A DNA stretch of 64,000 nucleotides from assembly GCA_018661705.1 (NCBI GenBank), contig JABJHR010000011.1:124001-188000 (forward strand), given 5' to 3'. Under the pieces are notes generated by a model. The model did not search any database. It saw only the letters and a list, made by a program, of their open reading frames with translations, and was not told the origin of the DNA. A program made the position numbers and the translations under genes. Of the stretch, positions 1 through 64,000 are shown one piece after another; within the stretch, counting starts at the first letter, position 1; each line of letters opens with the position of its first letter. The DNA comes from Candidatus Woesearchaeota archaeon. GTDB lineage: Archaea > Nanobdellota > Nanobdellia > Woesearchaeales > DSVV01.

Positions 1-2
1 AT

Positions 3-512
3 AAAGCTTTGATCCCTGTATTTTGTTATGCAAAAGATCATTATTATAGAATCTTTTTTAGAAATGAAAAAGGAAAGAAAAAAGTTGATGAAATATTAAA
101 ATTGCATAAATACTTTTTACTTGATAAAGAGTTAGGATTTGAAGTGAGTAAATTTAATTCTTTAGAAGGAAAAGAATATGCAGGGCCATTATGGACTGGA
201 AAATTGTTTGATAAGAAACTAGTTAGTAAAATGAAAAAAGAAGATTATAAAAAAGTTATTGGTTCTGGAAATAAAGAAGACGTAAAGTTTTTTGAAATGT
301 TAGTAGCAGAAAGTAAAGTAGATGTTGTTGGACTTTATGACGTGCATGAACTTGTAAAAAAACATAAGATTAAAAATAATTTTAAGTTTATAGACTTAAT
401 TAATGCCCTGAAAAAGAAAAAGTATAAAGTTGTTAGAACACATTTCAGTAAATATGGAATAAAAAGTGATGTTGGATTGAAAGAGTTGTTGGGAATTATG
501 AAGAAAGTTTAA
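3..512 (+). CDS. trm1: tRNA (guanine(26)-N2)-dimethyltransferase Trm1, C-terminal part (5' truncated by window edge)
   Basis: ORF track frame; Trm1-like C-terminal motifs: PVFCYAKDHYYRIFFR, YAGPLWTGKLFD, LYDVHELVKKHKIK, RTHFSKYGIKSD. Confidence 0.8.
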   Translation, partial: KALIPVFCYAKDHYYRIFFRNEKGKKKVDEILKLHKYFLLDKELGFEVSKFNSLEGKEYAGPLWTGKLFDKKLVSKMKKEDYKKVIGSGNKEDVKFFEMLVAESKVDVVGLYDVHELVKKHKIKNNFKFIDLINALKKKKYKVVRTHFSKYGIKSDVGLKELLGIMKKV

Positions 513-769
513 TTGAATAAAAATTCTTCAATTTCTTTCTTTTTTTCAAGATTTAATGATACGTGTACTTCATTTGTTTTTTTATATCTCCTAATATACC
601 CCAATTGGTATAGCTCTTTAAGTGCGTCCTTTGTTTCTTTTCTTCCAATCAAATGTTTAGGGAGCCCTTTAAACAGATTTCGTTCTTCTGTGTGTGAAGC
701 ACCCCATTTGGCTGGAGAAAAGTCTTTTAATTTTCTTATGAAAATCTTTTGGAGTTTGATTTTTTCCAT
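509..769 (-). CDS. small conserved-type hypothetical protein (86 aa, possibly winged-helix-like)
   Basis: ORF with ATG start, converging on Trm1; composition more protein-like than the overlapping + strand ORF. Confidence 0.5.
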   Translation of the reverse strand: MEKIKLQKIFIRKLKDFSPAKWGASHTEERNLFKGLPKHLIGRKETKDALKELYQLGYIRRYKKTNEVHVSLNLEKKKEIEEFLFN

Positions 770-915
770 ATAAGTATGTGAATTTTAAAGTTAATAAATT
801 TTGCCTAGTTTTTTTCGGAAGATTTCCGACGACAGAGGGATTTTTATTGTTCCATAATGATACGGCACTGTTTCAAAACAAAACATTTAAATATTAGTAT
901 TGTTTACATTAATAC

Positions 916-1275
916 ATGGAAAAAACATTATTTGTAAAAACCCTAGGAGATTCACCAAAGATAAGAGTATTAGATATGCTAATAACTGGAAGAGAGTTAG
1001 ATTATTCAATAACAGACATTGCAGAACAAGCAGGGATTGGAAGAGCCACGTTCTATAGAATGATGAGTGAGATGCTGAAAGAAAAAGTAATTATTTCAAC
1101 TAAAAAATATGGTAACATGCAACTTTATAAACTTAATGAGAAAAATAATACTGTTTTCCAATTAATTAAGTTCTATGATTACATTTGCCATGTAGAGTCT
1201 GAAAGAGAGATTGAAAGACAGAGAAAGAAGGTTTCTGTTAAAGTTAAAAGTTCTAAGAAAGTTAAAAAATCCTAG
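916..1275 (+). CDS. winged helix-turn-helix transcriptional regulator
   Basis: 119 aa; SITDIAEQAGIGRATFYRMMSEMLKEKVI is a typical wHTH; TATA-like AAATATTAG upstream. Confidence 0.7.
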   Translation: MEKTLFVKTLGDSPKIRVLDMLITGRELDYSITDIAEQAGIGRATFYRMMSEMLKEKVIISTKKYGNMQLYKLNEKNNTVFQLIKFYDYICHVESEREIERQRKKVSVKVKSSKKVKKS

Positions 1276-1372
1276 CGAAAAATAGCATTCGCCAGTGTTA
1301 AAGAGTATTACACTGCATGTCACCCCACTAAACTAGGTCCGAAGGACATGTTTCTCACGAATTTTTGTTTTT
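1270..1372 (+). ncRNA. candidate structured RNA, copy A of a three-copy family (5' module only clearly shared)
   Basis: GCGAAAAATAGCATTCGC hairpin, then CAGTGT-TAAAGAGTATT-ACACTG hairpin; shares AAAAATAGCATTCGC and AAGAG loop with copies at 23.6 and 39.4 kb; followed by a T-rich tract. Confidence 0.5.
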
Positions 1373-1467
1373 TTAGAAAAAATTATATTTAAAAAATTCC
1401 AAATAAATACCATTACATAAACACCATATTAAATCAAAAAAGAAATAATAAATTAAAAATCAAACAT

Positions 1468-1743
1468 TTATCCAACTGCCCTTCTAACGTCTATGCACTC
1501 TACTGAGTTAACGCCTTCTAGATTAGTTATTTGAGCTTCTAGTTCTTCCGTTGATCCCTTATTTTCATCCATAACAAAAACTAGGATTAAAGCATTTAAA
1601 CCAAAAGCAACAGGTTCAATTTTTTCTTTACCAACTTCACCGCCAAAAGCAGCAATTGCTTCTTTTGCCTTACTTTTAACACCTTCTAAATCCACTTCAG
1701 GACTAGTTGGCATTAATTTAAACGTGATTATTACATCTGCCAT
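1468..1743 (-). CDS. ef1b: translation elongation factor 1-beta (aEF-1beta)
   Basis: 91 aa; MADVIITFKLMPTSPEVDLEGVKSKAKEAI...EPVAFGLNALILVFVMDE...VNSVECIDVRRAVG. Confidence 0.93.
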   Translation of the reverse strand: MADVIITFKLMPTSPEVDLEGVKSKAKEAIAAFGGEVGKEKIEPVAFGLNALILVFVMDENKGSTEELEAQITNLEGVNSVECIDVRRAVG

Positions 1744-1774
1744 ATTATAACCTCCTTAACATAAAATGAATATC

Positions 1775-1951
1775 TTAATTTGGGCCTTCAAAGCCACAAG
1801 CAGGACATGTATACTTAACTGCCTTAACCCTACAGTCTTTACAACGAATTATTTCGTGTTTTGAGCACTCAGGACACTTAAATTTAACTGAACCAGCCTC
1901 ATTTGCTATCCTTCTGTTACATGAGCCACATTTTGGGTTTTTTTCTTCCAT
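1775..1951 (-). CDS. small zinc-ribbon protein (HVO_2753-like), 58 aa
   Basis: Not in ORF track (<60 aa). Translates as MEEKNPKCGSCNRRIANEAGSVKFKCPECSKHEIIRCKDCRVKAVKYTCPACGFEGPN; four CxxC motifs; adjacent to aEF-1beta as is common in archaea. Confidence 0.85.
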   Translation of the reverse strand: MEEKNPKCGSCNRRIANEAGSVKFKCPECSKHEIIRCKDCRVKAVKYTCPACGFEGPN

Positions 1952-2075
1952 TTGAGTTACCTCACATCTGTTTTATGATATAGGTATGTTTCTAGAGTTA
2001 CTTAAAAAGGTTTGGGTTAAGATAGTTGTTACTTTGGAGTAAAAACAAATAGAAAAACATATAAAGGATGGCATT

Positions 2076-2852
2076 TTGAAGAGAGATATGATTCCAATAC
2101 AAGTAGATCCAACAAATCCTGCATTGTATATGCAAGAAAGCCCAGAAGAAAAAGCAAAAAAAGCATCAGAGGAACTTAAGCAATATTTAGAATTACACAC
2201 ATTTAGTAGTTTTACAGCTGAAGAACAAGAAAGAATAATTAATGATGCGGCAGACCCAGAACATGAAACAATTACTTTAAAACAATATTATAAATTATTA
2301 GGAGTAGATATTACAGAATCAACAATAATTAATGATATGCGAAAAAAAGATCCCATTCTTTGTGAAATTGCATTAGACCTATCCTTACCTAAAGAACTTA
2401 GTGATGTTGTCAGAGACAGAATAGCAGCAATTGAAAAAAGAAATCTTAATGATTATACTTCTGCATTAAATAATGAAACAGGAATTAAAAAAGCCGTTAG
2501 AAGACTTACAAAATATGATTTTAAAACAATTGCAGCATTATTAATTGGTGGAGAAACATATAGAAATGCACAAGCCATAAGATATAAAGAAATGTTGACA
2601 GAAGCTTATCAAACACAACGAAAAGCTTTTGAGGAATCAAAACCAAAAATTGTAGATATATTCTTTAAAACATATCATGATTTTGTAAAGAGATATGACG
2701 TACAAGAGAAAATAATTAAGAGAGAAGTTGAATTAAAATTAGAAAAAATGAGAACTGACCCACAAAGATATTTAGAAGAATTTCTTAATAAACCACCTTG
2801 CCACCACATCAACATGGCATATAATAAAAGAACCACACCATATACTAACTGA
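2076..2852 (+). CDS. hypothetical protein (258 aa)
   Basis: Long ORF in an otherwise open region; start may be TTG 2076 or ATG 2088. Confidence 0.65.
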   Translation: MKRDMIPIQVDPTNPALYMQESPEEKAKKASEELKQYLELHTFSSFTAEEQERIINDAADPEHETITLKQYYKLLGVDITESTIINDMRKKDPILCEIALDLSLPKELSDVVRDRIAAIEKRNLNDYTSALNNETGIKKAVRRLTKYDFKTIAALLIGGETYRNAQAIRYKEMLTEAYQTQRKAFEESKPKIVDIFFKTYHDFVKRYDVQEKIIKREVELKLEKMRTDPQRYLEEFLNKPPCHHINMAYNKRTTPYTN

Positions 2853-3005
2853 AAATAACCACTTACCATTCTGAAAGAATAACAAAAGTATATAAATACA
2901 TATAGATATAAATACAGAAATAGGGGTAATTATATACTACTAATAAGATATACTAATAAGAGATTATTAGGTATAGAAATTAAAGATTACTAATAAAAAA
3001 AGAGT

Positions 3006-5144
3006 GTGGTGATATTTGTGACAAGAGACCTACCTGAACCACCTGCACCTCCAGCAGGACTTACAAAGCAAGATGAAAAAAAAGGATTATTTTCTGGATT
3101 ATTCAATAGAAGTAAAGATGTTTTCAAAGACCTAGACATTGAACCAATAGTAGAAGAAGAAATTCATAAAGATGATAAAAAAGAACTTAAGAAAATAAAA
3201 AAAGAAAAATATAAAGATAAAAAAAGAATTGTTAAAGAACACAAAAAACTTAAAACTAAAAAGATTAGAATTCAAAAAAGACAAAAAATAAAATCAACAA
3301 GAGAACACAATAAAAGAGAAGAATTTCTTAACCATAAAGAAGAAACATTAAAAAGAAAAGAGAAACATTTACAAGATATTAAAAAAACACTTGAAAGAGA
3401 AGAAAAAGAGTTTTTAAGTACAAAAATAAAATCATTAAAAAACAAAAAAAATCATAACAAACTAATTAGAAGCCTACAAGACCATGAAAAAGTTCTAAAT
3501 AAAAGGGCAGAATTAATATCTAAAAAAGAAACACATAAAAAACACAGAGATAAAAGTTTAAAAGAAAAAGGCAAGCAGTTAAAAGAATGGGAAAATAAAC
3601 TCATACAAGAAAAAGATCAAACTGCAAAAACAAAAGCACAATTAGTTAAAGAAGAAAATGCAATTGTTAAAAAAATAGAAATATTAGAAAAATTAATGAA
3701 AGAACAACACGAGGTAGAATACTCAATAAAACAAAATGCAGTCAAACACAAAGACATAAAGCGAAAGTATAACCGACTATTGAATGAAGAGAAAAAGCTA
3801 AAAACAATAAGAAATGACCTTGCTAAAAAAGAAATTGATCTTAAATTGCAAGAAGAAGGAATAATAAAGGCAGAAGCGGATTTAAAAAATAATAAAGCAT
3901 GGTTAGATAAAGAAGAAACCGCTGTCGTAGCAAAAGTAAAAAAACTAGAAGAGTACAAACAAAAAAATGAAATGCTAAAAAAGAAAGAAATTAAACTTAA
4001 AGAAAAAGAAGCACACATCACAAACCTTATGAAAAAAGCACCTATCCTTGAGAAAAAAGGAATAGAAATAGAGAAAAAAGAAAATCACCTTAAATTAATG
4101 ATTGAGGGCTTAAATCTCAGTAAAAATCAACTAAAAAAGGAAGAAACTGCTGTTCTTGGAAGAGTTAGAATCTTAGAAAAAGATAAAAAAGAATTAGAAG
4201 AAAAAGAAGACGAAGTAGTTAAACTAGTAAATAAATTTGAAAAGATTAAAAAAGAAACAGATATAAAAATAAAAAAGTTAAATCAAAAAGAAAAAGACTT
4301 CAAAAGCAAAGAATCAAAATTACACTATTTTGAAGAAAAGTCAAAAGCAATTGAAGAAAAATTAGCTATGAAAAAACTTGAATTAGAAGAAAAGGAAAAT
4401 GAAATGAAATTAATGAGTGCAGACTGGAAAGCAACAAAGATAATGCTTGATAGAGAAGAAAAATCAATTTTAGGAAAAGTTGAAGAACTTGAAGAAGAAA
4501 AAGATGAATTGTTGAAAAAAGAAGCAGAAATTGTAAAATTAGTTGATAAAGTAGAAAGAAACAAACAAAAAAATACAGATAAAGAAAAAAGCATTGATTT
4601 AAAATTAGCAAAGTTAGTTACAGCAGAAGCTCAACACCAGAAAAAGACACAAGAACTTAACAATAGAGAAAAACAAATAATTGTTAAGGAAAATAAAATA
4701 AAAACTAGCCTTGGTGAAATTAAAAAAGTAAAAGGATTAATTGGAAAAAAGAGAACATTAGAAGAAGGAATCAAACGATTGAAAATAAGGTTTAATAAAG
4801 AATTTAGAAAAATTGAAAAACCATTATTAAGAAAAGCAAAAAGAAAACATCAAGAAATGAAAATTAGTAGAAGCATTAAAAAAACCATGGAGCCACTCCC
4901 AAACATAAAAGTTAGAGCAAATATGGCTGGTCCCTTACCTGGTCTTAATCCGGAAATCAACACACAAATAGAGATTGCAAAAAACCATGTGAGTAGAGGT
5001 TTATTTAATGAAGCTAAATCTACAATAATGAAACTTAAATCAATGCAAAAAGCCATGGATGAAAAATTACCAAACAAAAAAGCTCTCTATTATGACATAT
5101 TAGAACTAGAGAATGAGATGAAATTAGTAGAAATCCGACATTAA
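3006..5144 (+). CDS. large Lys/Glu-rich coiled-coil protein (712 aa) with internal repeats
   Basis: Heptad-type charged composition; repeated [W/Q/M]LxKEExAvxxkvxxLE motif; distinct non-coiled C-terminal ~75 aa. Confidence 0.8.
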   Translation: MVIFVTRDLPEPPAPPAGLTKQDEKKGLFSGLFNRSKDVFKDLDIEPIVEEEIHKDDKKELKKIKKEKYKDKKRIVKEHKKLKTKKIRIQKRQKIKSTREHNKREEFLNHKEETLKRKEKHLQDIKKTLEREEKEFLSTKIKSLKNKKNHNKLIRSLQDHEKVLNKRAELISKKETHKKHRDKSLKEKGKQLKEWENKLIQEKDQTAKTKAQLVKEENAIVKKIEILEKLMKEQHEVEYSIKQNAVKHKDIKRKYNRLLNEEKKLKTIRNDLAKKEIDLKLQEEGIIKAEADLKNNKAWLDKEETAVVAKVKKLEEYKQKNEMLKKKEIKLKEKEAHITNLMKKAPILEKKGIEIEKKENHLKLMIEGLNLSKNQLKKEETAVLGRVRILEKDKKELEEKEDEVVKLVNKFEKIKKETDIKIKKLNQKEKDFKSKESKLHYFEEKSKAIEEKLAMKKLELEEKENEMKLMSADWKATKIMLDREEKSILGKVEELEEEKDELLKKEAEIVKLVDKVERNKQKNTDKEKSIDLKLAKLVTAEAQHQKKTQELNNREKQIIVKENKIKTSLGEIKKVKGLIGKKRTLEEGIKRLKIRFNKEFRKIEKPLLRKAKRKHQEMKISRSIKKTMEPLPNIKVRANMAGPLPGLNPEINTQIEIAKNHVSRGLFNEAKSTIMKLKSMQKAMDEKLPNKKALYYDILELENEMKLVEIRH

Positions 5145-5179
5145 AATTAAACTTGTTAAGAGTTAGTATTTTTTTAATC

Positions 5180-6235
5180 TTAGCATTTAATAATCTTTTT
5201 TTCTTTATTTATATCAAATTTCTTATCAAGAAACTTTTCAGTTGTAGAAATATTTGTTAAAGTATGATTACTAATTGAGCTAGTTTTAATTTGTCCACCC
5301 ACTACACCCAAAAAAGGAATTAAATTGTCAGCAAGATGAACATCTACTGAACAATCTGAATTTATCTCACTAATTAATTTTACAGCTGCTTCTTCACCAA
5401 TTTTTTCTGATTTTTTACCTTTTTCTCCCAACACATCACTTCCAAGACGAACATTAACTACTGTTTCTTCTACTAATTTAGACTTAAACAAAGCCCACAA
5501 AACAACACCAGAACCAATGGATAAAGAATTGTTATATTCTAATTCAATGTTTATATGAGGATATTTATTTAATTTTTCTTTTAATGTTCTAGATGCAGAC
5601 TCTGCTTGTCTTTCTGCAACATTTGCGTTCATTAATTCCTGTGATGCAAAACTTTTCCCAGAAATATGCAATAAATCTCCCTGTTCAATTAAAGAAAGCT
5701 CTGGAAAAACATCTAATTTATGTGGTTTAATCCTAATTTCTACTATTCCACCACCCTTTGGATAAAATCCTCGCTTAAGTAAATTAATTTCAAACTTAGC
5801 AAAGCCACTTAGAGAAGAAATAATAATTTCCCTAAAATAATCAAATAAAGGAGACCATTTTGTATCTGTACCACCAATTATTTTTAATTTTGTAGCTTTT
5901 CCATGAAAGATTAGAGGTAATAACAAAGATTGTAATAATAATGTGATTGAACCTGACGTTCCAATATCTATTTCAATCTTGGATTTTGTTATTTTTGCCG
6001 GATAAAACTCTAAGGATGTTGAACCTAGTTCCGCACCAATAGCCTTTGCCTTGTCATTAGTTAACTTCAAAAGAGCTTTTATACAACTAAGATGTTGTGC
6101 CTTTAATCCCGGTTTTGGCCTTCCCTGCCTAATATTATCAACCTTAAAAGGCCTTTGTGTGTACATGGAAAGAGCTAAAGCTGTTCTAATTATTTGGCCA
6201 CCACCTTCTAAATATGAACCATCAATAGTTATCAT
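5180..6235 (-). CDS. rtcA: RNA 3'-terminal phosphate cyclase
   Basis: 351 aa; MITIDGSYLEGGGQIIRTALALS...RPGLKAQHL-type motif, FYPKGGG. Confidence 0.93.
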   Translation of the reverse strand: MITIDGSYLEGGGQIIRTALALSMYTQRPFKVDNIRQGRPKPGLKAQHLSCIKALLKLTNDKAKAIGAELGSTSLEFYPAKITKSKIEIDIGTSGSITLLLQSLLLPLIFHGKATKLKIIGGTDTKWSPLFDYFREIIISSLSGFAKFEINLLKRGFYPKGGGIVEIRIKPHKLDVFPELSLIEQGDLLHISGKSFASQELMNANVAERQAESASRTLKEKLNKYPHINIELEYNNSLSIGSGVVLWALFKSKLVEETVVNVRLGSDVLGEKGKKSEKIGEEAAVKLISEINSDCSVDVHLADNLIPFLGVVGGQIKTSSISNHTLTNISTTEKFLDKKFDINKEKKIIKC

Positions 6236-6347
6236 ACAAAAAAGAAAAAGAATTAACTATAAAAAACTATTGGAGAAAAACCTAAAAAAATTAATATTAA
6301 CAGTTAAAATAGTAATAATAAGAATAAAAATAAAGATTTAAAAATTA

Positions 6348-9300
6348 TTATTCTTCATGATGTTTTATTTTTTCTTCTTTCCTAATAAGATAAAATAATG
6401 CACCTAACACAAATAATATTGCTGTTAAACCAACAAAACTACTTGAACCTTTTCTTCCGCCAAATAATTTTGTGAAAGCTTGTCCTACTGTATCACTATC
6501 TTCTTCTTCTGCAATAATTACTTCTGGTTCTTCTTCATCTTCTGCTGTTAATTCTTCTTCAATTATTACAACTTCTTCCTCTTCTTCTACTTCTTCTTCT
6601 TCGTCATCAGAAGCTTGGTTTTCCCAACTTGCAAGAACTTCTTGAAGTGATGGTCCTTCGTCTTCAACTTCTTCTTCAACTTCTTCTTCAGCAGTAGGAT
6701 AATCATCACTACCACCACCAGTTCCAGGACTAGCAGCAGGCGAACTACTACCAGGAGTAACTGCTTTATACGCAGAAAATCCTAAAGTGTTAGGAACTTT
6801 ACAAGTTAAAGTGGTTGCACTTGATACACAATCTAGATATGTTGTAACATCAACACAATTAGTTACACCATCAATATCACAGTGTTGAATAGTTGTTCCA
6901 GATGTTGTAATTGCCCAACTAATTTCAACAAAGTCAGGACTTAAATCAAATAATAATTGATCCCAAACTGATGAATTCATACCAATAAGGTTAGAAGAAC
7001 CTTCGCATACAAATCCTGTGAAATCAACATTTTTAGCAGACTTAATATCTGCATTTACAAACTTCATAGAATAACCACTATCTGAACAATCAACAGTAAT
7101 GTTAATATTTTTTGCATCTGAAACATTAATGTTTGTTGCATAATCTTGACCTTCTGTTGCCCAAGGTGTTTTTACTGTAAATCCTGAAGGAGCATTCATA
7201 TCAAACTGGAATGAAGGTTCAGATGCTTCTGTTGTGAAATTAGAACATGCACTAACAGCACAATTACCGTCTGGGTCACATACCTTATATTTATAATAAT
7301 AATTTGTTGAGACACTCAAATTATAACCTAAAGCATAATAACTTCCATCAAAATTATCAATAAAGCCTTCATGCCATAATTTATAATCATCATAAGCACA
7401 CCAATCACCATTACAATAAGGATCTCCAATATCATAAATAGTAGTATTCACATTGTAACAAGTACTATCGTTGTGATAAAAAGTAATTGTTCCATTTGCT
7501 GGCTCATTAGTATCAAATTTAATAAATGCTCCATCATGGAATGTATCTGCATTATGGAAGATTACTGAAGGAGCAGTTGTGTCTGTACCAGAAGCTGTAA
7601 AGTCTAACATACCACCACAACCACCAGTTGGTTTAAAAGCACATAATGGATCATCACAGTCTGTTAAACCATCACCATTATTGTCAAGATTATCATCACA
7701 AACTTCTGCAGGGATGTAACCAAGATTATTAATAAATTTACAATCATCGTCTTGACTAGGTAAAGAACCATCACCATCTGCATCTACAAAACCAAAACAA
7801 TCTTCTTTCATAAAATCAAATGATCCAGGAGTATAATAAAAAGGACCAGCTTCATCTGTTGGAACTGTTTCATTAAAATCATTAGCAACAGTAGCAACAA
7901 ATAGTCTTAAATTAGCTGTTGAAATTCCAAAGTCTGCTTTAGTAAACATCAAAACACCAATGCCATTAAAAGTTCCAAAGTCTGGTGAACCAGGAGATGG
8001 AGTTGCAAAACAACCTTCTTCCATTGGAGTTAAAGTTGCGCTCATTGTTGTCCAAGTATCAGCGTCGGAATCAGTACATCTAAACGCAGCTGTTGTTTTT
8101 GTTACAGAACTTCCATTATATAACGCTTGAACAACAAGCTTATAATCAAAACCATCATATGTACCATTAGTAGCAGGACAACCACTTGAAGCATTATTAT
8201 CAGTATCTAAATACCTATAAATTGTTGCATTACTTGTACCACCTAATTTATTATTACAAATTGCAGACCCTGTTAAATCCGTCATTGCAACACCAACATC
8301 CATATTTTGAGGGTTATTCATCAATGTAACTTTAATAATATCTAAGTGGTCATTCACAGCATTAACACCTATATTGCTTCCACCAGGTGGTGTTGCAGGA
8401 GCATCATTAGCTTCATCCTCACCAATTCCTTCTGGTGGTTTACTCATATCAAAATTACCTTTCATTTGTTGATCCATCATAGGGTCACACCAGAAACTTT
8501 CAGAAGCACTTTCAGGGGCTGCATGCCAATAACATACTTGAGTTTCATTCATGTGGACAGGTAAAGAAGTATTTCCTCTATGTGAACCATTGTAACTAAA
8601 TTCATAATCTACAACAGTTGCTTCACAAGCAGATTGATTAACATCATCATATGAATAACAAATTTCTTGTTCTGTTCCTGGAGGTAACATCATTCCACCC
8701 ATGGTTCCAAAACCACCTTCAAAGCCCATACCAAAACCACACATTGGATCCATTGAACAATCATCATCTGAACATCCATCTAAACCATCTGAATCTTCAT
8801 CCCCTGGAACAAAACAAAGTTCTGGAGTTGTTCCATTTACAATACATACCCACATTCCTTGACCTGAAAATGGATCACTAGCATATTCATTTGTCCAATT
8901 ATGACCATTGTTCTCACAATTATCTTGGCCCATACAAGGTAACGCATTTGTTGCATTACAAACATTAGCTGCAGCTAAAGCAGCAGGATCACACCATCCT
9001 GGACCAAAGCCCATTGGATCATTTACCCAAGTACAACTTGCACCACTACCTGAGCACATAGCATCATTAAAACAATTAAAGCAACTATCATCACAATTGC
9101 CACCACCAAAGAAACTCATTGCTGCAGGATTATCACACCAACCCCATTTACCATCTGGCTGTTGTGTTCCACCAAAAGTAACAAATTGACAATCACTACC
9201 ACCAGCTGCTGAATTTTCACAAGCTGATTGTGCAGCTGCTAAATTAGCCCAGGCTTCTCCTGTGTCTTGTTGTTCACAAGCCCAACAAGCATTACTGCAA

Positions 9301-12300
9301 TTTTCTGTACCTGCACCAAAGCCAAATTCACACCAACCATCTGTGTTACCATAAGAGTCTGTTGTTACTGTTTTCCAGATTCCACCGGAAAACTGACAAG
9401 AATTTTCATCCATTATGTCATTAAAACTAAAATCTAGATTGCCTTTACTATCTCCAAATCCTCCACCACTTTGCCAATCAAATTCACAAGCACTGGTATC
9501 TGAATTAAATTTACAAGGCATTAAATAATCTGTTTTAAGCTGCTCACATGATGATTGATCAGGAGCATCACTACATTCTTGATATTCTAAACTATTATAA
9601 TCTATGTTACAATTTGAAACACCATTACTACAATAAGCACCTGTTGTTAATGAACTAGAATTCCAATTACAGCCTGGAACAGGACCACAATCACAAGCAC
9701 TCTTAACATTAATATCTAAACATTCAACTGCATCTGTTGGTAAGTTTTCAAGACCTGCATTTGATTGATGGCCATTACACCAACCAACTTGTGCGCCTTC
9801 ACAAATACTTTCAGAAACTGCAGTATTATTTGCATCACAATACAAACAACCAGTTACATTTGTACAAACATTAGGACTATTATCAGCAAACCAACATTTA
9901 ATATCTGCTTCTCCACCATTATAAGTTGGCATTTCACAATCAGTACCATTCCAGAATCCATCTGAAGCCTGACAACTGTCTGCACCACTAAATCCACCAA
10001 AGCCTTGGTTTATACATGCTTCACCACTCCAAGTACAAGGTTGACCATTTGAAGTTAAAAAATTACAATCTTCTTGTGAATCAGCTTCATCACAGAATGG
10101 AAGCATACAACAACCAGTTGCATCAGTACACATTGGATCTTGTGCTTGAGTTTTCCATTTACAAATTCCACCCATAAAATTTGATGCCTCACAAACTCCT
10201 TGAGATGTACCATCGCTATCCCAGCATCCAGGTTGTGAACAACATCCAATATTAACTCCTGAAACAAATGTTCCTTCAGGAGTATATGGATTAGAAGAAC
10301 TTGTTGGACACCAACTATTTTGATTATATTGATTATCTGTCCAACTACAACCTAATGTTGTAGCTGCTTGACAAGTTGTCTTATCACCATCATACATCCA
10401 GCATCCTGCAGTATCACAACATCCACCACCTGCTTCAGGACAACCATTTGTTCCTGCATCAGTCCAAACACAATCTAAAGTATCTGCAGTAGATTCACAA
10501 CTTGCTTGATTACCTGCAAAACTCCAACATGTTTCTGTTGATTGACCATAAGTATATGTGAAAAATTCATCTTCTTGAGTTATACAAGCCTCACTTGCAT
10601 CACAAACAGTCATGTTATAATGATAAACATTTCCTGGTGTTAGATCAGTTAATGGGAATGCGTGTGTTGTTAATAATGTTGCATTATTAACAATATTTCC
10701 TAGTGCATCAGTTGTTCCATAATTTAATGAAGCATTTGTTGCAACATCTGTAACAACAACAACTGTTGCAGTAGTACCTGATTGACCTTGTTCAGATAAT
10801 GATGAAATTGTTGGACCTGAAGATGCTTCATCAATAGTAATATTAATTATTTCAGAAACATTGTATGCGAAATCATTTGATCCAACATTTGTACCATTTA
10901 CATAAACATAGAAAGTATATTTGTTAGTAACATTTCCTGTTGCATTAACCCACCAGGATACAGTTGTTGACTCTCCTTTATTTAATGAAGCTACAACAGT
11001 TGGGTTTGTGTCATTTGTAAAGAAAGGTGTTGCACCTATTGTTGTGTTAATAAGACCACCTTTGTTTGTTGGGTCAGCAACAGCAACCACACAAGTTGCA
11101 GCTGGAGTACAAATACCTGAAAAACCACAATTTTTACATTCATTTTCTCCTTCTGAACTAAAACATTCATATCCTGAACTGCAAGATTCTGCATTTAATC
11201 CACCACAACCTTGTCCTTTAAATACTATACAATCATTACCAACCCATGCACATCCTCCTCCCGTACAAGTACCTGAATCAAGGAACCTACAATCTTTTAC
11301 AAGGTTAGCAGCACATGGAACTGGATCTCCACCTGATACTTCAGGATCTAAGCTAACATTCAATGCACCACAATTAAATGTGCTTGTGTCTTTACAAGTA
11401 ACATTTACTGTGAATTGAGTAGAGGTGTTTGCAGAAAAGTTTTTATCAGCAGCAGTAACTGGTGTCAGAATTGCAACCTCAATATCATAAAATCCTCTGG
11501 TTAAAAATGAATAAGTTCCATTAGTTACACAGTTTGGAACAGGTAAAGCTTTATCACAATTAGTTACATTATAATAATATATAGTATTTGGTAATAATCC
11601 TGATAAAGTAACTAAAGGTGTTAATGATGCTTGATTTGATGCTAAAAATGAAGAAGAACTTAAATCTGGATTAACACTATATGTTACATTAGCTGTTGTT
11701 AATTCATGACTTGTTGACAGAATTCTGGCGCCTTCACCCGTTATTGAAATATTTGATACATTAGAGATTCTTGGAGATGTAATATCAGCTGTTTGATATG
11801 TACTAAATGAAGCAATATTTGCATACATTGTGTAAGTAACTATACTTCCATCATAACTTGTAATATTACAAATATCTGAATCATCACATCTAACTAAATC
11901 TTTAAGTAATGCTGGTGTGTCTGGATTAGTTAACATATCAAATCTAATTCTAGCTGTTCCATTTAAACCACCAACTTTATCAGCAGTTGAAGTAGTATAA
12001 TCTAAACCAATTAAATTATTTGCAAGCACAAATGGATCTGAACCCATACCCATTACATTAAACGTTGAATTAAAACTATTTGTTAAATTAGTTAGATTCC
12101 AATACATTTCACCACCCATGCTTGAATTTAAAACATATTGGTTATAAGATGCGCCACTTAAATCTGAAATAGAGATTGGATTAACAACTCCACCACCATG
12201 CCAGACATTTGCATTATGTATTACGTTATTTTGTGTTGTTCCAGTGTCTGTTTCTAAAGAGAAACCAATATTATTATCTCCAAATAATTGGATTCTATTC

Positions 12301-15300
12301 ATATTCATTTGGAAACTAGGATCAGTAAAACTATTATTAGATGAATCAACTAATTGAATAGCTTTTTGATTTGCACCAAAAGTTTGTATACCAATATTAG
12401 TAAAAGATAATCCTGTAGAAGAAACAAGCTTAAGAATTGCATTTTGATTATTAGATATCATTGAAAGTGAAGTTGCTCCAGAACCAATTACACCATTATT
12501 GGAATTCTTAAATAAAACCATTGGATTGGATGCAATATCCCCTGAATTACCAAATAAACTACCTCCAGGAAGTGTTATATCAGTTACATTAATGAATGAT
12601 AAAGCAGGCCCTGTAACTGAATCAATTGTAAACGTCGAAAGTGTGACATTGTTCCCGCCAGTTATGTAAATACCATCTTTAGCAAGGGTGATAGGTCCAT
12701 TATAAGTTATATCTTGACAATTTGCACAAATAAGTTGGCCGTAAATACCACTTAAATCACCTGTTTCTGGCATTGTTTGAGATGTGACAGAATGATTATA
12801 TACTACAGGTAATCCTTCTGCTTTATTACTTGTATCAATTGTATGATTTGTATGATTAATGTTTTCTCCTTCAATTGTATAACTTGTAGCTGCTGTTGTA
12901 ACAACTGTGTTTTCTGTTAAGTTTGCAAACTTAGATGCTTCTAATCTAATACCATCTGCCATTCCAGTTGTTGTGACATTATTTTGTGAGATATTGTTTG
13001 TATTTGAATTGGCATATATATAAACCCCATAAGAATCAGCACCACTTGTATTAATGGTGTTATTTATAATATTGTTTGTTGAAGCTCCTTCTAAATAAAC
13101 ACCATGTTGAGATCCTGTTGTGCTTCCTTCAATAATAATACAATCTCTAATTGTAACATCTGTAAAACCAGTATTGTTTACACCATAACCTAAAGCAGAT
13201 TGTGAATAATTAATTGTGTAACCATTACAATCTAAAGTTATACTATTTGCAGTGATGTTAAAACAAGTTCCTGAAGCATTTAAATCTGCAGTTAAAGTTG
13301 TGTCTGTGTTTATGTCTCCACAAGTTACTCCTGCATCTCCCACAGTTGTATAATTACTAAATCCTTTAACATTTGCTGTTAATGTTCCACCAGCATAACT
13401 AGTAATATTACAATCATTTCCATCATCACATCTTACACCATTTTTATGCAATTCTGGTTGTGTAACAGAAGCAAGATTATGAAAAGTAAGATTAGCTGAC
13501 TCATTTAAAGGAGCTAAACTTGCATTCATGTCCAAACCAAGATTATTACTTTCAATAAATATATTATCATCTAATACAAGACTATTAGCAAAAGCCAAAG
13601 CATTGTAGTTTTGGAATTTTATCTCACCATTAGCATTAGAATAAATCACTGTATTAAGAGCAGTTGTATTCTCATCTGAGATTTGGCTTAGTTGAGTGAA
13701 ATCATTGTTTTTTAAGATTAAATCTTCTGTTCTTCCTTGGAGTGCTAAAGCAAACCCTCCTGCATAATTAAATGTGTTGCTTGTGAAATTAATGTTAGAA
13801 TCTGTCATTGCATCAACATAAACTGGGCCAGTAAAAATATTATTTTCTACACTAACACCTCGTCCAGCATTACCGTCAAAATAAACATTAAATGTTGAAT
13901 CTGTAAATGTATTGCTACTCATATTCATACCTACAGATGAGCCTCTAATTTTTATGTTGCCATTACATGTAGGGTGTGCATTTGAAAAAGTATTCCCATG
14001 AATAAATCCACCATCTGCATTAAACTCACCACATAAACCACCTTGATCAAATCCTGAATTTGAAATGTTTCCATAAGTGATATTATACTTACCAATACCT
14101 ACTGCCCAACCCCAATATAAATTACTATCATTACTTCCAAGATCTGTTCGTGTAAGATTAAGATAAGATGTTCCATCTAAAGTGAAATTAGAGGACCCAT
14201 TATTAGTCAATCTAAAAGTGATGTTAGAATCTGTTGCAAGAAAACCTCCATCCATAGTAACATAAAGGTTTTCATCAACATTTAAAGTTACATTGTCTAA
14301 TGTTAAAGATCCTGTACCAGTAATATTAACCCAACCAGTTACATTAATTGTTTCATCACTACAACTTAATGCAGTAGTTACGTTCCAAGTACTGTCATTA
14401 TATTCACCATTACAATATTGACCATTAGCAGAAGATTGTGTTGTATAATTACTAAAGCCAATAACATTTGCATTTAATACTCCTCCATTATAATTAGTAA
14501 TATTACAATCATCTGTATTATCACATCTTACACCATTTTTTAACAAAAACGGTTGTGATGCATAAGCAAGACCAAGAAATGTAAGATTTGCAGAAGTATT
14601 AAAGTTAATTAAATTAGATTCATCTGCATTAAAACCCAAATTATTATCTTCAACATAAATATTTATACCAATTTTTAAATCAAGATTAGTAGGAATTGTA
14701 AAATTATTATGGTTCCATTTAATCTCACCAAAAGAGTTATTATAAATAAACAGATTATAATGAGTATTATTTGCATCAATTATTTTTGCAGTGTCTAATT
14801 TATTATTCCAAAAAGTAATATCATGATATGTATGATTTACTCCTTGTCCAACAATTTGACGATATATTGTATTGTTATAAAAAAGTTCACCAAAAGTATC
14901 TACAATAATAATATCATTAATATGATTATTTTTGACTATATTATTTCCTGGATTTGATTTGCCTCCTCTTTTAATTTGAAAATTATGTAAAGAAAGATCA
15001 CTATTAGATACTGTAACCCCATCCCCTAAAATAGAAATTGCAGAACCTTCTATATTATCTCCAAAAGATACACTATTAATGGTTCCTCCATCTCCATCTA
15101 AATATATTCCACCCCCATAACCAATTCCACTTCCACATCCAATACATAAATTATCTAGATAACTATTTGAAATAGTAAAATCTGATGCAGAAACATAAAA
15201 ACTATAATTATAAGAATTATTAGATTGAAGATAACTATTATTAATTAATACACTAGCACCTTCATTAATCCTAAATTCCATATTACTATTTGGAGTGTTA

Positions 15301-16208
15301 AAAGTAATGTTGGAATTGTTAACAATAAATATCCCACCATTATTAATAGTAAAATTATTTTCATAGGACAAATTAATATTATTTAATGTTAAATTCCCAA
15401 TATTTCCTGCAGAGATTGGAGAATTTCTAAAAGTTGTATATCCTTCTGTCATAAGATTTATTATGTATTTATTAGACCAAGCCCCATCAATGTCTATTAC
15501 TATTTCCCAGATATGATTAGATGATTTATTATAATAAACTGTAAAATTCGCATCTGCCTCAGTTAAAGAAGTTAAACAAGAGTAACTTCCAGAAGTAGAC
15601 TCGTTACCCATAACAAGGATAGCAAAATCTCCTTTCTCCCCAGCACTAGCATTCCAACATCCAAAGATATCTACACTTATTTCTGGATGGAAACCAAAAA
15701 CCATATCGCCTCCTATATCACCAGTATCTCCATTATTATCAATATCAATAATATAACCCAAAGTGGTATTGGCATATATCTTTAATCTATGTTCACTTTC
15801 ATTCATGAGTATATGGAAGCTTTGATTTCTATCATTATAATATTTTAAGGATTCCCAATTACTTGTATATTCTGATTCATCTTTAACTAAATCAGGAATT
15901 GCTGCATTAATAGTTGAAGAATGACTTCTTAAATCATAATAGTTAGTTGATTCAGCAAACTCACTACCTTCAGTTTCAGAAAAAGATACAATTGACAATT
16001 CCCCAGTAACATGAATAGTTTCATCTGAACAAGTTATTGAAGAATTAATTGTCCAATCTCCTCCAGGATCTGAATCATCATATGCACCACCGCAATAAAC
16101 AGCAGCATACGTTGATGCCATTGCCATAACCATTAATACAAATATAATTAATCCTAACACAAACCTATTTTTCATGCTCCCACACATCAAATCTTTCTTA
16201 TTTAACAT
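6348..16208 (-). CDS. giant secreted/membrane-anchored surface protein (3286 aa): signal peptide, beta-helix-like repeats, Cys-rich repeats, metal-binding motif, acidic stalk, C-terminal TM
   Basis: Signal-like MKNRFVLGLIIFVLMVMAMASTYA; many N-x-S/T sequons; PbH1/NosD-like Asn-rich repeats; ~1.5 kb Cys-rich section; DNLDNNGDGLTDCDDPLC; C-terminal FVGLTAILFVLGALFYLIRKEEK. Confidence 0.9.
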   Translation of the reverse strand: MLNKKDLMCGSMKNRFVLGLIIFVLMVMAMASTYAAVYCGGAYDDSDPGGDWTINSSITCSDETIHVTGELSIVSFSETEGSEFAESTNYYDLRSHSSTINAAIPDLVKDESEYTSNWESLKYYNDRNQSFHILMNESEHRLKIYANTTLGYIIDIDNNGDTGDIGGDMVFGFHPEISVDIFGCWNASAGEKGDFAILVMGNESTSGSYSCLTSLTEADANFTVYYNKSSNHIWEIVIDIDGAWSNKYIINLMTEGYTTFRNSPISAGNIGNLTLNNINLSYENNFTINNGGIFIVNNSNITFNTPNSNMEFRINEGASVLINNSYLQSNNSYNYSFYVSASDFTISNSYLDNLCIGCGSGIGYGGGIYLDGDGGTINSVSFGDNIEGSAISILGDGVTVSNSDLSLHNFQIKRGGKSNPGNNIVKNNHINDIIIVDTFGELFYNNTIYRQIVGQGVNHTYHDITFWNNKLDTAKIIDANNTHYNLFIYNNSFGEIKWNHNNFTIPTNLDLKIGINIYVEDNNLGFNADESNLINFNTSANLTFLGLAYASQPFLLKNGVRCDNTDDCNITNYNGGVLNANVIGFSNYTTQSSANGQYCNGEYNDSTWNVTTALSCSDETINVTGWVNITGTGSLTLDNVTLNVDENLYVTMDGGFLATDSNITFRLTNNGSSNFTLDGTSYLNLTRTDLGSNDSNLYWGWAVGIGKYNITYGNISNSGFDQGGLCGEFNADGGFIHGNTFSNAHPTCNGNIKIRGSSVGMNMSSNTFTDSTFNVYFDGNAGRGVSVENNIFTGPVYVDAMTDSNINFTSNTFNYAGGFALALQGRTEDLILKNNDFTQLSQISDENTTALNTVIYSNANGEIKFQNYNALAFANSLVLDDNIFIESNNLGLDMNASLAPLNESANLTFHNLASVTQPELHKNGVRCDDGNDCNITSYAGGTLTANVKGFSNYTTVGDAGVTCGDINTDTTLTADLNASGTCFNITANSITLDCNGYTINYSQSALGYGVNNTGFTDVTIRDCIIIEGSTTGSQHGVYLEGASTNNIINNTINTSGADSYGVYIYANSNTNNISQNNVTTTGMADGIRLEASKFANLTENTVVTTAATSYTIEGENINHTNHTIDTSNKAEGLPVVYNHSVTSQTMPETGDLSGIYGQLICANCQDITYNGPITLAKDGIYITGGNNVTLSTFTIDSVTGPALSFINVTDITLPGGSLFGNSGDIASNPMVLFKNSNNGVIGSGATSLSMISNNQNAILKLVSSTGLSFTNIGIQTFGANQKAIQLVDSSNNSFTDPSFQMNMNRIQLFGDNNIGFSLETDTGTTQNNVIHNANVWHGGGVVNPISISDLSGASYNQYVLNSSMGGEMYWNLTNLTNSFNSTFNVMGMGSDPFVLANNLIGLDYTTSTADKVGGLNGTARIRFDMLTNPDTPALLKDLVRCDDSDICNITSYDGSIVTYTMYANIASFSTYQTADITSPRISNVSNISITGEGARILSTSHELTTANVTYSVNPDLSSSSFLASNQASLTPLVTLSGLLPNTIYYYNVTNCDKALPVPNCVTNGTYSFLTRGFYDIEVAILTPVTAADKNFSANTSTQFTVNVTCKDTSTFNCGALNVSLDPEVSGGDPVPCAANLVKDCRFLDSGTCTGGGCAWVGNDCIVFKGQGCGGLNAESCSSGYECFSSEGENECKNCGFSGICTPAATCVVAVADPTNKGGLINTTIGATPFFTNDTNPTVVASLNKGESTTVSWWVNATGNVTNKYTFYVYVNGTNVGSNDFAYNVSEIINITIDEASSGPTISSLSEQGQSGTTATVVVVTDVATNASLNYGTTDALGNIVNNATLLTTHAFPLTDLTPGNVYHYNMTVCDASEACITQEDEFFTYTYGQSTETCWSFAGNQASCESTADTLDCVWTDAGTNGCPEAGGGCCDTAGCWMYDGDKTTCQAATTLGCSWTDNQYNQNSWCPTSSSNPYTPEGTFVSGVNIGCCSQPGCWDSDGTSQGVCEASNFMGGICKWKTQAQDPMCTDATGCCMLPFCDEADSQEDCNFLTSNGQPCTWSGEACINQGFGGFSGADSCQASDGFWNGTDCEMPTYNGGEADIKCWFADNSPNVCTNVTGCLYCDANNTAVSESICEGAQVGWCNGHQSNAGLENLPTDAVECLDINVKSACDCGPVPGCNWNSSSLTTGAYCSNGVSNCNIDYNSLEYQECSDAPDQSSCEQLKTDYLMPCKFNSDTSACEFDWQSGGGFGDSKGNLDFSFNDIMDENSCQFSGGIWKTVTTDSYGNTDGWCEFGFGAGTENCSNACWACEQQDTGEAWANLAAAQSACENSAAGGSDCQFVTFGGTQQPDGKWGWCDNPAAMSFFGGGNCDDSCFNCFNDAMCSGSGASCTWVNDPMGFGPGWCDPAALAAANVCNATNALPCMGQDNCENNGHNWTNEYASDPFSGQGMWVCIVNGTTPELCFVPGDEDSDGLDGCSDDDCSMDPMCGFGMGFEGGFGTMGGMMLPPGTEQEICYSYDDVNQSACEATVVDYEFSYNGSHRGNTSLPVHMNETQVCYWHAAPESASESFWCDPMMDQQMKGNFDMSKPPEGIGEDEANDAPATPPGGSNIGVNAVNDHLDIIKVTLMNNPQNMDVGVAMTDLTGSAICNNKLGGTSNATIYRYLDTDNNASSGCPATNGTYDGFDYKLVVQALYNGSSVTKTTAAFRCTDSDADTWTTMSATLTPMEEGCFATPSPGSPDFGTFNGIGVLMFTKADFGISTANLRLFVATVANDFNETVPTDEAGPFYYTPGSFDFMKEDCFGFVDADGDGSLPSQDDDCKFINNLGYIPAEVCDDNLDNNGDGLTDCDDPLCAFKPTGGCGGMLDFTASGTDTTAPSVIFHNADTFHDGAFIKFDTNEPANGTITFYHNDSTCYNVNTTIYDIGDPYCNGDWCAYDDYKLWHEGFIDNFDGSYYALGYNLSVSTNYYYKYKVCDPDGNCAVSACSNFTTEASEPSFQFDMNAPSGFTVKTPWATEGQDYATNINVSDAKNINITVDCSDSGYSMKFVNADIKSAKNVDFTGFVCEGSSNLIGMNSSVWDQLLFDLSPDFVEISWAITTSGTTIQHCDIDGVTNCVDVTTYLDCVSSATTLTCKVPNTLGFSAYKAVTPGSSSPAASPGTGGGSDDYPTAEEEVEEEVEDEGPSLQEVLASWENQASDDEEEEVEEEEEVVIIEEELTAEDEEEPEVIIAEEEDSDTVGQAFTKLFGGRKGSSSFVGLTAILFVLGALFYLIRKEEKIKHHEE

Positions 16209-16256
16209 TGTTTTTTTGTTTTTTTATTAGCTTTGTCCTATACTAAGCTATTTTCA

Positions 16257-16460
16257 TCATGAATTTATTTCAGCATAATTTATATCATATTGATAACTAT
16301 AAATTTGATTATAAGTAAGATTTTTAACAAAACAATTCATACAATTAAATCTAAAAAAATTAGAATGAATTTTAAAATTAGTTTTTATAATAGAAAACAG
16401 AGCAATAGCTAGAAAAGATACTATGCTAACTAACACCTTTTTTTTCATTACACCACTCAC
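16257..16460 (-). CDS. short protein with signal peptide-like N-terminus; possible remnant of a surface-protein paralog
   Basis: MKKKVLVSIVSFLAIALFSI; 5' DNA (GGTGTAATGAAAAAAAAGGTGTTAGT) resembles start of the 20967 surface gene (GGTGTAATTTAGTGAATAAAAAGGTGTTAAT). Confidence 0.4.
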   Translation of the reverse strand: MSGVMKKKVLVSIVSFLAIALFSIIKTNFKIHSNFFRFNCMNCFVKNLTYNQIYSYQYDINYAEINS

Positions 16461-16590
16461 CTTTTTTCAATATTACAAACAGTAATTCTATTTACACTGT
16501 AATTACACCTATATAAAGTTATCGGTCAATTATATAATAAATTAATTTAATTAGCATATAGAATTATAAAATTATAATAGTAATAATAAT

Positions 16591-16725
16591 AAAAATTTGT
16601 CATTTCGGCTGATCTCCGCCCTGAAAGACGAAATATTTCCAGCCTCCATATTTGACAAATTTTTAAACTTGAAAATCTCACCCTAAAGGGTGGGGTACAA
16701 TTTGAACTCTGTTCAAATGTACAAC
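16591..16725. other. three adjacent intergenic inverted repeats (possible structured RNA or IS-derived ends)
   Basis: AAAAATTTGTCA...TGACAAATTTTT; CACCCTAAAGGGTG; GTACAATTTGAAC-TCT-GTTCAAATGTAC. Confidence 0.55.
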
Positions 16726-16825
16726 TTATGCAAAGCATTAGTTTGTATTATACTCACATAAAATCTCTTGGTAAGATTTTCAAATAAAAAGAGAATAATT
16801 AAAAAAAGAAAGTAAAAAGAAAAAA

Positions 16826-17626
16826 TTAATACAATCTTACTACAATTGCACCAAGAAATACTGCAATACCTAACAACATGATAAAACCACTGATTAACAT
16901 TGCAAAGTATGTGTTTGATTCAGTAAATTTAACAACATCATTATCAACTGAACTTGTTGATTCTGAAACTAGTTCTTTTGGTGGTTGAACACTTGTTGTG
17001 ATTAAATCAACTTCTTCAACTTGTTTTGTTGCAACAGTATTTTGATTATTGTTTGTAGTTGTGCTTGAAGGTTCATAAGTATATGAATAATCTGAAACAT
17101 CATTATCATAATTATCATCACATGAACTTAAATCTTCATTTTTTAGACATTTAATCTTATTTTTCAGTTCTTTAACATCATCTTTCAAGTCTGAAACATC
17201 ATCTTTTAGATGTTCAGGAACAATACCTTTAAACTGAACTAATTCATCGTAAAGATCATCAACATCGTCATAAAGATCTTTTAAGTCATCTTTGATATCA
17301 TCAATTTCATCTTCGTCATTGTCATTTTCTGCTTCTTCAAGATCATTTCTAAAGTCATCATATTCTTCGTCAAATACATCAAACTGATTTTCATATTCTA
17401 CTAATTTATCAGTATCACTTTGCGTATCATCTTGTGAATTTTCATCTGGTTGATTATCTGAGTTTTGATCATCTGTGTTATCACTATTTGTATCTGTTGA
17501 ACAAACATCTTCTGTAAATACTAAGTTTCCAAATTCTGCAATATCCATTCCAAATACTTCAAAATCTGAAACTAATTGTTCAAATTGTAAAGCAAGATCA
17601 TCAGCACCTTTTTTTGTTATACCCAC
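16826..17626 (-). CDS. acidic coiled-coil protein with C-terminal TM; shortened paralog of the 21111-22940 product
   Basis: 266 aa, GTG start; shared DDEDEIDDIKDDLKDLYDDVDDLYD...LKDDVSDLKDDVKELKNKI and C-terminal FTESNTYFAMLISGFIMLLGIAVFLGAIV. Confidence 0.75.
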   Translation of the reverse strand: MGITKKGADDLALQFEQLVSDFEVFGMDIAEFGNLVFTEDVCSTDTNSDNTDDQNSDNQPDENSQDDTQSDTDKLVEYENQFDVFDEEYDDFRNDLEEAENDNDEDEIDDIKDDLKDLYDDVDDLYDELVQFKGIVPEHLKDDVSDLKDDVKELKNKIKCLKNEDLSSCDDNYDNDVSDYSYTYEPSSTTTNNNQNTVATKQVEEVDLITTSVQPPKELVSESTSSVDNDVVKFTESNTYFAMLISGFIMLLGIAVFLGAIVVRLY

Positions 17627-17715
17627 TTAAATAACTATTAAACTAATAGTTAAACTTTTTTAATGCTGTATAGATATATAAAGCTTTTGCTTTTTGACAT
17701 TTAAATTAATAAAAT

Positions 17716-20700
17716 TTAAGAATTATTTTTAGGATTTTTTCTAATAAGGTAAAGCAAAGTACCAAGAACAAATAACATTGCAATTAACCCAACAACGCCT
17801 TTCTTTCCTTTTCCAACAAATAATTTATTAAATGCTTTCCCTACAATATTCTTTTCTTCAGTTGCTTCTTCAGATTTTAATTGTTCGTCTTCTGAAATTA
17901 AAGAAGAAATTGATTCTTCATCTTGTTCAAATTCTTCTTCTGTTTCATCTTCAGCTTCAGTATTGCTTGAATATCCTTCCACTAATGCATCTGCTGCTGC
18001 TTTCTTTTCCTGTTCTTCCCATTTTTTCAAAATATCTTGTAAACTTTCTTCATCTGTTGCAGTTTCTTCTTCTGTTTCTGTTGTTGTGTCGTCAGAATCT
18101 CTGTTTGGACTGCCGCCACCAGTTGTTGGATTTGATGAAGAACTGGGCATATAAGTAGTATAATTACTAAAACTTGAAACATTTGCAATTAATGTTCCTG
18201 TTCCTGAACTATAACTTGTGATGTTACAAGTATTACCATCATCACACCTAACACCATTTCGATGTAATTCTGGTGTGCTTGCATGAGTTAAACCATAAAA
18301 AGTTATAGTAGAAGTTCCATTTAATTCTGGCATCGCATTATCATCTAACATACCAATAATATTATTTTCTAAGAAAACTGTTGATCCAACAGATAAGTTT
18401 AATCCAGTAGTTAAATTTCCTAGAGTCCAATTAATAGCCCCAAATTCATTACTAAAAATTAAAGTATTATTATTATCAGCATCGCTACCATCTAAAAGTG
18501 AACCCAATCCAGATGAGCCAGTGTTATTAGTCAATACATTATTCATAATTCCTCCACCTTTTGGTTCTAGTCCAATAAGATATGAAGATAAACCAGTAAT
18601 AACATTATCAAAAATTAAATTATCAGCACAATCTTCTACTTCAATACCATTAGCATCAGTACCAGTTGTATTAATAGTATTAACATTAACTATATTTCTA
18701 TCACCATTAAGATAAATTCCATAAGAATCAGTGCCTGATGTAGTTACAGTATTGTTAGATACATTATTATCAGTAGAATCAACAATAATACCAAAACTAT
18801 CAACACCAATAGTTGTTACAGTATTATTCTCAACCAAATTATTAGATCCTAACTCACCAATATTAATTCCAACACTATCAGCCCCAGTAGTTGTTACAGT
18901 ATTATTTTGAATGATTGAGTTACTTGTATTCTCAATATGAATTCCCTCAGTTTCATCACCACTAGAATTACCCTTAATTATAATACAATTTTTAACAGTT
19001 AGATTATTATAAGCAGTATTATTGACAGCAAAACCTATAAGTCCATTAGTAGAATAATTAATTGTAAAACCTGCACAATCCAAAACAAGATCATCTGCAC
19101 CAATGTTAAAACAAGTTTGAGTTGCATTTACATTTAAATTCATTGTTTGACTTGTTGTAATAGTACCACAAGAAACATCTGTGGTTACTGTTGTATAATT
19201 ACTAAAACCAATAATATCAGCTGTTAATGTTCCGCCACTATAACTTGTAATATTACAAGTTGTTTCATTATCACATCTTACACCATCCTTAAATAATTGA
19301 GGTTGAAGACTATAATTTAAACCATAAAAGGAAATATTTGCTGAAGTGTTAAGTTGATTTAGTGGTGTCGTAGCATTAAAACCAATTAGATTATTTGCGA
19401 TATACAAAGGCCCCTCAGGTGTTGAAACTGTTGGTGATGTTAAAGTTTGATCAATTGTTAAATTACTTTTATCCTCCCACATGATTTTACCATTTGCATT
19501 ACTATATACTAAAGTATTTGTTGCAGTATTATTTTGATCATCTATTGGAGATGTAGGTGTTCCTGAAAAATTATTATTAATTAAATACATTCCTGAAGCA
19601 CCCCCCTGAGCAATTTGAAGAGACCCTAAGAAAGTATTATTAGTAAAATTAAGATTCGTTTGTATAATATTTACTTGTAAGTTAGAAGAATAAATATTAT
19701 TCTCAAAATAACCATTAGTAACAGCCCCAAGTTGAGTTGTTCCAAAAAATTCATTATTACTAACATTAATATCTGAAACAGTTTCTAGCCTTAAACATGT
19801 AAGAGAAGGATGACAACTACTATAATTATTGTTAAAAATGGTTCCAGATGAAATTGAATCAAAAAAGTTTTCATGACTTGGGGGAATAAGGTCAGAATCT
19901 GTCACACCACTATTTGAGATTTGACAATTTGAAATATTAATATTTGCAGCATTAGAACCAAAACCATAATATAAGCCAGAATCATTAGATAATACCTTAG
20001 TATTATTTAAGAAAACATTAGTGTTTGCATTAATGCTAAAATTACTAGTACCATTCCCTGTAAGATTAAAAGTAATATTTGAATCATATGCATAAAAAGA
20101 TCCAAGAACAGCAATATTTAACATGTCAGCTATCTGCAGATCAACATTGTTAAGTGTTAAACTACCTAAAGCAGCTACTGCAAGAGATCTATTTCTAAAA
20201 GTAGTAATTTGTTCTAGGTCATCATAATCAGTTACTAATACTTTTTTATCTATCCATGGACCAGTTGTGTTAACAACTACCTCAATTTGAGTGCCTGTCG
20301 GACCTTGACTAGTATTAAAATAAACTGAAAAATTTTGTTGAAGATCTGGATCATAAACATTAGTTACTATCTCTCCACTTACAGTCACATTACCCCATGC
20401 TGATGCAGAATTATTCCAATATTGTATAACCATACCATTTGTAGGAGGAGGAACAATCCCAATTAAAAAATCAGAACCAACACCATCACTATTACATTTT
20501 CCAGGACCCGGAGAATCACAACCACTAGTATCACTATCATCCACCCAAATAAAATAAGCAAAAGAAGCATTATTTGAATTAGTAACCATTGCACTAATAG
20601 CATGGGATGATTCATTCATAGATATTACAAAAGTTTGACCAGGTACACCAGACAACCAATTATCCGTATATGAACTTGGTGTGCCTGCGTTTAAATCAGG

Positions 20701-20967
20701 CGTAGCTAAAGTAATTTCAGATTCATTATTAGATAAATTATAATGAGCAGTCGCGTCATCCTCAGTAAAAGTAATAACTTCTGTAACGGTGTCATCTTGA
20801 ACCAATAAAGGCCCAGTTACAATTATTGTTTCATCTTGACATAACATAGTACTATTAATAGTCCAACCACCACTAGTATAATTACCACCACAGATTGCAT
20901 AAACAGAAGAACTAAGCATAGCTATTGCTAAGATAAGAATTAAACTTATTAACACCTTTTTATTCAC
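17716..20967 (-). CDS. large surface protein (1083 aa), paralog of the giant protein; beta-helix repeats, acidic stalk, C-terminal TM
   Basis: Signal peptide MNKKVLISLILILAIAMLSSSVYA; CGGNYTSGGWTINSTMLCQDETIIVTG matches giant protein start; C-term VGKAFNKLFVGKGKKGVVGLIAMLFVLGTLLYLIRK. Confidence 0.88.
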   Translation of the reverse strand: MNKKVLISLILILAIAMLSSSVYAICGGNYTSGGWTINSTMLCQDETIIVTGPLLVQDDTVTEVITFTEDDATAHYNLSNNESEITLATPDLNAGTPSSYTDNWLSGVPGQTFVISMNESSHAISAMVTNSNNASFAYFIWVDDSDTSGCDSPGPGKCNSDGVGSDFLIGIVPPPTNGMVIQYWNNSASAWGNVTVSGEIVTNVYDPDLQQNFSVYFNTSQGPTGTQIEVVVNTTGPWIDKKVLVTDYDDLEQITTFRNRSLAVAALGSLTLNNVDLQIADMLNIAVLGSFYAYDSNITFNLTGNGTSNFSINANTNVFLNNTKVLSNDSGLYYGFGSNAANINISNCQISNSGVTDSDLIPPSHENFFDSISSGTIFNNNYSSCHPSLTCLRLETVSDINVSNNEFFGTTQLGAVTNGYFENNIYSSNLQVNIIQTNLNFTNNTFLGSLQIAQGGASGMYLINNNFSGTPTSPIDDQNNTATNTLVYSNANGKIMWEDKSNLTIDQTLTSPTVSTPEGPLYIANNLIGFNATTPLNQLNTSANISFYGLNYSLQPQLFKDGVRCDNETTCNITSYSGGTLTADIIGFSNYTTVTTDVSCGTITTSQTMNLNVNATQTCFNIGADDLVLDCAGFTINYSTNGLIGFAVNNTAYNNLTVKNCIIIKGNSSGDETEGIHIENTSNSIIQNNTVTTTGADSVGINIGELGSNNLVENNTVTTIGVDSFGIIVDSTDNNVSNNTVTTSGTDSYGIYLNGDRNIVNVNTINTTGTDANGIEVEDCADNLIFDNVITGLSSYLIGLEPKGGGIMNNVLTNNTGSSGLGSLLDGSDADNNNTLIFSNEFGAINWTLGNLTTGLNLSVGSTVFLENNIIGMLDDNAMPELNGTSTITFYGLTHASTPELHRNGVRCDDGNTCNITSYSSGTGTLIANVSSFSNYTTYMPSSSSNPTTGGGSPNRDSDDTTTETEEETATDEESLQDILKKWEEQEKKAAADALVEGYSSNTEAEDETEEEFEQDEESISSLISEDEQLKSEEATEEKNIVGKAFNKLFVGKGKKGVVGLIAMLFVLGTLLYLIRKNPKNNS

Positions 20968-21110
20968 TAAATTACACCTCTAGTAAAAATAAAGAAGGCA
21001 CAGGTTTAAATAATTATCGGTATAATTAATTATATAAGGATAAAAATAGATGCAATCGTTAATAGAAAATGATTAAATAGTAAAAAAAAGAGAAAGTAAA
21101 AATAAAAAAA

Positions 21111-22940
21111 TTAAATCCTTGAAACAACTGCTCCAAGGAAAAATACTAATCCCAGTAACAATACCATTCCACTAATTAACAAAGCGAGGTATGTATTAGT
21201 TTCAGTAAATTTTGGTTTAACTGTTACTGGAGTATCGTCCTCAAACTGAGGTTGAACTTCATTCATTACAACAACAACTTCTTCTGTGTCGTCTTGTACA
21301 ACTTTTGGAGTTGTTTGCGGCACATTGTAAGTTGGAACGTAAGTTGTGTTTGGTTCTGTATTTACAGGGGTATCACAGTATGAGTGATCATCTGGATCTA
21401 CAACACAGTTAATCTTTTTCTTAAGTTTCTTTACATCATCTTTCAAGTCTGAAACTTCATCCTTTAATGAATTTGAAACTTCGCCTTTAAAGACACTTAT
21501 TGCATCATAAAGATCATCAACATCCCCATAAAGATTCTTAAGATCATCTTTGATGTCATCAACTTCATCTTCGTCATCATCTTTTTCTGCGTCTTTCATG
21601 TCATCTTTGTAATCATTAAAATCGTCTGTATATTCATCAAATAAGTTTTCAAAATCATTAAGTTTTTCTTGTTCTGTTTTTTCTACTGGATCTTGAATTT
21701 CCGGATCTTGTACTGAACATGTAGTATCTGTTTCATCCTCAAGTACATTGATTACATAAAGTGATGTTTCAGAGACAAGGCCATATTCAATTTCTACGAT
21801 TGTTTCATATGCACCAACTGTTGTACATTGTGGAACTTGTAAAAACATTTCAGTTGTTTCTTGTTCATTTTCAAATGTAACAAATTCAACTGTTTCTAAT
21901 CCTAAGCCAGGAACTAAAGCAGTAACTTTTACATTTTCTAATCCTTGTAATTTGTTTAATTCCACCATAACTAATAAACTGTTACCAGCCTTAACTTCAT
22001 AGCTTGTGAATGTAATTGATTTAACTAAATTAACATTTACATTTGCAAGACATAGTTCAGAAGTTAATTCCATAACTGCTAGTTCTCCAATTTGAATATT
22101 AAGCTCTTCAAAAGTCTTAGCAAGTTCATCAAACTTCGCCGCCATTTCAGCGTCTCCTAGTTCAATTAATTCATCACGAATTTGCATAGAAGCACCTTGA
22201 CCTGCTGCGCCCATAAATCCTAAGCCAAAAACAGCAGCTCCTTTCATTTCATTAGCAGCTTCTTGACCTTCTTCACAATAAGTTGTTAAAATATTAGCCT
22301 TAGTTTCTTCAAGGTTTTCTGTCATAGCAACAGTCCAACCAAAAAGCTCATTATACTGTTCTTCATATGCACTTAGTTCGTTTTCATTAGCTTCTGGACA
22401 TGCTGTTTCCATTGTTGCTAAAATAATACTTGTTTCTGAGTTTAGATCATGCACATTATCTTCAAGTGGAGATAATTGAGATAAAATATCTTGCTTAACT
22501 TCAAACTCTCCACCAGGTTGAGGATCATATGCCTCTACTTTTGATAAAAGAGTTTCAACATCATTTTCTAAGTCTGAAACATCTTCATTTAATACATTAA
22601 GATCTTCAACTATTTTAACACATTCTGAGTCATCTGCAATATTTTCAATCTTTGTATTTAAAACACTTAATTCTTGATTAAATTCTTGATATTCTGATTC
22701 TAATTTACCATACATTGCTTGAAAAAAACCTAAATTACTTGGATATAAATCTTTAAGGTCAAAATTCGGAATCTGATCTTTGATTGATTCTATTTGAACA
22801 TCTTTTCCAAACTGTTTGATATTGTCAAATGCTTGATCATCAAACATTCCATCTGCTGAAGCAGCTGTGACTGTTAAAAGAATTACAACTACTAAAAACA
22901 TACTTTTAAACATTTTATTCAGATAATTCAGTATTTTCAT
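21111..22940 (-). CDS. secreted/anchored coiled-coil protein (609 aa) with signal peptide, acidic coiled coil and C-terminal TM
   Basis: Signal MFKSMFLVVVILLTVTAASA; DEDEVDDIKDDLKNLYGDVDDLYD; TM LLISGMVLLLGLVFFLGAVVSRI. Confidence 0.8.
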   Translation of the reverse strand: MKILNYLNKMFKSMFLVVVILLTVTAASADGMFDDQAFDNIKQFGKDVQIESIKDQIPNFDLKDLYPSNLGFFQAMYGKLESEYQEFNQELSVLNTKIENIADDSECVKIVEDLNVLNEDVSDLENDVETLLSKVEAYDPQPGGEFEVKQDILSQLSPLEDNVHDLNSETSIILATMETACPEANENELSAYEEQYNELFGWTVAMTENLEETKANILTTYCEEGQEAANEMKGAAVFGLGFMGAAGQGASMQIRDELIELGDAEMAAKFDELAKTFEELNIQIGELAVMELTSELCLANVNVNLVKSITFTSYEVKAGNSLLVMVELNKLQGLENVKVTALVPGLGLETVEFVTFENEQETTEMFLQVPQCTTVGAYETIVEIEYGLVSETSLYVINVLEDETDTTCSVQDPEIQDPVEKTEQEKLNDFENLFDEYTDDFNDYKDDMKDAEKDDDEDEVDDIKDDLKNLYGDVDDLYDAISVFKGEVSNSLKDEVSDLKDDVKKLKKKINCVVDPDDHSYCDTPVNTEPNTTYVPTYNVPQTTPKVVQDDTEEVVVVMNEVQPQFEDDTPVTVKPKFTETNTYLALLISGMVLLLGLVFFLGAVVSRI

Positions 22941-23118
22941 TTTATTTTACCCCGCTTTTATTCTAAGATCGTAAGATTGGCAAAATTACCAACATAGAGT
23001 GATAAAAACTAGCAAGTATTTAAATGTTTCGCTTTTCACCACCAACAAAAGGTAACAACTAGTTTTGTAAAGTAGAAATAAGGCCATAAAGAGCTTAATT
23101 TGGCAGAAAAAGAGCAAT

Positions 23119-23556
23119 TTAACGTTTTTTAAACAGATATACAATAAGAATAATTACACATAAAGAAACCACTGCATCCGCAACATTGAAAACTGGCCAA
23201 ATTCTGAAATCTAGAAAGTCTATAACATGGCCATGCACAATCCGATCTATTAAATTACCTATCGCAGCACCAATTATCAAGGCAAATACTAAAGATTCCC
23301 GGTTATCAAATTGGTCATAGAAAAACAATAACAAACCCAATATTATCAGTATAAACCATATGAAAAAGGCATTTGCACCCTGTATTAATCCAAAAAACGT
23401 GCCTGTATTAGATACATAGGTTAAATGAAAAATTTTAGGTATAATTTGAATAGATTGATTAGGTTGCATGAAGGAAATTACCAAGAATTTAGTAAGTTGA
23501 TCCAACATAATTACAATAATTGGTAAGAAAAGTAAATATTTGAAGTTTTGTTTCAT
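23119..23556 (-). CDS. lspA: signal peptidase II (lipoprotein signal peptidase) homolog
   Basis: 145 aa; MLDQLTKFLV, SNTGTFFGL, GAAIGNLIDRIVHGHVIDFLDF, FNVADAVVS: both catalytic Asp motifs present. Confidence 0.92.
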   Translation of the reverse strand: MKQNFKYLLFLPIIVIMLDQLTKFLVISFMQPNQSIQIIPKIFHLTYVSNTGTFFGLIQGANAFFIWFILIILGLLLFFYDQFDNRESLVFALIIGAAIGNLIDRIVHGHVIDFLDFRIWPVFNVADAVVSLCVIILIVYLFKKR

Positions 23557-23632
23557 AATCTAGGTTATTTCTTTGAAGATTTATATGTTTATTTATATTA
23601 ATAGTGTTGATTTAATAAATATTAAATTTAAA

Positions 23633-23795
23633 AAATCCCAGTGAAAAAATAGCATCCGCAATTTTTTAAGAGCACCATAATTTAGATTTTAGTACAAAAA
23701 ACAACAATCTGGCCAGGCGAACCGAAGGTGTATGGATTTTTTGAACATAGTGAAAAAAAGTCCGTCTGTGCCATAATTGTTGTTGCTTATTACAT
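23633..23795 (+). ncRNA. candidate structured RNA, copy B of a three-copy family
   Basis: AGTGAAAAAATAGCATCCGCAAT...TTAAGAG plus long hairpin AACAACAATCTGGCCAGGCG...CGTCTGTGCCATAATTGTTGTT; matches copy C. Confidence 0.6.
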
Positions 23796-23849
23796 AGTTT
23801 ACATTAACAAATCAAAAATTATATAATAACCAAAAAAAAGAAAATAACC

Positions 23850-24020
23850 ATGGAATGCCCAAAATGCAAAAAACAAGCAAAAATAGTAGAATATAGAGGC
23901 ACTAAAGTTAAAGTTTGTAGCTGTGGCTATGATGAAAGAGATGTTCTTGACCAAGAAGTTAGTGAGAAAAGTAATCAAAAAGCAAAAGGAGAATATTGTA
24001 AATATAAGAGCAGACTATGA
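23850..24020 (+). CDS. small zinc-ribbon protein (56 aa)
   Basis: Not in ORF track; MECPKCKKQAKIVEYRGTKVKVCSCGYDERDVLDQEVSEKSNQKAKGEYCKYKSRL; CxxC...CxC. Confidence 0.65.
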   Translation: MECPKCKKQAKIVEYRGTKVKVCSCGYDERDVLDQEVSEKSNQKAKGEYCKYKSRL

Positions 24021-24179
24021 ACTAATTTTGAAATGTGTCATTTTCTTATTTCTACCATAATTTTAGTCAACAGGTTTATATAATCTGTTTACTTAATATT
24101 ACCCAGGGATAAAAGTAGATATTGCTATAACTTTCTGTTACAACAACAAGTCCAACTAATCAGAAGTGCAGGTGTAAAA

Positions 24180-25121
24180 ATGGCAAAAGATGATGAAAAA
24201 GGACCCATAAGATTAATTCCAAGGATGTCAATGAACACAATAGGTGGGATTACACACGATAGTGGCGTTGTTATGATTTTACCAATCGCACCAGAACAAA
24301 GAAAAGAACTTGAAGAAAAACTAGCGTGGGGACCAAAGAGAGAAAGAGAAGAGATTCTTGAAGAAGTAAAAGCAACACCTGAAGAAAAAGCAGCTATGAA
24401 AAAGGATTTTCTTGAAAAAGAAGTTGTAAAAGCTTATCAAGGAATGCTTAAACACTATGATGATAGAATAAAAGCAAGAGAAAAAGGAGAAACAACACAA
24501 CCATTATCAGATATTTGGAATGACCAAGCAAAAGAAGGTTTTTCTAAAGATGATAAAATAATGGTCAAATATAAAAAACGTAAAAGAAGACCGTTTAAAT
24601 GGAAAACTACTTTCTTAAGTCCTTCTGTTTTAGAAGACATGGCCAATGCAAAGAAAAAGTTAGGAACAGATTTTAGTTTAGGAATTAGAGAAACAGATGA
24701 AGCAAAATATTATGCTTTAATTGATCTTGGAATGAAAGCAATAAAAACATACATGTCCGATGAATCTTTACGAACACTAAAAGATAAAACAGAAAGAGAA
24801 GAAGCTAAATTTATGATTGCACACACTTATTTTGCAATGTATGTCTTAGATGAACATATGAAAAAAGAATATTATGAAGTATTTGCACAGATAGCTAAAC
24901 ATGGAAGAAACTCCAGACACAAAGAAACACGAGACCTTGCAAAAGATGTGGGAGAATTAAGAAGAGTATATGCAATTTCATTTAAACAAGGTTATGGACA
25001 ACAGTATATTAGACGTTCAAGTAAAATCCTAGAAGAAATGAGAAAAACACAAGGAGAAAGAATGGAAGAATTAACAGGAGAAGTTTACAGAGAAGAAAAA
25101 AGAACTACAACAGAAAAGTAA
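24180..25121 (+). CDS. hypothetical protein (313 aa), alpha-helical
   Basis: ORF with clear coding composition; GGTGTAAAA upstream of ATG. Confidence 0.75.
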   Translation: MAKDDEKGPIRLIPRMSMNTIGGITHDSGVVMILPIAPEQRKELEEKLAWGPKREREEILEEVKATPEEKAAMKKDFLEKEVVKAYQGMLKHYDDRIKAREKGETTQPLSDIWNDQAKEGFSKDDKIMVKYKKRKRRPFKWKTTFLSPSVLEDMANAKKKLGTDFSLGIRETDEAKYYALIDLGMKAIKTYMSDESLRTLKDKTEREEAKFMIAHTYFAMYVLDEHMKKEYYEVFAQIAKHGRNSRHKETRDLAKDVGELRRVYAISFKQGYGQQYIRRSSKILEEMRKTQGERMEELTGEVYREEKRTTTEK

Positions 25122-25124
25122 AAT

Positions 25125-25288
25125 GGTTTTAAGTAATGAGTCTTGAGTTCTGAGTGAGTTATCAGTAAGTAGTTATGAGCATGACTATATTTTCTCAATA
25201 CTAGTTTCCCCAGAACCAACCCATTACCCACAACTCAAAACCCATAACCTTTATCTTATTACTTCTAACTTAGAACTACTTACTATTT
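25125..25288. repeat. inverted heptad-repeat element R1
   Basis: Left arm GTTTTAAGTAATGAGTCTTGAGTTCTGAGT; right arm (reverse complement) GTAAGTAGTTCTAAGTTAGAAGTAATAA...GTTTTGAGTTGTGGGTAATGGGTTGGTT; 7-nt periodicity. Confidence 0.65.
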
Positions 25289-25759
25289 TTACCAGCGCTT
25301 ATGCCGAATTTCTCTTTCTAAAGTTGCAAGACGTTGATTCATGGCATCAATACCTGCTTTAAGTGCATCTAATTTTGCAGAAATTACTTCAAATTCTTTT
25401 TTAGTAGAATAATTTTGTGAACCAAAACCACCTTCTTGAGGTTGAACTAAAGTTGGTTTTTCATAATGATGAAAACCTTGCTGAGGAGATTGTTGAAAAG
25501 ATTGAGGAGATGATTGAGGAGATTGTTGTTGATGTTGCATAGGCTCTTGAGGTTGATTAAATGCTTGTGGGTTGTCTCCAAAACTATCATGTTGCATCCC
25601 AGTATTACTTCCTTGCAAACCTAAGTCATCATGTCCAACACCAGGATCTGTACCATGTGACATACCTGGATCACCCGAAGCATGATCTAGTCCAAGATTA
25701 CCACTACCCTCAAAAGAATCTTTCTGTTTCCAAAACATTACCTTATCTAATATTCCCAT
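25289..25759 (-). CDS. Gln/Gly-rich small protein (156 aa) with C-terminal helix
   Basis: Start re-placed at ATG 25759 (MGILDKVMFWKQKDSF...); GGGTG ribosome-binding-like site upstream; track ORF start at 25873 is probably too long. Confidence 0.7.
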   Translation of the reverse strand: MGILDKVMFWKQKDSFEGSGNLGLDHASGDPGMSHGTDPGVGHDDLGLQGSNTGMQHDSFGDNPQAFNQPQEPMQHQQQSPQSSPQSFQQSPQQGFHHYEKPTLVQPQEGGFGSQNYSTKKEFEVISAKLDALKAGIDAMNQRLATLEREIRHKRW

Positions 25760-25936
25760 TTTACACCCTTCTGTGGCTATTTGGTTAATTATGTATTTAA
25801 TATTGTGTATTAACTTAAGAGTGAAATTATGAATCAGGATAATAGAACCAAAAAGTTTTGAAGGAAACTTCAAACCTTTTCGTCTTTATTACATAAATCC
25901 GAAAGGTTTAAATATTACTTAGTCTTACTTAGTCTT

Positions 25937-26200
25937 ATGGAATCAATAACAATAAAAGTTGAGGAAAGGTTTGCTAAGCAAATAGAAAAAGCAATGAAAC
26001 CAAACTACAGCACCAAAACAGAATTTATTAGAGAAGCCATTAGGGATAAATTAATGTTTATTAAAAGACATGAAATTGATGAAAAAATTCTGAAGAATTT
26101 TGGAAAATCTCCGGTAAAAACCCCTTTATGGAAAGATAGAGTAATAAGAGAGCAAGTTTTCAAAGAATTTATCAAAAAAAAAGGATGGGACTTAGATTAA
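25937..26200 (+). CDS. ribbon-helix-helix (CopG/RHH-like) protein, putative antitoxin
   Basis: MESITIKVEERFAKQIEKAMKPNYSTKTEFIREAIRDKL: RHH fold signature. Confidence 0.75.
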   Translation: MESITIKVEERFAKQIEKAMKPNYSTKTEFIREAIRDKLMFIKRHEIDEKILKNFGKSPVKTPLWKDRVIREQVFKEFIKKKGWDLD

Positions 26201-26605
26201 ATCTTCTGGTTTTTTAACTTCAATAATTTCAGAGACATGATTAAAATGTTGATCTCTTGTTACTAAAATAGCATTATGTTCTAATGCCAAGACAAAGTGT
26301 AAGGCATCTTGTTTTGGAATCAAATATTTTTTAGCACATGATTTTGCCAAAGTATGATGTCTCGTCGAAGATTTAATTTTAAACAGATTATTTTTATAAG
26401 GTTCAAAAAGTTTCTTTATTTCTTCTTTTGACAAAAACAGAGACAATTCATATAAAAGAAAATCTGAAATAATTATTAAATCAAAATCTTGAATTATTTT
26501 ATTTAATAAAAATAAGGACCATTCCCCTAAAGGCCTAAATCTATCTGTTCTGTTCTCATAATAATCCCTCCAAATGCAAGTATCAATGTAATATTTTGTT
26601 TTCAT
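26192..26605 (-). CDS. PIN-domain protein, putative VapC-type toxin
   Basis: KYYIDTCIWRDYYENR, ELSLFL, DALHFVLALEHNAILVTRDQHF: PIN acidic residues. Confidence 0.8.
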   Translation of the reverse strand: MKTKYYIDTCIWRDYYENRTDRFRPLGEWSLFLLNKIIQDFDLIIISDFLLYELSLFLSKEEIKKLFEPYKNNLFKIKSSTRHHTLAKSCAKKYLIPKQDALHFVLALEHNAILVTRDQHFNHVSEIIEVKKPEDLI

Positions 26606-26715
26606 AGAAATAGTAAAGAGAATGTTGTTAATATATTTGATTGTTAGTTTTTTGAAGGATTTCCGACGAGAATCGGAAGATTTACGTCATCAAAACGGAA
26701 AAGTTAGGGGACAGA

Positions 26716-27423
26716 TTAAATTAATTTCTTACACTCTTGTTTTAAAATACAATCACCACATTTAGCTTTAACATTACAATATCTCTTTGCATGTTCTACT
26801 AATAATGCATGGTACTCATTAAATAGTTTAGTGTCATTTGTTTTGTTTGAAGTGTAAAGTGTTTTCATGAATAGTTCTTGTAAATTTTCATATTTTATTT
26901 CTTTTTTGCAAAAACCGATTCTAGAAATAATTCTCTTTGTATATGTATCAATAACAAAAGTTGGTTTGTTGAATGCGTAAAGAATAATACTGTCTGCTGT
27001 TTCTGGACCAATACCTTTTATTTTAAGAAGAATTTCTCTTAAGGTTTGCACATCTAATTTTTTTAGTTCTTTTATTGGTGTTAATTTTAGAAATTTACAG
27101 ATTATTTTAAGACGTTCTGCTTTTTGATTATGATAACCACTACTTTTAATGCATTCTGCTAGTTTTTCATGTTTAATTGCAAGAATTTTATCTATATCAA
27201 TTAATTTATTTTTATTAAGGCAGATTAATGCTTTTTCTACATTCTTCCAAGCAGTGTTTTGTGTTAATAATGCACCAAAAATAATCTCCAATTGTTGCTG
27301 CTCTGTTTTAGGGCCACCAGAATAAATAGGCATTAATTTGCCAGGAGGAGTAGTTGGCCACCAACCTTGTTTACCATAGGTTTTTAGCATGATTTGGTAG
27401 ATTTTAAGGAGTTTTTGTTGCAT
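26716..27423 (-). CDS. endonuclease III-related HhH-GPD DNA glycosylase with Fe-S cluster
   Basis: LLTQNTAWKNVEKAL, LLKIKGIGPETADSIILYA, VIDTYTKRIISR, YCNVKAKCGDCILKQEC. Confidence 0.88.
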   Translation of the reverse strand: MQQKLLKIYQIMLKTYGKQGWWPTTPPGKLMPIYSGGPKTEQQQLEIIFGALLTQNTAWKNVEKALICLNKNKLIDIDKILAIKHEKLAECIKSSGYHNQKAERLKIICKFLKLTPIKELKKLDVQTLREILLKIKGIGPETADSIILYAFNKPTFVIDTYTKRIISRIGFCKKEIKYENLQELFMKTLYTSNKTNDTKLFNEYHALLVEHAKRYCNVKAKCGDCILKQECKKLI

Positions 27424-27500
27424 GATATTAGTGTAGATTAAAGTCTATTTAATGTTTTTCTTTAACAAGTTTTTTATACTAAAATAACTACCCTATAACC

Positions 27501-27749
27501 ATGGTATTAGAATTAGACAAAGAAGGGTATTTTATCATTAGTATTAGGCAAGGCCATATTATAGCTGAGCATTATTCTAATGAGAAAAAGCTGAAAAAGG
27601 TATACAGAGCAAAAACAGCTAATTCTATACACCTGCAAATTACAAATGATGATGGAATTTCTCTAAAAGACCATAGTTTATATCTAATGACAGAGCTGAA
27701 AAAGGCAGAAGTTGCCTTGAGAACAGGAAATGTGTATGTACAGAAATGA
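27501..27749 (+). CDS. DUF4346-like small protein (82 aa)
   Basis: DKEGYFIISIRQGHIIAEHY...DHSLYLMTELKKAEVALRTGNVYVQ resembles the DUF4346 pattern. Confidence 0.6.
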   Translation: MVLELDKEGYFIISIRQGHIIAEHYSNEKKLKKVYRAKTANSIHLQITNDDGISLKDHSLYLMTELKKAEVALRTGNVYVQK

Positions 27750-27750
27750 A

Positions 27751-27895
27751 TTAAAGTTTTGAGTAATGGGTCTTGAGTTCTGAGTTGGTTTTCAGTAAGA
27801 AGTTTTGAGTGTTGCTACCATCCCCACAACTAATTTACACATAACCAACCCATCACACATAACTCATAACCCATAACCCTTATTTTTCATTAACT
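27751..27895. repeat. inverted heptad-repeat element R2
   Basis: GTTTTGAGTAATGGGTCTTGAGTTCTGAGTTGG; right arm reverse complement GGTTATGGGTTATGAGTTATGTGTGATGGGTTGG. Confidence 0.65.
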
Positions 27896-27924
27896 ATTTA
27901 AATATTGAATTCTTCAACATTCCT

Positions 27925-29298
27925 ATGTTTAAGTTCATAAAAGAGTTATTTAAGAAAAAACCTGCTGAAGAACTAAAAGTAGAGGAAATTCTATTTGAAA
28001 AAGTTGGAGATTGGGTTAATCAACACACTTCTGAGATTATTGAGGATATTGATAAGGAAATTAATGAATCTTATGAAAGATTAGTAGAGACAATAAAAGA
28101 AACAAAACAAAGACTAGAAGAACTTAAAAAAGCTGAATTAAGAAATGATAAAATTGCATTACGAGCAAAGCAAATCATGGAAGGTAACAGAACAACTTAT
28201 ATTAGTAGAGCAATACTTTTTTTAGATTCACTTGATACTGAAAACAGAGGCTTTTTTACAGCAAAAAAGTTTTACAAAGATTTCCAAGGGAAAATTGGAA
28301 GCTTCAATAAACAAACAATTAGAAGTTATTATGTGTTGCAAGAATTCTTAGCAAATGAAAGTAGCAAAGTAGCGGAAGGATTGAAAAATATTGACAAGAT
28401 CATTAGAGAAATAAGAGATGTTATTGATAAATCACCCATTAGCGATTTAGATGAAATAAAGACAAATTTAAAAGAATTTAAAGAAAAACAAGCTATATTA
28501 TCAGAATCTGGAAAAGAAACAACTAAGAAAAAACAAGAATTAGAAAGTTATAGAGAAGCAAGAGAAAAAGTTGAAAAAAAGATTTTAGAATTAAAAAAAG
28601 GTCCCGCTTATCTTGGTTATAAAAGATTAGATGAAGAAAGAGAAGATCTTAAAAAACAAATAAAAGATTTTGAAGATAAATTAAGTAATGATTTTTCATT
28701 ATTATCAAGGCCGTTAAGAAAATATAGTCGGGTAGCTATGAATGAGTCACTTGTTGCAAAATATGCTACTAGCCCTGTGCTAGCGTTATTGAGTGATGAA
28801 AAACAAGAAATTATCGAAGTGCTAAAAAAACTAAAAGAAAATATTAAAGAAAATAAAGTAGAGTTAAAAGACAAACAAAAAGAAAAAACATTACAAGCAA
28901 TTGAAAGATTGAGTGCACATTATTTCAAGGATTTTTTAAGTAAACATAGTGCGTTAAAATCTAAAAAGAAAAATATTGATGGGCAATTATTAGGAAACAG
29001 TGTAAATCAAGACTATAATGATATGTTGTACAAACAAGAACATTTTATTAAGAAATGTAAACAAGTAATTGAAGACTTAAATCATCATGACAAAAGCAAA
29101 AATAAAGCAGAGTTAGGACCAATAAAAGAAAAATTAGAAAATATGTTAGGAAAGATGGTGATGAAAAAAGTAGTAATTGTTGATGAACTTGGAAAGAAGA
29201 AAGAAGATAAAGAAGAAAGTAGCTCTGAGAAATATCAATCTGATGAAGAAAACCAGGAAAAGGAAAATAAAGCAGATAGTGAAGAATCAAAAGAATAA
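27925..29298 (+). CDS. coiled-coil hypothetical protein (457 aa)
   Basis: Long ORF, heptad-rich helices. Confidence 0.75.
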   Translation: MFKFIKELFKKKPAEELKVEEILFEKVGDWVNQHTSEIIEDIDKEINESYERLVETIKETKQRLEELKKAELRNDKIALRAKQIMEGNRTTYISRAILFLDSLDTENRGFFTAKKFYKDFQGKIGSFNKQTIRSYYVLQEFLANESSKVAEGLKNIDKIIREIRDVIDKSPISDLDEIKTNLKEFKEKQAILSESGKETTKKKQELESYREAREKVEKKILELKKGPAYLGYKRLDEEREDLKKQIKDFEDKLSNDFSLLSRPLRKYSRVAMNESLVAKYATSPVLALLSDEKQEIIEVLKKLKENIKENKVELKDKQKEKTLQAIERLSAHYFKDFLSKHSALKSKKKNIDGQLLGNSVNQDYNDMLYKQEHFIKKCKQVIEDLNHHDKSKNKAELGPIKEKLENMLGKMVMKKVVIVDELGKKKEDKEESSSEKYQSDEENQEKENKADSEESKE

Positions 29299-29859
29299 GA
29301 AAAATAACACACCAATAACCAAGAAAAGAAAAGTTCTGAGTAAGATTTGTAAAAGAATATTAAATTTTGATCCTATAATTTCTTCTTTCTTTTCGTGTTG
29401 AACCATGTACATACTAGAGATAACAATTCCTAGTATAAATATTAATGAAGATTGTATTATCAATAATTGTTGGTTGTATAAGGAAGCCCAGATAACTAAA
29501 CCAAATAATGGATAAATGTAAAATAAATATTCTCTTGAAAAAATCACCATCAAAATAATAATTGCAAGGAATAAAAGTGGAAAGATTGTCAAAGGAGTAT
29601 TAATAATATAGAAAATCATTATTAATAGTACTAAAAATCTAGCTAACCACTCAAAATATTTCTTTCCAGGATTTAATTCTTCAGGAGCAATCAGTGACAA
29701 AACATAGCCAAAAATAATGCCAGAAAATGATGTTAACAAGATTAATAAGTATTGTAGGAATGTCATATATTTTAGTAATTCTCTGTTAAATATAAACTTT
29801 TTGAATAATTTTGGAAAATAAGTTTTAAATATAAAAATTAGTGAGAAAAAATCAACCAT
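29287..29859 (-). CDS. multi-pass membrane protein, hypothetical
   Basis: 190 aa, several hydrophobic segments; tail overlaps the convergent coiled-coil gene. Confidence 0.6.
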   Translation of the reverse strand: MVDFFSLIFIFKTYFPKLFKKFIFNRELLKYMTFLQYLLILLTSFSGIIFGYVLSLIAPEELNPGKKYFEWLARFLVLLIMIFYIINTPLTIFPLLFLAIIILMVIFSREYLFYIYPLFGLVIWASLYNQQLLIIQSSLIFILGIVISSMYMVQHEKKEEIIGSKFNILLQILLRTFLFLVIGVLFFLFF

Positions 29860-29908
29860 CCCCTAAGAGCCCCCACCCAATAATACAGGTTTTTGAATAG
29901 GATTAAGT

Positions 29909-30643
29909 CTAGAAAAACTTCAAATAAATCAAATAAACAATCAAATAATTCAACATTAATGATGGCAACATAATTAATACCCATTTAAAGAAATTATATT
30001 TTGTAAGGCCTACTACAAAATTAAAAAGAGGATATGGTAATGGGAGGAGATGCATAATAAAGATTGCATAAGCCCCATATTTGTGTAACCTTTGTTGTAA
30101 TGCTTTTCTTGTTTTCCTTTTGATAAGCGGACGTATCAAAAACCCTAAAAACCTACCTAACATAAAATTTATACATTGCCCCGTGAAAACACCCAACAAG
30201 GTAATGAAATATATTATTGGAAAGGTAAAACCTTTCTTAAGAAAACCAAAATATACAAACTCCAATGGGAATGGCAGAAAAAATAATGATGAAAATGAAA
30301 ATAAGTAATATATTCCTTGTTGAGACTGAGATGAAATCTGATCAAAAACGTGTTGGAACATAGGATAAACATAAGGTAAATCTTTTATCCATGTTACTAG
30401 ATTAAAACCATAGAAAAAATAAAGCAAATTCATCAACACCCAAAAAAAGAAACCTGCCAAAGCAATAAAAAATAAAGCAATTAGTTTTTTCTTCATGTCC
30501 CTTGCTAATTCATCTGTTTTCTTAGCTAATTTTTTAGTGGTTTCACTAGTTTTTTGCTTAATCCTAGAAGTTGTTTCAGAAATATCATCTGTAATCTCCT
30601 CTGCTTTCCTTTTTAACTTCTTATGTGCTTCATTAAAAACCAT
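29909..30643 (-). CDS. VTT-domain (TVP38/TMEM64, DedA-like) membrane protein
   Basis: FPLEFVYFGFLKKGF...GQCINFMLGRFLG...HKYGAYAIFIMHLLPLPYPLFNFVVGLTKYNFFKWVLI. Confidence 0.75.
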   Translation of the reverse strand: MVFNEAHKKLKRKAEEITDDISETTSRIKQKTSETTKKLAKKTDELARDMKKKLIALFFIALAGFFFWVLMNLLYFFYGFNLVTWIKDLPYVYPMFQHVFDQISSQSQQGIYYLFSFSSLFFLPFPLEFVYFGFLKKGFTFPIIYFITLLGVFTGQCINFMLGRFLGFLIRPLIKRKTRKALQQRLHKYGAYAIFIMHLLPLPYPLFNFVVGLTKYNFFKWVLIMLPSLMLNYLIVYLIYLKFF

Positions 30644-30687
30644 AAGAAATACTAAACAGAAGGAGTATAAATAACTTATTAATTAAT

Positions 30688-30862
30688 AGTATGAAGTAGT
30701 AAGTATTAAGTTTGTAGTGGGATTAAAAAGGTAATAAAGATTAGAAGGGTTTTAAGGATTAGAAAGGTAATTGTATTCCTTTCAAACCTTTCCTACCTTT
30801 AGAACCTTTTCCACACCTATTCCCACTTCTTACTTAGAACTTAAAACTACTTACCTAAAATT
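30688..30862. repeat. inverted heptad-repeat element R3
   Basis: GTATGAAGTAGTAAGTATTAAGTTTGTAGTGGG; right arm reverse complement GTAAGTAGTTTTAAGTTCTAAGTAAGAAGTGGG. Confidence 0.6.
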
Positions 30863-31372
30863 TTAATTCAAATGCCTAATTCTTCCTTCACCATTAATTT
30901 CTTTAATATAATCAAATACGGGATTAGGAACCATTTCCTGCCAATCTTCCTTGTTTGTTATCTTAAATCTAATCTCTGTAGAACTAACACAGTTTATTCT
31001 TTCTTTCACCCATTCAACCTTATCTTCTGCTTCTTCAAATAATCTTTTTGTTATTTCTGAGCCAGTATAAACAACATCAAATTTTAAGTTTGCCATTGAA
31101 ACATGTTTTTTAACATGATTTACCCATTGACCATAATCATTAATATCTGGAACTTCAAGAATTTTATAATTTACAATTTTTTCACTTGCCATTGTTAATT
31201 CAATCATTCTTCTTCGCTCGCTTACAGAAAAGGGATTAACAACTGAGTTTTCATGTTGTGTAGAACCAATTACAATAATTACAAAACTATGTTTTTCTAT
31301 TATCTGCTTAATTACAGCTAAATGCCCATTATGAAATGGCTGAAATCTTCCAATGAATAATGCTGTTGTCAT
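30863..31372 (-). CDS. nadM: nicotinamide-nucleotide adenylyltransferase (archaeal type)
   Basis: ALFIGRFQPFHNGHLAVIKQI...IGSTQHENSVVNPFSVSERRRMI...SSTEIR. Confidence 0.92.
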   Translation of the reverse strand: MTTALFIGRFQPFHNGHLAVIKQIIEKHSFVIIVIGSTQHENSVVNPFSVSERRRMIELTMASEKIVNYKILEVPDINDYGQWVNHVKKHVSMANLKFDVVYTGSEITKRLFEEAEDKVEWVKERINCVSSTEIRFKITNKEDWQEMVPNPVFDYIKEINGEGRIRHLN

Positions 31373-31429
31373 AATATTAGTAATTCCCCTAACAAATTTA
31401 AATGTTTCTAAAACTGCAGTGAGATTTTA

Positions 31430-34400
31430 TCATAATTTAAAAAATAATGATAATTCTAAGAGGTTATTGAGAATATTGCTCTTTTGCAAACCCAAATCCT
31501 CAAAATCATGTTGAGTTATTTCACCTGTTAAAACCCCTACAAAAGTTAAGCCTGCTTTTTCAGATGCAATGTAATCATCTGTATGATCTCCAACTGAGAT
31601 TACTTCTTGTTTTTCAATTCCTTTGGATTTTAAAAACTCAAAAGCAGAGTTAAAACATTCAGGATTTGGCTTTCTTTTTTCTTTAGATTCTGGAGCAACA
31701 ATAAAAAAACCATCAACACCTGGTTTAAATCCTGCTTGTAATAAACGAAGCTCAGCCATTTTAATTCTATTTGTAACAATTATTTGAACAACGCCTTGTT
31801 TATTTAATTTGTTAAATGTATCCAATGCCCCTTTTGTTGGATAATAAGGTATTTGAGGTGCTTTTTCTCGATATTTTTCGAGTACAATTTCCCACAAAGG
31901 CTTTCCAACGTAATCATTTGGATTAGGAAATAATTTTTCAAAAATAACCTCAAAAGGAAGGTTTTTAGATTGAACAACTTTAATTGCTTGCTCAGAAGGT
32001 ATTTTTATTGGTAATGAAATAGTAAGTTCTGTTGCAGTCTTAAGTATTAATTCTTTTACAAATTGATTAGTTGCAACAAGTGTGTTATCTAAATCATAGA
32101 TTACTGCCTTATATTTTTTCTCAGAACATTCTGTTGTTATTTTCTCTTGAGCTGCAATATATTGTTCCCTGATTTTAATAGAAGACTCTGAAGATTCAAG
32201 ACCACAAATACACTCACCAGGAACCTCTATTATCTGTTCTCTTAAAGGTCCAACACTAATTTTTGAAATCTTTAAATTTCCTAGTTCTTCTATTTCTTTT
32301 AAATAATGTTTAGCGTTTAAAGGCAAATCATGATAATTTTTAATATTGGATATATCTTCTTCCCATCCATCAACTTCAACAAAATCATGTGGAACACAAT
32401 TTTGCAAGATATCTGAATTTGCAGGGAAATCTTTTATAATTTTACCTTCTGAATAAATTTCACCATTAAAATATTTTTTTTCTCCAACATATTTATAAGA
32501 ATTGCAAATTTTTAATTTTTTTAATCCACCTAAAACATCTAATTTAGTTATAACTACATATGAACCGTTAATTGCAGAAGCGTGTCTTGCTATAACCACA
32601 TCCTGCCAACCACATCTCCTTGGCCTTCCGGTTGTAGATCCAAACTCATGGCCTTGTTTTCTTAATAATTCGCCTGTTGCATCTGTTAACTCTGTAGGGA
32701 ATGGACCAGAACCAACTCTTGTAACATAAGCTTTGATTAAACTATAAACTTTGTCAACTTTTGCAATACCTAAGCCAGTTTCCAAACCACCAACAGAAGG
32801 GTTGGAGGAAGTAACAAAAGGGTATGTACCATGATCAATGTCTAACAATAAACCCTGAGCCCCTTCAAGAAGGATGTTTTTTCCTTCGTCGAGTGCTTTT
32901 TTTATCATAACTGTTGAAGAGATTATATGTTTCTGTAAGTTTTCTCCAAATTCAAAATATATTTCTGTCAAAACATCTGAAAAAGTATCAATAGACTGAC
33001 CTTTTAATGAATTTAATTTTTCTTTAACAGAAATATATCTCTCAACATTTGGAACAGATTCAATTAATTGAGAAAAGATTTCTTCTTGAGATTGATTATA
33101 AACATGTTTAAATAATTTGAATTTCTCAATAAGGTTTAATTTTATTTTTTCTTTAAGAATTTTTTTATCAAAAAGATCATTTATTCTAACCCCGACCCTA
33201 TGTGATTTATCTGCATAAGCAGGACCGATGCCCCTTTTTGTAGTACCTATTTTCTTTGAATCACCCTTACTTATTTCTTGAAAATGATCTTGCATCTTGT
33301 GATATAACAAAATCACATGGGCATCTCCAGAGATAAAAAGATTATTAATGTTAAATCCCTTTTCAAATAATTTGTCAACTTCCATAAATAAAACAAAAGG
33401 ATCAATTACCATACCATTGCCTAAAATACAATTTGATTTTTCCCAAGTAATTGCAGAAGGAATTAAATGAAAAATGTGTTTTTCGCCATTAATATAAATA
33501 GTGTGGCCAGCATTATTACCACCTGTTGCCCTTGCAACAACCTCAAAATTCTCTGCAATATAATCAATAACTTTTCCTTTTCCTTCATCTCCCCATTGAC
33601 CACCAAGAACTGCAACAACTTGAGGACTTACAGAATCCATTTGAGGGATTGCTTTTACATTATTGGTTTTTGTTTGTTCCCAATTCTTCAATGCTAACTG
33701 TGTTAACTTAATTGCAGCCCCTAAATAATTTTCAGGAGTTAATGATTTTAGTTTTTGTTTAGTTTCATCTTTTAGTTCCAATTTATCTAAAAAATTATGT
33801 AAATCAACTAAAGAAAATTGTTTACCCCGGGAAAATTCCTTTAATAATTCATAAGGTTGTGAATAGTTTTCTTTTCTCAACAAAGTTTGAATTGCTTCAG
33901 TTAAAATATCTCCTCTGTTCATCAAATCATTCTTCATAACATCTGCATTAGGGGTTAATCTCTCTAAATCTTCAGAGAGATGAAGTAAAGCAATGTATGA
34001 ATGTGCAATGCCCACGCCGATTGCTCTTAAAGCTTCATGATCTGAAAGATCTCTTTGTAATCTAGAAGATTGTAGTTTATTTATGAAACCTAAAAGTTTG
34101 GCATTTGATTCTTGAGTAGAACCTTCTGCTATCTCTAACCGCCAAGGATTAATTTTATGAGGCATTGTTGATGAACCTATTTCACCAGCAATATTTTTTT
34201 GTTTTAAGTAATCTTTAGAAGTATAAAGCCACAAATCAACTGTTAAATCTTTTAAAATATTGTTAATAGAAACTAAAATAGAAAATAGTTTACATAAAGA
34301 ATCATGTGATTCAATTTGTGTTGTTAATAAGTTTGGCTTAAAACCAAGTTTTGTAATAAAATTTTTTGAAAATTCTACCCAATCAACCTCTGGAGATGAA

Positions 34401-35089
34401 AAAACATGAGCATTAAAGTTTCCAACAGCACCATTTAATTTTCCTTTAAGAACAAGTTTTTTTAGAGAAGCATATTCATTTCTTAACCGTTCCAAAAAAT
34501 TTGCTAATTCTTTTCCTAGGGTTGTTGGAGTAGCAGGTTGACCATGTGTTCTTGCTAATAAAGGAACATTAGCGTTTTTCTCAGCAAGATCTGCAATTTT
34601 ATCTAACAAGGTTGTTAAACCAAGCAAATAATGCTGTTCTAATAAGCCCTGCACCATACAATTGATGGCAAGATTATTAACATCTTCTGAGGTTAAACCA
34701 AAATGAATAAATTCTGAGATTTCATGTAAGGATGTGTCTTTTAGTTTTAATTTTAGAAAATATTCAACTGCCTTCATGTCATGGTGGACTGGACCCAGAT
34801 CACCATAACCAAATTGATCAATATTTTGGATGGTTTTTGCATCTTCTAAGTTAAAGTTGATAAAAATATTATTAAGATTTTCTTTTTCTTGTTTTGTAAA
34901 TTGACGTAACGCATTAAAGTTTTTATCTTCTGATAATGCCAACAAATATTGGATTTCAACAAAAATACGGTACTTAAAAAACGCAAATTCTGAAAACCAT
35001 TCAGATAATGGTTCTGTGATAATCCTATGTCTACCATCGATAGGAGAAATTGCTTTAAGGGAATGAAAATGTAAGTCATCTGAATTCAT
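31430..35089 (-). CDS. trifunctional fusion: adenylosuccinate lyase - adenylosuccinate synthetase - HAD-family hydrolase (1219 aa)
   Basis: N-term AISPIDGRH...ARTHGQPATPTTLGKE...GSSTMPHKINPWR (PurB); aa ~484 onward VAVLGGQWGDEGKGKVIDYIA...GATGGNNAGHT-like, VTSSNPSVGG, TTGRPRRCGW (PurA); aa ~990 onward AVIYDLDNTLVATNQ...VISVGDHTDDYIASEKAG (HAD); no intervening stop. Confidence 0.92.
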   Translation of the reverse strand: MNSDDLHFHSLKAISPIDGRHRIITEPLSEWFSEFAFFKYRIFVEIQYLLALSEDKNFNALRQFTKQEKENLNNIFINFNLEDAKTIQNIDQFGYGDLGPVHHDMKAVEYFLKLKLKDTSLHEISEFIHFGLTSEDVNNLAINCMVQGLLEQHYLLGLTTLLDKIADLAEKNANVPLLARTHGQPATPTTLGKELANFLERLRNEYASLKKLVLKGKLNGAVGNFNAHVFSSPEVDWVEFSKNFITKLGFKPNLLTTQIESHDSLCKLFSILVSINNILKDLTVDLWLYTSKDYLKQKNIAGEIGSSTMPHKINPWRLEIAEGSTQESNAKLLGFINKLQSSRLQRDLSDHEALRAIGVGIAHSYIALLHLSEDLERLTPNADVMKNDLMNRGDILTEAIQTLLRKENYSQPYELLKEFSRGKQFSLVDLHNFLDKLELKDETKQKLKSLTPENYLGAAIKLTQLALKNWEQTKTNNVKAIPQMDSVSPQVVAVLGGQWGDEGKGKVIDYIAENFEVVARATGGNNAGHTIYINGEKHIFHLIPSAITWEKSNCILGNGMVIDPFVLFMEVDKLFEKGFNINNLFISGDAHVILLYHKMQDHFQEISKGDSKKIGTTKRGIGPAYADKSHRVGVRINDLFDKKILKEKIKLNLIEKFKLFKHVYNQSQEEIFSQLIESVPNVERYISVKEKLNSLKGQSIDTFSDVLTEIYFEFGENLQKHIISSTVMIKKALDEGKNILLEGAQGLLLDIDHGTYPFVTSSNPSVGGLETGLGIAKVDKVYSLIKAYVTRVGSGPFPTELTDATGELLRKQGHEFGSTTGRPRRCGWQDVVIARHASAINGSYVVITKLDVLGGLKKLKICNSYKYVGEKKYFNGEIYSEGKIIKDFPANSDILQNCVPHDFVEVDGWEEDISNIKNYHDLPLNAKHYLKEIEELGNLKISKISVGPLREQIIEVPGECICGLESSESSIKIREQYIAAQEKITTECSEKKYKAVIYDLDNTLVATNQFVKELILKTATELTISLPIKIPSEQAIKVVQSKNLPFEVIFEKLFPNPNDYVGKPLWEIVLEKYREKAPQIPYYPTKGALDTFNKLNKQGVVQIIVTNRIKMAELRLLQAGFKPGVDGFFIVAPESKEKRKPNPECFNSAFEFLKSKGIEKQEVISVGDHTDDYIASEKAGLTFVGVLTGEITQHDFEDLGLQKSNILNNLLELSLFFKL

Positions 35090-35234
35090 GTTATTTGCAC
35101 CTCACCAAAAATTAAGTGAACCAGGGATTCTTTATTAAGGTTATGGTAAGAAATTTTATCTTAATCTAAAACCGCTACCAAATAGTTACGAATTGAGGTA
35201 GAAAAATGTAAAAAAAAGTGAAAATGTTAAAATG

Positions 35235-36122
35235 TTAAATTATCATCAATACAACGCCAAAAACCATCAAAACTGTTCCAAATAAAACATACCAGAAATC
35301 CTTCCTCTCCTTAAACGCAAAATATGCAATAATTACAGTGAATATTGCAGCAGTTCTTTTTAGTGAGATTATATATGCAACATAAGTCATTGTATATGCC
35401 CAAACTTGAGGAATTATCACACAATAAAAGATTACGGTTGTAAAAATAATCCCTTTCCAATGTCCAATTATGGTTTTTTTTACTTCTTGAGAATATTTAG
35501 TGTAACCATCCTTAAACAAAAGATAAACAGTAAACATAGGCATAGCAATAAAACTATAAAGTACAAGTCTTGTAATATGATTAGAATTTAGTACAATATT
35601 CTTGTCAATAATTGAACCAAAACCATAAATTAAAGCAACAATAAACATAAGTTGTGATCCTTTATGTTTGAAAATTAGGACAAATGGTTCTAAAATATGT
35701 TTATGTTGTTTTGGAGAGTAATTAAGAAAATAAGTTCCAAATACCAATAAAATAACACCTAAAATACCTAACGTAGATGGAAATTCTTTCAATGTAAACA
35801 TTGCCAAAATTAATGTGAAAATTGGTGTTAATGTCAATAACGGAGCTGTTTTTGAAACATTTGAAATTTTTAATGCATGTAAATACATAGGCCTTGTTAT
35901 AACAATTACAACCCCTAAGAAAACCATGAATAATATGGCCATTTTGTTTAGAACAAGATGTTCCCACAGAATAAAAATAAAGGGAAATGCAAATATTGCG
36001 GTAAAAATTAAAACCCAATAAGCAAAATACGTTGGATCTGCATGCCTAATATATTTTTTATTTGCAATATGGTAGAGTGCAAACATAAACCCACATATTA
36101 ATCCAAGTATTAACCATAACAT
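35235..36122 (-). CDS. EamA/DMT-family transporter
   Basis: 295 aa, about 10 TM segments, ALKISNVSKTAPLLTLTPIFTLILAMFTLKEFPS. Confidence 0.8.
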   Translation of the reverse strand: MLWLILGLICGFMFALYHIANKKYIRHADPTYFAYWVLIFTAIFAFPFIFILWEHLVLNKMAILFMVFLGVVIVITRPMYLHALKISNVSKTAPLLTLTPIFTLILAMFTLKEFPSTLGILGVILLVFGTYFLNYSPKQHKHILEPFVLIFKHKGSQLMFIVALIYGFGSIIDKNIVLNSNHITRLVLYSFIAMPMFTVYLLFKDGYTKYSQEVKKTIIGHWKGIIFTTVIFYCVIIPQVWAYTMTYVAYIISLKRTAAIFTVIIAYFAFKERKDFWYVLFGTVLMVFGVVLMII

Positions 36123-36232
36123 AATTTATTTGATGCATCATGTTTTAATAAAGGTTTTCATTATTTGTATTGTTTACTAGTACAAGCACATAGCTAGGCC
36201 CCTTAATTAAATTGTGAAAAATTCAGATTAAT

Positions 36233-37255
36233 TTATTTCAGTTCAAAGAAATACCACATATAATAATCATTGTCAACAGAATTAGCATTCCAAAGAAAGT
36301 GATAACCTTGTAAGTTGTAGGCTTGAGTTGGTTTGTAACAAGCAAGAGCTGCTTTATTATTTGCAGGGCGTGTTTGAATATGATCCAAAGCCAAGACAGG
36401 CATTGGTTGTTTTTTCAAGGTAGAAAGAAGTGTCTTTTGTTCATCTAAATTCTCCCTTAGTTGATACTTATTTAATTCTGAATTGTATCGATAACACATC
36501 TCTTCATATTTGATTGCATCAATAAATGGATAAACTAATGGTAAAACTTCAAAAGCATTGTTAGGAACAACTAAAAGTGTTGGATATGTTTGAGAAATTG
36601 TTCTGATTAATTGATAAACACCTGTTTTATATTCTGGATATTTGTCAACAATATCAACTTGATTAATTATAAAACCATCAAAACCATTGAATTCATCTTC
36701 ACAATTATCTTGAGAACAACTCAACCCCAATAGATAAGGAATCTCAATATCAATAATAGCATTTTGCCATAATTCATTATTAACATCAACCACATACTCT
36801 CCTAAAGGATCATTTTTTGATTTTACTATAACTGTTTTATCTAAATAATTCCAATAATGCTTTGTTTCATCTCCAAAACCAACGTTAAGGTTTGCTAAAA
36901 CAATTGATCCTGATTTTTTAAGATCTTTTAATTTTTCCCCATACATTTCATAAGGATTAACAACAACAACATCAAATCTTCTAAGATCTCTAATACTATC
37001 ATCAGTATAATTAGAGAAAGTATTAACAAAACTTTTAGTATTTGCAAGATTTGCTTTTAATTTAGGTAATTTTACTGTATCTGGAATCTCAACTAATGGA
37101 GTATTTGGTTCCACAGTATCAACTACTTGATCTTGAGAAGAATCCTCAGTATAAACTTTGTAAAACTGCACCCCTACTAATATTAAAAGTACTAATAAAA
37201 CACATATGAAAAATGCTAAAATAATTAGTATTTTCTTCTTTTGATACTTATCCAT
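36233..37255 (-). CDS. GH114-like (endo-alpha-1,4-polygalactosaminidase-related) TIM-barrel protein with N-terminal TM anchor
   Basis: FDVVVVNPYEMYGEKLKDLKKSGSIVLANLNVGFGDE...GFDGFIINQVDIV. Confidence 0.65.
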   Translation of the reverse strand: MDKYQKKKILIILAFFICVLLVLLILVGVQFYKVYTEDSSQDQVVDTVEPNTPLVEIPDTVKLPKLKANLANTKSFVNTFSNYTDDSIRDLRRFDVVVVNPYEMYGEKLKDLKKSGSIVLANLNVGFGDETKHYWNYLDKTVIVKSKNDPLGEYVVDVNNELWQNAIIDIEIPYLLGLSCSQDNCEDEFNGFDGFIINQVDIVDKYPEYKTGVYQLIRTISQTYPTLLVVPNNAFEVLPLVYPFIDAIKYEEMCYRYNSELNKYQLRENLDEQKTLLSTLKKQPMPVLALDHIQTRPANNKAALACYKPTQAYNLQGYHFLWNANSVDNDYYMWYFFELK

Positions 37256-37437
37256 GAATCTGTGTAAAAGACTACCTTATTTAAAGATTATCCGTATAAA
37301 ATATATCTATTGATTAAGCTGTTTTAACTGTAATTAAGCGTAATTTATACAGATTAAAGACATAATAACAATAATATTTATAAAGGCCCTACCAAATCTA
37401 AGATGTATAAGAAACATAAGAAGTGTTAGGTGATAAA

Positions 37438-37836
37438 ATGGGTGAAACCAAATTAGCAAGCGTAGGAAGCTTAAATAAAGGAAATTATGTTGTAGTTGAT
37501 GGTGCTGCATGTAAGGTAAGTGATACTCAAATATCAAGACCAGGCAAACATGGCCATGCAAAGGTAAGATTAAGCGCAGTTGGCTTATTAGATGGCAAAA
37601 AAAGAGTAATTGTAATGCCAGGACATGACAATATTGAAGTACCAATCATTGATAAAAGAACAGCACAAGTATTATCAATTTCTGGTAAAACTGCAAATGT
37701 TATGGATGCAGAAAACTATGAAACATTTGATTTAGAAATACCAGATGATTTAAAGACTGGATGTGTTGAAGGTTGTAACATCTTATTTTGGGTTGTATTA
37801 GACTCAAAAGTTATGAAACAAGTAAAGAGTGATTAA
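37438..37836 (+). CDS. aif5A: translation initiation factor 5A
   Basis: SVGSLNKGNYVVVDGAACKVSDTQISRPGKHGHAKVRLSAVGL incl. hypusination loop PGKHGHAK; start re-placed at ATG 37438. Confidence 0.95.
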   Translation: MGETKLASVGSLNKGNYVVVDGAACKVSDTQISRPGKHGHAKVRLSAVGLLDGKKRVIVMPGHDNIEVPIIDKRTAQVLSISGKTANVMDAENYETFDLEIPDDLKTGCVEGCNILFWVVLDSKVMKQVKSD

Positions 37837-37912
37837 ACTTTAGCAAAAGTAAAATTTTGTAAGGTTTTAAAAACAAAAAGATCATAGAAAAATAATAATA
37901 AAGGCGATAATC

Positions 37913-38074
37913 ATGGTTAAATATGCTGAAGCAGAAGCAAGATTGTTCAAAAATGTATTTGTTTGTAAAAGATGCAAAGTAAAAGTTAGAGCACCTAACA
38001 TGAAAGTCTTAGCTGGAAAAATCAAATGCAAAAGATGCAATGGTAGTTCATTAAGACCAGTTAGGAAAAAATAA
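37913..38074 (+). CDS. rpl40e: 50S ribosomal protein eL40
   Basis: Not in ORF track; MVKYAEAEARLFKNVFVCKRCKVKVRAPNMKVLAGKIKCKRCNGSSLRPVRKK. Confidence 0.93.
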   Translation: MVKYAEAEARLFKNVFVCKRCKVKVRAPNMKVLAGKIKCKRCNGSSLRPVRKK

Positions 38075-38136
38075 TTTTTTACTTTTTAATATTTTTTACT
38101 TCATTTATACAAAATTACACAAAAAGAGGCTAATTA

Positions 38137-39333
38137 ATGAATTTTGAGATAATTATTGCAATAGTATTCGTTGTTCTTATGGGACTAGTTCTATTCTTTA
38201 AACGTAAAAAGTTAGATGTACAAAAAGTTATTTTTCCATTAGTTTATATTATATTGTACAGAACTAAAGTTGGAATTAAATTAATGGATAAGATTGCATC
38301 CAAACACAGAGAATTAGTTAAATTGTTTGGATATATTTCTATTGGTATTGGTTATGTTGGAATCTTTTTTATTTCATACTCTGTTTTAGCATTAATGTCT
38401 AAATTAATTTTCCATCCAGCTGTAACAGAACCAGGGATGATGTTAGTATTACCATTTACTGAAATCCCTGGTCTTGGATTTTTACCATTTAGTGAATGGA
38501 TAATTTCTATATTTGTATTAGCAGTTGTTCATGAATTTGCACACGGAGTTGTTGCAAGAGCACACAACTTAGAAATCAAATCAAGTGGTTTTGCAGTACT
38601 AGGATTATTAGTACCAATCATACCAGCTGCATTTGTTGAACCTGATGAGAAGAAGATGAAAAAACAAAGTGATATTGTTCAATATTCTATCTTAGCAGCA
38701 GGACCTGTTGCAAATATTTTACTTGCTTTGCTCATATTATTAATTACATCATTAGTAATATTTCCAGCAGAAGCATATATTTCAGAACCAGTTGGTTTTA
38801 GTTTTGATTTAATGAATGAAACATCACCAGCTGCACAAGCAGGATTATATGATGGCATGATTGTTGATATGTATAATGATAAAAGAGTTAATAGTTATGA
38901 AGAGTTTATGATTGATATAAACTCGTGTGTTGGAGCAGGAGACAAAGTTAGATTTGGATCTGACAATGAAACCTATATAATAACTACTGGCCCACATCCT
39001 GAAGATGAAACAAAACCATTAATAGGAATTAAAAATATTCAGAATAAAGTAGAAGTTAAAGAACAATACAAATGGTTTTCACCAGTCTTCTTTAAAATCA
39101 AAAGTTTGTTTAAATGGTTATTCTGGCTGAACTTATTAATAGGATTAGCTAACTTATTGCCTCTAGGTATTGTTGATGGTGGAAGAATGCTACAAATTAG
39201 TCTACATAGCATAATTAAAGACAAGAAAAGAGCAAACAAGATCTGGGGTTTTATTGCAGTATTGTTTTTAGTGTTCTTATTGTTTGGTTTATTGGCTACT
39301 TATTTTGGTAATCCTTTTAATTTGTTGGGATAA
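38137..39333 (+). CDS. site-2 protease (M50) family membrane metalloprotease with PDZ-like domain
   Basis: VVHEFAHGVVARAHNLEIKSSGF (HExxH) and LLPLGIVDGGRML. Confidence 0.88.
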   Translation: MNFEIIIAIVFVVLMGLVLFFKRKKLDVQKVIFPLVYIILYRTKVGIKLMDKIASKHRELVKLFGYISIGIGYVGIFFISYSVLALMSKLIFHPAVTEPGMMLVLPFTEIPGLGFLPFSEWIISIFVLAVVHEFAHGVVARAHNLEIKSSGFAVLGLLVPIIPAAFVEPDEKKMKKQSDIVQYSILAAGPVANILLALLILLITSLVIFPAEAYISEPVGFSFDLMNETSPAAQAGLYDGMIVDMYNDKRVNSYEEFMIDINSCVGAGDKVRFGSDNETYIITTGPHPEDETKPLIGIKNIQNKVEVKEQYKWFSPVFFKIKSLFKWLFWLNLLIGLANLLPLGIVDGGRMLQISLHSIIKDKKRANKIWGFIAVLFLVFLLFGLLATYFGNPFNLLG

Positions 39334-39367
39334 ATTCTGTTAATATGATTTAGTTGAAAATAAAGTT

Positions 39368-39522
39368 CTTAGTGAAAAAATAGCATTCGCAATTGTTGAA
39401 GAGATTTACAATTCCGAATGTTTATACAAAAAATAACAGCTTTGGCCAGGCGAGCCATTAGGCGAGTAGGATATTTTCCAAAGGAAAATGTCCGTCTGTG
39501 CCATGATTGTTGTTATTTTTTG
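39368..39522 (+). ncRNA. candidate structured RNA, copy C of a three-copy family
   Basis: GTGAAAAAATAGCATTCGCAATTGT-TGAAGAGATTT-ACAATTCCGAATGT, then AACAGCTTTGGCCAGGCGAGCC...GGATATTTTCC-AAA-GGAAAATGTCCGTCTGTGCCATGATTGTTGTT. Confidence 0.65.
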
Positions 39523-39555
39523 CTCATACAATATTAACTTAAAAAAATAAAAAAA

Positions 39556-41037
39556 TTAAACATTTACTTCTACTTTAGTTGGTTTAATTGACCAGACTAT
39601 TGCTATTACTAAAGGAATTATTACTGATAACCAACCTAAAGCAAGTGCCCAACCTGGATAACCACCATAACCCTCTTTTATTTCTGTTATAAATTGAGTT
39701 ATAACAAAGATAGACAAGAGTACTGGTATAACATACTTAATTGCATAAGTCCACCATTTACCAACCTTCCAGTCTGATACAGAGTTAATATAACTTCTTA
39801 GTTTTTCTGCACCAAAGATCCAGCCAATTGCAATTGCTTCAAAAATTCCAACCAGCACTAGACCAAAATTAGTAACAAAGTGATCAAACACATCTAAAAA
39901 GTAGAGGCCTGCTCCCGAAGTAAAGATAATTCCCAAAATAAAAGCTACAAGACAAACATAAAATGCAACTTTTTTTGTTCCCACTTTACTACTTTTGTCT
40001 AAGAAAGTTGAGTTAACAGCTTCAACAAGTGAAAATGCACTATCAATCCCTAAACTAAGTAATGTTACAAAGAACAAGACCGAAAACAATCCAGCCAAAG
40101 GCATTAGTGATAATGCTTGTGGAAATGCAACAAACGCTAATCCTGGACCTGAGGTAACAACATCTGCAACACCAACACCTTGCGCATGTGCCATATAACC
40201 TAGAACAGAGAACACAACAAAACCAGCAAACAATGAAATTCCAGAGTTTGTAATTGCTGTTAGATATGAATTTTTGGTTATATCAGAAGTTTCTTTATTA
40301 TAGCTCGCATAAGCAATCATTATTCCAAACGCAAGGCTTAATGTAAAGAAAATCTGAGAAACCGCAGCTAACCACACTTCAGTATCAAGCAATGCACCAA
40401 AATTAGGCTTGATGTAATACATAATTCCAGTTAATGCTCCAGGTAAAGTAACTCCACGAATAAAAAGTACAATTAATAATATAATTGGCAGAGGCATTGT
40501 AATCATGACAACTTTACCAACACTTTTTGTTCCTTTCCAAACACAGAAATAAACCATTACCCAAACAGCAAGCAAAGCAAAGAATAACATCCAGCTAAAA
40601 CCACCTATATTACCAATACCATCCGAAATATTAAGCACATTATTATAAAAGAACCCTTCGGCATTCTCCGCCCAGGGTAATTTAAATGCAAACGATTTAA
40701 TTAAATAAACCAGCGACCAGGCCATGACAGCTGAATAATAAACAACAACCACAAAACCCGAGAAGACTGCCGCAAAACCAATACCTCCTAATTTACTATG
40801 CACTCCTTTAAATGCTTCTACTGCACCTTTTTGTAATCTTTGACCAATTGCAAACTCCATAATCAGTAAAGGAATACCTAATACAAGTAATGCAATTAAA
40901 TACGGAATTAAAAAAGCACCACCACCATATTTGTAAGTTAAGTATGGAAATCGCCACACATTACCTAAACCAACTGCTGACCCAATAGCAGCAAATAAGA
41001 AAATCATTCTAGAACTCCATCTTTGTCTTCCAGCCAT
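39556..41037 (-). CDS. sodium:neurotransmitter symporter (NSS/SNF) family transporter
   Basis: RQRWSSRMIFLFAAIGSAVGLGNVWRFPYLTYKYGGGAFLIPY. Confidence 0.93.
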   Translation of the reverse strand: MAGRQRWSSRMIFLFAAIGSAVGLGNVWRFPYLTYKYGGGAFLIPYLIALLVLGIPLLIMEFAIGQRLQKGAVEAFKGVHSKLGGIGFAAVFSGFVVVVYYSAVMAWSLVYLIKSFAFKLPWAENAEGFFYNNVLNISDGIGNIGGFSWMLFFALLAVWVMVYFCVWKGTKSVGKVVMITMPLPIILLIVLFIRGVTLPGALTGIMYYIKPNFGALLDTEVWLAAVSQIFFTLSLAFGIMIAYASYNKETSDITKNSYLTAITNSGISLFAGFVVFSVLGYMAHAQGVGVADVVTSGPGLAFVAFPQALSLMPLAGLFSVLFFVTLLSLGIDSAFSLVEAVNSTFLDKSSKVGTKKVAFYVCLVAFILGIIFTSGAGLYFLDVFDHFVTNFGLVLVGIFEAIAIGWIFGAEKLRSYINSVSDWKVGKWWTYAIKYVIPVLLSIFVITQFITEIKEGYGGYPGWALALGWLSVIIPLVIAIVWSIKPTKVEVNV

Positions 41038-41196
41038 ATTGACACCTCGTAGTTTTACTAATTTTGTTAATTACTCAAATTGATTCATCTCATTATCTTA
41101 ATTTACTTAATTCTCTATATGTTATTAGTATAAATAGTTTATTAGTATAAGTATAGAAAAAAGTATACTTGAGTAACATAAGAAGTTATTACAAAT

Positions 41197-41335
41197 TTGG
41201 GCCTAATACTGCATCTTTAAAGTTACAAATACAAGACATAGTACGCCTAAATTTGTAAGAATGAAAATTTGCTGATCAGTTTCAAGTCAATAAAACATGA
41301 TTGACAAATTTTCATTATTTAGATGAAGATAATAA
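41197..41335. other. two adjacent intergenic inverted repeats
   Basis: TTACAAATTTGGGC...GCCTAAATTTGTAA followed by AATGAAAATTTG...CAAATTTTCATT. Confidence 0.55.
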
Positions 41336-41336
41336 A

Positions 41337-41663
41337 CTATTTAGGAGGGATTTTCTTTTCAAAGAATTTCTTTACGGGATCACTTACTTGCGGGGCTGCT
41401 TTATCTCCTAATTCATAATAGATTCTTTCTACTGTTGATCCCCAACTAAAATTTCCTTCTTCTTTAATGATCTTATGAATCTTAAATTCTCCTAAAGTTG
41501 CGCCTTTCTTAAGATGATAATAAATAACCCTTGCTGTACATTTAGGAAAGATTTGATTGTATTCTTTAGCTAACTCATAACCAAATGCTTTACCTTTAAC
41601 AAAAAGCAATTCAACAATATTTTGTCTGATTGGTGATTTGGTTGGTCTCCCTCGTTTTGCCAT
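41337..41663 (-). CDS. HTH DNA-binding protein (PadR-like) with AT-hook-like RGRP
   Basis: MAKRGRPTKSPIRQNIVELLFVKGKAFGYELAKEYNQIFPKCTARVIYYHLKKG. Confidence 0.65.
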   Translation of the reverse strand: MAKRGRPTKSPIRQNIVELLFVKGKAFGYELAKEYNQIFPKCTARVIYYHLKKGATLGEFKIHKIIKEEGNFSWGSTVERIYYELGDKAAPQVSDPVKKFFEKKIPPK

Positions 41664-41715
41664 TTAGATACAGAAGAAGAGAAGATTTATATATTTTGTT
41701 GGTAACTTAGCTAGT

Positions 41716-42666
41716 ATGAAATATATATTGGGGTTATCAAAGCAAGATTTAAAATTAAGTAAGTTTGAGATATTAGAGTTCTTTAGGTTAAAAAAGAGTG
41801 AAAATAAGAAAGAATTAATGATTATTAATCTTAATGATAAAAAAATAAAAGAAATAAAGAAATTAGCTTATACTAATTATACATGTGAAGTCTTATTTGA
41901 AAGTTCTATGAAAGAGCTGATAGAAAAAATTGAAAAGTATAATTGGCAAAAACATTATAAGAAAAACTATTGTGTGAGAAATATTGGTATTAATATTTCT
42001 AAGGAAAAAAAGTTTGCAGACATTATATGGAATAAACTGAAAAAACCAAAAGTAGATTTAAGAAATGCGATTACTGAATTTATGTTCATTAAATTTGGCA
42101 GTAAAGTTTTAGGTACTAAGCTAATTTGGAAAAATCCAAAAGAATTTCTACAAAGAAAAGCACATTTACGGCCAGAGCTGCATCCAAGTTCTTTAGATCC
42201 AAGATTAGCAAAAGCTTGTGTTAATATTGCAGTAGGTTATTCAAAATCTAAAGTATTAGATCCATTCTGTGGAACTTGTGGAATATTAATCGAAGCAGGG
42301 TTATTAAACCACAAAGTAATTGGTTGTGATCTAGACGTGATCATGGCAAGAAAAGGTGTAATAAATATAGAACATTATAATATTGAAAATTATGAGATTG
42401 GATTAAGAAATGCCCTAGAATTTAATGAGAAAGTTAATGCAATTGTAACTGATATACCGTATGGCAAAAATACAAAAGCAAAGGACATAGAAAAAGTTGT
42501 TAAGAAATTCTTAGAGAACGCCAGGAAATTTAGCAAGAAAGTAGTTATTATGTTTCCTTCTGAAATTAAATATAAGAAATTAGTTGGCAAATGGAAAATA
42601 AAAGCAGAATTTAATCATTATTTACATAAAAGTCTGAGTAAGAAGGTTGTAGTTCTAAAAAAATGA
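41716..42666 (+). CDS. tRNA (guanine(10)-N2)-methyltransferase, THUMP + methyltransferase
   Basis: HPSSLDPRLAKACVNIA...VLDPFCGTCGILIEAGLLNHKVIGCDLD...AIVTDIPYGKNTKA. Confidence 0.88.
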   Translation: MKYILGLSKQDLKLSKFEILEFFRLKKSENKKELMIINLNDKKIKEIKKLAYTNYTCEVLFESSMKELIEKIEKYNWQKHYKKNYCVRNIGINISKEKKFADIIWNKLKKPKVDLRNAITEFMFIKFGSKVLGTKLIWKNPKEFLQRKAHLRPELHPSSLDPRLAKACVNIAVGYSKSKVLDPFCGTCGILIEAGLLNHKVIGCDLDVIMARKGVINIEHYNIENYEIGLRNALEFNEKVNAIVTDIPYGKNTKAKDIEKVVKKFLENARKFSKKVVIMFPSEIKYKKLVGKWKIKAEFNHYLHKSLSKKVVVLKK

Positions 42667-44538
42667 TTATTTTCTTTTCAAGCCATACCTTACATTCTGT
42701 ATACGAAACATATGGGTAGTATCATTTGCTTTTACAAGAAAATGAAATTCACTTTGAGAAGGATCCTTAAATACATGCCCCATGAATGCCATATCTGTAG
42801 TGTTTGATAAACCACCAAGATATTCACTTAATTCTGGGGTTGAAAATCGATATCTAACATTATTAATAGTCAGACATGGCTGTATAAGAGAATCAGTATT
42901 CCTAATTTGAACAGCCTCAATTAATTCTTTTAGTTTTTTACTACCCGATACTTCAAAACCAAAATCACTTCTTTCATAAGCATGTATAAATCTATCATTT
43001 CTATGGCTTAAAATAACATAAGGACCACGCCAAGACAATGTAATTTCTTTTCCATTGTATTTTTTCCCTGCATAAAATCTTCTCATTTCGCCATCTTCAT
43101 AATAACTAAATGGAATTATACCACCGTCCTTATGAACTTTAGATTCTAAAGAAGCTTCTAAAAGAATTATTCTACCACTAGCATTATCAAATAATTCTGA
43201 ATTAGAAATCCATAATTTTCTGAGATATTCAACTGCTTCCTTGGAATTATTACTTGAATCAAACTTATCATGTGCTTTTCTTATACGACTTACTTCTTTT
43301 TTAAATTCTTTAGTTTTAATTTTTCTTAAAGAACTAGGATCTGGAAAAGGTTCATTTCTTTTTCTATACTGAATATTTTCTGTTTTTAATTCTTCACCTG
43401 TGTTAATAAGTAACTTAACTGAATCAGTTTTACCTAAAGAAAAATGCATAAACAATGCAAAAGTACTAGAATCAGAATAGTTTTTAGTAATATCTTTAAT
43501 TTCATCTGCAGAAAAAACATATTCAGTTCCATTTACTCGCATTTCTGGGTCTTGTAACAAAGAATTAAGATTTCTTACTGCAATAACCTCTTGTAAATGT
43601 TCAATATATTCTGGCCTAGAAGTTAAGATTCCAGGATAAGGATTTAAATTTGCAGCACCTGCTAATGAATGACCGCCATTTCTAATTAAAACATAAGGGC
43701 CACGCCAAGAAAATCTAACATTCATATCTGAATACAAAGGATTAACATAAAATACTTTTATATCTTTTCTTTTTTCAATTCCCGAATCATCATTTTCATC
43801 TTTTTCATATTTAATATGAGTTAAATGGAAATTACCTGAAATGTCAGTCATACCATTGATAAAACCCTTTAACAACAATTTAAGACCAAAATCATTAAAT
43901 CTTTTGGGGTTTGTGTACCACATATCTTGCATAAATTCAACTGCTTCTGCAGAATTTTTTTCTTGATCAAAACGATTAAAATACAGTTTAGTAATAATTA
44001 ATCTGTTATTACCAACAGTTCTTGGTCTTTTATAAGATACACCAGATTTTCCATGTTCCAGTTTTTTATATTCTATTGGTCGAGATTTAGAATCAAACAT
44101 GTGCAAATTTCCTTGATTAAAAAAAATAAAAACAGGATCATTAACTCTTCCAGTACCAACATAAAATTGTTCCCCTGCTAAATGAATTTTATTAGATTTT
44201 CCAATTACTTTTAATCCTATACCAAAACAATCTTCAAAGTTTTTCTTTGAAAGTTTTTGATAAGATTTAGGTTTAAATTGTTTTTGTGATTTTGGTTTAG
44301 GCATAGAAGAATAGACTACAAATCCCTTATCACCAGAATCTAACAAATAACTTTGAAACAAATCCACCATTTTCTCAAGTGGATAAAGAGGAAACGGTTG
44401 TGATGTTCTAACTCGCCCCAACATACTAAAGAAATTAGATATTGGTTCCTTAAGATAATCATAAACATCGCTAAGTATTTCTAAATCAGATTCTACTCTC
44501 CGGTCTAATTTCTCTTCTAAAGTCAACACTTCCCCCAT
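42667..44538 (-). CDS. uncharacterised repeat-domain protein (623 aa), paralog 1 (module pair duplicated)
   Basis: Contains two copies of [A-x-x-x-x-LW-x3-P/S-E-x-F-x-N...G-x-x-LL] and [LSWRGPYVxI...]. Confidence 0.8.
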   Translation of the reverse strand: MGEVLTLEEKLDRRVESDLEILSDVYDYLKEPISNFFSMLGRVRTSQPFPLYPLEKMVDLFQSYLLDSGDKGFVVYSSMPKPKSQKQFKPKSYQKLSKKNFEDCFGIGLKVIGKSNKIHLAGEQFYVGTGRVNDPVFIFFNQGNLHMFDSKSRPIEYKKLEHGKSGVSYKRPRTVGNNRLIITKLYFNRFDQEKNSAEAVEFMQDMWYTNPKRFNDFGLKLLLKGFINGMTDISGNFHLTHIKYEKDENDDSGIEKRKDIKVFYVNPLYSDMNVRFSWRGPYVLIRNGGHSLAGAANLNPYPGILTSRPEYIEHLQEVIAVRNLNSLLQDPEMRVNGTEYVFSADEIKDITKNYSDSSTFALFMHFSLGKTDSVKLLINTGEELKTENIQYRKRNEPFPDPSSLRKIKTKEFKKEVSRIRKAHDKFDSSNNSKEAVEYLRKLWISNSELFDNASGRIILLEASLESKVHKDGGIIPFSYYEDGEMRRFYAGKKYNGKEITLSWRGPYVILSHRNDRFIHAYERSDFGFEVSGSKKLKELIEAVQIRNTDSLIQPCLTINNVRYRFSTPELSEYLGGLSNTTDMAFMGHVFKDPSQSEFHFLVKANDTTHMFRIQNVRYGLKRK

Positions 44539-44558
44539 ATAAGAAGGTAATGAAGAAC

Positions 44559-44568
44559 GGTTTTTAAG
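44559..44568 (-). promoter_or_regulatory. TATA element of leaderless promoter (paralog 1)
   Basis: CACTTAAAAACCGTTC centred ~26 nt upstream of ATG 44538. Confidence 0.6.
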
Positions 44569-44593
44569 TGTTTAGATTAATTTTTGATTAATA

Positions 44594-45916
44594 TTACTTT
44601 CTATGCTCAATTCTATGACAGAATACAGGATAAGAATTAGTATTACCATTACGATACTCTAACAATCTAAAATCTGGGTTAGATAAGTTCCTCATATGAA
44701 CAAATAATGCTTTTTGAGCATTTTCATGGGTTTTAGCTAATGCTGAATTAATATCACCCTCACTTAAATGATAAACCTTTCCATTTATTGAAACCTGAGA
44801 TACTCTTTTTCCAGTTAATGGTTTAAGAAATAACACATCACCTAATGAATCATAAAGCTTTTTCCCACCATTTGATTCAAGCCAATCTGAATCTAGTTGT
44901 TGAGCATTTATTATTTCTCCATTATATTCAATCAAAATATTATTGTCGCCCCACCTAACTTTTACTTCCTTACCATATAATCTATCATCAGCATATAATT
45001 TTGCTACTCTTTTTCCTTTCACATAATGTGGAAATGGAATCGCACCATCCAGATCTATGTTCTCGGTTGTTTGACCTGCAACAAATAATTTCCTACCTGC
45101 GTTAGAAAATAATTCTGGATGATCCTTCCATAAATTTAAAAAATATCGTTCAGCTGAATCTGAAGTAACTTTAGTTAATGGGCTATATAATCTGTGAATC
45201 ATGGATATTTTTTCTAATTTGCTTCTTCTTTTACCCTCAACTGTCTGAGGAATATAATTTGCATCACCATCAAAGAAAAATAATTGGTCATGATCAAAGA
45301 AAATAAAAACATAATCCCCAACAGAGTTATTACCAATAAAATAATGATCAGAAGCTATATCAATGCAACCATTTTGTTTAACTTGTTTTATTCCTACGCC
45401 TATTGAAGAAGATAACATTTCTATTGTAAGTTCTTTGGAATCAAAAACTTTTTCATGCTCAAAAATAAAAACTTCTTCAAGCAATTCTCTTTTTGTTCGT
45501 CTTTTTCTTGTATGTTCTTGCCCTAATACCTCGCCTTTAACCAAAATATCATCATAGCCAGTAATTGAAATACTAACATCCATTCTTGGTCTTGAAGATT
45601 CATCTAATTCTCCTAAGGGCACATTAAAATAAAAAGTCTCATCAAATTTAGTTACATTATATTTTAGATAAGATTTATCTCGTATTTTAATTAAGCTTGG
45701 TTTAACTGAAGTTGTAAATTGCCCATTAATCACTGCAAACGGCTTTTTTAAATCACCTGAAATCAATCTTCTTAATAATAATTCCACTAATTTCTCTGTA
45801 TCAAGAACTGTAATGTAACCTAGATTATCAACTAAGTAAGTCTCCATTCTATCAATAAGATCCATCCTAGATTTTGTAGATTTATGTACTAATAGCTGTT
45901 CTATACCAGACTCCAT
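44594..45916 (-). CDS. uncharacterised repeat-domain protein (440 aa), paralog 2
   Basis: GVGIKQVKQNGCIDIASDHYFIGNNSVGDYVFIFFDHDQLFFFD; AERYFLNLWKDHPELFSNAGRKLFVAG; VRWGDNNILIEYNGEIINAQ. Confidence 0.8.
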   Translation of the reverse strand: MESGIEQLLVHKSTKSRMDLIDRMETYLVDNLGYITVLDTEKLVELLLRRLISGDLKKPFAVINGQFTTSVKPSLIKIRDKSYLKYNVTKFDETFYFNVPLGELDESSRPRMDVSISITGYDDILVKGEVLGQEHTRKRRTKRELLEEVFIFEHEKVFDSKELTIEMLSSSIGVGIKQVKQNGCIDIASDHYFIGNNSVGDYVFIFFDHDQLFFFDGDANYIPQTVEGKRRSKLEKISMIHRLYSPLTKVTSDSAERYFLNLWKDHPELFSNAGRKLFVAGQTTENIDLDGAIPFPHYVKGKRVAKLYADDRLYGKEVKVRWGDNNILIEYNGEIINAQQLDSDWLESNGGKKLYDSLGDVLFLKPLTGKRVSQVSINGKVYHLSEGDINSALAKTHENAQKALFVHMRNLSNPDFRLLEYRNGNTNSYPVFCHRIEHRK

Positions 45917-45936
45917 GTATAGAAAAGAAGATTAGT

Positions 45937-45946
45937 GGTTTATAAA
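45937..45946 (-). promoter_or_regulatory. TATA element of leaderless promoter (paralog 2)
   Basis: CATTTATAAACCACTAATC centred ~26 nt upstream of ATG 45916. Confidence 0.6.
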
Positions 45947-46030
45947 TGTTTTGTTTATTTACTATTTGAAAGTAGTTAAGTGGCCTGTAGTCCTGCTTAT
46001 TATATTAATAAGAATTCAAGATTTTTATGT

Positions 46031-47368
46031 TTAATTTCTGATTATTGCATTAGTACAAGGCAAAGGAGATTTATGTACTTTAACTCCATCATCAACAAGT
46101 AAATAAAATGAATTTCTCCTTTCATCTGAGAAAGTATGTGCAAGAATTGCTTTTCTTGCAGATGGAGAGTAAGGCAAAAGAGCACCCCTGATATCAGGCA
46201 TTCTGAACCGATAAGTGGTACCACTAATCCCAATCTCTGATCTGAAATTATCGCCTAAATCCCTGATAGTAATTGATTCTTCAAGATTATAAATATTAGC
46301 AGGTTTGAGCATCTCAAATCCTGGTGTCATCAAAGCATGTGCATTAATTGTCTCCCCTCGGCCATTCTTAATAATTACATAATGTCCTCTCCAAGACAAG
46401 TTAACTGTTTTACCAGCATAGTTTTTATTAGTGAAAAGATCCCATTTAAGATTATTGCCATAATAATGCCTTAATTGAGCACCAAAATTATTACCAACAA
46501 CAGAATCATATGAACCACTAACTAATAATCTTCTACCATAACGAGATGAAAATCTAAATGGTTTAGTTGCCCACATGTGTGACATATAATTTATACATCT
46601 TCTTGAAAAGCTTTTCTCATCATAATTTTTATAGTGTGCAACAATCTTATTAACTTTTTGTTCAATCTTGTCTGCGTGATATAATCTTATAGGCAAGCTC
46701 TGTTTTACTTTTTTCCCAACAGCATCAAAAAAAAAAGTTTTTCCATTTGTGAAAAATGCCACAACATAATTACTAATATAATCGGGCCCAAGATAAAAAT
46801 GAGTCTCCCCAATTTCAAAATATCCCCTTGTGTCAATTTTTTTAACTGCAACACCAACAGAATTACTGAATTTATCAAGATTTATACGAGAAAAATCAAA
46901 TAAATCAATATCACGAACACCATTACTATAAATATGACCAGAACGCCCAGTCTTACGTCTTAACTCCCTATGAATATCTCCAACTAACACATCAAGAGTT
47001 GATACTGAGCCCCAAGTAACATGAACACGAAAATCATCACTAAGAGTCTCATTTTTTTTATAAGGATATGAACCAAGACTTAAAGTTTTATTACCTAGAT
47101 TAAAATGATATGATCTTTTTTTTCTTTTTGTTTTACCATAAACCTTTTTCATATGTGCACGAGGGTGATATACGCCACTAACAACTGCAATTGGCCTCTC
47201 AAGTTTTCCATCTAATAATTTTGATATTAAAACTTCTAATGCCCTAACAGTTGCATAAGGTATGGTCTCTTTAGAATTAACTTTCCTGAATATATTTTCA
47301 ATTTTCAGGTTAAGTTTATTCTCATTACCACCAAAATATTCTCTAAATCTTTCTACTGCTTCATCCAT
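46031..47368 (-). CDS. uncharacterised repeat-domain protein (445 aa), paralog 3
   Basis: GVAVKKIDTRGYFEIGETHFYLGPDYISNYVVAFFTNGKTFFFD; CINYMSHMWATKPFRFSSRYGRRLLVSG; LSWRGHYVIIKNGRGETINAHAL. Confidence 0.8.
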   Translation of the reverse strand: MDEAVERFREYFGGNENKLNLKIENIFRKVNSKETIPYATVRALEVLISKLLDGKLERPIAVVSGVYHPRAHMKKVYGKTKRKKRSYHFNLGNKTLSLGSYPYKKNETLSDDFRVHVTWGSVSTLDVLVGDIHRELRRKTGRSGHIYSNGVRDIDLFDFSRINLDKFSNSVGVAVKKIDTRGYFEIGETHFYLGPDYISNYVVAFFTNGKTFFFDAVGKKVKQSLPIRLYHADKIEQKVNKIVAHYKNYDEKSFSRRCINYMSHMWATKPFRFSSRYGRRLLVSGSYDSVVGNNFGAQLRHYYGNNLKWDLFTNKNYAGKTVNLSWRGHYVIIKNGRGETINAHALMTPGFEMLKPANIYNLEESITIRDLGDNFRSEIGISGTTYRFRMPDIRGALLPYSPSARKAILAHTFSDERRNSFYLLVDDGVKVHKSPLPCTNAIIRN

Positions 47369-47388
47369 AAATATAAGGAAAATAGAAG

Positions 47389-47398
47389 GGTTTTTAAG
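47389..47398 (-). promoter_or_regulatory. TATA element of leaderless promoter (paralog 3)
   Basis: CACTTAAAAACCCTTC centred ~26 nt upstream of ATG 47368. Confidence 0.6.
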
Positions 47399-47460
47399 TG
47401 TTATTGATTACTTTATCTTGACTGACTTACTTTTAACCCACAAAGAATCAATCATTAAGT

Positions 47461-48036
47461 TTATTCTTTTGCTTTCTTTATCAATTCTTGAAACTCATTA
47501 AAGTAAGGTTCTAGTTCTTTTTTGCATTCGTCAAATGTTAAGACATTCCATTTTTCTTCCATCTTCATTACAACTTGGTCTAAGACAGGGGTTAGATCAT
47601 CAAACCTGTTTCCAAGAAGTCTAAAATAAGTAAAAATACCTTTTGGTGTTAAAAACCTATAGCAATCTGCATTTGCACAAACTTCTGCTTCAATACAATC
47701 AAAAGGGGCTGTACCATGATGAGCTCGAACACAATTAAGAATTTTTTCTTTTGTTTCTTCATCAACATTTAAATCTGTCAAAAACTTTTCAGTTGCGTCA
47801 GCACTTCTTTCAATGTGTTCTTTAACTTTACCCTCTTTAATGCATTCTCCAAGCTTAACATCCATCAAAATTGTACCTAACATAACAAGATCTTTATTTG
47901 CTTCATGTTTCTCAGCTAATTCTTGACCCATTTTATTAGATAATTCAAAATGTTCTAAAGCAGGAGTACCATGTTCTTCTATTTCTAACATTGCAAATAA
48001 TTTTGCTTTATCAATTAATTCTTTCATTATTATCAC
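47461..48036 (-). CDS. HD-domain protein (putative phosphohydrolase)
   Basis: MLEIEEHGTPALEHFELSNKMGQELAEKH...ILMDVKLGECIKEGKVKEHIERSADATEKFL...CVRAHHGT. Confidence 0.65.
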   Translation of the reverse strand: MIIMKELIDKAKLFAMLEIEEHGTPALEHFELSNKMGQELAEKHEANKDLVMLGTILMDVKLGECIKEGKVKEHIERSADATEKFLTDLNVDEETKEKILNCVRAHHGTAPFDCIEAEVCANADCYRFLTPKGIFTYFRLLGNRFDDLTPVLDQVVMKMEEKWNVLTFDECKKELEPYFNEFQELIKKAKE

Positions 48037-48645
48037 CTAAACTTTTATTCCAAACTTTTCCAAGTCTTCTTTTAATTGTGCTGCATTCTTGAATACAATG
48101 CCTTTAATTCCTAATTCCTCTGCTGCAAATGTATTTCTTTCGAGATTATCAATGAAAATAACTTCTTCAGCTTTTAAGTTTTGATCATTTAATACATATT
48201 CAAATACTTCTTTGTTTGGTTTATATAAACCAATATGTGCAGAACCATAGATTTTATCAAAGATTTTGTCAAGCTCAAACTTTCTAGTTTTAATGTCCAT
48301 TCCAACTCGTGATTCATTTGCTAAAACTAAAATCCTAAATCCTACCTTTTTCAATTCTTTTGCAATTTCAAGAACATCTTGATTAATACCTATTTTTTCT
48401 TCATAAACTTTTTCTAGGTCTTCTCTTTTAACTGTTTTAGTTGATTTTTCACAAACCTCATCCCAAAAAAAGGATAAATCTAACTGGTCAGATTTAAATT
48501 TGTCCCAGTCCCTATTAAAAATCTCATCTAATTCCTTTGGTGAAAAACCAGTCATTTCTACTATATCCTTGAATGTTGTTGACCATTCATTGGAATCAGT
48601 TCCTAAAACTTTTCCATAATCAAAAATTACTGTTGTGATCTTCAT
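48037..48645 (-). CDS. HAD-superfamily hydrolase
   Basis: MKITTVIFDYGKVLGTDSNEW...LVLANESRVG...EVIFIDNLERN; start re-placed at 48645, overlapping the upstream gene stop by 26 nt. Confidence 0.8.
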   Translation of the reverse strand: MKITTVIFDYGKVLGTDSNEWSTTFKDIVEMTGFSPKELDEIFNRDWDKFKSDQLDLSFFWDEVCEKSTKTVKREDLEKVYEEKIGINQDVLEIAKELKKVGFRILVLANESRVGMDIKTRKFELDKIFDKIYGSAHIGLYKPNKEVFEYVLNDQNLKAEEVIFIDNLERNTFAAEELGIKGIVFKNAAQLKEDLEKFGIKV

Positions 48646-51091
48646 TAGTTTTTTCCTCATCATCTGATTCATCTTCTTTTTCTTCAGGTTCTTCATCATG
48701 TGTTAAAGAATCAGTTTCATATTCTGCTTTTTGTTCTGGTTCAAGATCCATTTCAAATGGTTTCTCTGGTTCTTGGTGTTCATGAACATGTTCAATAACA
48801 GAATCATGTATATCTTCAACAATTATTTCATCTGGTTCTTTTTCTTCTGGTTCTGTTTCATACTCTACTTTTTCTTCTGGTTCTAAATCCATTTCAAATG
48901 GTTTTTCTGGAGTGTCATGTGGAACAGGTTCTTGAACGTGATCTTCGTTTACTTCAGATCCATAAGACCCTGGTTTTTTGTATTCGTCCTCATAAAAAGG
49001 ATTAAGAGGTGAGTTCACCCCTTCAATTTGAGCTGGTTCTTCAGTTGTTTCTTCACTTGGAGTTTCAATTGTTGGTTCCTCAACTGGTTCATTTGGTTCT
49101 TCTGGTTCACCATATTCAATATGATCTTCATCTTGATGAGAAGGCCCTTCATCATTTTCATCAACTGCTTCTTCCTCTACAACACCTTCTTTTTGCTCTT
49201 CAATTGCTTGTTCAACTTCATCATTTACTTCATGTTGATGATGTAATGGTTCTTCATAAGCATTTGGTTCTTCATAAATTTCTGAATGTTCAGATTTTTC
49301 TGGAGGATGATGTTCAGCAATATTTTCTTCAAGTTCATGATTAAGTTCTTCTTTGGAATCATCTTGAGAATCTTCCTGACCAATTGTCTCTAATTGTCCC
49401 ATAACCTCATCATGATCCCCTTCATTATAACTAATCTCTTCTGTTTTTTCTTCAACTGCATCAATCATTTCATTTATTTCTTCTTGTTTATTCTCATGCT
49501 CTTCCATTTCTACTAAAACTGTTTCATCATCTTCATCAGAAGGCAAATTATTAAGAATATTTTCTTCTTCTGTAGATAACTCTGGTTCAAAATTAGGATA
49601 ATCTACTTTCTCTAGAGCGGGTTCAGAAGCTTCAACAGATTCTGGCTCAGAAACTTCTTCATGTAAGACTTCAGGAGACTCAATTTCTTCAGGAACTTCT
49701 TCTGTTTCTTTCATTTCTTCCTCTGTTTCCCCTTTATCTTCAGTTTCTTCTTTCTCCTCAGAAACCAAAGGTTCTTCATGACTCTCTTCATTAAACTCTT
49801 CAACAACCGGCGGATGCTCATTTTCACTAGGAATTTCTGTTTCCTCAACAACTGGCAGATGCCCTTCTCCACTAGTAATTTCTTTTTCCTCAACTAAAGG
49901 TTCTTCAGTTTTTTCATCTTCAAGAATTCTTTCACTTTGAGTTTCTTCCATTATACTTTCTGAACTTTTATTAATACCTGCCATTAACTCGTCTTCATCT
50001 GAAACATTTTCTTTTTCTTCAGTAACTTCTTTTTGAATCTCCCCACTAAATTCTTCAGAAGATGATTCTTCAATTAAGTCTTCTGCCCTACCAATTGGCA
50101 AGAGCTGTTTGGGGATATCAATAGATTCCAGAACAAACAATTTATCATCTTCATAAGCAAAATCAATCTTTTGTGCTGCACCTAAATGTTTTTCAATTCT
50201 TTTTGCAACAGAAGATACTTCTTGAATATATTGGTCCTCTAATTTTTGTCTTTCAGCATTTTCATGACCAACTTCTAATTTAATTGTTTTTTCCAGATCA
50301 GGATCACAAATTAATTTTACAGCCTGTCTGTTAACTTCATATTTCTGAACATCATTTGTTTTTTTATTAACAAGATATCTATCTGGCAAAATCATTCCTG
50401 ACGTTAATGCATCTCCCAATCCATAACATGCTTCAATAACTAATTCACCCGGTGATTTTTGTGAAACTGTTAAAACTCTACCAGAAACATTTGGAACTAA
50501 CATCTTCTGAACAAGAACAGGCATTTTTGCATCATAAATCTCTTGGGAAACATAGTTATGCGTTGCTTTTGCAGTAAACAATGATGCCCAACACATTTTA
50601 ACTGCCCTTAACAGTTTTTCTTCACCAATTACATTATGAAAATTAATATGTGCCTTAGAACCAGCAATAATAGTTGGACTAGATCTAACAGCAACAAAAA
50701 CATCTGAAGAAGATTCAATTAATTCTTCTGATTTATGCTTTTCATCTGGTTCTAAATTTTGGCTCTGTTTTTTATCAACATCTAAACTATGATAAAATTC
50801 TAAAATATCTTTTTTTATTGAATCGGGTATTTCTGTTGAAACAATTAGTTTTTGAATTTTGTTTGCCCAAGATTGTAACTGATCATATTTTGCGGGGTTA
50901 ATATCTTTCAAGATTTGCTCTACTTTTGGAGCTAAACCTGTTTCATCAAGAAATTTCTGAAACATTGTTGCACTAATTACAAAACCATGAGGAACATTAA
51001 AACTAGAACTTAGCTCTCCTAAATAACCTGCTTTGTAACCAATATTAGAAATCTCTTTCTTTGATAAAGAATGTAATGAAAAAATGCCCAT
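48620..51091 (-). CDS. PEP synthase/PPDK N-terminal (ATP-grasp) domain protein with ~480 aa acidic Glu-rich tail
   Basis: YKAGYLGELSSSFNVPHGFVISATMFQKFL...VAVRSSPT...KMCWASLFTAKATHNY...PVLVQKMLVPNVSGRVLTV...IEACYGLGDALTSG; tail repeats KPFEMDLEPEEKVEYETE. Confidence 0.8.
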   Translation of the reverse strand: MGIFSLHSLSKKEISNIGYKAGYLGELSSSFNVPHGFVISATMFQKFLDETGLAPKVEQILKDINPAKYDQLQSWANKIQKLIVSTEIPDSIKKDILEFYHSLDVDKKQSQNLEPDEKHKSEELIESSSDVFVAVRSSPTIIAGSKAHINFHNVIGEEKLLRAVKMCWASLFTAKATHNYVSQEIYDAKMPVLVQKMLVPNVSGRVLTVSQKSPGELVIEACYGLGDALTSGMILPDRYLVNKKTNDVQKYEVNRQAVKLICDPDLEKTIKLEVGHENAERQKLEDQYIQEVSSVAKRIEKHLGAAQKIDFAYEDDKLFVLESIDIPKQLLPIGRAEDLIEESSSEEFSGEIQKEVTEEKENVSDEDELMAGINKSSESIMEETQSERILEDEKTEEPLVEEKEITSGEGHLPVVEETEIPSENEHPPVVEEFNEESHEEPLVSEEKEETEDKGETEEEMKETEEVPEEIESPEVLHEEVSEPESVEASEPALEKVDYPNFEPELSTEEENILNNLPSDEDDETVLVEMEEHENKQEEINEMIDAVEEKTEEISYNEGDHDEVMGQLETIGQEDSQDDSKEELNHELEENIAEHHPPEKSEHSEIYEEPNAYEEPLHHQHEVNDEVEQAIEEQKEGVVEEEAVDENDEGPSHQDEDHIEYGEPEEPNEPVEEPTIETPSEETTEEPAQIEGVNSPLNPFYEDEYKKPGSYGSEVNEDHVQEPVPHDTPEKPFEMDLEPEEKVEYETEPEEKEPDEIIVEDIHDSVIEHVHEHQEPEKPFEMDLEPEQKAEYETDSLTHDEEPEEKEDESDDEEKTNEDHNSNF

Positions 51092-51357
51092 GTTTGCTCA
51101 CCTTCTTATTTTTTTTAATAATTTTTACTAATATTTGTGTTTTTACTTTTTTTGGTGATTTTTAATAATTTTTAATAATTATTTTAATGATAAATCTTCT
51201 AATACTTTATTTATATATAAATATATCCAAAAAAGTCAATCTAAAGTATTAAAATAACACATATTAATTACTGATTACTAATAAAAAATCAAAAAACTTT
51301 ATAAATAGATCTTATTAATATATTATAAGAGTGAGTTAGTAAAAAAGAGGGGATTTA

Positions 51358-52437
51358 ATGATTGATGAGCTTAAAGAGTTTGTTAAAGTAAGAGAAGATG
51401 TAGAAAGTAGAAGAATTGACAAACTAAAGGACTTTATCAAACGAAATGTTTCTTGGAAATTTATTTTAATGGTTGTTTTTTTAGTATTATTTTTTGTATC
51501 TGTAATTTCATTTGCTAAAATTGAATTAATCAATAATCCAGAAAGATTTGCTACCATAACAAGTGAAGGCAAAAACCCATACTTTGAATCAGCATATTGG
51601 TTAATTGTTACAATTGCAACAGTGGGTTATGGTGATATTGTGCCATTATCTTTTCATGGGAAAATTGTTGCATTAATTAGTATTTTACTAGGCGTAGGAT
51701 TATTAGGATTTTTAATTTCCGAGATTACACAGTATATTGTTTCATCAAACTTAGCAGAAGTTCTTGGAATAAATAAAGTAACAGAAAAAGTTGATTGTAT
51801 CTTATGTGGTTGGAACAACATAAGTGAAGCCACACTTAAAGAAATAATTATTCAAAACAAATCATGGAATATTGTTGTTGTTGATAAAATTCAAAGAGCT
51901 GAACTAAGCCATATGCCAAATGTTAAATTCATTATTGGGGATCCAACAAAAGAAGAGACATTAGAAAAAGCAAACATAAAAAATGCAAAAAATGTAATTC
52001 TTTCATTTGATGATGATTCTGATGCACTATTAGCAATCCATGTTATTCGAGATCTAAATCCATGGATGAATATTGTTGCAAAAATACATGACAATGAACA
52101 TGTTAAATTAGCAGAAGAAGTTGGGGCAGACCACGTTGTATCACCATCATCAATAGGAGGAAAATTATTGTCAATTGTATCTGAACAACCAACCATTGTA
52201 AGATGGGTATTAGCAGCTGTAACAGAAGCAAAAGGTTATGGATTTAAAGAACAAAAATCAGTTGATGCTTCAACATTTGCAGGTGACACAATTGCAAAAG
52301 TGAAAAAAGCATTAAGTGGAAAAGCGAGATTAATTGGCATAGAAACAAGTGATGGTTTTGTTAAATTGCCTGATCATGAATACATAATACAAAAAGGAGA
52401 TAATTTAGTTTTTTTAATAGACAGAACTAAATTTTAA
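51358..52437 (+). CDS. potassium channel with RCK/TrkA-N and TrkA-C domains
   Basis: Selectivity filter TVATVGYGDIVP-type TIATVGYGDIVPLS; TrkA-N CGWNNISEATLKEI...; FDDDSDALLAIHVIRDL. Confidence 0.92.
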   Translation: MIDELKEFVKVREDVESRRIDKLKDFIKRNVSWKFILMVVFLVLFFVSVISFAKIELINNPERFATITSEGKNPYFESAYWLIVTIATVGYGDIVPLSFHGKIVALISILLGVGLLGFLISEITQYIVSSNLAEVLGINKVTEKVDCILCGWNNISEATLKEIIIQNKSWNIVVVDKIQRAELSHMPNVKFIIGDPTKEETLEKANIKNAKNVILSFDDDSDALLAIHVIRDLNPWMNIVAKIHDNEHVKLAEEVGADHVVSPSSIGGKLLSIVSEQPTIVRWVLAAVTEAKGYGFKEQKSVDASTFAGDTIAKVKKALSGKARLIGIETSDGFVKLPDHEYIIQKGDNLVFLIDRTKF

Positions 52438-52473
52438 TTAATAAAGATTAAATTCATAAATTAAAATAAAAAA

Positions 52474-54462
52474 ATGGAATCAAACAACCTTGTAATAACA
52501 ATTTCATTTGCTGCGTTTTTAATAAAGCTCTTGCTATCCTTTTTTATCTATAAAACAAATACCAAAGCAACAGTAAATAGAATTTTTGCGATGATCTTTT
52601 TTTCACAAGCAATTTGGGATCTTGGCAAATCATTAATGTGGTTAACACATAATCCTGAACTAGCATTATTCTTTGGAAAATTATCATACATGGGATATAT
52701 GACGTCTGTTTTTATGTTCCCACACTTTTGTTGGGTATTTGTTAAGAAGCATAACATATTTAGAAAAAGCAAATGGATGGTTGCATTATGGTATTTACCA
52801 TTGATTATTATGATTGCAATGTTATGGAGCTCCCCATTAGTTATTGATCACCTTATTAGTCCTGCAGAAAGTAACTATGGTTATGGAATAGAACTTTGGG
52901 AATATAATTATGGAGCTGTTTATAATTATTTTTTCCTTTGGTTCCAAATTTTGCCATTTTTATACGGATTTGTATTATTTGTGCAATATTATTTTAAAAC
53001 AAAATTAATAGAATTAAAAGAAAGATTGCGATATTTAATACTTGGAACTAGCTTTCCAATCTTAATTGGAATTCCAACAGGCATTGTGTTACCTGCGCTA
53101 AGTTTTAGATTACCACCACACAACAACATATTAACAACCCTTATGAGTATTTTTATTGGAATTGCAATTATTAAATACAAATTTTTCAGCATAAGACCAA
53201 ACCGTGAAGAAGTAAATAAAAAAATAATTCATAGTGATATTGAAAAATATTATAGAACAAATTTAGGAGAGATCTATTTTGTGATTGGTAAAGAAAGTTT
53301 GGAAAGAGCTTATCATGTTTTCTTAGATGCATTAGCTAAAAAACGATATGGATTAGTAATCACAAACAGAAATCCAATAGAAATAAAACAAAAATATGGA
53401 TTAGTGAACACACCAATCGTTTGTATGACTGATTCAGAAACAGAACATGCAGCTGTTGGAAAACATGATTTAGAGCAGTTATATAGTACAATTGTAGAGT
53501 TTGCTAAAAAAGTAAAAGATTGTTACATTATGTTAGATGGGATCGATTATTTAATTAAACATAACAATATCCAAAAAGTTTCTCATATGTTAACTAAAAT
53601 AAAAAAAGAGATGGCAGAAAATAATTCCTGCTTAATTATCCCAGAAGATAAATTAAAGTTAAGTAAAAAAGAAAAATTACATTTGAAAAAAGAAGCTAGG
53701 TTAATACCAAAATGTATTGCACATGCAAGTATTGAAGCTCAACTATTAAAACAAATATCAAAACAAGGTCTCAAAAATAGAGAATTTATTATTTTAGGGT
53801 ATAATGAAACAAGTGAAGCAATTATTACTGAGTTTGAATCTAGAAATATTAAGTGCACAGTAGTTCATAATGATGAAATAGACATGTTTTATCCAAAAGG
53901 TTTAGTTAGATTTGTAAAAGGCGATCCTTTGAGCAGGAGAGTTTTATCACACCTTAAAGTTGATGATATAAATAAAGTAATCTTAGTTGTGTTAGATGAT
54001 GATTCTGATGCAATTTTAGCTGTTAACATTTTAAGACAATTAACAGATAAAGCCATGGTAATTTCAAATTTACATGATATTAATTTCTTAAAAGTTGCAC
54101 AAGATTCAGGAGCAAACTATGTTATTCCATCATCTACAATAGGTGGAAAATTACTTGCATTAGGAGTTAGTGCACCATCCATAGTAAAATGGATCATGGA
54201 TTCTATTACCTACAGAGAAAAGAAACACCAATTAGTAGAATTAGACATTGAAAAAGGTTCAAGACTAATTGGTAAAAGTATTTCTAATATTGATTATGTG
54301 CTACAAGGAGTTGCTCATGTATTAGCTGTACGTACTGGTGAGGTCTTTAGAGAGCTACCTGATGATGAATATATTGTTCAAGCAGATGACATACTAGTAT
54401 TAATCACATCTATGCAAAAGCATCATCTGAAGAAGCATATTGGGAAAAATGTGAAGAAGTAG
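52474..54462 (+). CDS. 7TM histidine-kinase-type sensory domain + DUF835 + TrkA-N/TrkA-C (RCK) protein
   Basis: N-term ~7 TM; GLVITNRNPIEIKQKYGL...YIMLDGIDYLIKHNN...SCLIIPEDKLKLSKKEKLHL (DUF835); ILGYNETSEAIITEF...VLDDDSDAILAVNILRQL (TrkA-N). Confidence 0.82.
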   Translation: MESNNLVITISFAAFLIKLLLSFFIYKTNTKATVNRIFAMIFFSQAIWDLGKSLMWLTHNPELALFFGKLSYMGYMTSVFMFPHFCWVFVKKHNIFRKSKWMVALWYLPLIIMIAMLWSSPLVIDHLISPAESNYGYGIELWEYNYGAVYNYFFLWFQILPFLYGFVLFVQYYFKTKLIELKERLRYLILGTSFPILIGIPTGIVLPALSFRLPPHNNILTTLMSIFIGIAIIKYKFFSIRPNREEVNKKIIHSDIEKYYRTNLGEIYFVIGKESLERAYHVFLDALAKKRYGLVITNRNPIEIKQKYGLVNTPIVCMTDSETEHAAVGKHDLEQLYSTIVEFAKKVKDCYIMLDGIDYLIKHNNIQKVSHMLTKIKKEMAENNSCLIIPEDKLKLSKKEKLHLKKEARLIPKCIAHASIEAQLLKQISKQGLKNREFIILGYNETSEAIITEFESRNIKCTVVHNDEIDMFYPKGLVRFVKGDPLSRRVLSHLKVDDINKVILVVLDDDSDAILAVNILRQLTDKAMVISNLHDINFLKVAQDSGANYVIPSSTIGGKLLALGVSAPSIVKWIMDSITYREKKHQLVELDIEKGSRLIGKSISNIDYVLQGVAHVLAVRTGEVFRELPDDEYIVQADDILVLITSMQKHHLKKHIGKNVKK

Positions 54463-54525
54463 TTTTAAGTAGTAAGTTCTAAGTTTGAAGTGGGTTTGTT
54501 GTTAGTAAGTTTGAAGTGTATATTA
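54462..54525. repeat. single-arm heptad repeat R4
   Basis: GTAGTTTTAAGTAGTAAGTTCTAAGTTTGAAGTGGGTTTGTTGTTAGTAAGTTTGAAGTG; same unit as R1-R3. Confidence 0.55.
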
Positions 54526-54539
54526 AAAAAAATAGATTC

Positions 54540-55673
54540 TTATTTCCTGTCCAACACATCATGGGCATCTAATGCCTTTAAACAAGAAGTTATATTCTTT
54601 TGGTCTTGTTGTTTTAGTGTTAAAAGTATTTTTGATTTAAGGAACTCTTTTTCTTGGTTAGGGATTCTTGCTAAGTGATCTGCTTTGATTAAACCATAAG
54701 GATAACCAGGGAAAGAATAATCATTAGAGTTCTTTACTAACAAAGTTAAAAGTTCTCCTAATTGTTCTTTATGAAATTGAGGTTTGTGTACTTCAAATCT
54801 GAAAATATATTCACTTGCTTGATTAAGTTTAAGAAATAACATCTCTACATTATGTTTAGGTTCTTCAATACTACAAACTGGATGATAATACCAATTTTCT
54901 TTTATATCATTCTTTACAGCCAAATAATTCAGGACATTAATTATGTTATTACCTTTCTCTGTTAACAAATTAGAGGTTTTACATAATCCAGTTATTAAAA
55001 CATTATTTGCAATAGCTTTTTCATATAACTCATCTAAATATTTAGTTTCATTTGTAAAAGTTGCTCTTAAATTCCCATCTAAAATAATAATTCCTTCATC
55101 TAGTTTTGAAATTAATTCTGTTGCTAACTTTATTTCAGCAAATCTTCTTGCAACATCCCCTAGTTTAGATATCTCTGCTCTATTTTCCCCCACCACCAAT
55201 GTTTTATCGAATGAAAACATCTCCAAGTCTTCTTTGCTTGGCAAAAAGTTATTCATTGCAGGGTCTGCTTTCTTATCTAAGAATAAATCAACCCCATAAA
55301 ATATTTTGCCATCTTTTATTTTAGTTTTTGCTAAGCAATAAAATTCTATTTTTTTATCAGCAATTGTTTTGTTGTCTTTAGTGATATTTGCATAAGTTCG
55401 AATGAAAAAAAGAGAAAAATTAGGAGCTCTTAATAATTCAGAAGAACCACCATCAATAAAACAAAGCTTTTTGTTAGTGGGAATAGAAGTTATTTGGTTT
55501 GTGGAGGGTTGGTTTGAGGTTATTTTGTTTGGGGTTTGGTTTGTAGCATTGATAATATGAAAGTTATCTTTAGAAATTGGCTTAGTGAAATAAGCTTTAT
55601 TTATTGGACTAAGCTTATCACCTTCTTTGTACTCAGTTACTGTGTTTATGTTGTTAAGGATCTCTTCATACAT
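54540..55673 (-). CDS. NurA-domain nuclease-like protein with low-complexity insert
   Basis: KLCFIDGGSSELLRAPNFSLFFIRTYA...GIIILDGNLRATF; LARIPNQEKEFLKSKI. Confidence 0.65.
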   Translation of the reverse strand: MYEEILNNINTVTEYKEGDKLSPINKAYFTKPISKDNFHIINATNQTPNKITSNQPSTNQITSIPTNKKLCFIDGGSSELLRAPNFSLFFIRTYANITKDNKTIADKKIEFYCLAKTKIKDGKIFYGVDLFLDKKADPAMNNFLPSKEDLEMFSFDKTLVVGENRAEISKLGDVARRFAEIKLATELISKLDEGIIILDGNLRATFTNETKYLDELYEKAIANNVLITGLCKTSNLLTEKGNNIINVLNYLAVKNDIKENWYYHPVCSIEEPKHNVEMLFLKLNQASEYIFRFEVHKPQFHKEQLGELLTLLVKNSNDYSFPGYPYGLIKADHLARIPNQEKEFLKSKILLTLKQQDQKNITSCLKALDAHDVLDRK

Positions 55674-55779
55674 GATAATGGGGAATATGTTGTGATTTAT
55701 ATTTGTGATGGAAATTTTTGTGAGATCGTCTCCAAAACAATCAAAACATATATAAATCCCTTCTCTAACTTTTACTTAG

Positions 55780-56955
55780 ATGGTTAAGAAAAAGCCTAAG
55801 AGTGGGAAAAAGGCTGTTAAAAGTAAAAAAGTTTCTAAAGCTAAGAAGAAAGTAGTTAAAAAACCAATTAAAAAAGTTATTAAGAAAAAGATTATAAAAA
55901 AGAAAACAACCAAATCTAAAAAAACTTCTAATAAGAAAACATCTAAGAAAAAACCAATAAAGAAAACAGAGAAAAAAACAATAAAAAAGAAAACTTCTAA
56001 ACCCAAAAAGAAAACAAAATTAAAATTAACACCAAAAGTAGATGATAGTATTAAGAACTCAGTTCATCTTATTGAATTAGCATTTAGTGAAGACTTAGGG
56101 AAAGAAGGAGACATTACTTCTATTGCGACAATTCCTAAAAGTAAAAAAGTAAAGGCACAAATTAGAGTAAAAGAACATTGTGTTTTATGTGGAATTGATC
56201 TTGCGCAGAAAAGTATTGAAGTTTATGAAAAAAAAGCAAAGATTAAACCAAAAGATAGAGTTAAATTTGAAATATTAATGAGAGATGGTTCATTTTTGCA
56301 GAAGAATGAAGTTGTTGCAACAATTGAAGGACCTGCACAAACAATTTTAGCTTGTGAAAGAATAATTCTTAACTTTATAGCAAGATTAAGTGGAATTTCT
56401 AGCATTACAAACAGATTTGTAACAAAACTAATGATGCACGGTGTTCAATTATTAGACACAAGAAAAACATTGGGTGGATATAGAGAATTAGAAAAGTATG
56501 CAGTTCGTGTGGGAGGAGGTACAAACCATAGAACTGGATTGTATGATATGTTTTTAATCAAAGATAACCATGTTCATATTGCTGGAAGTATTAAGAAAGC
56601 AGTTGATGCTGCAATTAAAGTAAAGAAAACAGCAAAAGAGAAAAATATCAAGAATGCAGAAATAGAATTAGAAGTTGAATCACTAAAACAAGTTGATGAA
56701 TTATTAAGACTGAAAAATTTACCAGATATTGTGATGTTAGACAATCTAAGCTATGAAGAAATGGAGATTGCTGTTGATAAAATCAGGAAAAAATCAAAAT
56801 TAGCTAAAAAAGACATGAAAATAGAAGCTTCAGGTGGTATAAGGCTAGAAAACATCATAGAAGTAGCTAAATGCGGCGTAGATATGATTTCTGTTGGTTC
56901 TGCCCTTACTTTAGGTGCAAAACCAATTGATTTTACAGTGGATATAATAGATTGA
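55780..56955 (+). CDS. nadC: nicotinate-nucleotide pyrophosphorylase (carboxylating) with ~85 aa Lys-rich N-terminal extension
   Basis: AFSEDLGKEGDITSIATIP...LNFIARLSGISSITNRFV...LLDTRKTLGGYRELEKYAVRVGGGTNHRTGLYDMFLIKDNH. Confidence 0.93.
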   Translation: MVKKKPKSGKKAVKSKKVSKAKKKVVKKPIKKVIKKKIIKKKTTKSKKTSNKKTSKKKPIKKTEKKTIKKKTSKPKKKTKLKLTPKVDDSIKNSVHLIELAFSEDLGKEGDITSIATIPKSKKVKAQIRVKEHCVLCGIDLAQKSIEVYEKKAKIKPKDRVKFEILMRDGSFLQKNEVVATIEGPAQTILACERIILNFIARLSGISSITNRFVTKLMMHGVQLLDTRKTLGGYRELEKYAVRVGGGTNHRTGLYDMFLIKDNHVHIAGSIKKAVDAAIKVKKTAKEKNIKNAEIELEVESLKQVDELLRLKNLPDIVMLDNLSYEEMEIAVDKIRKKSKLAKKDMKIEASGGIRLENIIEVAKCGVDMISVGSALTLGAKPIDFTVDIID

Positions 56956-57108
56956 GACTAATATATTCTAAAGAAGGTAATTAATTGATATATTCATAGT
57001 AGAGTTCTGTTTATTTATAAATAAACTGCCAACAAAAACATTGTAACCCCTTATAAGTAGTTAAAAGTAGAAAGATTTATAAATAGAAAGTATCTGAATA
57101 AGGATACA

Positions 57109-59454
57109 GTGAGGCTAAAAGATCGAATTATGGATTGGTGGATTTCTAGACAAGTTTTAGGCAGTGATGAGACTAGATCAACTGATTCCATAATGCATGA
57201 TGAAGTTGTTAACGGAGCCAGATTAAAACATCTCAAAGTTGGAGAAAATGTACCATCATCCCAAGATATCATTTCTGATGTTAGAATTGAAGAAATTAGA
57301 AAGGAAGTTGAACAAACATTAAATAGAGAAGTTAATAAATCAATAAGAGAATCTACAATTGTAACCTATGATTTAAAAGATTCTTATTCAAATGATACGA
57401 CAAGTTTAGAACTAAAAGCAGATTTAGAAGTAACTCTAAATGAATTTCAAAGTAAGATTAAACGGAAACATCTTTGGCAAAAATTCTCAGATAGTTTATT
57501 AAATTTTGAAGTTAAAAATAGTCCACCAAATTCTAATAAGATATTAGATCAAGCAACCATACACCCAGATCAAATAATTGGTGGTAAAAAATATGATATA
57601 AATCTATTAGAAAAAGCAGTATTAGAAGGAAAAGCAGATGCAGAGATCTATAGATTATTAGGCCACTACCATATAGATTTTGAGCAAAAAAAAGATTCTC
57701 CATTAAGAAACTTTCCAACTGCAAGAAATGAAAAAGATGGTATTTATAGTCCAGGCTTTACTATGGTAGGGAATACAATAAAAATACCTAATAAAACCAT
57801 TAAATTATGGATAGAAGCTTTAAATAAAGGTCAAGTTAATGCTCAATTATTGTATGACATGGTTTCAATACTACCTGATGAAACAACCAATAAATCACTT
57901 CCAGAAGAGGTTTATGAGAATACAATTGATAAAGGTATTGCAGATGAAACAATATTTTCTGCTTTAGCATGGCATTATTTTGAAAGAAGAAAGAAGAAAA
58001 AATTGAGAAGATTATTTTCAAGAATACCTGAGATTGAATCAATATCTAAAAAAAAACTTTTAAGGAATTTAAGTTTAGAATATGATTTAAATATTAATTT
58101 AAGAGATAGAGATAAAAGAAAAAATAACTCAATCTGGAATTTTAAAATGTTAACCCCATTTAATAGAGAAGGTTTACTTACCAAAATGGAATTAACATTG
58201 ACAGATCTGATTGATTCAAATTTATGGTCTATTAAAAGAATAGAAGTAAGGAAACAAATTTACGAAGCAGTAGATAATAACCAAATTAATGCATCAACAT
58301 TAATGATGGCTTATTCTTTACATAAATCAGAAGTTTGTGTTGAAGGATTATTATATCTTGCTAACAAAGAGAGTACAACAGATTATAGGGCATTTCAATT
58401 TTTGGCAGAGATTTCTAAGGATGAAAACAGAGCAATCAAAGGAAAAAGAGAAGAAAATTTCCTAAAGATGTTAATTGACCAGGCAATTGCAAATGACGAA
58501 TTCAAACCAATGTTAGATGTACATAGAAAAGCAACAAAAACAACAATGATCATTGGAAGAGATTATTTATTATCTCATACCTTGATAATAAAGAAAGGAA
58601 AAACAACCTTTGATTCTGAAAAAAGAAGTTTGGATGAATTAGAAGCAATTGTTGGTGATGAAGTAAAACTACCTAAGTATATTGCGCACTTTGAACACAA
58701 CGGTGATCATTATTATGCAATGGTTAAGGCAGAGGGACAAACATTAACAGAACTTTTAGCAAAACAACAACCAAAACCAGAAACATATAGTCAGATTCTT
58801 TCTACGATGGCTAAAATTCATGTCCTATATCCAATTGAAAAAGAAGATAACGAATTAATGAGAGATAAATTTGATAAAAGAATTAATGACATGGAGCTCT
58901 CTGAAGAGTTTAGAGAATCATGTGAACCAATGTTAGAAGTATTACTAAACTCAAGAAATTGGTGTTATAATAATGATTCAACAACAGACAATTGGATACT
59001 TCTTGAAGACGAAGAGGTAATGTTAATAGACACAGAGTATAAAGGAAGTTGCCCTTATGCATATGAAATTGCACAATTCCTAAATTTTGTTCCACACATG
59101 GATTTTAAAGATAGAATAAGTACTGTAAAGAATTATGTAAAATTAGTTAATGCTTGGTGTGAAAAAGATGGTAAAGAAGATAAGAAAATAAAAGATGAAG
59201 ATCAATTTTTATTAGAATACTGCAATGGTGTAGTCTACAGAGCAATAACAAGCAGCCCTTATTTTGCTGGAATAGGAAGATATGAAGATGAAGAAAATGT
59301 TCGAAATACAGGAATAGAAATGATTGATCACATGTTAGAAAAAGGAATGATAAAAGAAAATCAACAAGAACAATATAAACAAATTAAAAAAACATTAGAA
59401 GAATATATACCAAAAAAAGAAGAGAAAAAAGAAGAAAACGTATATTACATTTAA
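57109..59454 (+). CDS. large protein with C-terminal aminoglycoside phosphotransferase-like (APH) kinase domain
   Basis: GTG start; HFEHNGDHYYAMVKAEGQTLTELLAKQ...ILSTMAKIHVLYP...NNDSTTDNWILLEDEEVMLIDTEYKGSCPYAYEIAQFLNF. Confidence 0.75.
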   Translation: MRLKDRIMDWWISRQVLGSDETRSTDSIMHDEVVNGARLKHLKVGENVPSSQDIISDVRIEEIRKEVEQTLNREVNKSIRESTIVTYDLKDSYSNDTTSLELKADLEVTLNEFQSKIKRKHLWQKFSDSLLNFEVKNSPPNSNKILDQATIHPDQIIGGKKYDINLLEKAVLEGKADAEIYRLLGHYHIDFEQKKDSPLRNFPTARNEKDGIYSPGFTMVGNTIKIPNKTIKLWIEALNKGQVNAQLLYDMVSILPDETTNKSLPEEVYENTIDKGIADETIFSALAWHYFERRKKKKLRRLFSRIPEIESISKKKLLRNLSLEYDLNINLRDRDKRKNNSIWNFKMLTPFNREGLLTKMELTLTDLIDSNLWSIKRIEVRKQIYEAVDNNQINASTLMMAYSLHKSEVCVEGLLYLANKESTTDYRAFQFLAEISKDENRAIKGKREENFLKMLIDQAIANDEFKPMLDVHRKATKTTMIIGRDYLLSHTLIIKKGKTTFDSEKRSLDELEAIVGDEVKLPKYIAHFEHNGDHYYAMVKAEGQTLTELLAKQQPKPETYSQILSTMAKIHVLYPIEKEDNELMRDKFDKRINDMELSEEFRESCEPMLEVLLNSRNWCYNNDSTTDNWILLEDEEVMLIDTEYKGSCPYAYEIAQFLNFVPHMDFKDRISTVKNYVKLVNAWCEKDGKEDKKIKDEDQFLLEYCNGVVYRAITSSPYFAGIGRYEDEENVRNTGIEMIDHMLEKGMIKENQQEQYKQIKKTLEEYIPKKEEKKEENVYYI

Positions 59455-59457
59455 AAA

Positions 59458-60390
59458 TTATTTTATTAGTGAATCTAATGAATAAGAAATTTGAGCACTA
59501 CCGGCTGTACTAATTAATCTAACATTTTCTGCAAGATAATGTAAAACAACATTCCCTTCTCCTTTTTCTTTTTCTAAGATAAGTGGCATTTTCTTAAGCA
59601 TTAACTCATCCCTCCTTGTATTAATATCTGCTAACATTTTAATATCGTTCTTAAAAAACATTTCATAAAAAAGTCTGTATAAAGAAATAACTTCATTGAA
59701 ATATTCTAAAACAGACTTGTTAATTTTATACTTCTTTTTTGAATCAAGATATTGACTTAAATAATAAAAATTATTTTTTATCATCATTGCCCGTACAAGA
59801 ATAAAATAAGCAGATTGACTTTTTAGTTCGCCATAAATAGATTTTTTTACCAACATTCGCCTACAAAAAGAGGCAAATCTGTGAATATTTTTGTGTAAAT
59901 CTGAAATTTGCTTAAAATTAAGTGGTTTATTTTTTTTAAGATTATCATAAATAAGTTCTGCCATTGAAATAGTTAACAAAAAAACCTTTCTTGATAAAAT
60001 ATTAAATTCTTCTTCCAAAGGTTCAGAAACACATTTAATATGACAAGAATTATCTTTCTGATCAAGTATTTCAAAACCTAAAAGTAAATCAACCTCTTTT
60101 TGAATAATTATAATAGTTTGTGCCTTATCAAATTCTAATCTAAGTTCATCTACCCCGGAGATATAAAGTGCTCTTATTGCTTGTCTAACATACCTAGGAT
60201 CAGAAGAAAATAATTTGTAGTTCAAACTTTTCCCCTGTAAATCTTTTTTAGTAGCATTTATAATTAAAGAAGAATCCTCTTCAAGAACATCTATTTCATC
60301 GCCTTGTTGAACACCTATTTTCTTTACCCATTTAGTTGGTAGACTTACAGTTAATGTATTTTGACCAACTTTGTTGACTTTTCTTTTCAT
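59458..60390 (-). CDS. AbrB/SpoVT N-terminal + PhoU-domain phosphate-regulation-like protein
   Basis: MKRKVNKVGQNTLTVSLPTKWVKKIGVQQGDEIDVLEEDSSLII; PhoU-like helical C-terminus; start re-placed at ATG 60390. Confidence 0.8.
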   Translation of the reverse strand: MKRKVNKVGQNTLTVSLPTKWVKKIGVQQGDEIDVLEEDSSLIINATKKDLQGKSLNYKLFSSDPRYVRQAIRALYISGVDELRLEFDKAQTIIIIQKEVDLLLGFEILDQKDNSCHIKCVSEPLEEEFNILSRKVFLLTISMAELIYDNLKKNKPLNFKQISDLHKNIHRFASFCRRMLVKKSIYGELKSQSAYFILVRAMMIKNNFYYLSQYLDSKKKYKINKSVLEYFNEVISLYRLFYEMFFKNDIKMLADINTRRDELMLKKMPLILEKEKGEGNVVLHYLAENVRLISTAGSAQISYSLDSLIK

Positions 60391-60578
60391 ATTACATAAT
60401 AAACAAAGCAAGTATAAATACTTTTCGGAAAGTAATTATGTAATTACCAGTAATAATTATAATTGGCAAAAGTATATATATTTCCGTGTCAATACTATAC
60501 CTTGTAGAAAAAGAGGGATGGAAACATTCCAAGAAAGATTAGAAAAATGTTAAGAAATGAAAAATAGATAGAACAACA

Positions 60579-61040
60579 ATGAAAAAAAACGAAGCAAACA
60601 TATTGACACATTTAAGAAGGAATGCAAGAGAATCATTAGTAAAAATAAAAGATAACACAGGAATGCCATTATCAACAATTTATGATAAGTTAAGAAAGTT
60701 AGAAGAAAATTATATTAAAAAGCACACAAGCCTGTTGGATTTTGAAAAGCTTGGTTTTAAAACAAGAGCTAACATTGCAATCAGTGTTGAAAAAAATGAC
60801 AGGGAACCATTATTAAAATTCATTAAAGAATGTGCATTTGTAAACACAGCTAATAAAATAAATCATGAATTTGATTTTATGATCGAAGGCGTGTTTAAAG
60901 ATTATGAACACATGAAATTATTCATAGAAGAATTAGATGAAAAATTCAAAATCAAAGATACGCAAATTCACCATTTACTAGAATGTATCAAACATGAAGA
61001 GTTGTTAAGTGACACAGAACATGTTAAACATTTAAAATAA
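60579..61040 (+). CDS. Lrp/AsnC-family transcriptional regulator
   Basis: ILTHLRRNARESLVKIKDNTGMPLSTIYDKLRKLEENYIKKHTSLLDFEKLGF. Confidence 0.8.
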   Translation: MKKNEANILTHLRRNARESLVKIKDNTGMPLSTIYDKLRKLEENYIKKHTSLLDFEKLGFKTRANIAISVEKNDREPLLKFIKECAFVNTANKINHEFDFMIEGVFKDYEHMKLFIEELDEKFKIKDTQIHHLLECIKHEELLSDTEHVKHLK

Positions 61041-61076
61041 TGTTCTAAAAAATTAGGAAGTTAAATAGCGAGAGCT

Positions 61077-61889
61077 ATGGAGGAAAAAATGAAACCAAAA
61101 ACAAAAAGACCACATGTTAAAAAACATATTTCATATTTAGCTACTAATCTAGAGCTAAATAAAAATTTTATTACGAAAGAAAGAATAAATTACTGCTTAG
61201 AAAAAGGTGTTTGGAAGAGAAACACATTAGAAAAAAGATTAAGAATTACTACAGAAGAATATTGTCAAGGACACATAATAGAATCATATGGAAGATCTGA
61301 AGAAGGTTATAGTGGAATTTTATTACACCTAGGATTAAAAGAACCAACAAGTAACTTTTCTGTAGCATATTTGCCTTTTGGCCTCCATAGCATCCAAGGA
61401 AAATCAGAAGATGCAATGTTTGTTAAAGAATCAACAAGAATTATAGAAGGAAATAAAGTATACCGTATTGAAGAAGATTCATTTCTTTTTTTTGAAAATC
61501 CTGGATCTTATTCTATTTTTGTACCAATGCCAACAATAATTACGAGGTTTGGTGAACAAGAAAAGATCGAAGGTATTGAATCACAAAAAGAATATTCTCT
61601 GGAAGAAAAAACATTAACTTGCCAATGGGCACTTATGGGATTCCAAAAAAATTCTATAATTCGCCCACATATTCACGAACACAAAGACGAATTTTTTTAT
61701 TTTATGGATCCAGTTGATGTCAATTTAGGGGATGAAAACCCAAGAAAAACTGATTACAAAAAAACAGATGGTTTTGTTGAAGTTCCAAAAGGAACAATTC
61801 ATTCTTTTAGAAATAATTATGGCAATACACTTTTCCATTCTTTAAATTTGCCAGACGTACAAGATGATAGCAGGAGGTTAGAAAAATGA
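61077..61889 (+). CDS. cupin-domain protein
   Basis: IIRPHIHEHKDEFFYFMDPVDVNL...VEVPKGTIHSFRNN. Confidence 0.7.
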   Translation: MEEKMKPKTKRPHVKKHISYLATNLELNKNFITKERINYCLEKGVWKRNTLEKRLRITTEEYCQGHIIESYGRSEEGYSGILLHLGLKEPTSNFSVAYLPFGLHSIQGKSEDAMFVKESTRIIEGNKVYRIEEDSFLFFENPGSYSIFVPMPTIITRFGEQEKIEGIESQKEYSLEEKTLTCQWALMGFQKNSIIRPHIHEHKDEFFYFMDPVDVNLGDENPRKTDYKKTDGFVEVPKGTIHSFRNNYGNTLFHSLNLPDVQDDSRRLEK

Positions 61890-62794
61890 AATTATTAAAT
61901 TATGCACTAAGTACTGCAAAACTAGCAGGAGAAGAAGTTATGAAAATAAGGGGAGGAAAAGATCTAGATTCTAGGTTGAAATCAGATGGAACATTAGTAA
62001 CAAAAGCCGATGAAGCATCTGAAGAGATATTTTTAAATTTAGGAAACGTCACAGGCATCCCTGTTTTAACCGAAGAGATGTCTAAAAATAGATACCAACA
62101 GGAAATTTGTAAATACAATGAAGCCGGATTTGCATGGATAGTTGATCCATTAGATGGAACAAAGGAATATGGGAAAGGCCTTGATGAATTTGCAATAAGT
62201 GTAGCATTGGTAAATAGAGAAAAAGTAATATTAGGAGTTGTATATGCACCAGCAAAAAATTGGATGATGTATGCTGTGGAAAACAAGGGTGCATACAAAT
62301 TAGATCTAAAAACTGAAACTGAAACTGAAACAAGAATAAAAACAACAGATTGTACAAACTTAGAAGACATGACTTTGTTAGTTAGTTCAAGTGAATTAAA
62401 CAAAAAAGCATACCCTGATTATGCAAGAAATCTAAAAAGATTAGGTTATTCTGGAAATGATCCAAGGATTAAAGAAATGGGAAGTACAACATTAAAAACA
62501 GCATTAATTGCAGCAGGAGAAGGAGATTATAACTTTACTTTCACATCCTGGGATCAGAAAAAAAATAAAATGAGAAAAACAAAAGAATGGGATATTGCCG
62601 CAACTTCACTCTTAGTTCAAGAAGCTGGTGGAATGATGACTGATTGTAGAGGACTTCCTTTTGTTTTTGGTAAATTTGACCCTGTAAACCAATATGGAAT
62701 ATTTACCTCAAACTCTCAAAAAAACCACCATAATTTATTGCAAAGGGTTGTTCCAAGTGCAAATTATTTGGAAAGAATTAAAGAAGCAATATAA
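61886..62794 (+). CDS. inositol monophosphatase / 3'(2'),5'-bisphosphate nucleotidase (CysQ-like) family
   Basis: GTLVTKADEASEEIF, TEEMSKNR, IVDPLDGTKEYGKGLDEFAISVALV, EWDIAATSLLVQEAGGMMTDCRG. Confidence 0.9.
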   Translation: MKLLNYALSTAKLAGEEVMKIRGGKDLDSRLKSDGTLVTKADEASEEIFLNLGNVTGIPVLTEEMSKNRYQQEICKYNEAGFAWIVDPLDGTKEYGKGLDEFAISVALVNREKVILGVVYAPAKNWMMYAVENKGAYKLDLKTETETETRIKTTDCTNLEDMTLLVSSSELNKKAYPDYARNLKRLGYSGNDPRIKEMGSTTLKTALIAAGEGDYNFTFTSWDQKKNKMRKTKEWDIAATSLLVQEAGGMMTDCRGLPFVFGKFDPVNQYGIFTSNSQKNHHNLLQRVVPSANYLERIKEAI

Positions 62795-62806
62795 AAAGAG
62801 GAAAAA

Positions 62807-63505
62807 ATGACATTAGAAATTTATCTTGTTAGACACGGTGAAACAGAGTCGAATCTGTTTCATCAAAACAAAATTAGTGGTCAAAGTAATTGGGCAGAGC
62901 TAACTACAAATGGTGTGAATCAAGCAAAAACATTAGGACAAAAGTTCTTAATGGATGATTTATTTTTTGAAGACATATACTGTTCTCCATCCGTAAGAAC
63001 ACAACAAACCACAAGGTACTGTTTGGATGAGATGCATAAAATAGATCAAAGATTAAAATACGACAATAGACTAATGGAACAAGACCAAGGTGATTGGGTT
63101 GGAAAATTAAAATCCAAGATATATTCAAGAGAAGATGTAAAGAAAGGATTAAATCATGACAATTGGAATTTTGTCCCGGGAGACCTAATAAAAGGGGAAA
63201 GCCAAGCAAAAGTTGCAGCAAGAATGTATACCTGGTTAGAAGAGATTATAACAAAACAAAATCACTCAAAAATTCTTGCAGTTTCGCATGGACTAGCAAT
63301 TAGATATTTAATAGCAGAAGTTTTTGATTTAGATAGAAAAACAGCATACAAAATACCAATCGATAATACAAGCATTACAAAAATAACATATAATAATGAG
63401 AAATACATATTAGTAGGAATAAATGATACAAAACACTTAGAAAAATCAAATATAAAAAAAGTAAAAGCAACATTTGATGATTCATCCATTAAATTAAATG
63501 TTTAA
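62807..63505 (+). CDS. histidine phosphatase (phosphoglycerate mutase-like) family protein
   Basis: EIYLVRHGETESNLFHQNKISGQ...IYCSPSVRTQQTTRY...LAVSHGLAIRYL. Confidence 0.92.
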   Translation: MTLEIYLVRHGETESNLFHQNKISGQSNWAELTTNGVNQAKTLGQKFLMDDLFFEDIYCSPSVRTQQTTRYCLDEMHKIDQRLKYDNRLMEQDQGDWVGKLKSKIYSREDVKKGLNHDNWNFVPGDLIKGESQAKVAARMYTWLEEIITKQNHSKILAVSHGLAIRYLIAEVFDLDRKTAYKIPIDNTSITKITYNNEKYILVGINDTKHLEKSNIKKVKATFDDSSIKLNV

Positions 63506-63534
63506 ACTAAAAGGGTAGAATTACTTTATTTTCC

Positions 63535-63825
63535 CTAAAACATATCTAAATCCCTTCTTTAATTTTTCTTTAGGCGGTTAATAAGAAACCAAAGAGTGGA
63601 AAAAATCAATTAAAAGTAAAAAAGTTTCTAAAGCTAAGAAGAAAATAGTTAGGAAACTAAAAGTTGTGAAAAAGGAAGTGTTGAAAGAGAAAAAAACCAC
63701 CCAAATTAAAGTTTTTAAGAAAAAAATAATTAAAAATTCAAAATCAAAGGTAAGCAAATTCACCATTTACTAGAATACATAAAACATGAAGAATCTATGA
63801 CAAATACCTACCATATTGATTAATT
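63535..63825 (+). pseudogene. chimeric gene remnant: nadC promoter/Lys-rich 5' end joined to 3' end of the 60.6 kb Lrp-like gene
   Basis: AAAACATATCTAAATCCCTTCTTTAATTTTTCTTTAGGCGGTTAATAAG vs AAAACATATATAAATCCCTTCTCTAACTTTTACTTAGATGGTTAAG; shared TAAAAGTAAAAAAGTTTCTAAAGCTAAGAAGAAA; then AATTCAAAATCAAAGGTAAGCAAATTCACCATTTACTAGAAT as at ~60945. Confidence 0.8.
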
Positions 63826-64000
63826 GTCGTACAAACCACTACAACATTCACTTATATACTAAAAACGTCTACTAGTGTTTAAGAGGTAATATGCTAATCA
63901 GATTCATTCCGAAAAAAACGTCACAATAACCGAAAAAAACAAGATTAAATCAAAAAAAGTCATCATAATATCATACTCATCAAAAAAGGAAGTGTCTTGC

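Follow-up and report, generated by a model that had tools for sequence, protein, structure and literature searches.

Interspersed palindromic elements of a Woesearchaeota genome, some of which contain a compensated three-way-junction fold, are probably non-autonomous mobile elements

The window analysed here is a 64,000-nt stretch of DNA from a Candidatus Woesearchaeota MAG of 1.65 Mb that is 92.8% complete. The original prediction had placed three copies (A, B and C) of a candidate non-coding RNA family in this window, and all three sequences are indeed present. They are made up of two kinds of unit, a palindrome that we call F1 and a three-way-junction module, and a fourth place in the window carries a further F1 half-unit:

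1263..1396, no strand assigned: copy A, an F1 palindrome (self-comparison segment C16:125263-125396)
23636..23673, + strand: 5' block of copy B, an F1 half-unit, recognised by sequence common to A and C
23695..23790, + strand: 3' block of copy B, a three-way-junction module (covariance model R1, 65.8 bits, E 7.5e-14)
39368..39403, + strand: 5' block of copy C, an F1 half-unit, recognised by sequence common to A and B
39427..39520, + strand: 3' block of copy C, a three-way-junction module (covariance model R1, 90.8 bits, E 3.8e-20; fold z -7.0)
49795..49842, - strand: additional F1 half-unit (self-comparison segment C16:173795-173842; translation)

Copy A has an A-rich left edge and a T-rich right edge, and consists of two inverted half-units with a tiny hairpin in each. 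It shares with B and C the 5' half on which its membership of the family had been based, but it is a different palindrome (F1) with no 3' block; a covariance-model search of the window found no three-way-junction module in it. The window contains three exact matches to the 5' motif AAAAATAGCATYCGC, and four occurrences if up to two mismatches are allowed, against 0.32 expected by shuffling. In copies B and C, an F1 half is joined to a separable three-way-junction module. Their common 3' block folds as had been described, with a minimum free energy of -39.7 kcal/mol for 39427-39520 in copy C; model R1, which was built from 25 sequences with copy C among them and copy B left out, matches B and C and nothing else in the window. 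As to the claim that A and C follow directly on stop codons, A lies in a convergent gap and overlaps the ORF 916-1275, whose stop codon it contains; C, whose 3' block is also in a convergent gap, begins 35 bp past the stop codon of ORF 38137-39333. Copy B is 3' of no gene, its 3' block lying in a divergent gap between divergently transcribed ORFs. The additional half-unit lies inside the reading frame of ORF 48620-51091 (- strand), where it encodes the peptide EIPSENEHPPVVEE; F1 half-units are likewise in frame within proteins at C12:50909-51680 and C16:210377-210427 of the host genome, where they are translated into peptides like EIPSENEHPPVVEE or PSEKEASAIVEE.

Far from being a family of three, the 3' block has about 78 copies in the 1.5 Mb of the host genome that was read in stretches and compared with itself, and the 5' block has dozens. 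This self-comparison gave 226 segments with matches at six or more other places. Apart from a few coding or simple repeats, they are palindromes of several families, amounting to about 200 palindromic segments of various kinds interspersed in the DNA read. Copies A and C each have similar places at no fewer than about 40 sites in the host genome, and the two lists differ. F1 is about 100 bp long, and the tiny hairpins of its inverted half-units have forms such as GTCC-GNA-GGAC, GGC-GGA-GCC and GCC-GNNA-GGC. The module, which also has 53 copies in 0.58 Mb of a sister species (G001), is spread among ordinary genes at about one copy per 20 kb.

Other repeats were met in the same survey. A palindrome family that we call F3 has about 39 copies genome-wide and occurs in the window at 25116-25284 and 27754-27886, one of these two folding better than most shuffles; its left arm is nearly without C and its right arm nearly without G, and it is made of GAGT-like units. 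A palindromic repeat pair (AAAGGTT..AACCTTT and CTTCTTACTTAGAACTTAAAACTAC types) occupies 30726-30850, in the gap of two tandem genes. Host contigs C6 and C19 (first 120 kb; L157-L163, L171-L176) are poor in repeats, with about 3-4 segments per 100 kb against 12-40 on most other large contigs, and positions 82576-85089 of contig C1 hold a 2.5-kb coding tandem repeat with units of about GCxDxxAxNFDPxAN.

The module is a three-way junction of about 90 nt, in which a stem (P1) bears two arms (P2 and P3). In P1, AAAAAATAACAACA..TGGC.CAGRCG pairs with CGTCTG-U-GCCA..TGTTGTTATTTTTT. The first pair of P2 is the one at the junction, C27-G54 (column numbers of alignment A2); two G.A/A.G positions come next, and in some genera (L253, L254, L256) Watson-Crick pairs take their place. 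P3 is flanked by RTAG on its 5' side and by CGTC on its 3' side. We aligned 25 copies, drawn from the host and the sister species, from a further genus of their family (G005, G008) and from a different family (G095). In this alignment 96.9% of cells pair, two-sided changes are seen at 18 of the 34 pairs, and the covariation score is 0.391 against 0.155 for shuffled data; sliding the partners cuts pairing to 43-56%. An order-wide set of 35 copies gives 94.4% pairing, two-sided changes at 32 of 34 pairs and a score of 0.639 against 0.187, figures that lean towards the model because the alignment was fitted to it. The junction pair itself is C-G in 77 of 109 distinct copies, T-A in 29 and some other combination in three. 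Mismatches are one-sided, with far more G.T than A.C (59 versus 7 in P3, 16 versus 1 in P2), and one strand is therefore the structured strand. C-GNA-G triloops, which are unusually stable in DNA, are common among the copies. Palindrome correction by template switching could generate some compensatory change without selection, but alone it would not give the one-sided excess of G.T or the covariation of the junction pair. The evidence strongly supports a real, one-strand, compensated fold, and the expectation that the secondary structure of the 3' block is kept by compensatory change is borne out both in the 25 copies and order-wide. The same had been proposed for the 5' hairpin (CAGUGU/ACACUG in A, CAAUUGU/ACAAUU in C), where it fails: across 27 copies a mean of 4.22 of six positions pair, against 4.26 with shuffled partners.

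At a match cut-off of E <= 0.001, covariance-model E-values being rough, the module is found in 57 of 353 genomes of the order, representing 43 of 220 genera, and the sequences outside it differ from genus to genus. A phylum-wide sample of 371 genomes contains 26 with a match, every one of them from this order. Exact matches to the 3' block in named genomes are almost all from Woesearchaeota, and the viral contigs searched gave none. One exact match lies on a 3.7-kb contig binned as Hyphomonadaceae (L186, JAIXVM010000275.1), which is probably a misbinned archaeal contig. The original prediction had recognised no known RNA family, and Rfam 15 likewise gave no match in the window at gathering score, with chance-level hits only in a lax search of A and C. 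Among the papers searched on Woesearchaeota palindromes, archaeal MITEs and REPs, none describes these elements.

Comparison with the sister species, of which 0.58 Mb was read and which, like the other genomes compared, is a MAG, points to movement of the module. Among 22 orthologous gaps with a module (median protein identity 68%), six are occupied in both genomes, five in the host only and 11 in G001 only, and aligned gaps differ cleanly in length, by about 100-260 bp. In G001 the gaps that correspond to those of B and C are filled as well, by modules whose outer stem is G001's own. Two copies at the same site in both genomes have arms and loops that are identical or nearly so and are true orthologues; their retention at this protein identity could reflect selection on the copy itself. 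In another genus (g5; G005 and G008), the module is the core of elements of about 185 bp (183-218 bp) that are bounded by GGCTTCATCCAAAAATT terminal inverted repeats (TIRs) and flanked by target duplications of about 10 bp: at least eight of ten flanking bases match in 8 of the 13 TIR-bounded elements with usable flanks, and over a grid of lengths and offsets none of 300 shuffles gave as good a best match. A 112-bp relative without the core (L286) has a perfect 10-bp duplication. A further genome, G003, has at least 36 matches to GGCTTCATCCAAAAATT, many of them in inverted pairs about 166 bp apart, and a single match to the module, so TIR and core appear to be separable; by sequence, the G003 repeats look like a MITE with ends of the G005/G008 type, mostly without the three-way junction. 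Closely spaced inverted pairs were seen at L242, L249, L259, L260 and L262.

The evidence for a TIR-bounded build comes from G005 and G008, and not from B and C of the window genome. No target duplications above the level of shuffled pairings were detected in the window genome and G001, whether among F1-bounded copies (n=15) or P1-bounded copies (n=13 and 48), and the window genome's own copies may therefore be old or have moved differently. A search of G005, G008 and the other genomes surveyed revealed no apparent TIR pairs at a spacing of 1-3 kb, and no autonomous element, parent insertion sequence or mobilising transposase came to light; MAG assemblies often lose multicopy elements.

The placement of the module relative to genes, called as longest ORFs, bears on whether it acts as RNA. 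Copies in tandem gaps are co-directional with the neighbouring genes 31 times and anti-directional 31 times, a balance that is the sum of two samples and not uniform, since the two genomes lean in opposite directions (27:17 and 4:14); divergent and convergent gaps hold 28 copies each. The fixed orientation to a neighbouring gene expected of a cis-acting UTR RNA is thus not seen, nor is any association of module orientation with GC skew or gene-strand bias. Together with the presence/absence polymorphism and the MITE-like core in G005 and G008, this leaves the proposed "small RNA family or 3'-UTR/processing element" unsupported for the 3' block. A multicopy small RNA with its own promoter, spread by duplication and with its fold kept for binding protein or RNA, would account for the strong compensatory change, for the tolerance of G.T (G.U) on one strand only and for the two copies kept at orthologous sites. 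Nonetheless, we consider it unlikely: there are some 78 copies, whose arms vary greatly and which favour neither orientation relative to genes, a shared upstream promoter is not apparent by eye in the copies printed, and both the target duplications in G005 and G008 and the common C-GNA-G triloops, with their unusual stability in DNA, argue against it. It is very unlikely that the elements serve chiefly to end transcription in both directions, or as gene 3'-end elements, and are kept for that function. F1 (18 of 37) and F3 (14 of 39) are enriched in convergent gaps relative to the share of such gaps in gap length (about 13%), and a given convergent gap often holds a different palindrome in the host and in G001, but insertion tolerance would also enrich the gaps of convergent genes, and the module is as common in divergent gaps as in convergent ones, without net orientation. 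In G001, solo F1 halves lie mostly 7-37 nt past a stop codon, behind a T-rich tract, and those in tandem gaps are in sense orientation in eight of eight cases for form hA and six of ten for form hB. A 3'-end role is plausible for F1 from this stop-codon-adjacent, mostly sense placement, and not plausible for the three-way junction.

It is likewise very unlikely that these are REP/REPIN-type elements moved as single-stranded DNA by a RAYT-kind Y1 (HUH) transposase that is missing from the MAG. It would fit the one-strand fold of the module and the closely spaced inverted pairs, and the RTAG just 5' and CGTC just 3' of P3 recall the GTAG/CGTC tags of REPs (PMC3733652). Y1 genes are also commoner in module-bearing genomes (32 of 57, versus 93 of 296 other genomes; p = 0.0008, uncorrected for phylogeny or genome size), an association across the order that is only loose. 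However, the host MAG has no match to PF01797 (Y1) at its 92.8% completeness, the Y1 loci inspected in G001, G005, G006 and G008 lack the module at their ends, and the tag, which is unpaired in REPs, has its first and last G paired here, in P2 and P3. The target duplications in G005 and G008 are a further objection, as they are not expected of single-strand transposition of the IS200/IS605 type. The absence of Y1 from the host MAG and the different ends of the Y1 loci inspected in its relatives led us to reject a RAYT/Y1 origin.

We propose instead that the three loci probably belong to a mosaic of interspersed palindromes that are short, non-autonomous and MITE/REP-like, served by a transposase in trans, with a structured strand that matters; the three-way-junction repeats are best read as a new family of such elements with a conserved single-strand fold. 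The original prediction had named a match to a mobile element terminus among the findings that would refute it, which comes near to this, except that the block forms the core of an element and not its end; what it observed is real in part, and its interpretation was right in part. Under the proposed mechanism, a trans-acting transposase would cut and join the element ends. TIRs with target duplications of this kind are typical of DDE transposition, and from this we infer a DDE transposase in the genus of G005 and G008. Such evidence for transposition does not explain the fold, because an element with TIRs and a DDE transposase needs no single-strand fold. The confinement of the fold to one strand suggests a role for a single strand at some stage, perhaps through its folding as single-stranded DNA or as RNA at recognition, replication or protection. 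The structural evidence fits single-stranded DNA and RNA alike; given the lack of orientation and the C-GNA-G loops, we lean towards single-stranded DNA. The window genome's own copies may no longer be mobile. It is possible, although we doubt it, that the module is a functional single-strand module (single-stranded DNA or RNA) that has repeatedly been taken up by unrelated small mobile elements of Woesearchaeales, as the recognition site of a so far undescribed archaeal recombinase or as a new, MITE-borne RNA, and is not a passive by-product of palindrome growth.

If our preferred reading of the loci as non-autonomous elements is correct, compensatory change has maintained a three-armed fold throughout an order of archaea with small genomes, inside mobile-like DNA and with one strand favoured, and it can then be tested by what enzyme or process the folded single strand is recognised. 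For RNA discovery there is a caution: strong covariation in a repeat family is not, alone, proof of a functional RNA gene.

Several known systems offer points of comparison. Integron attC sites are imperfect palindromes with one functional strand and a variable tip. Module copies, by contrast, lie among ordinary genes at intervals of about 20 kb and not in cassette arrays, and we rejected an attC reading for want of an array. Rickettsia palindromic elements place pieces of palindrome in frame inside protein genes, as do the F1 pieces described above, a likeness in general description. Prokaryotic MITEs (review PMC10969869) are, like the present elements, short, non-coding, multicopy and intergenic. 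The G005 and G008 elements resemble them in having terminal inverted repeats, target duplications of about 10 bp and no ORF. They differ in that the present elements have a three-way-junction core with a fold compensated across an order, in that this core has different outer sequences by genus, and in that no target duplications were seen in the window's own genus. REP/REPIN/BIME palindromes form GTAG and CGTC super-families of 20-40 nt, and the collections surveyed are described as bacterial (PMC3733652). The module is longer (about 90 nt versus 20-40), and has two arms on one stem and partly paired tag nucleotides, and no RAYT was found in its host. Both are dispersed extragenic palindromes with variable arms that carry complementary changes, both occur as inverted pairs and mosaics with some copies inside genes, and RTAG and CGTC flank an arm of the module, P3.
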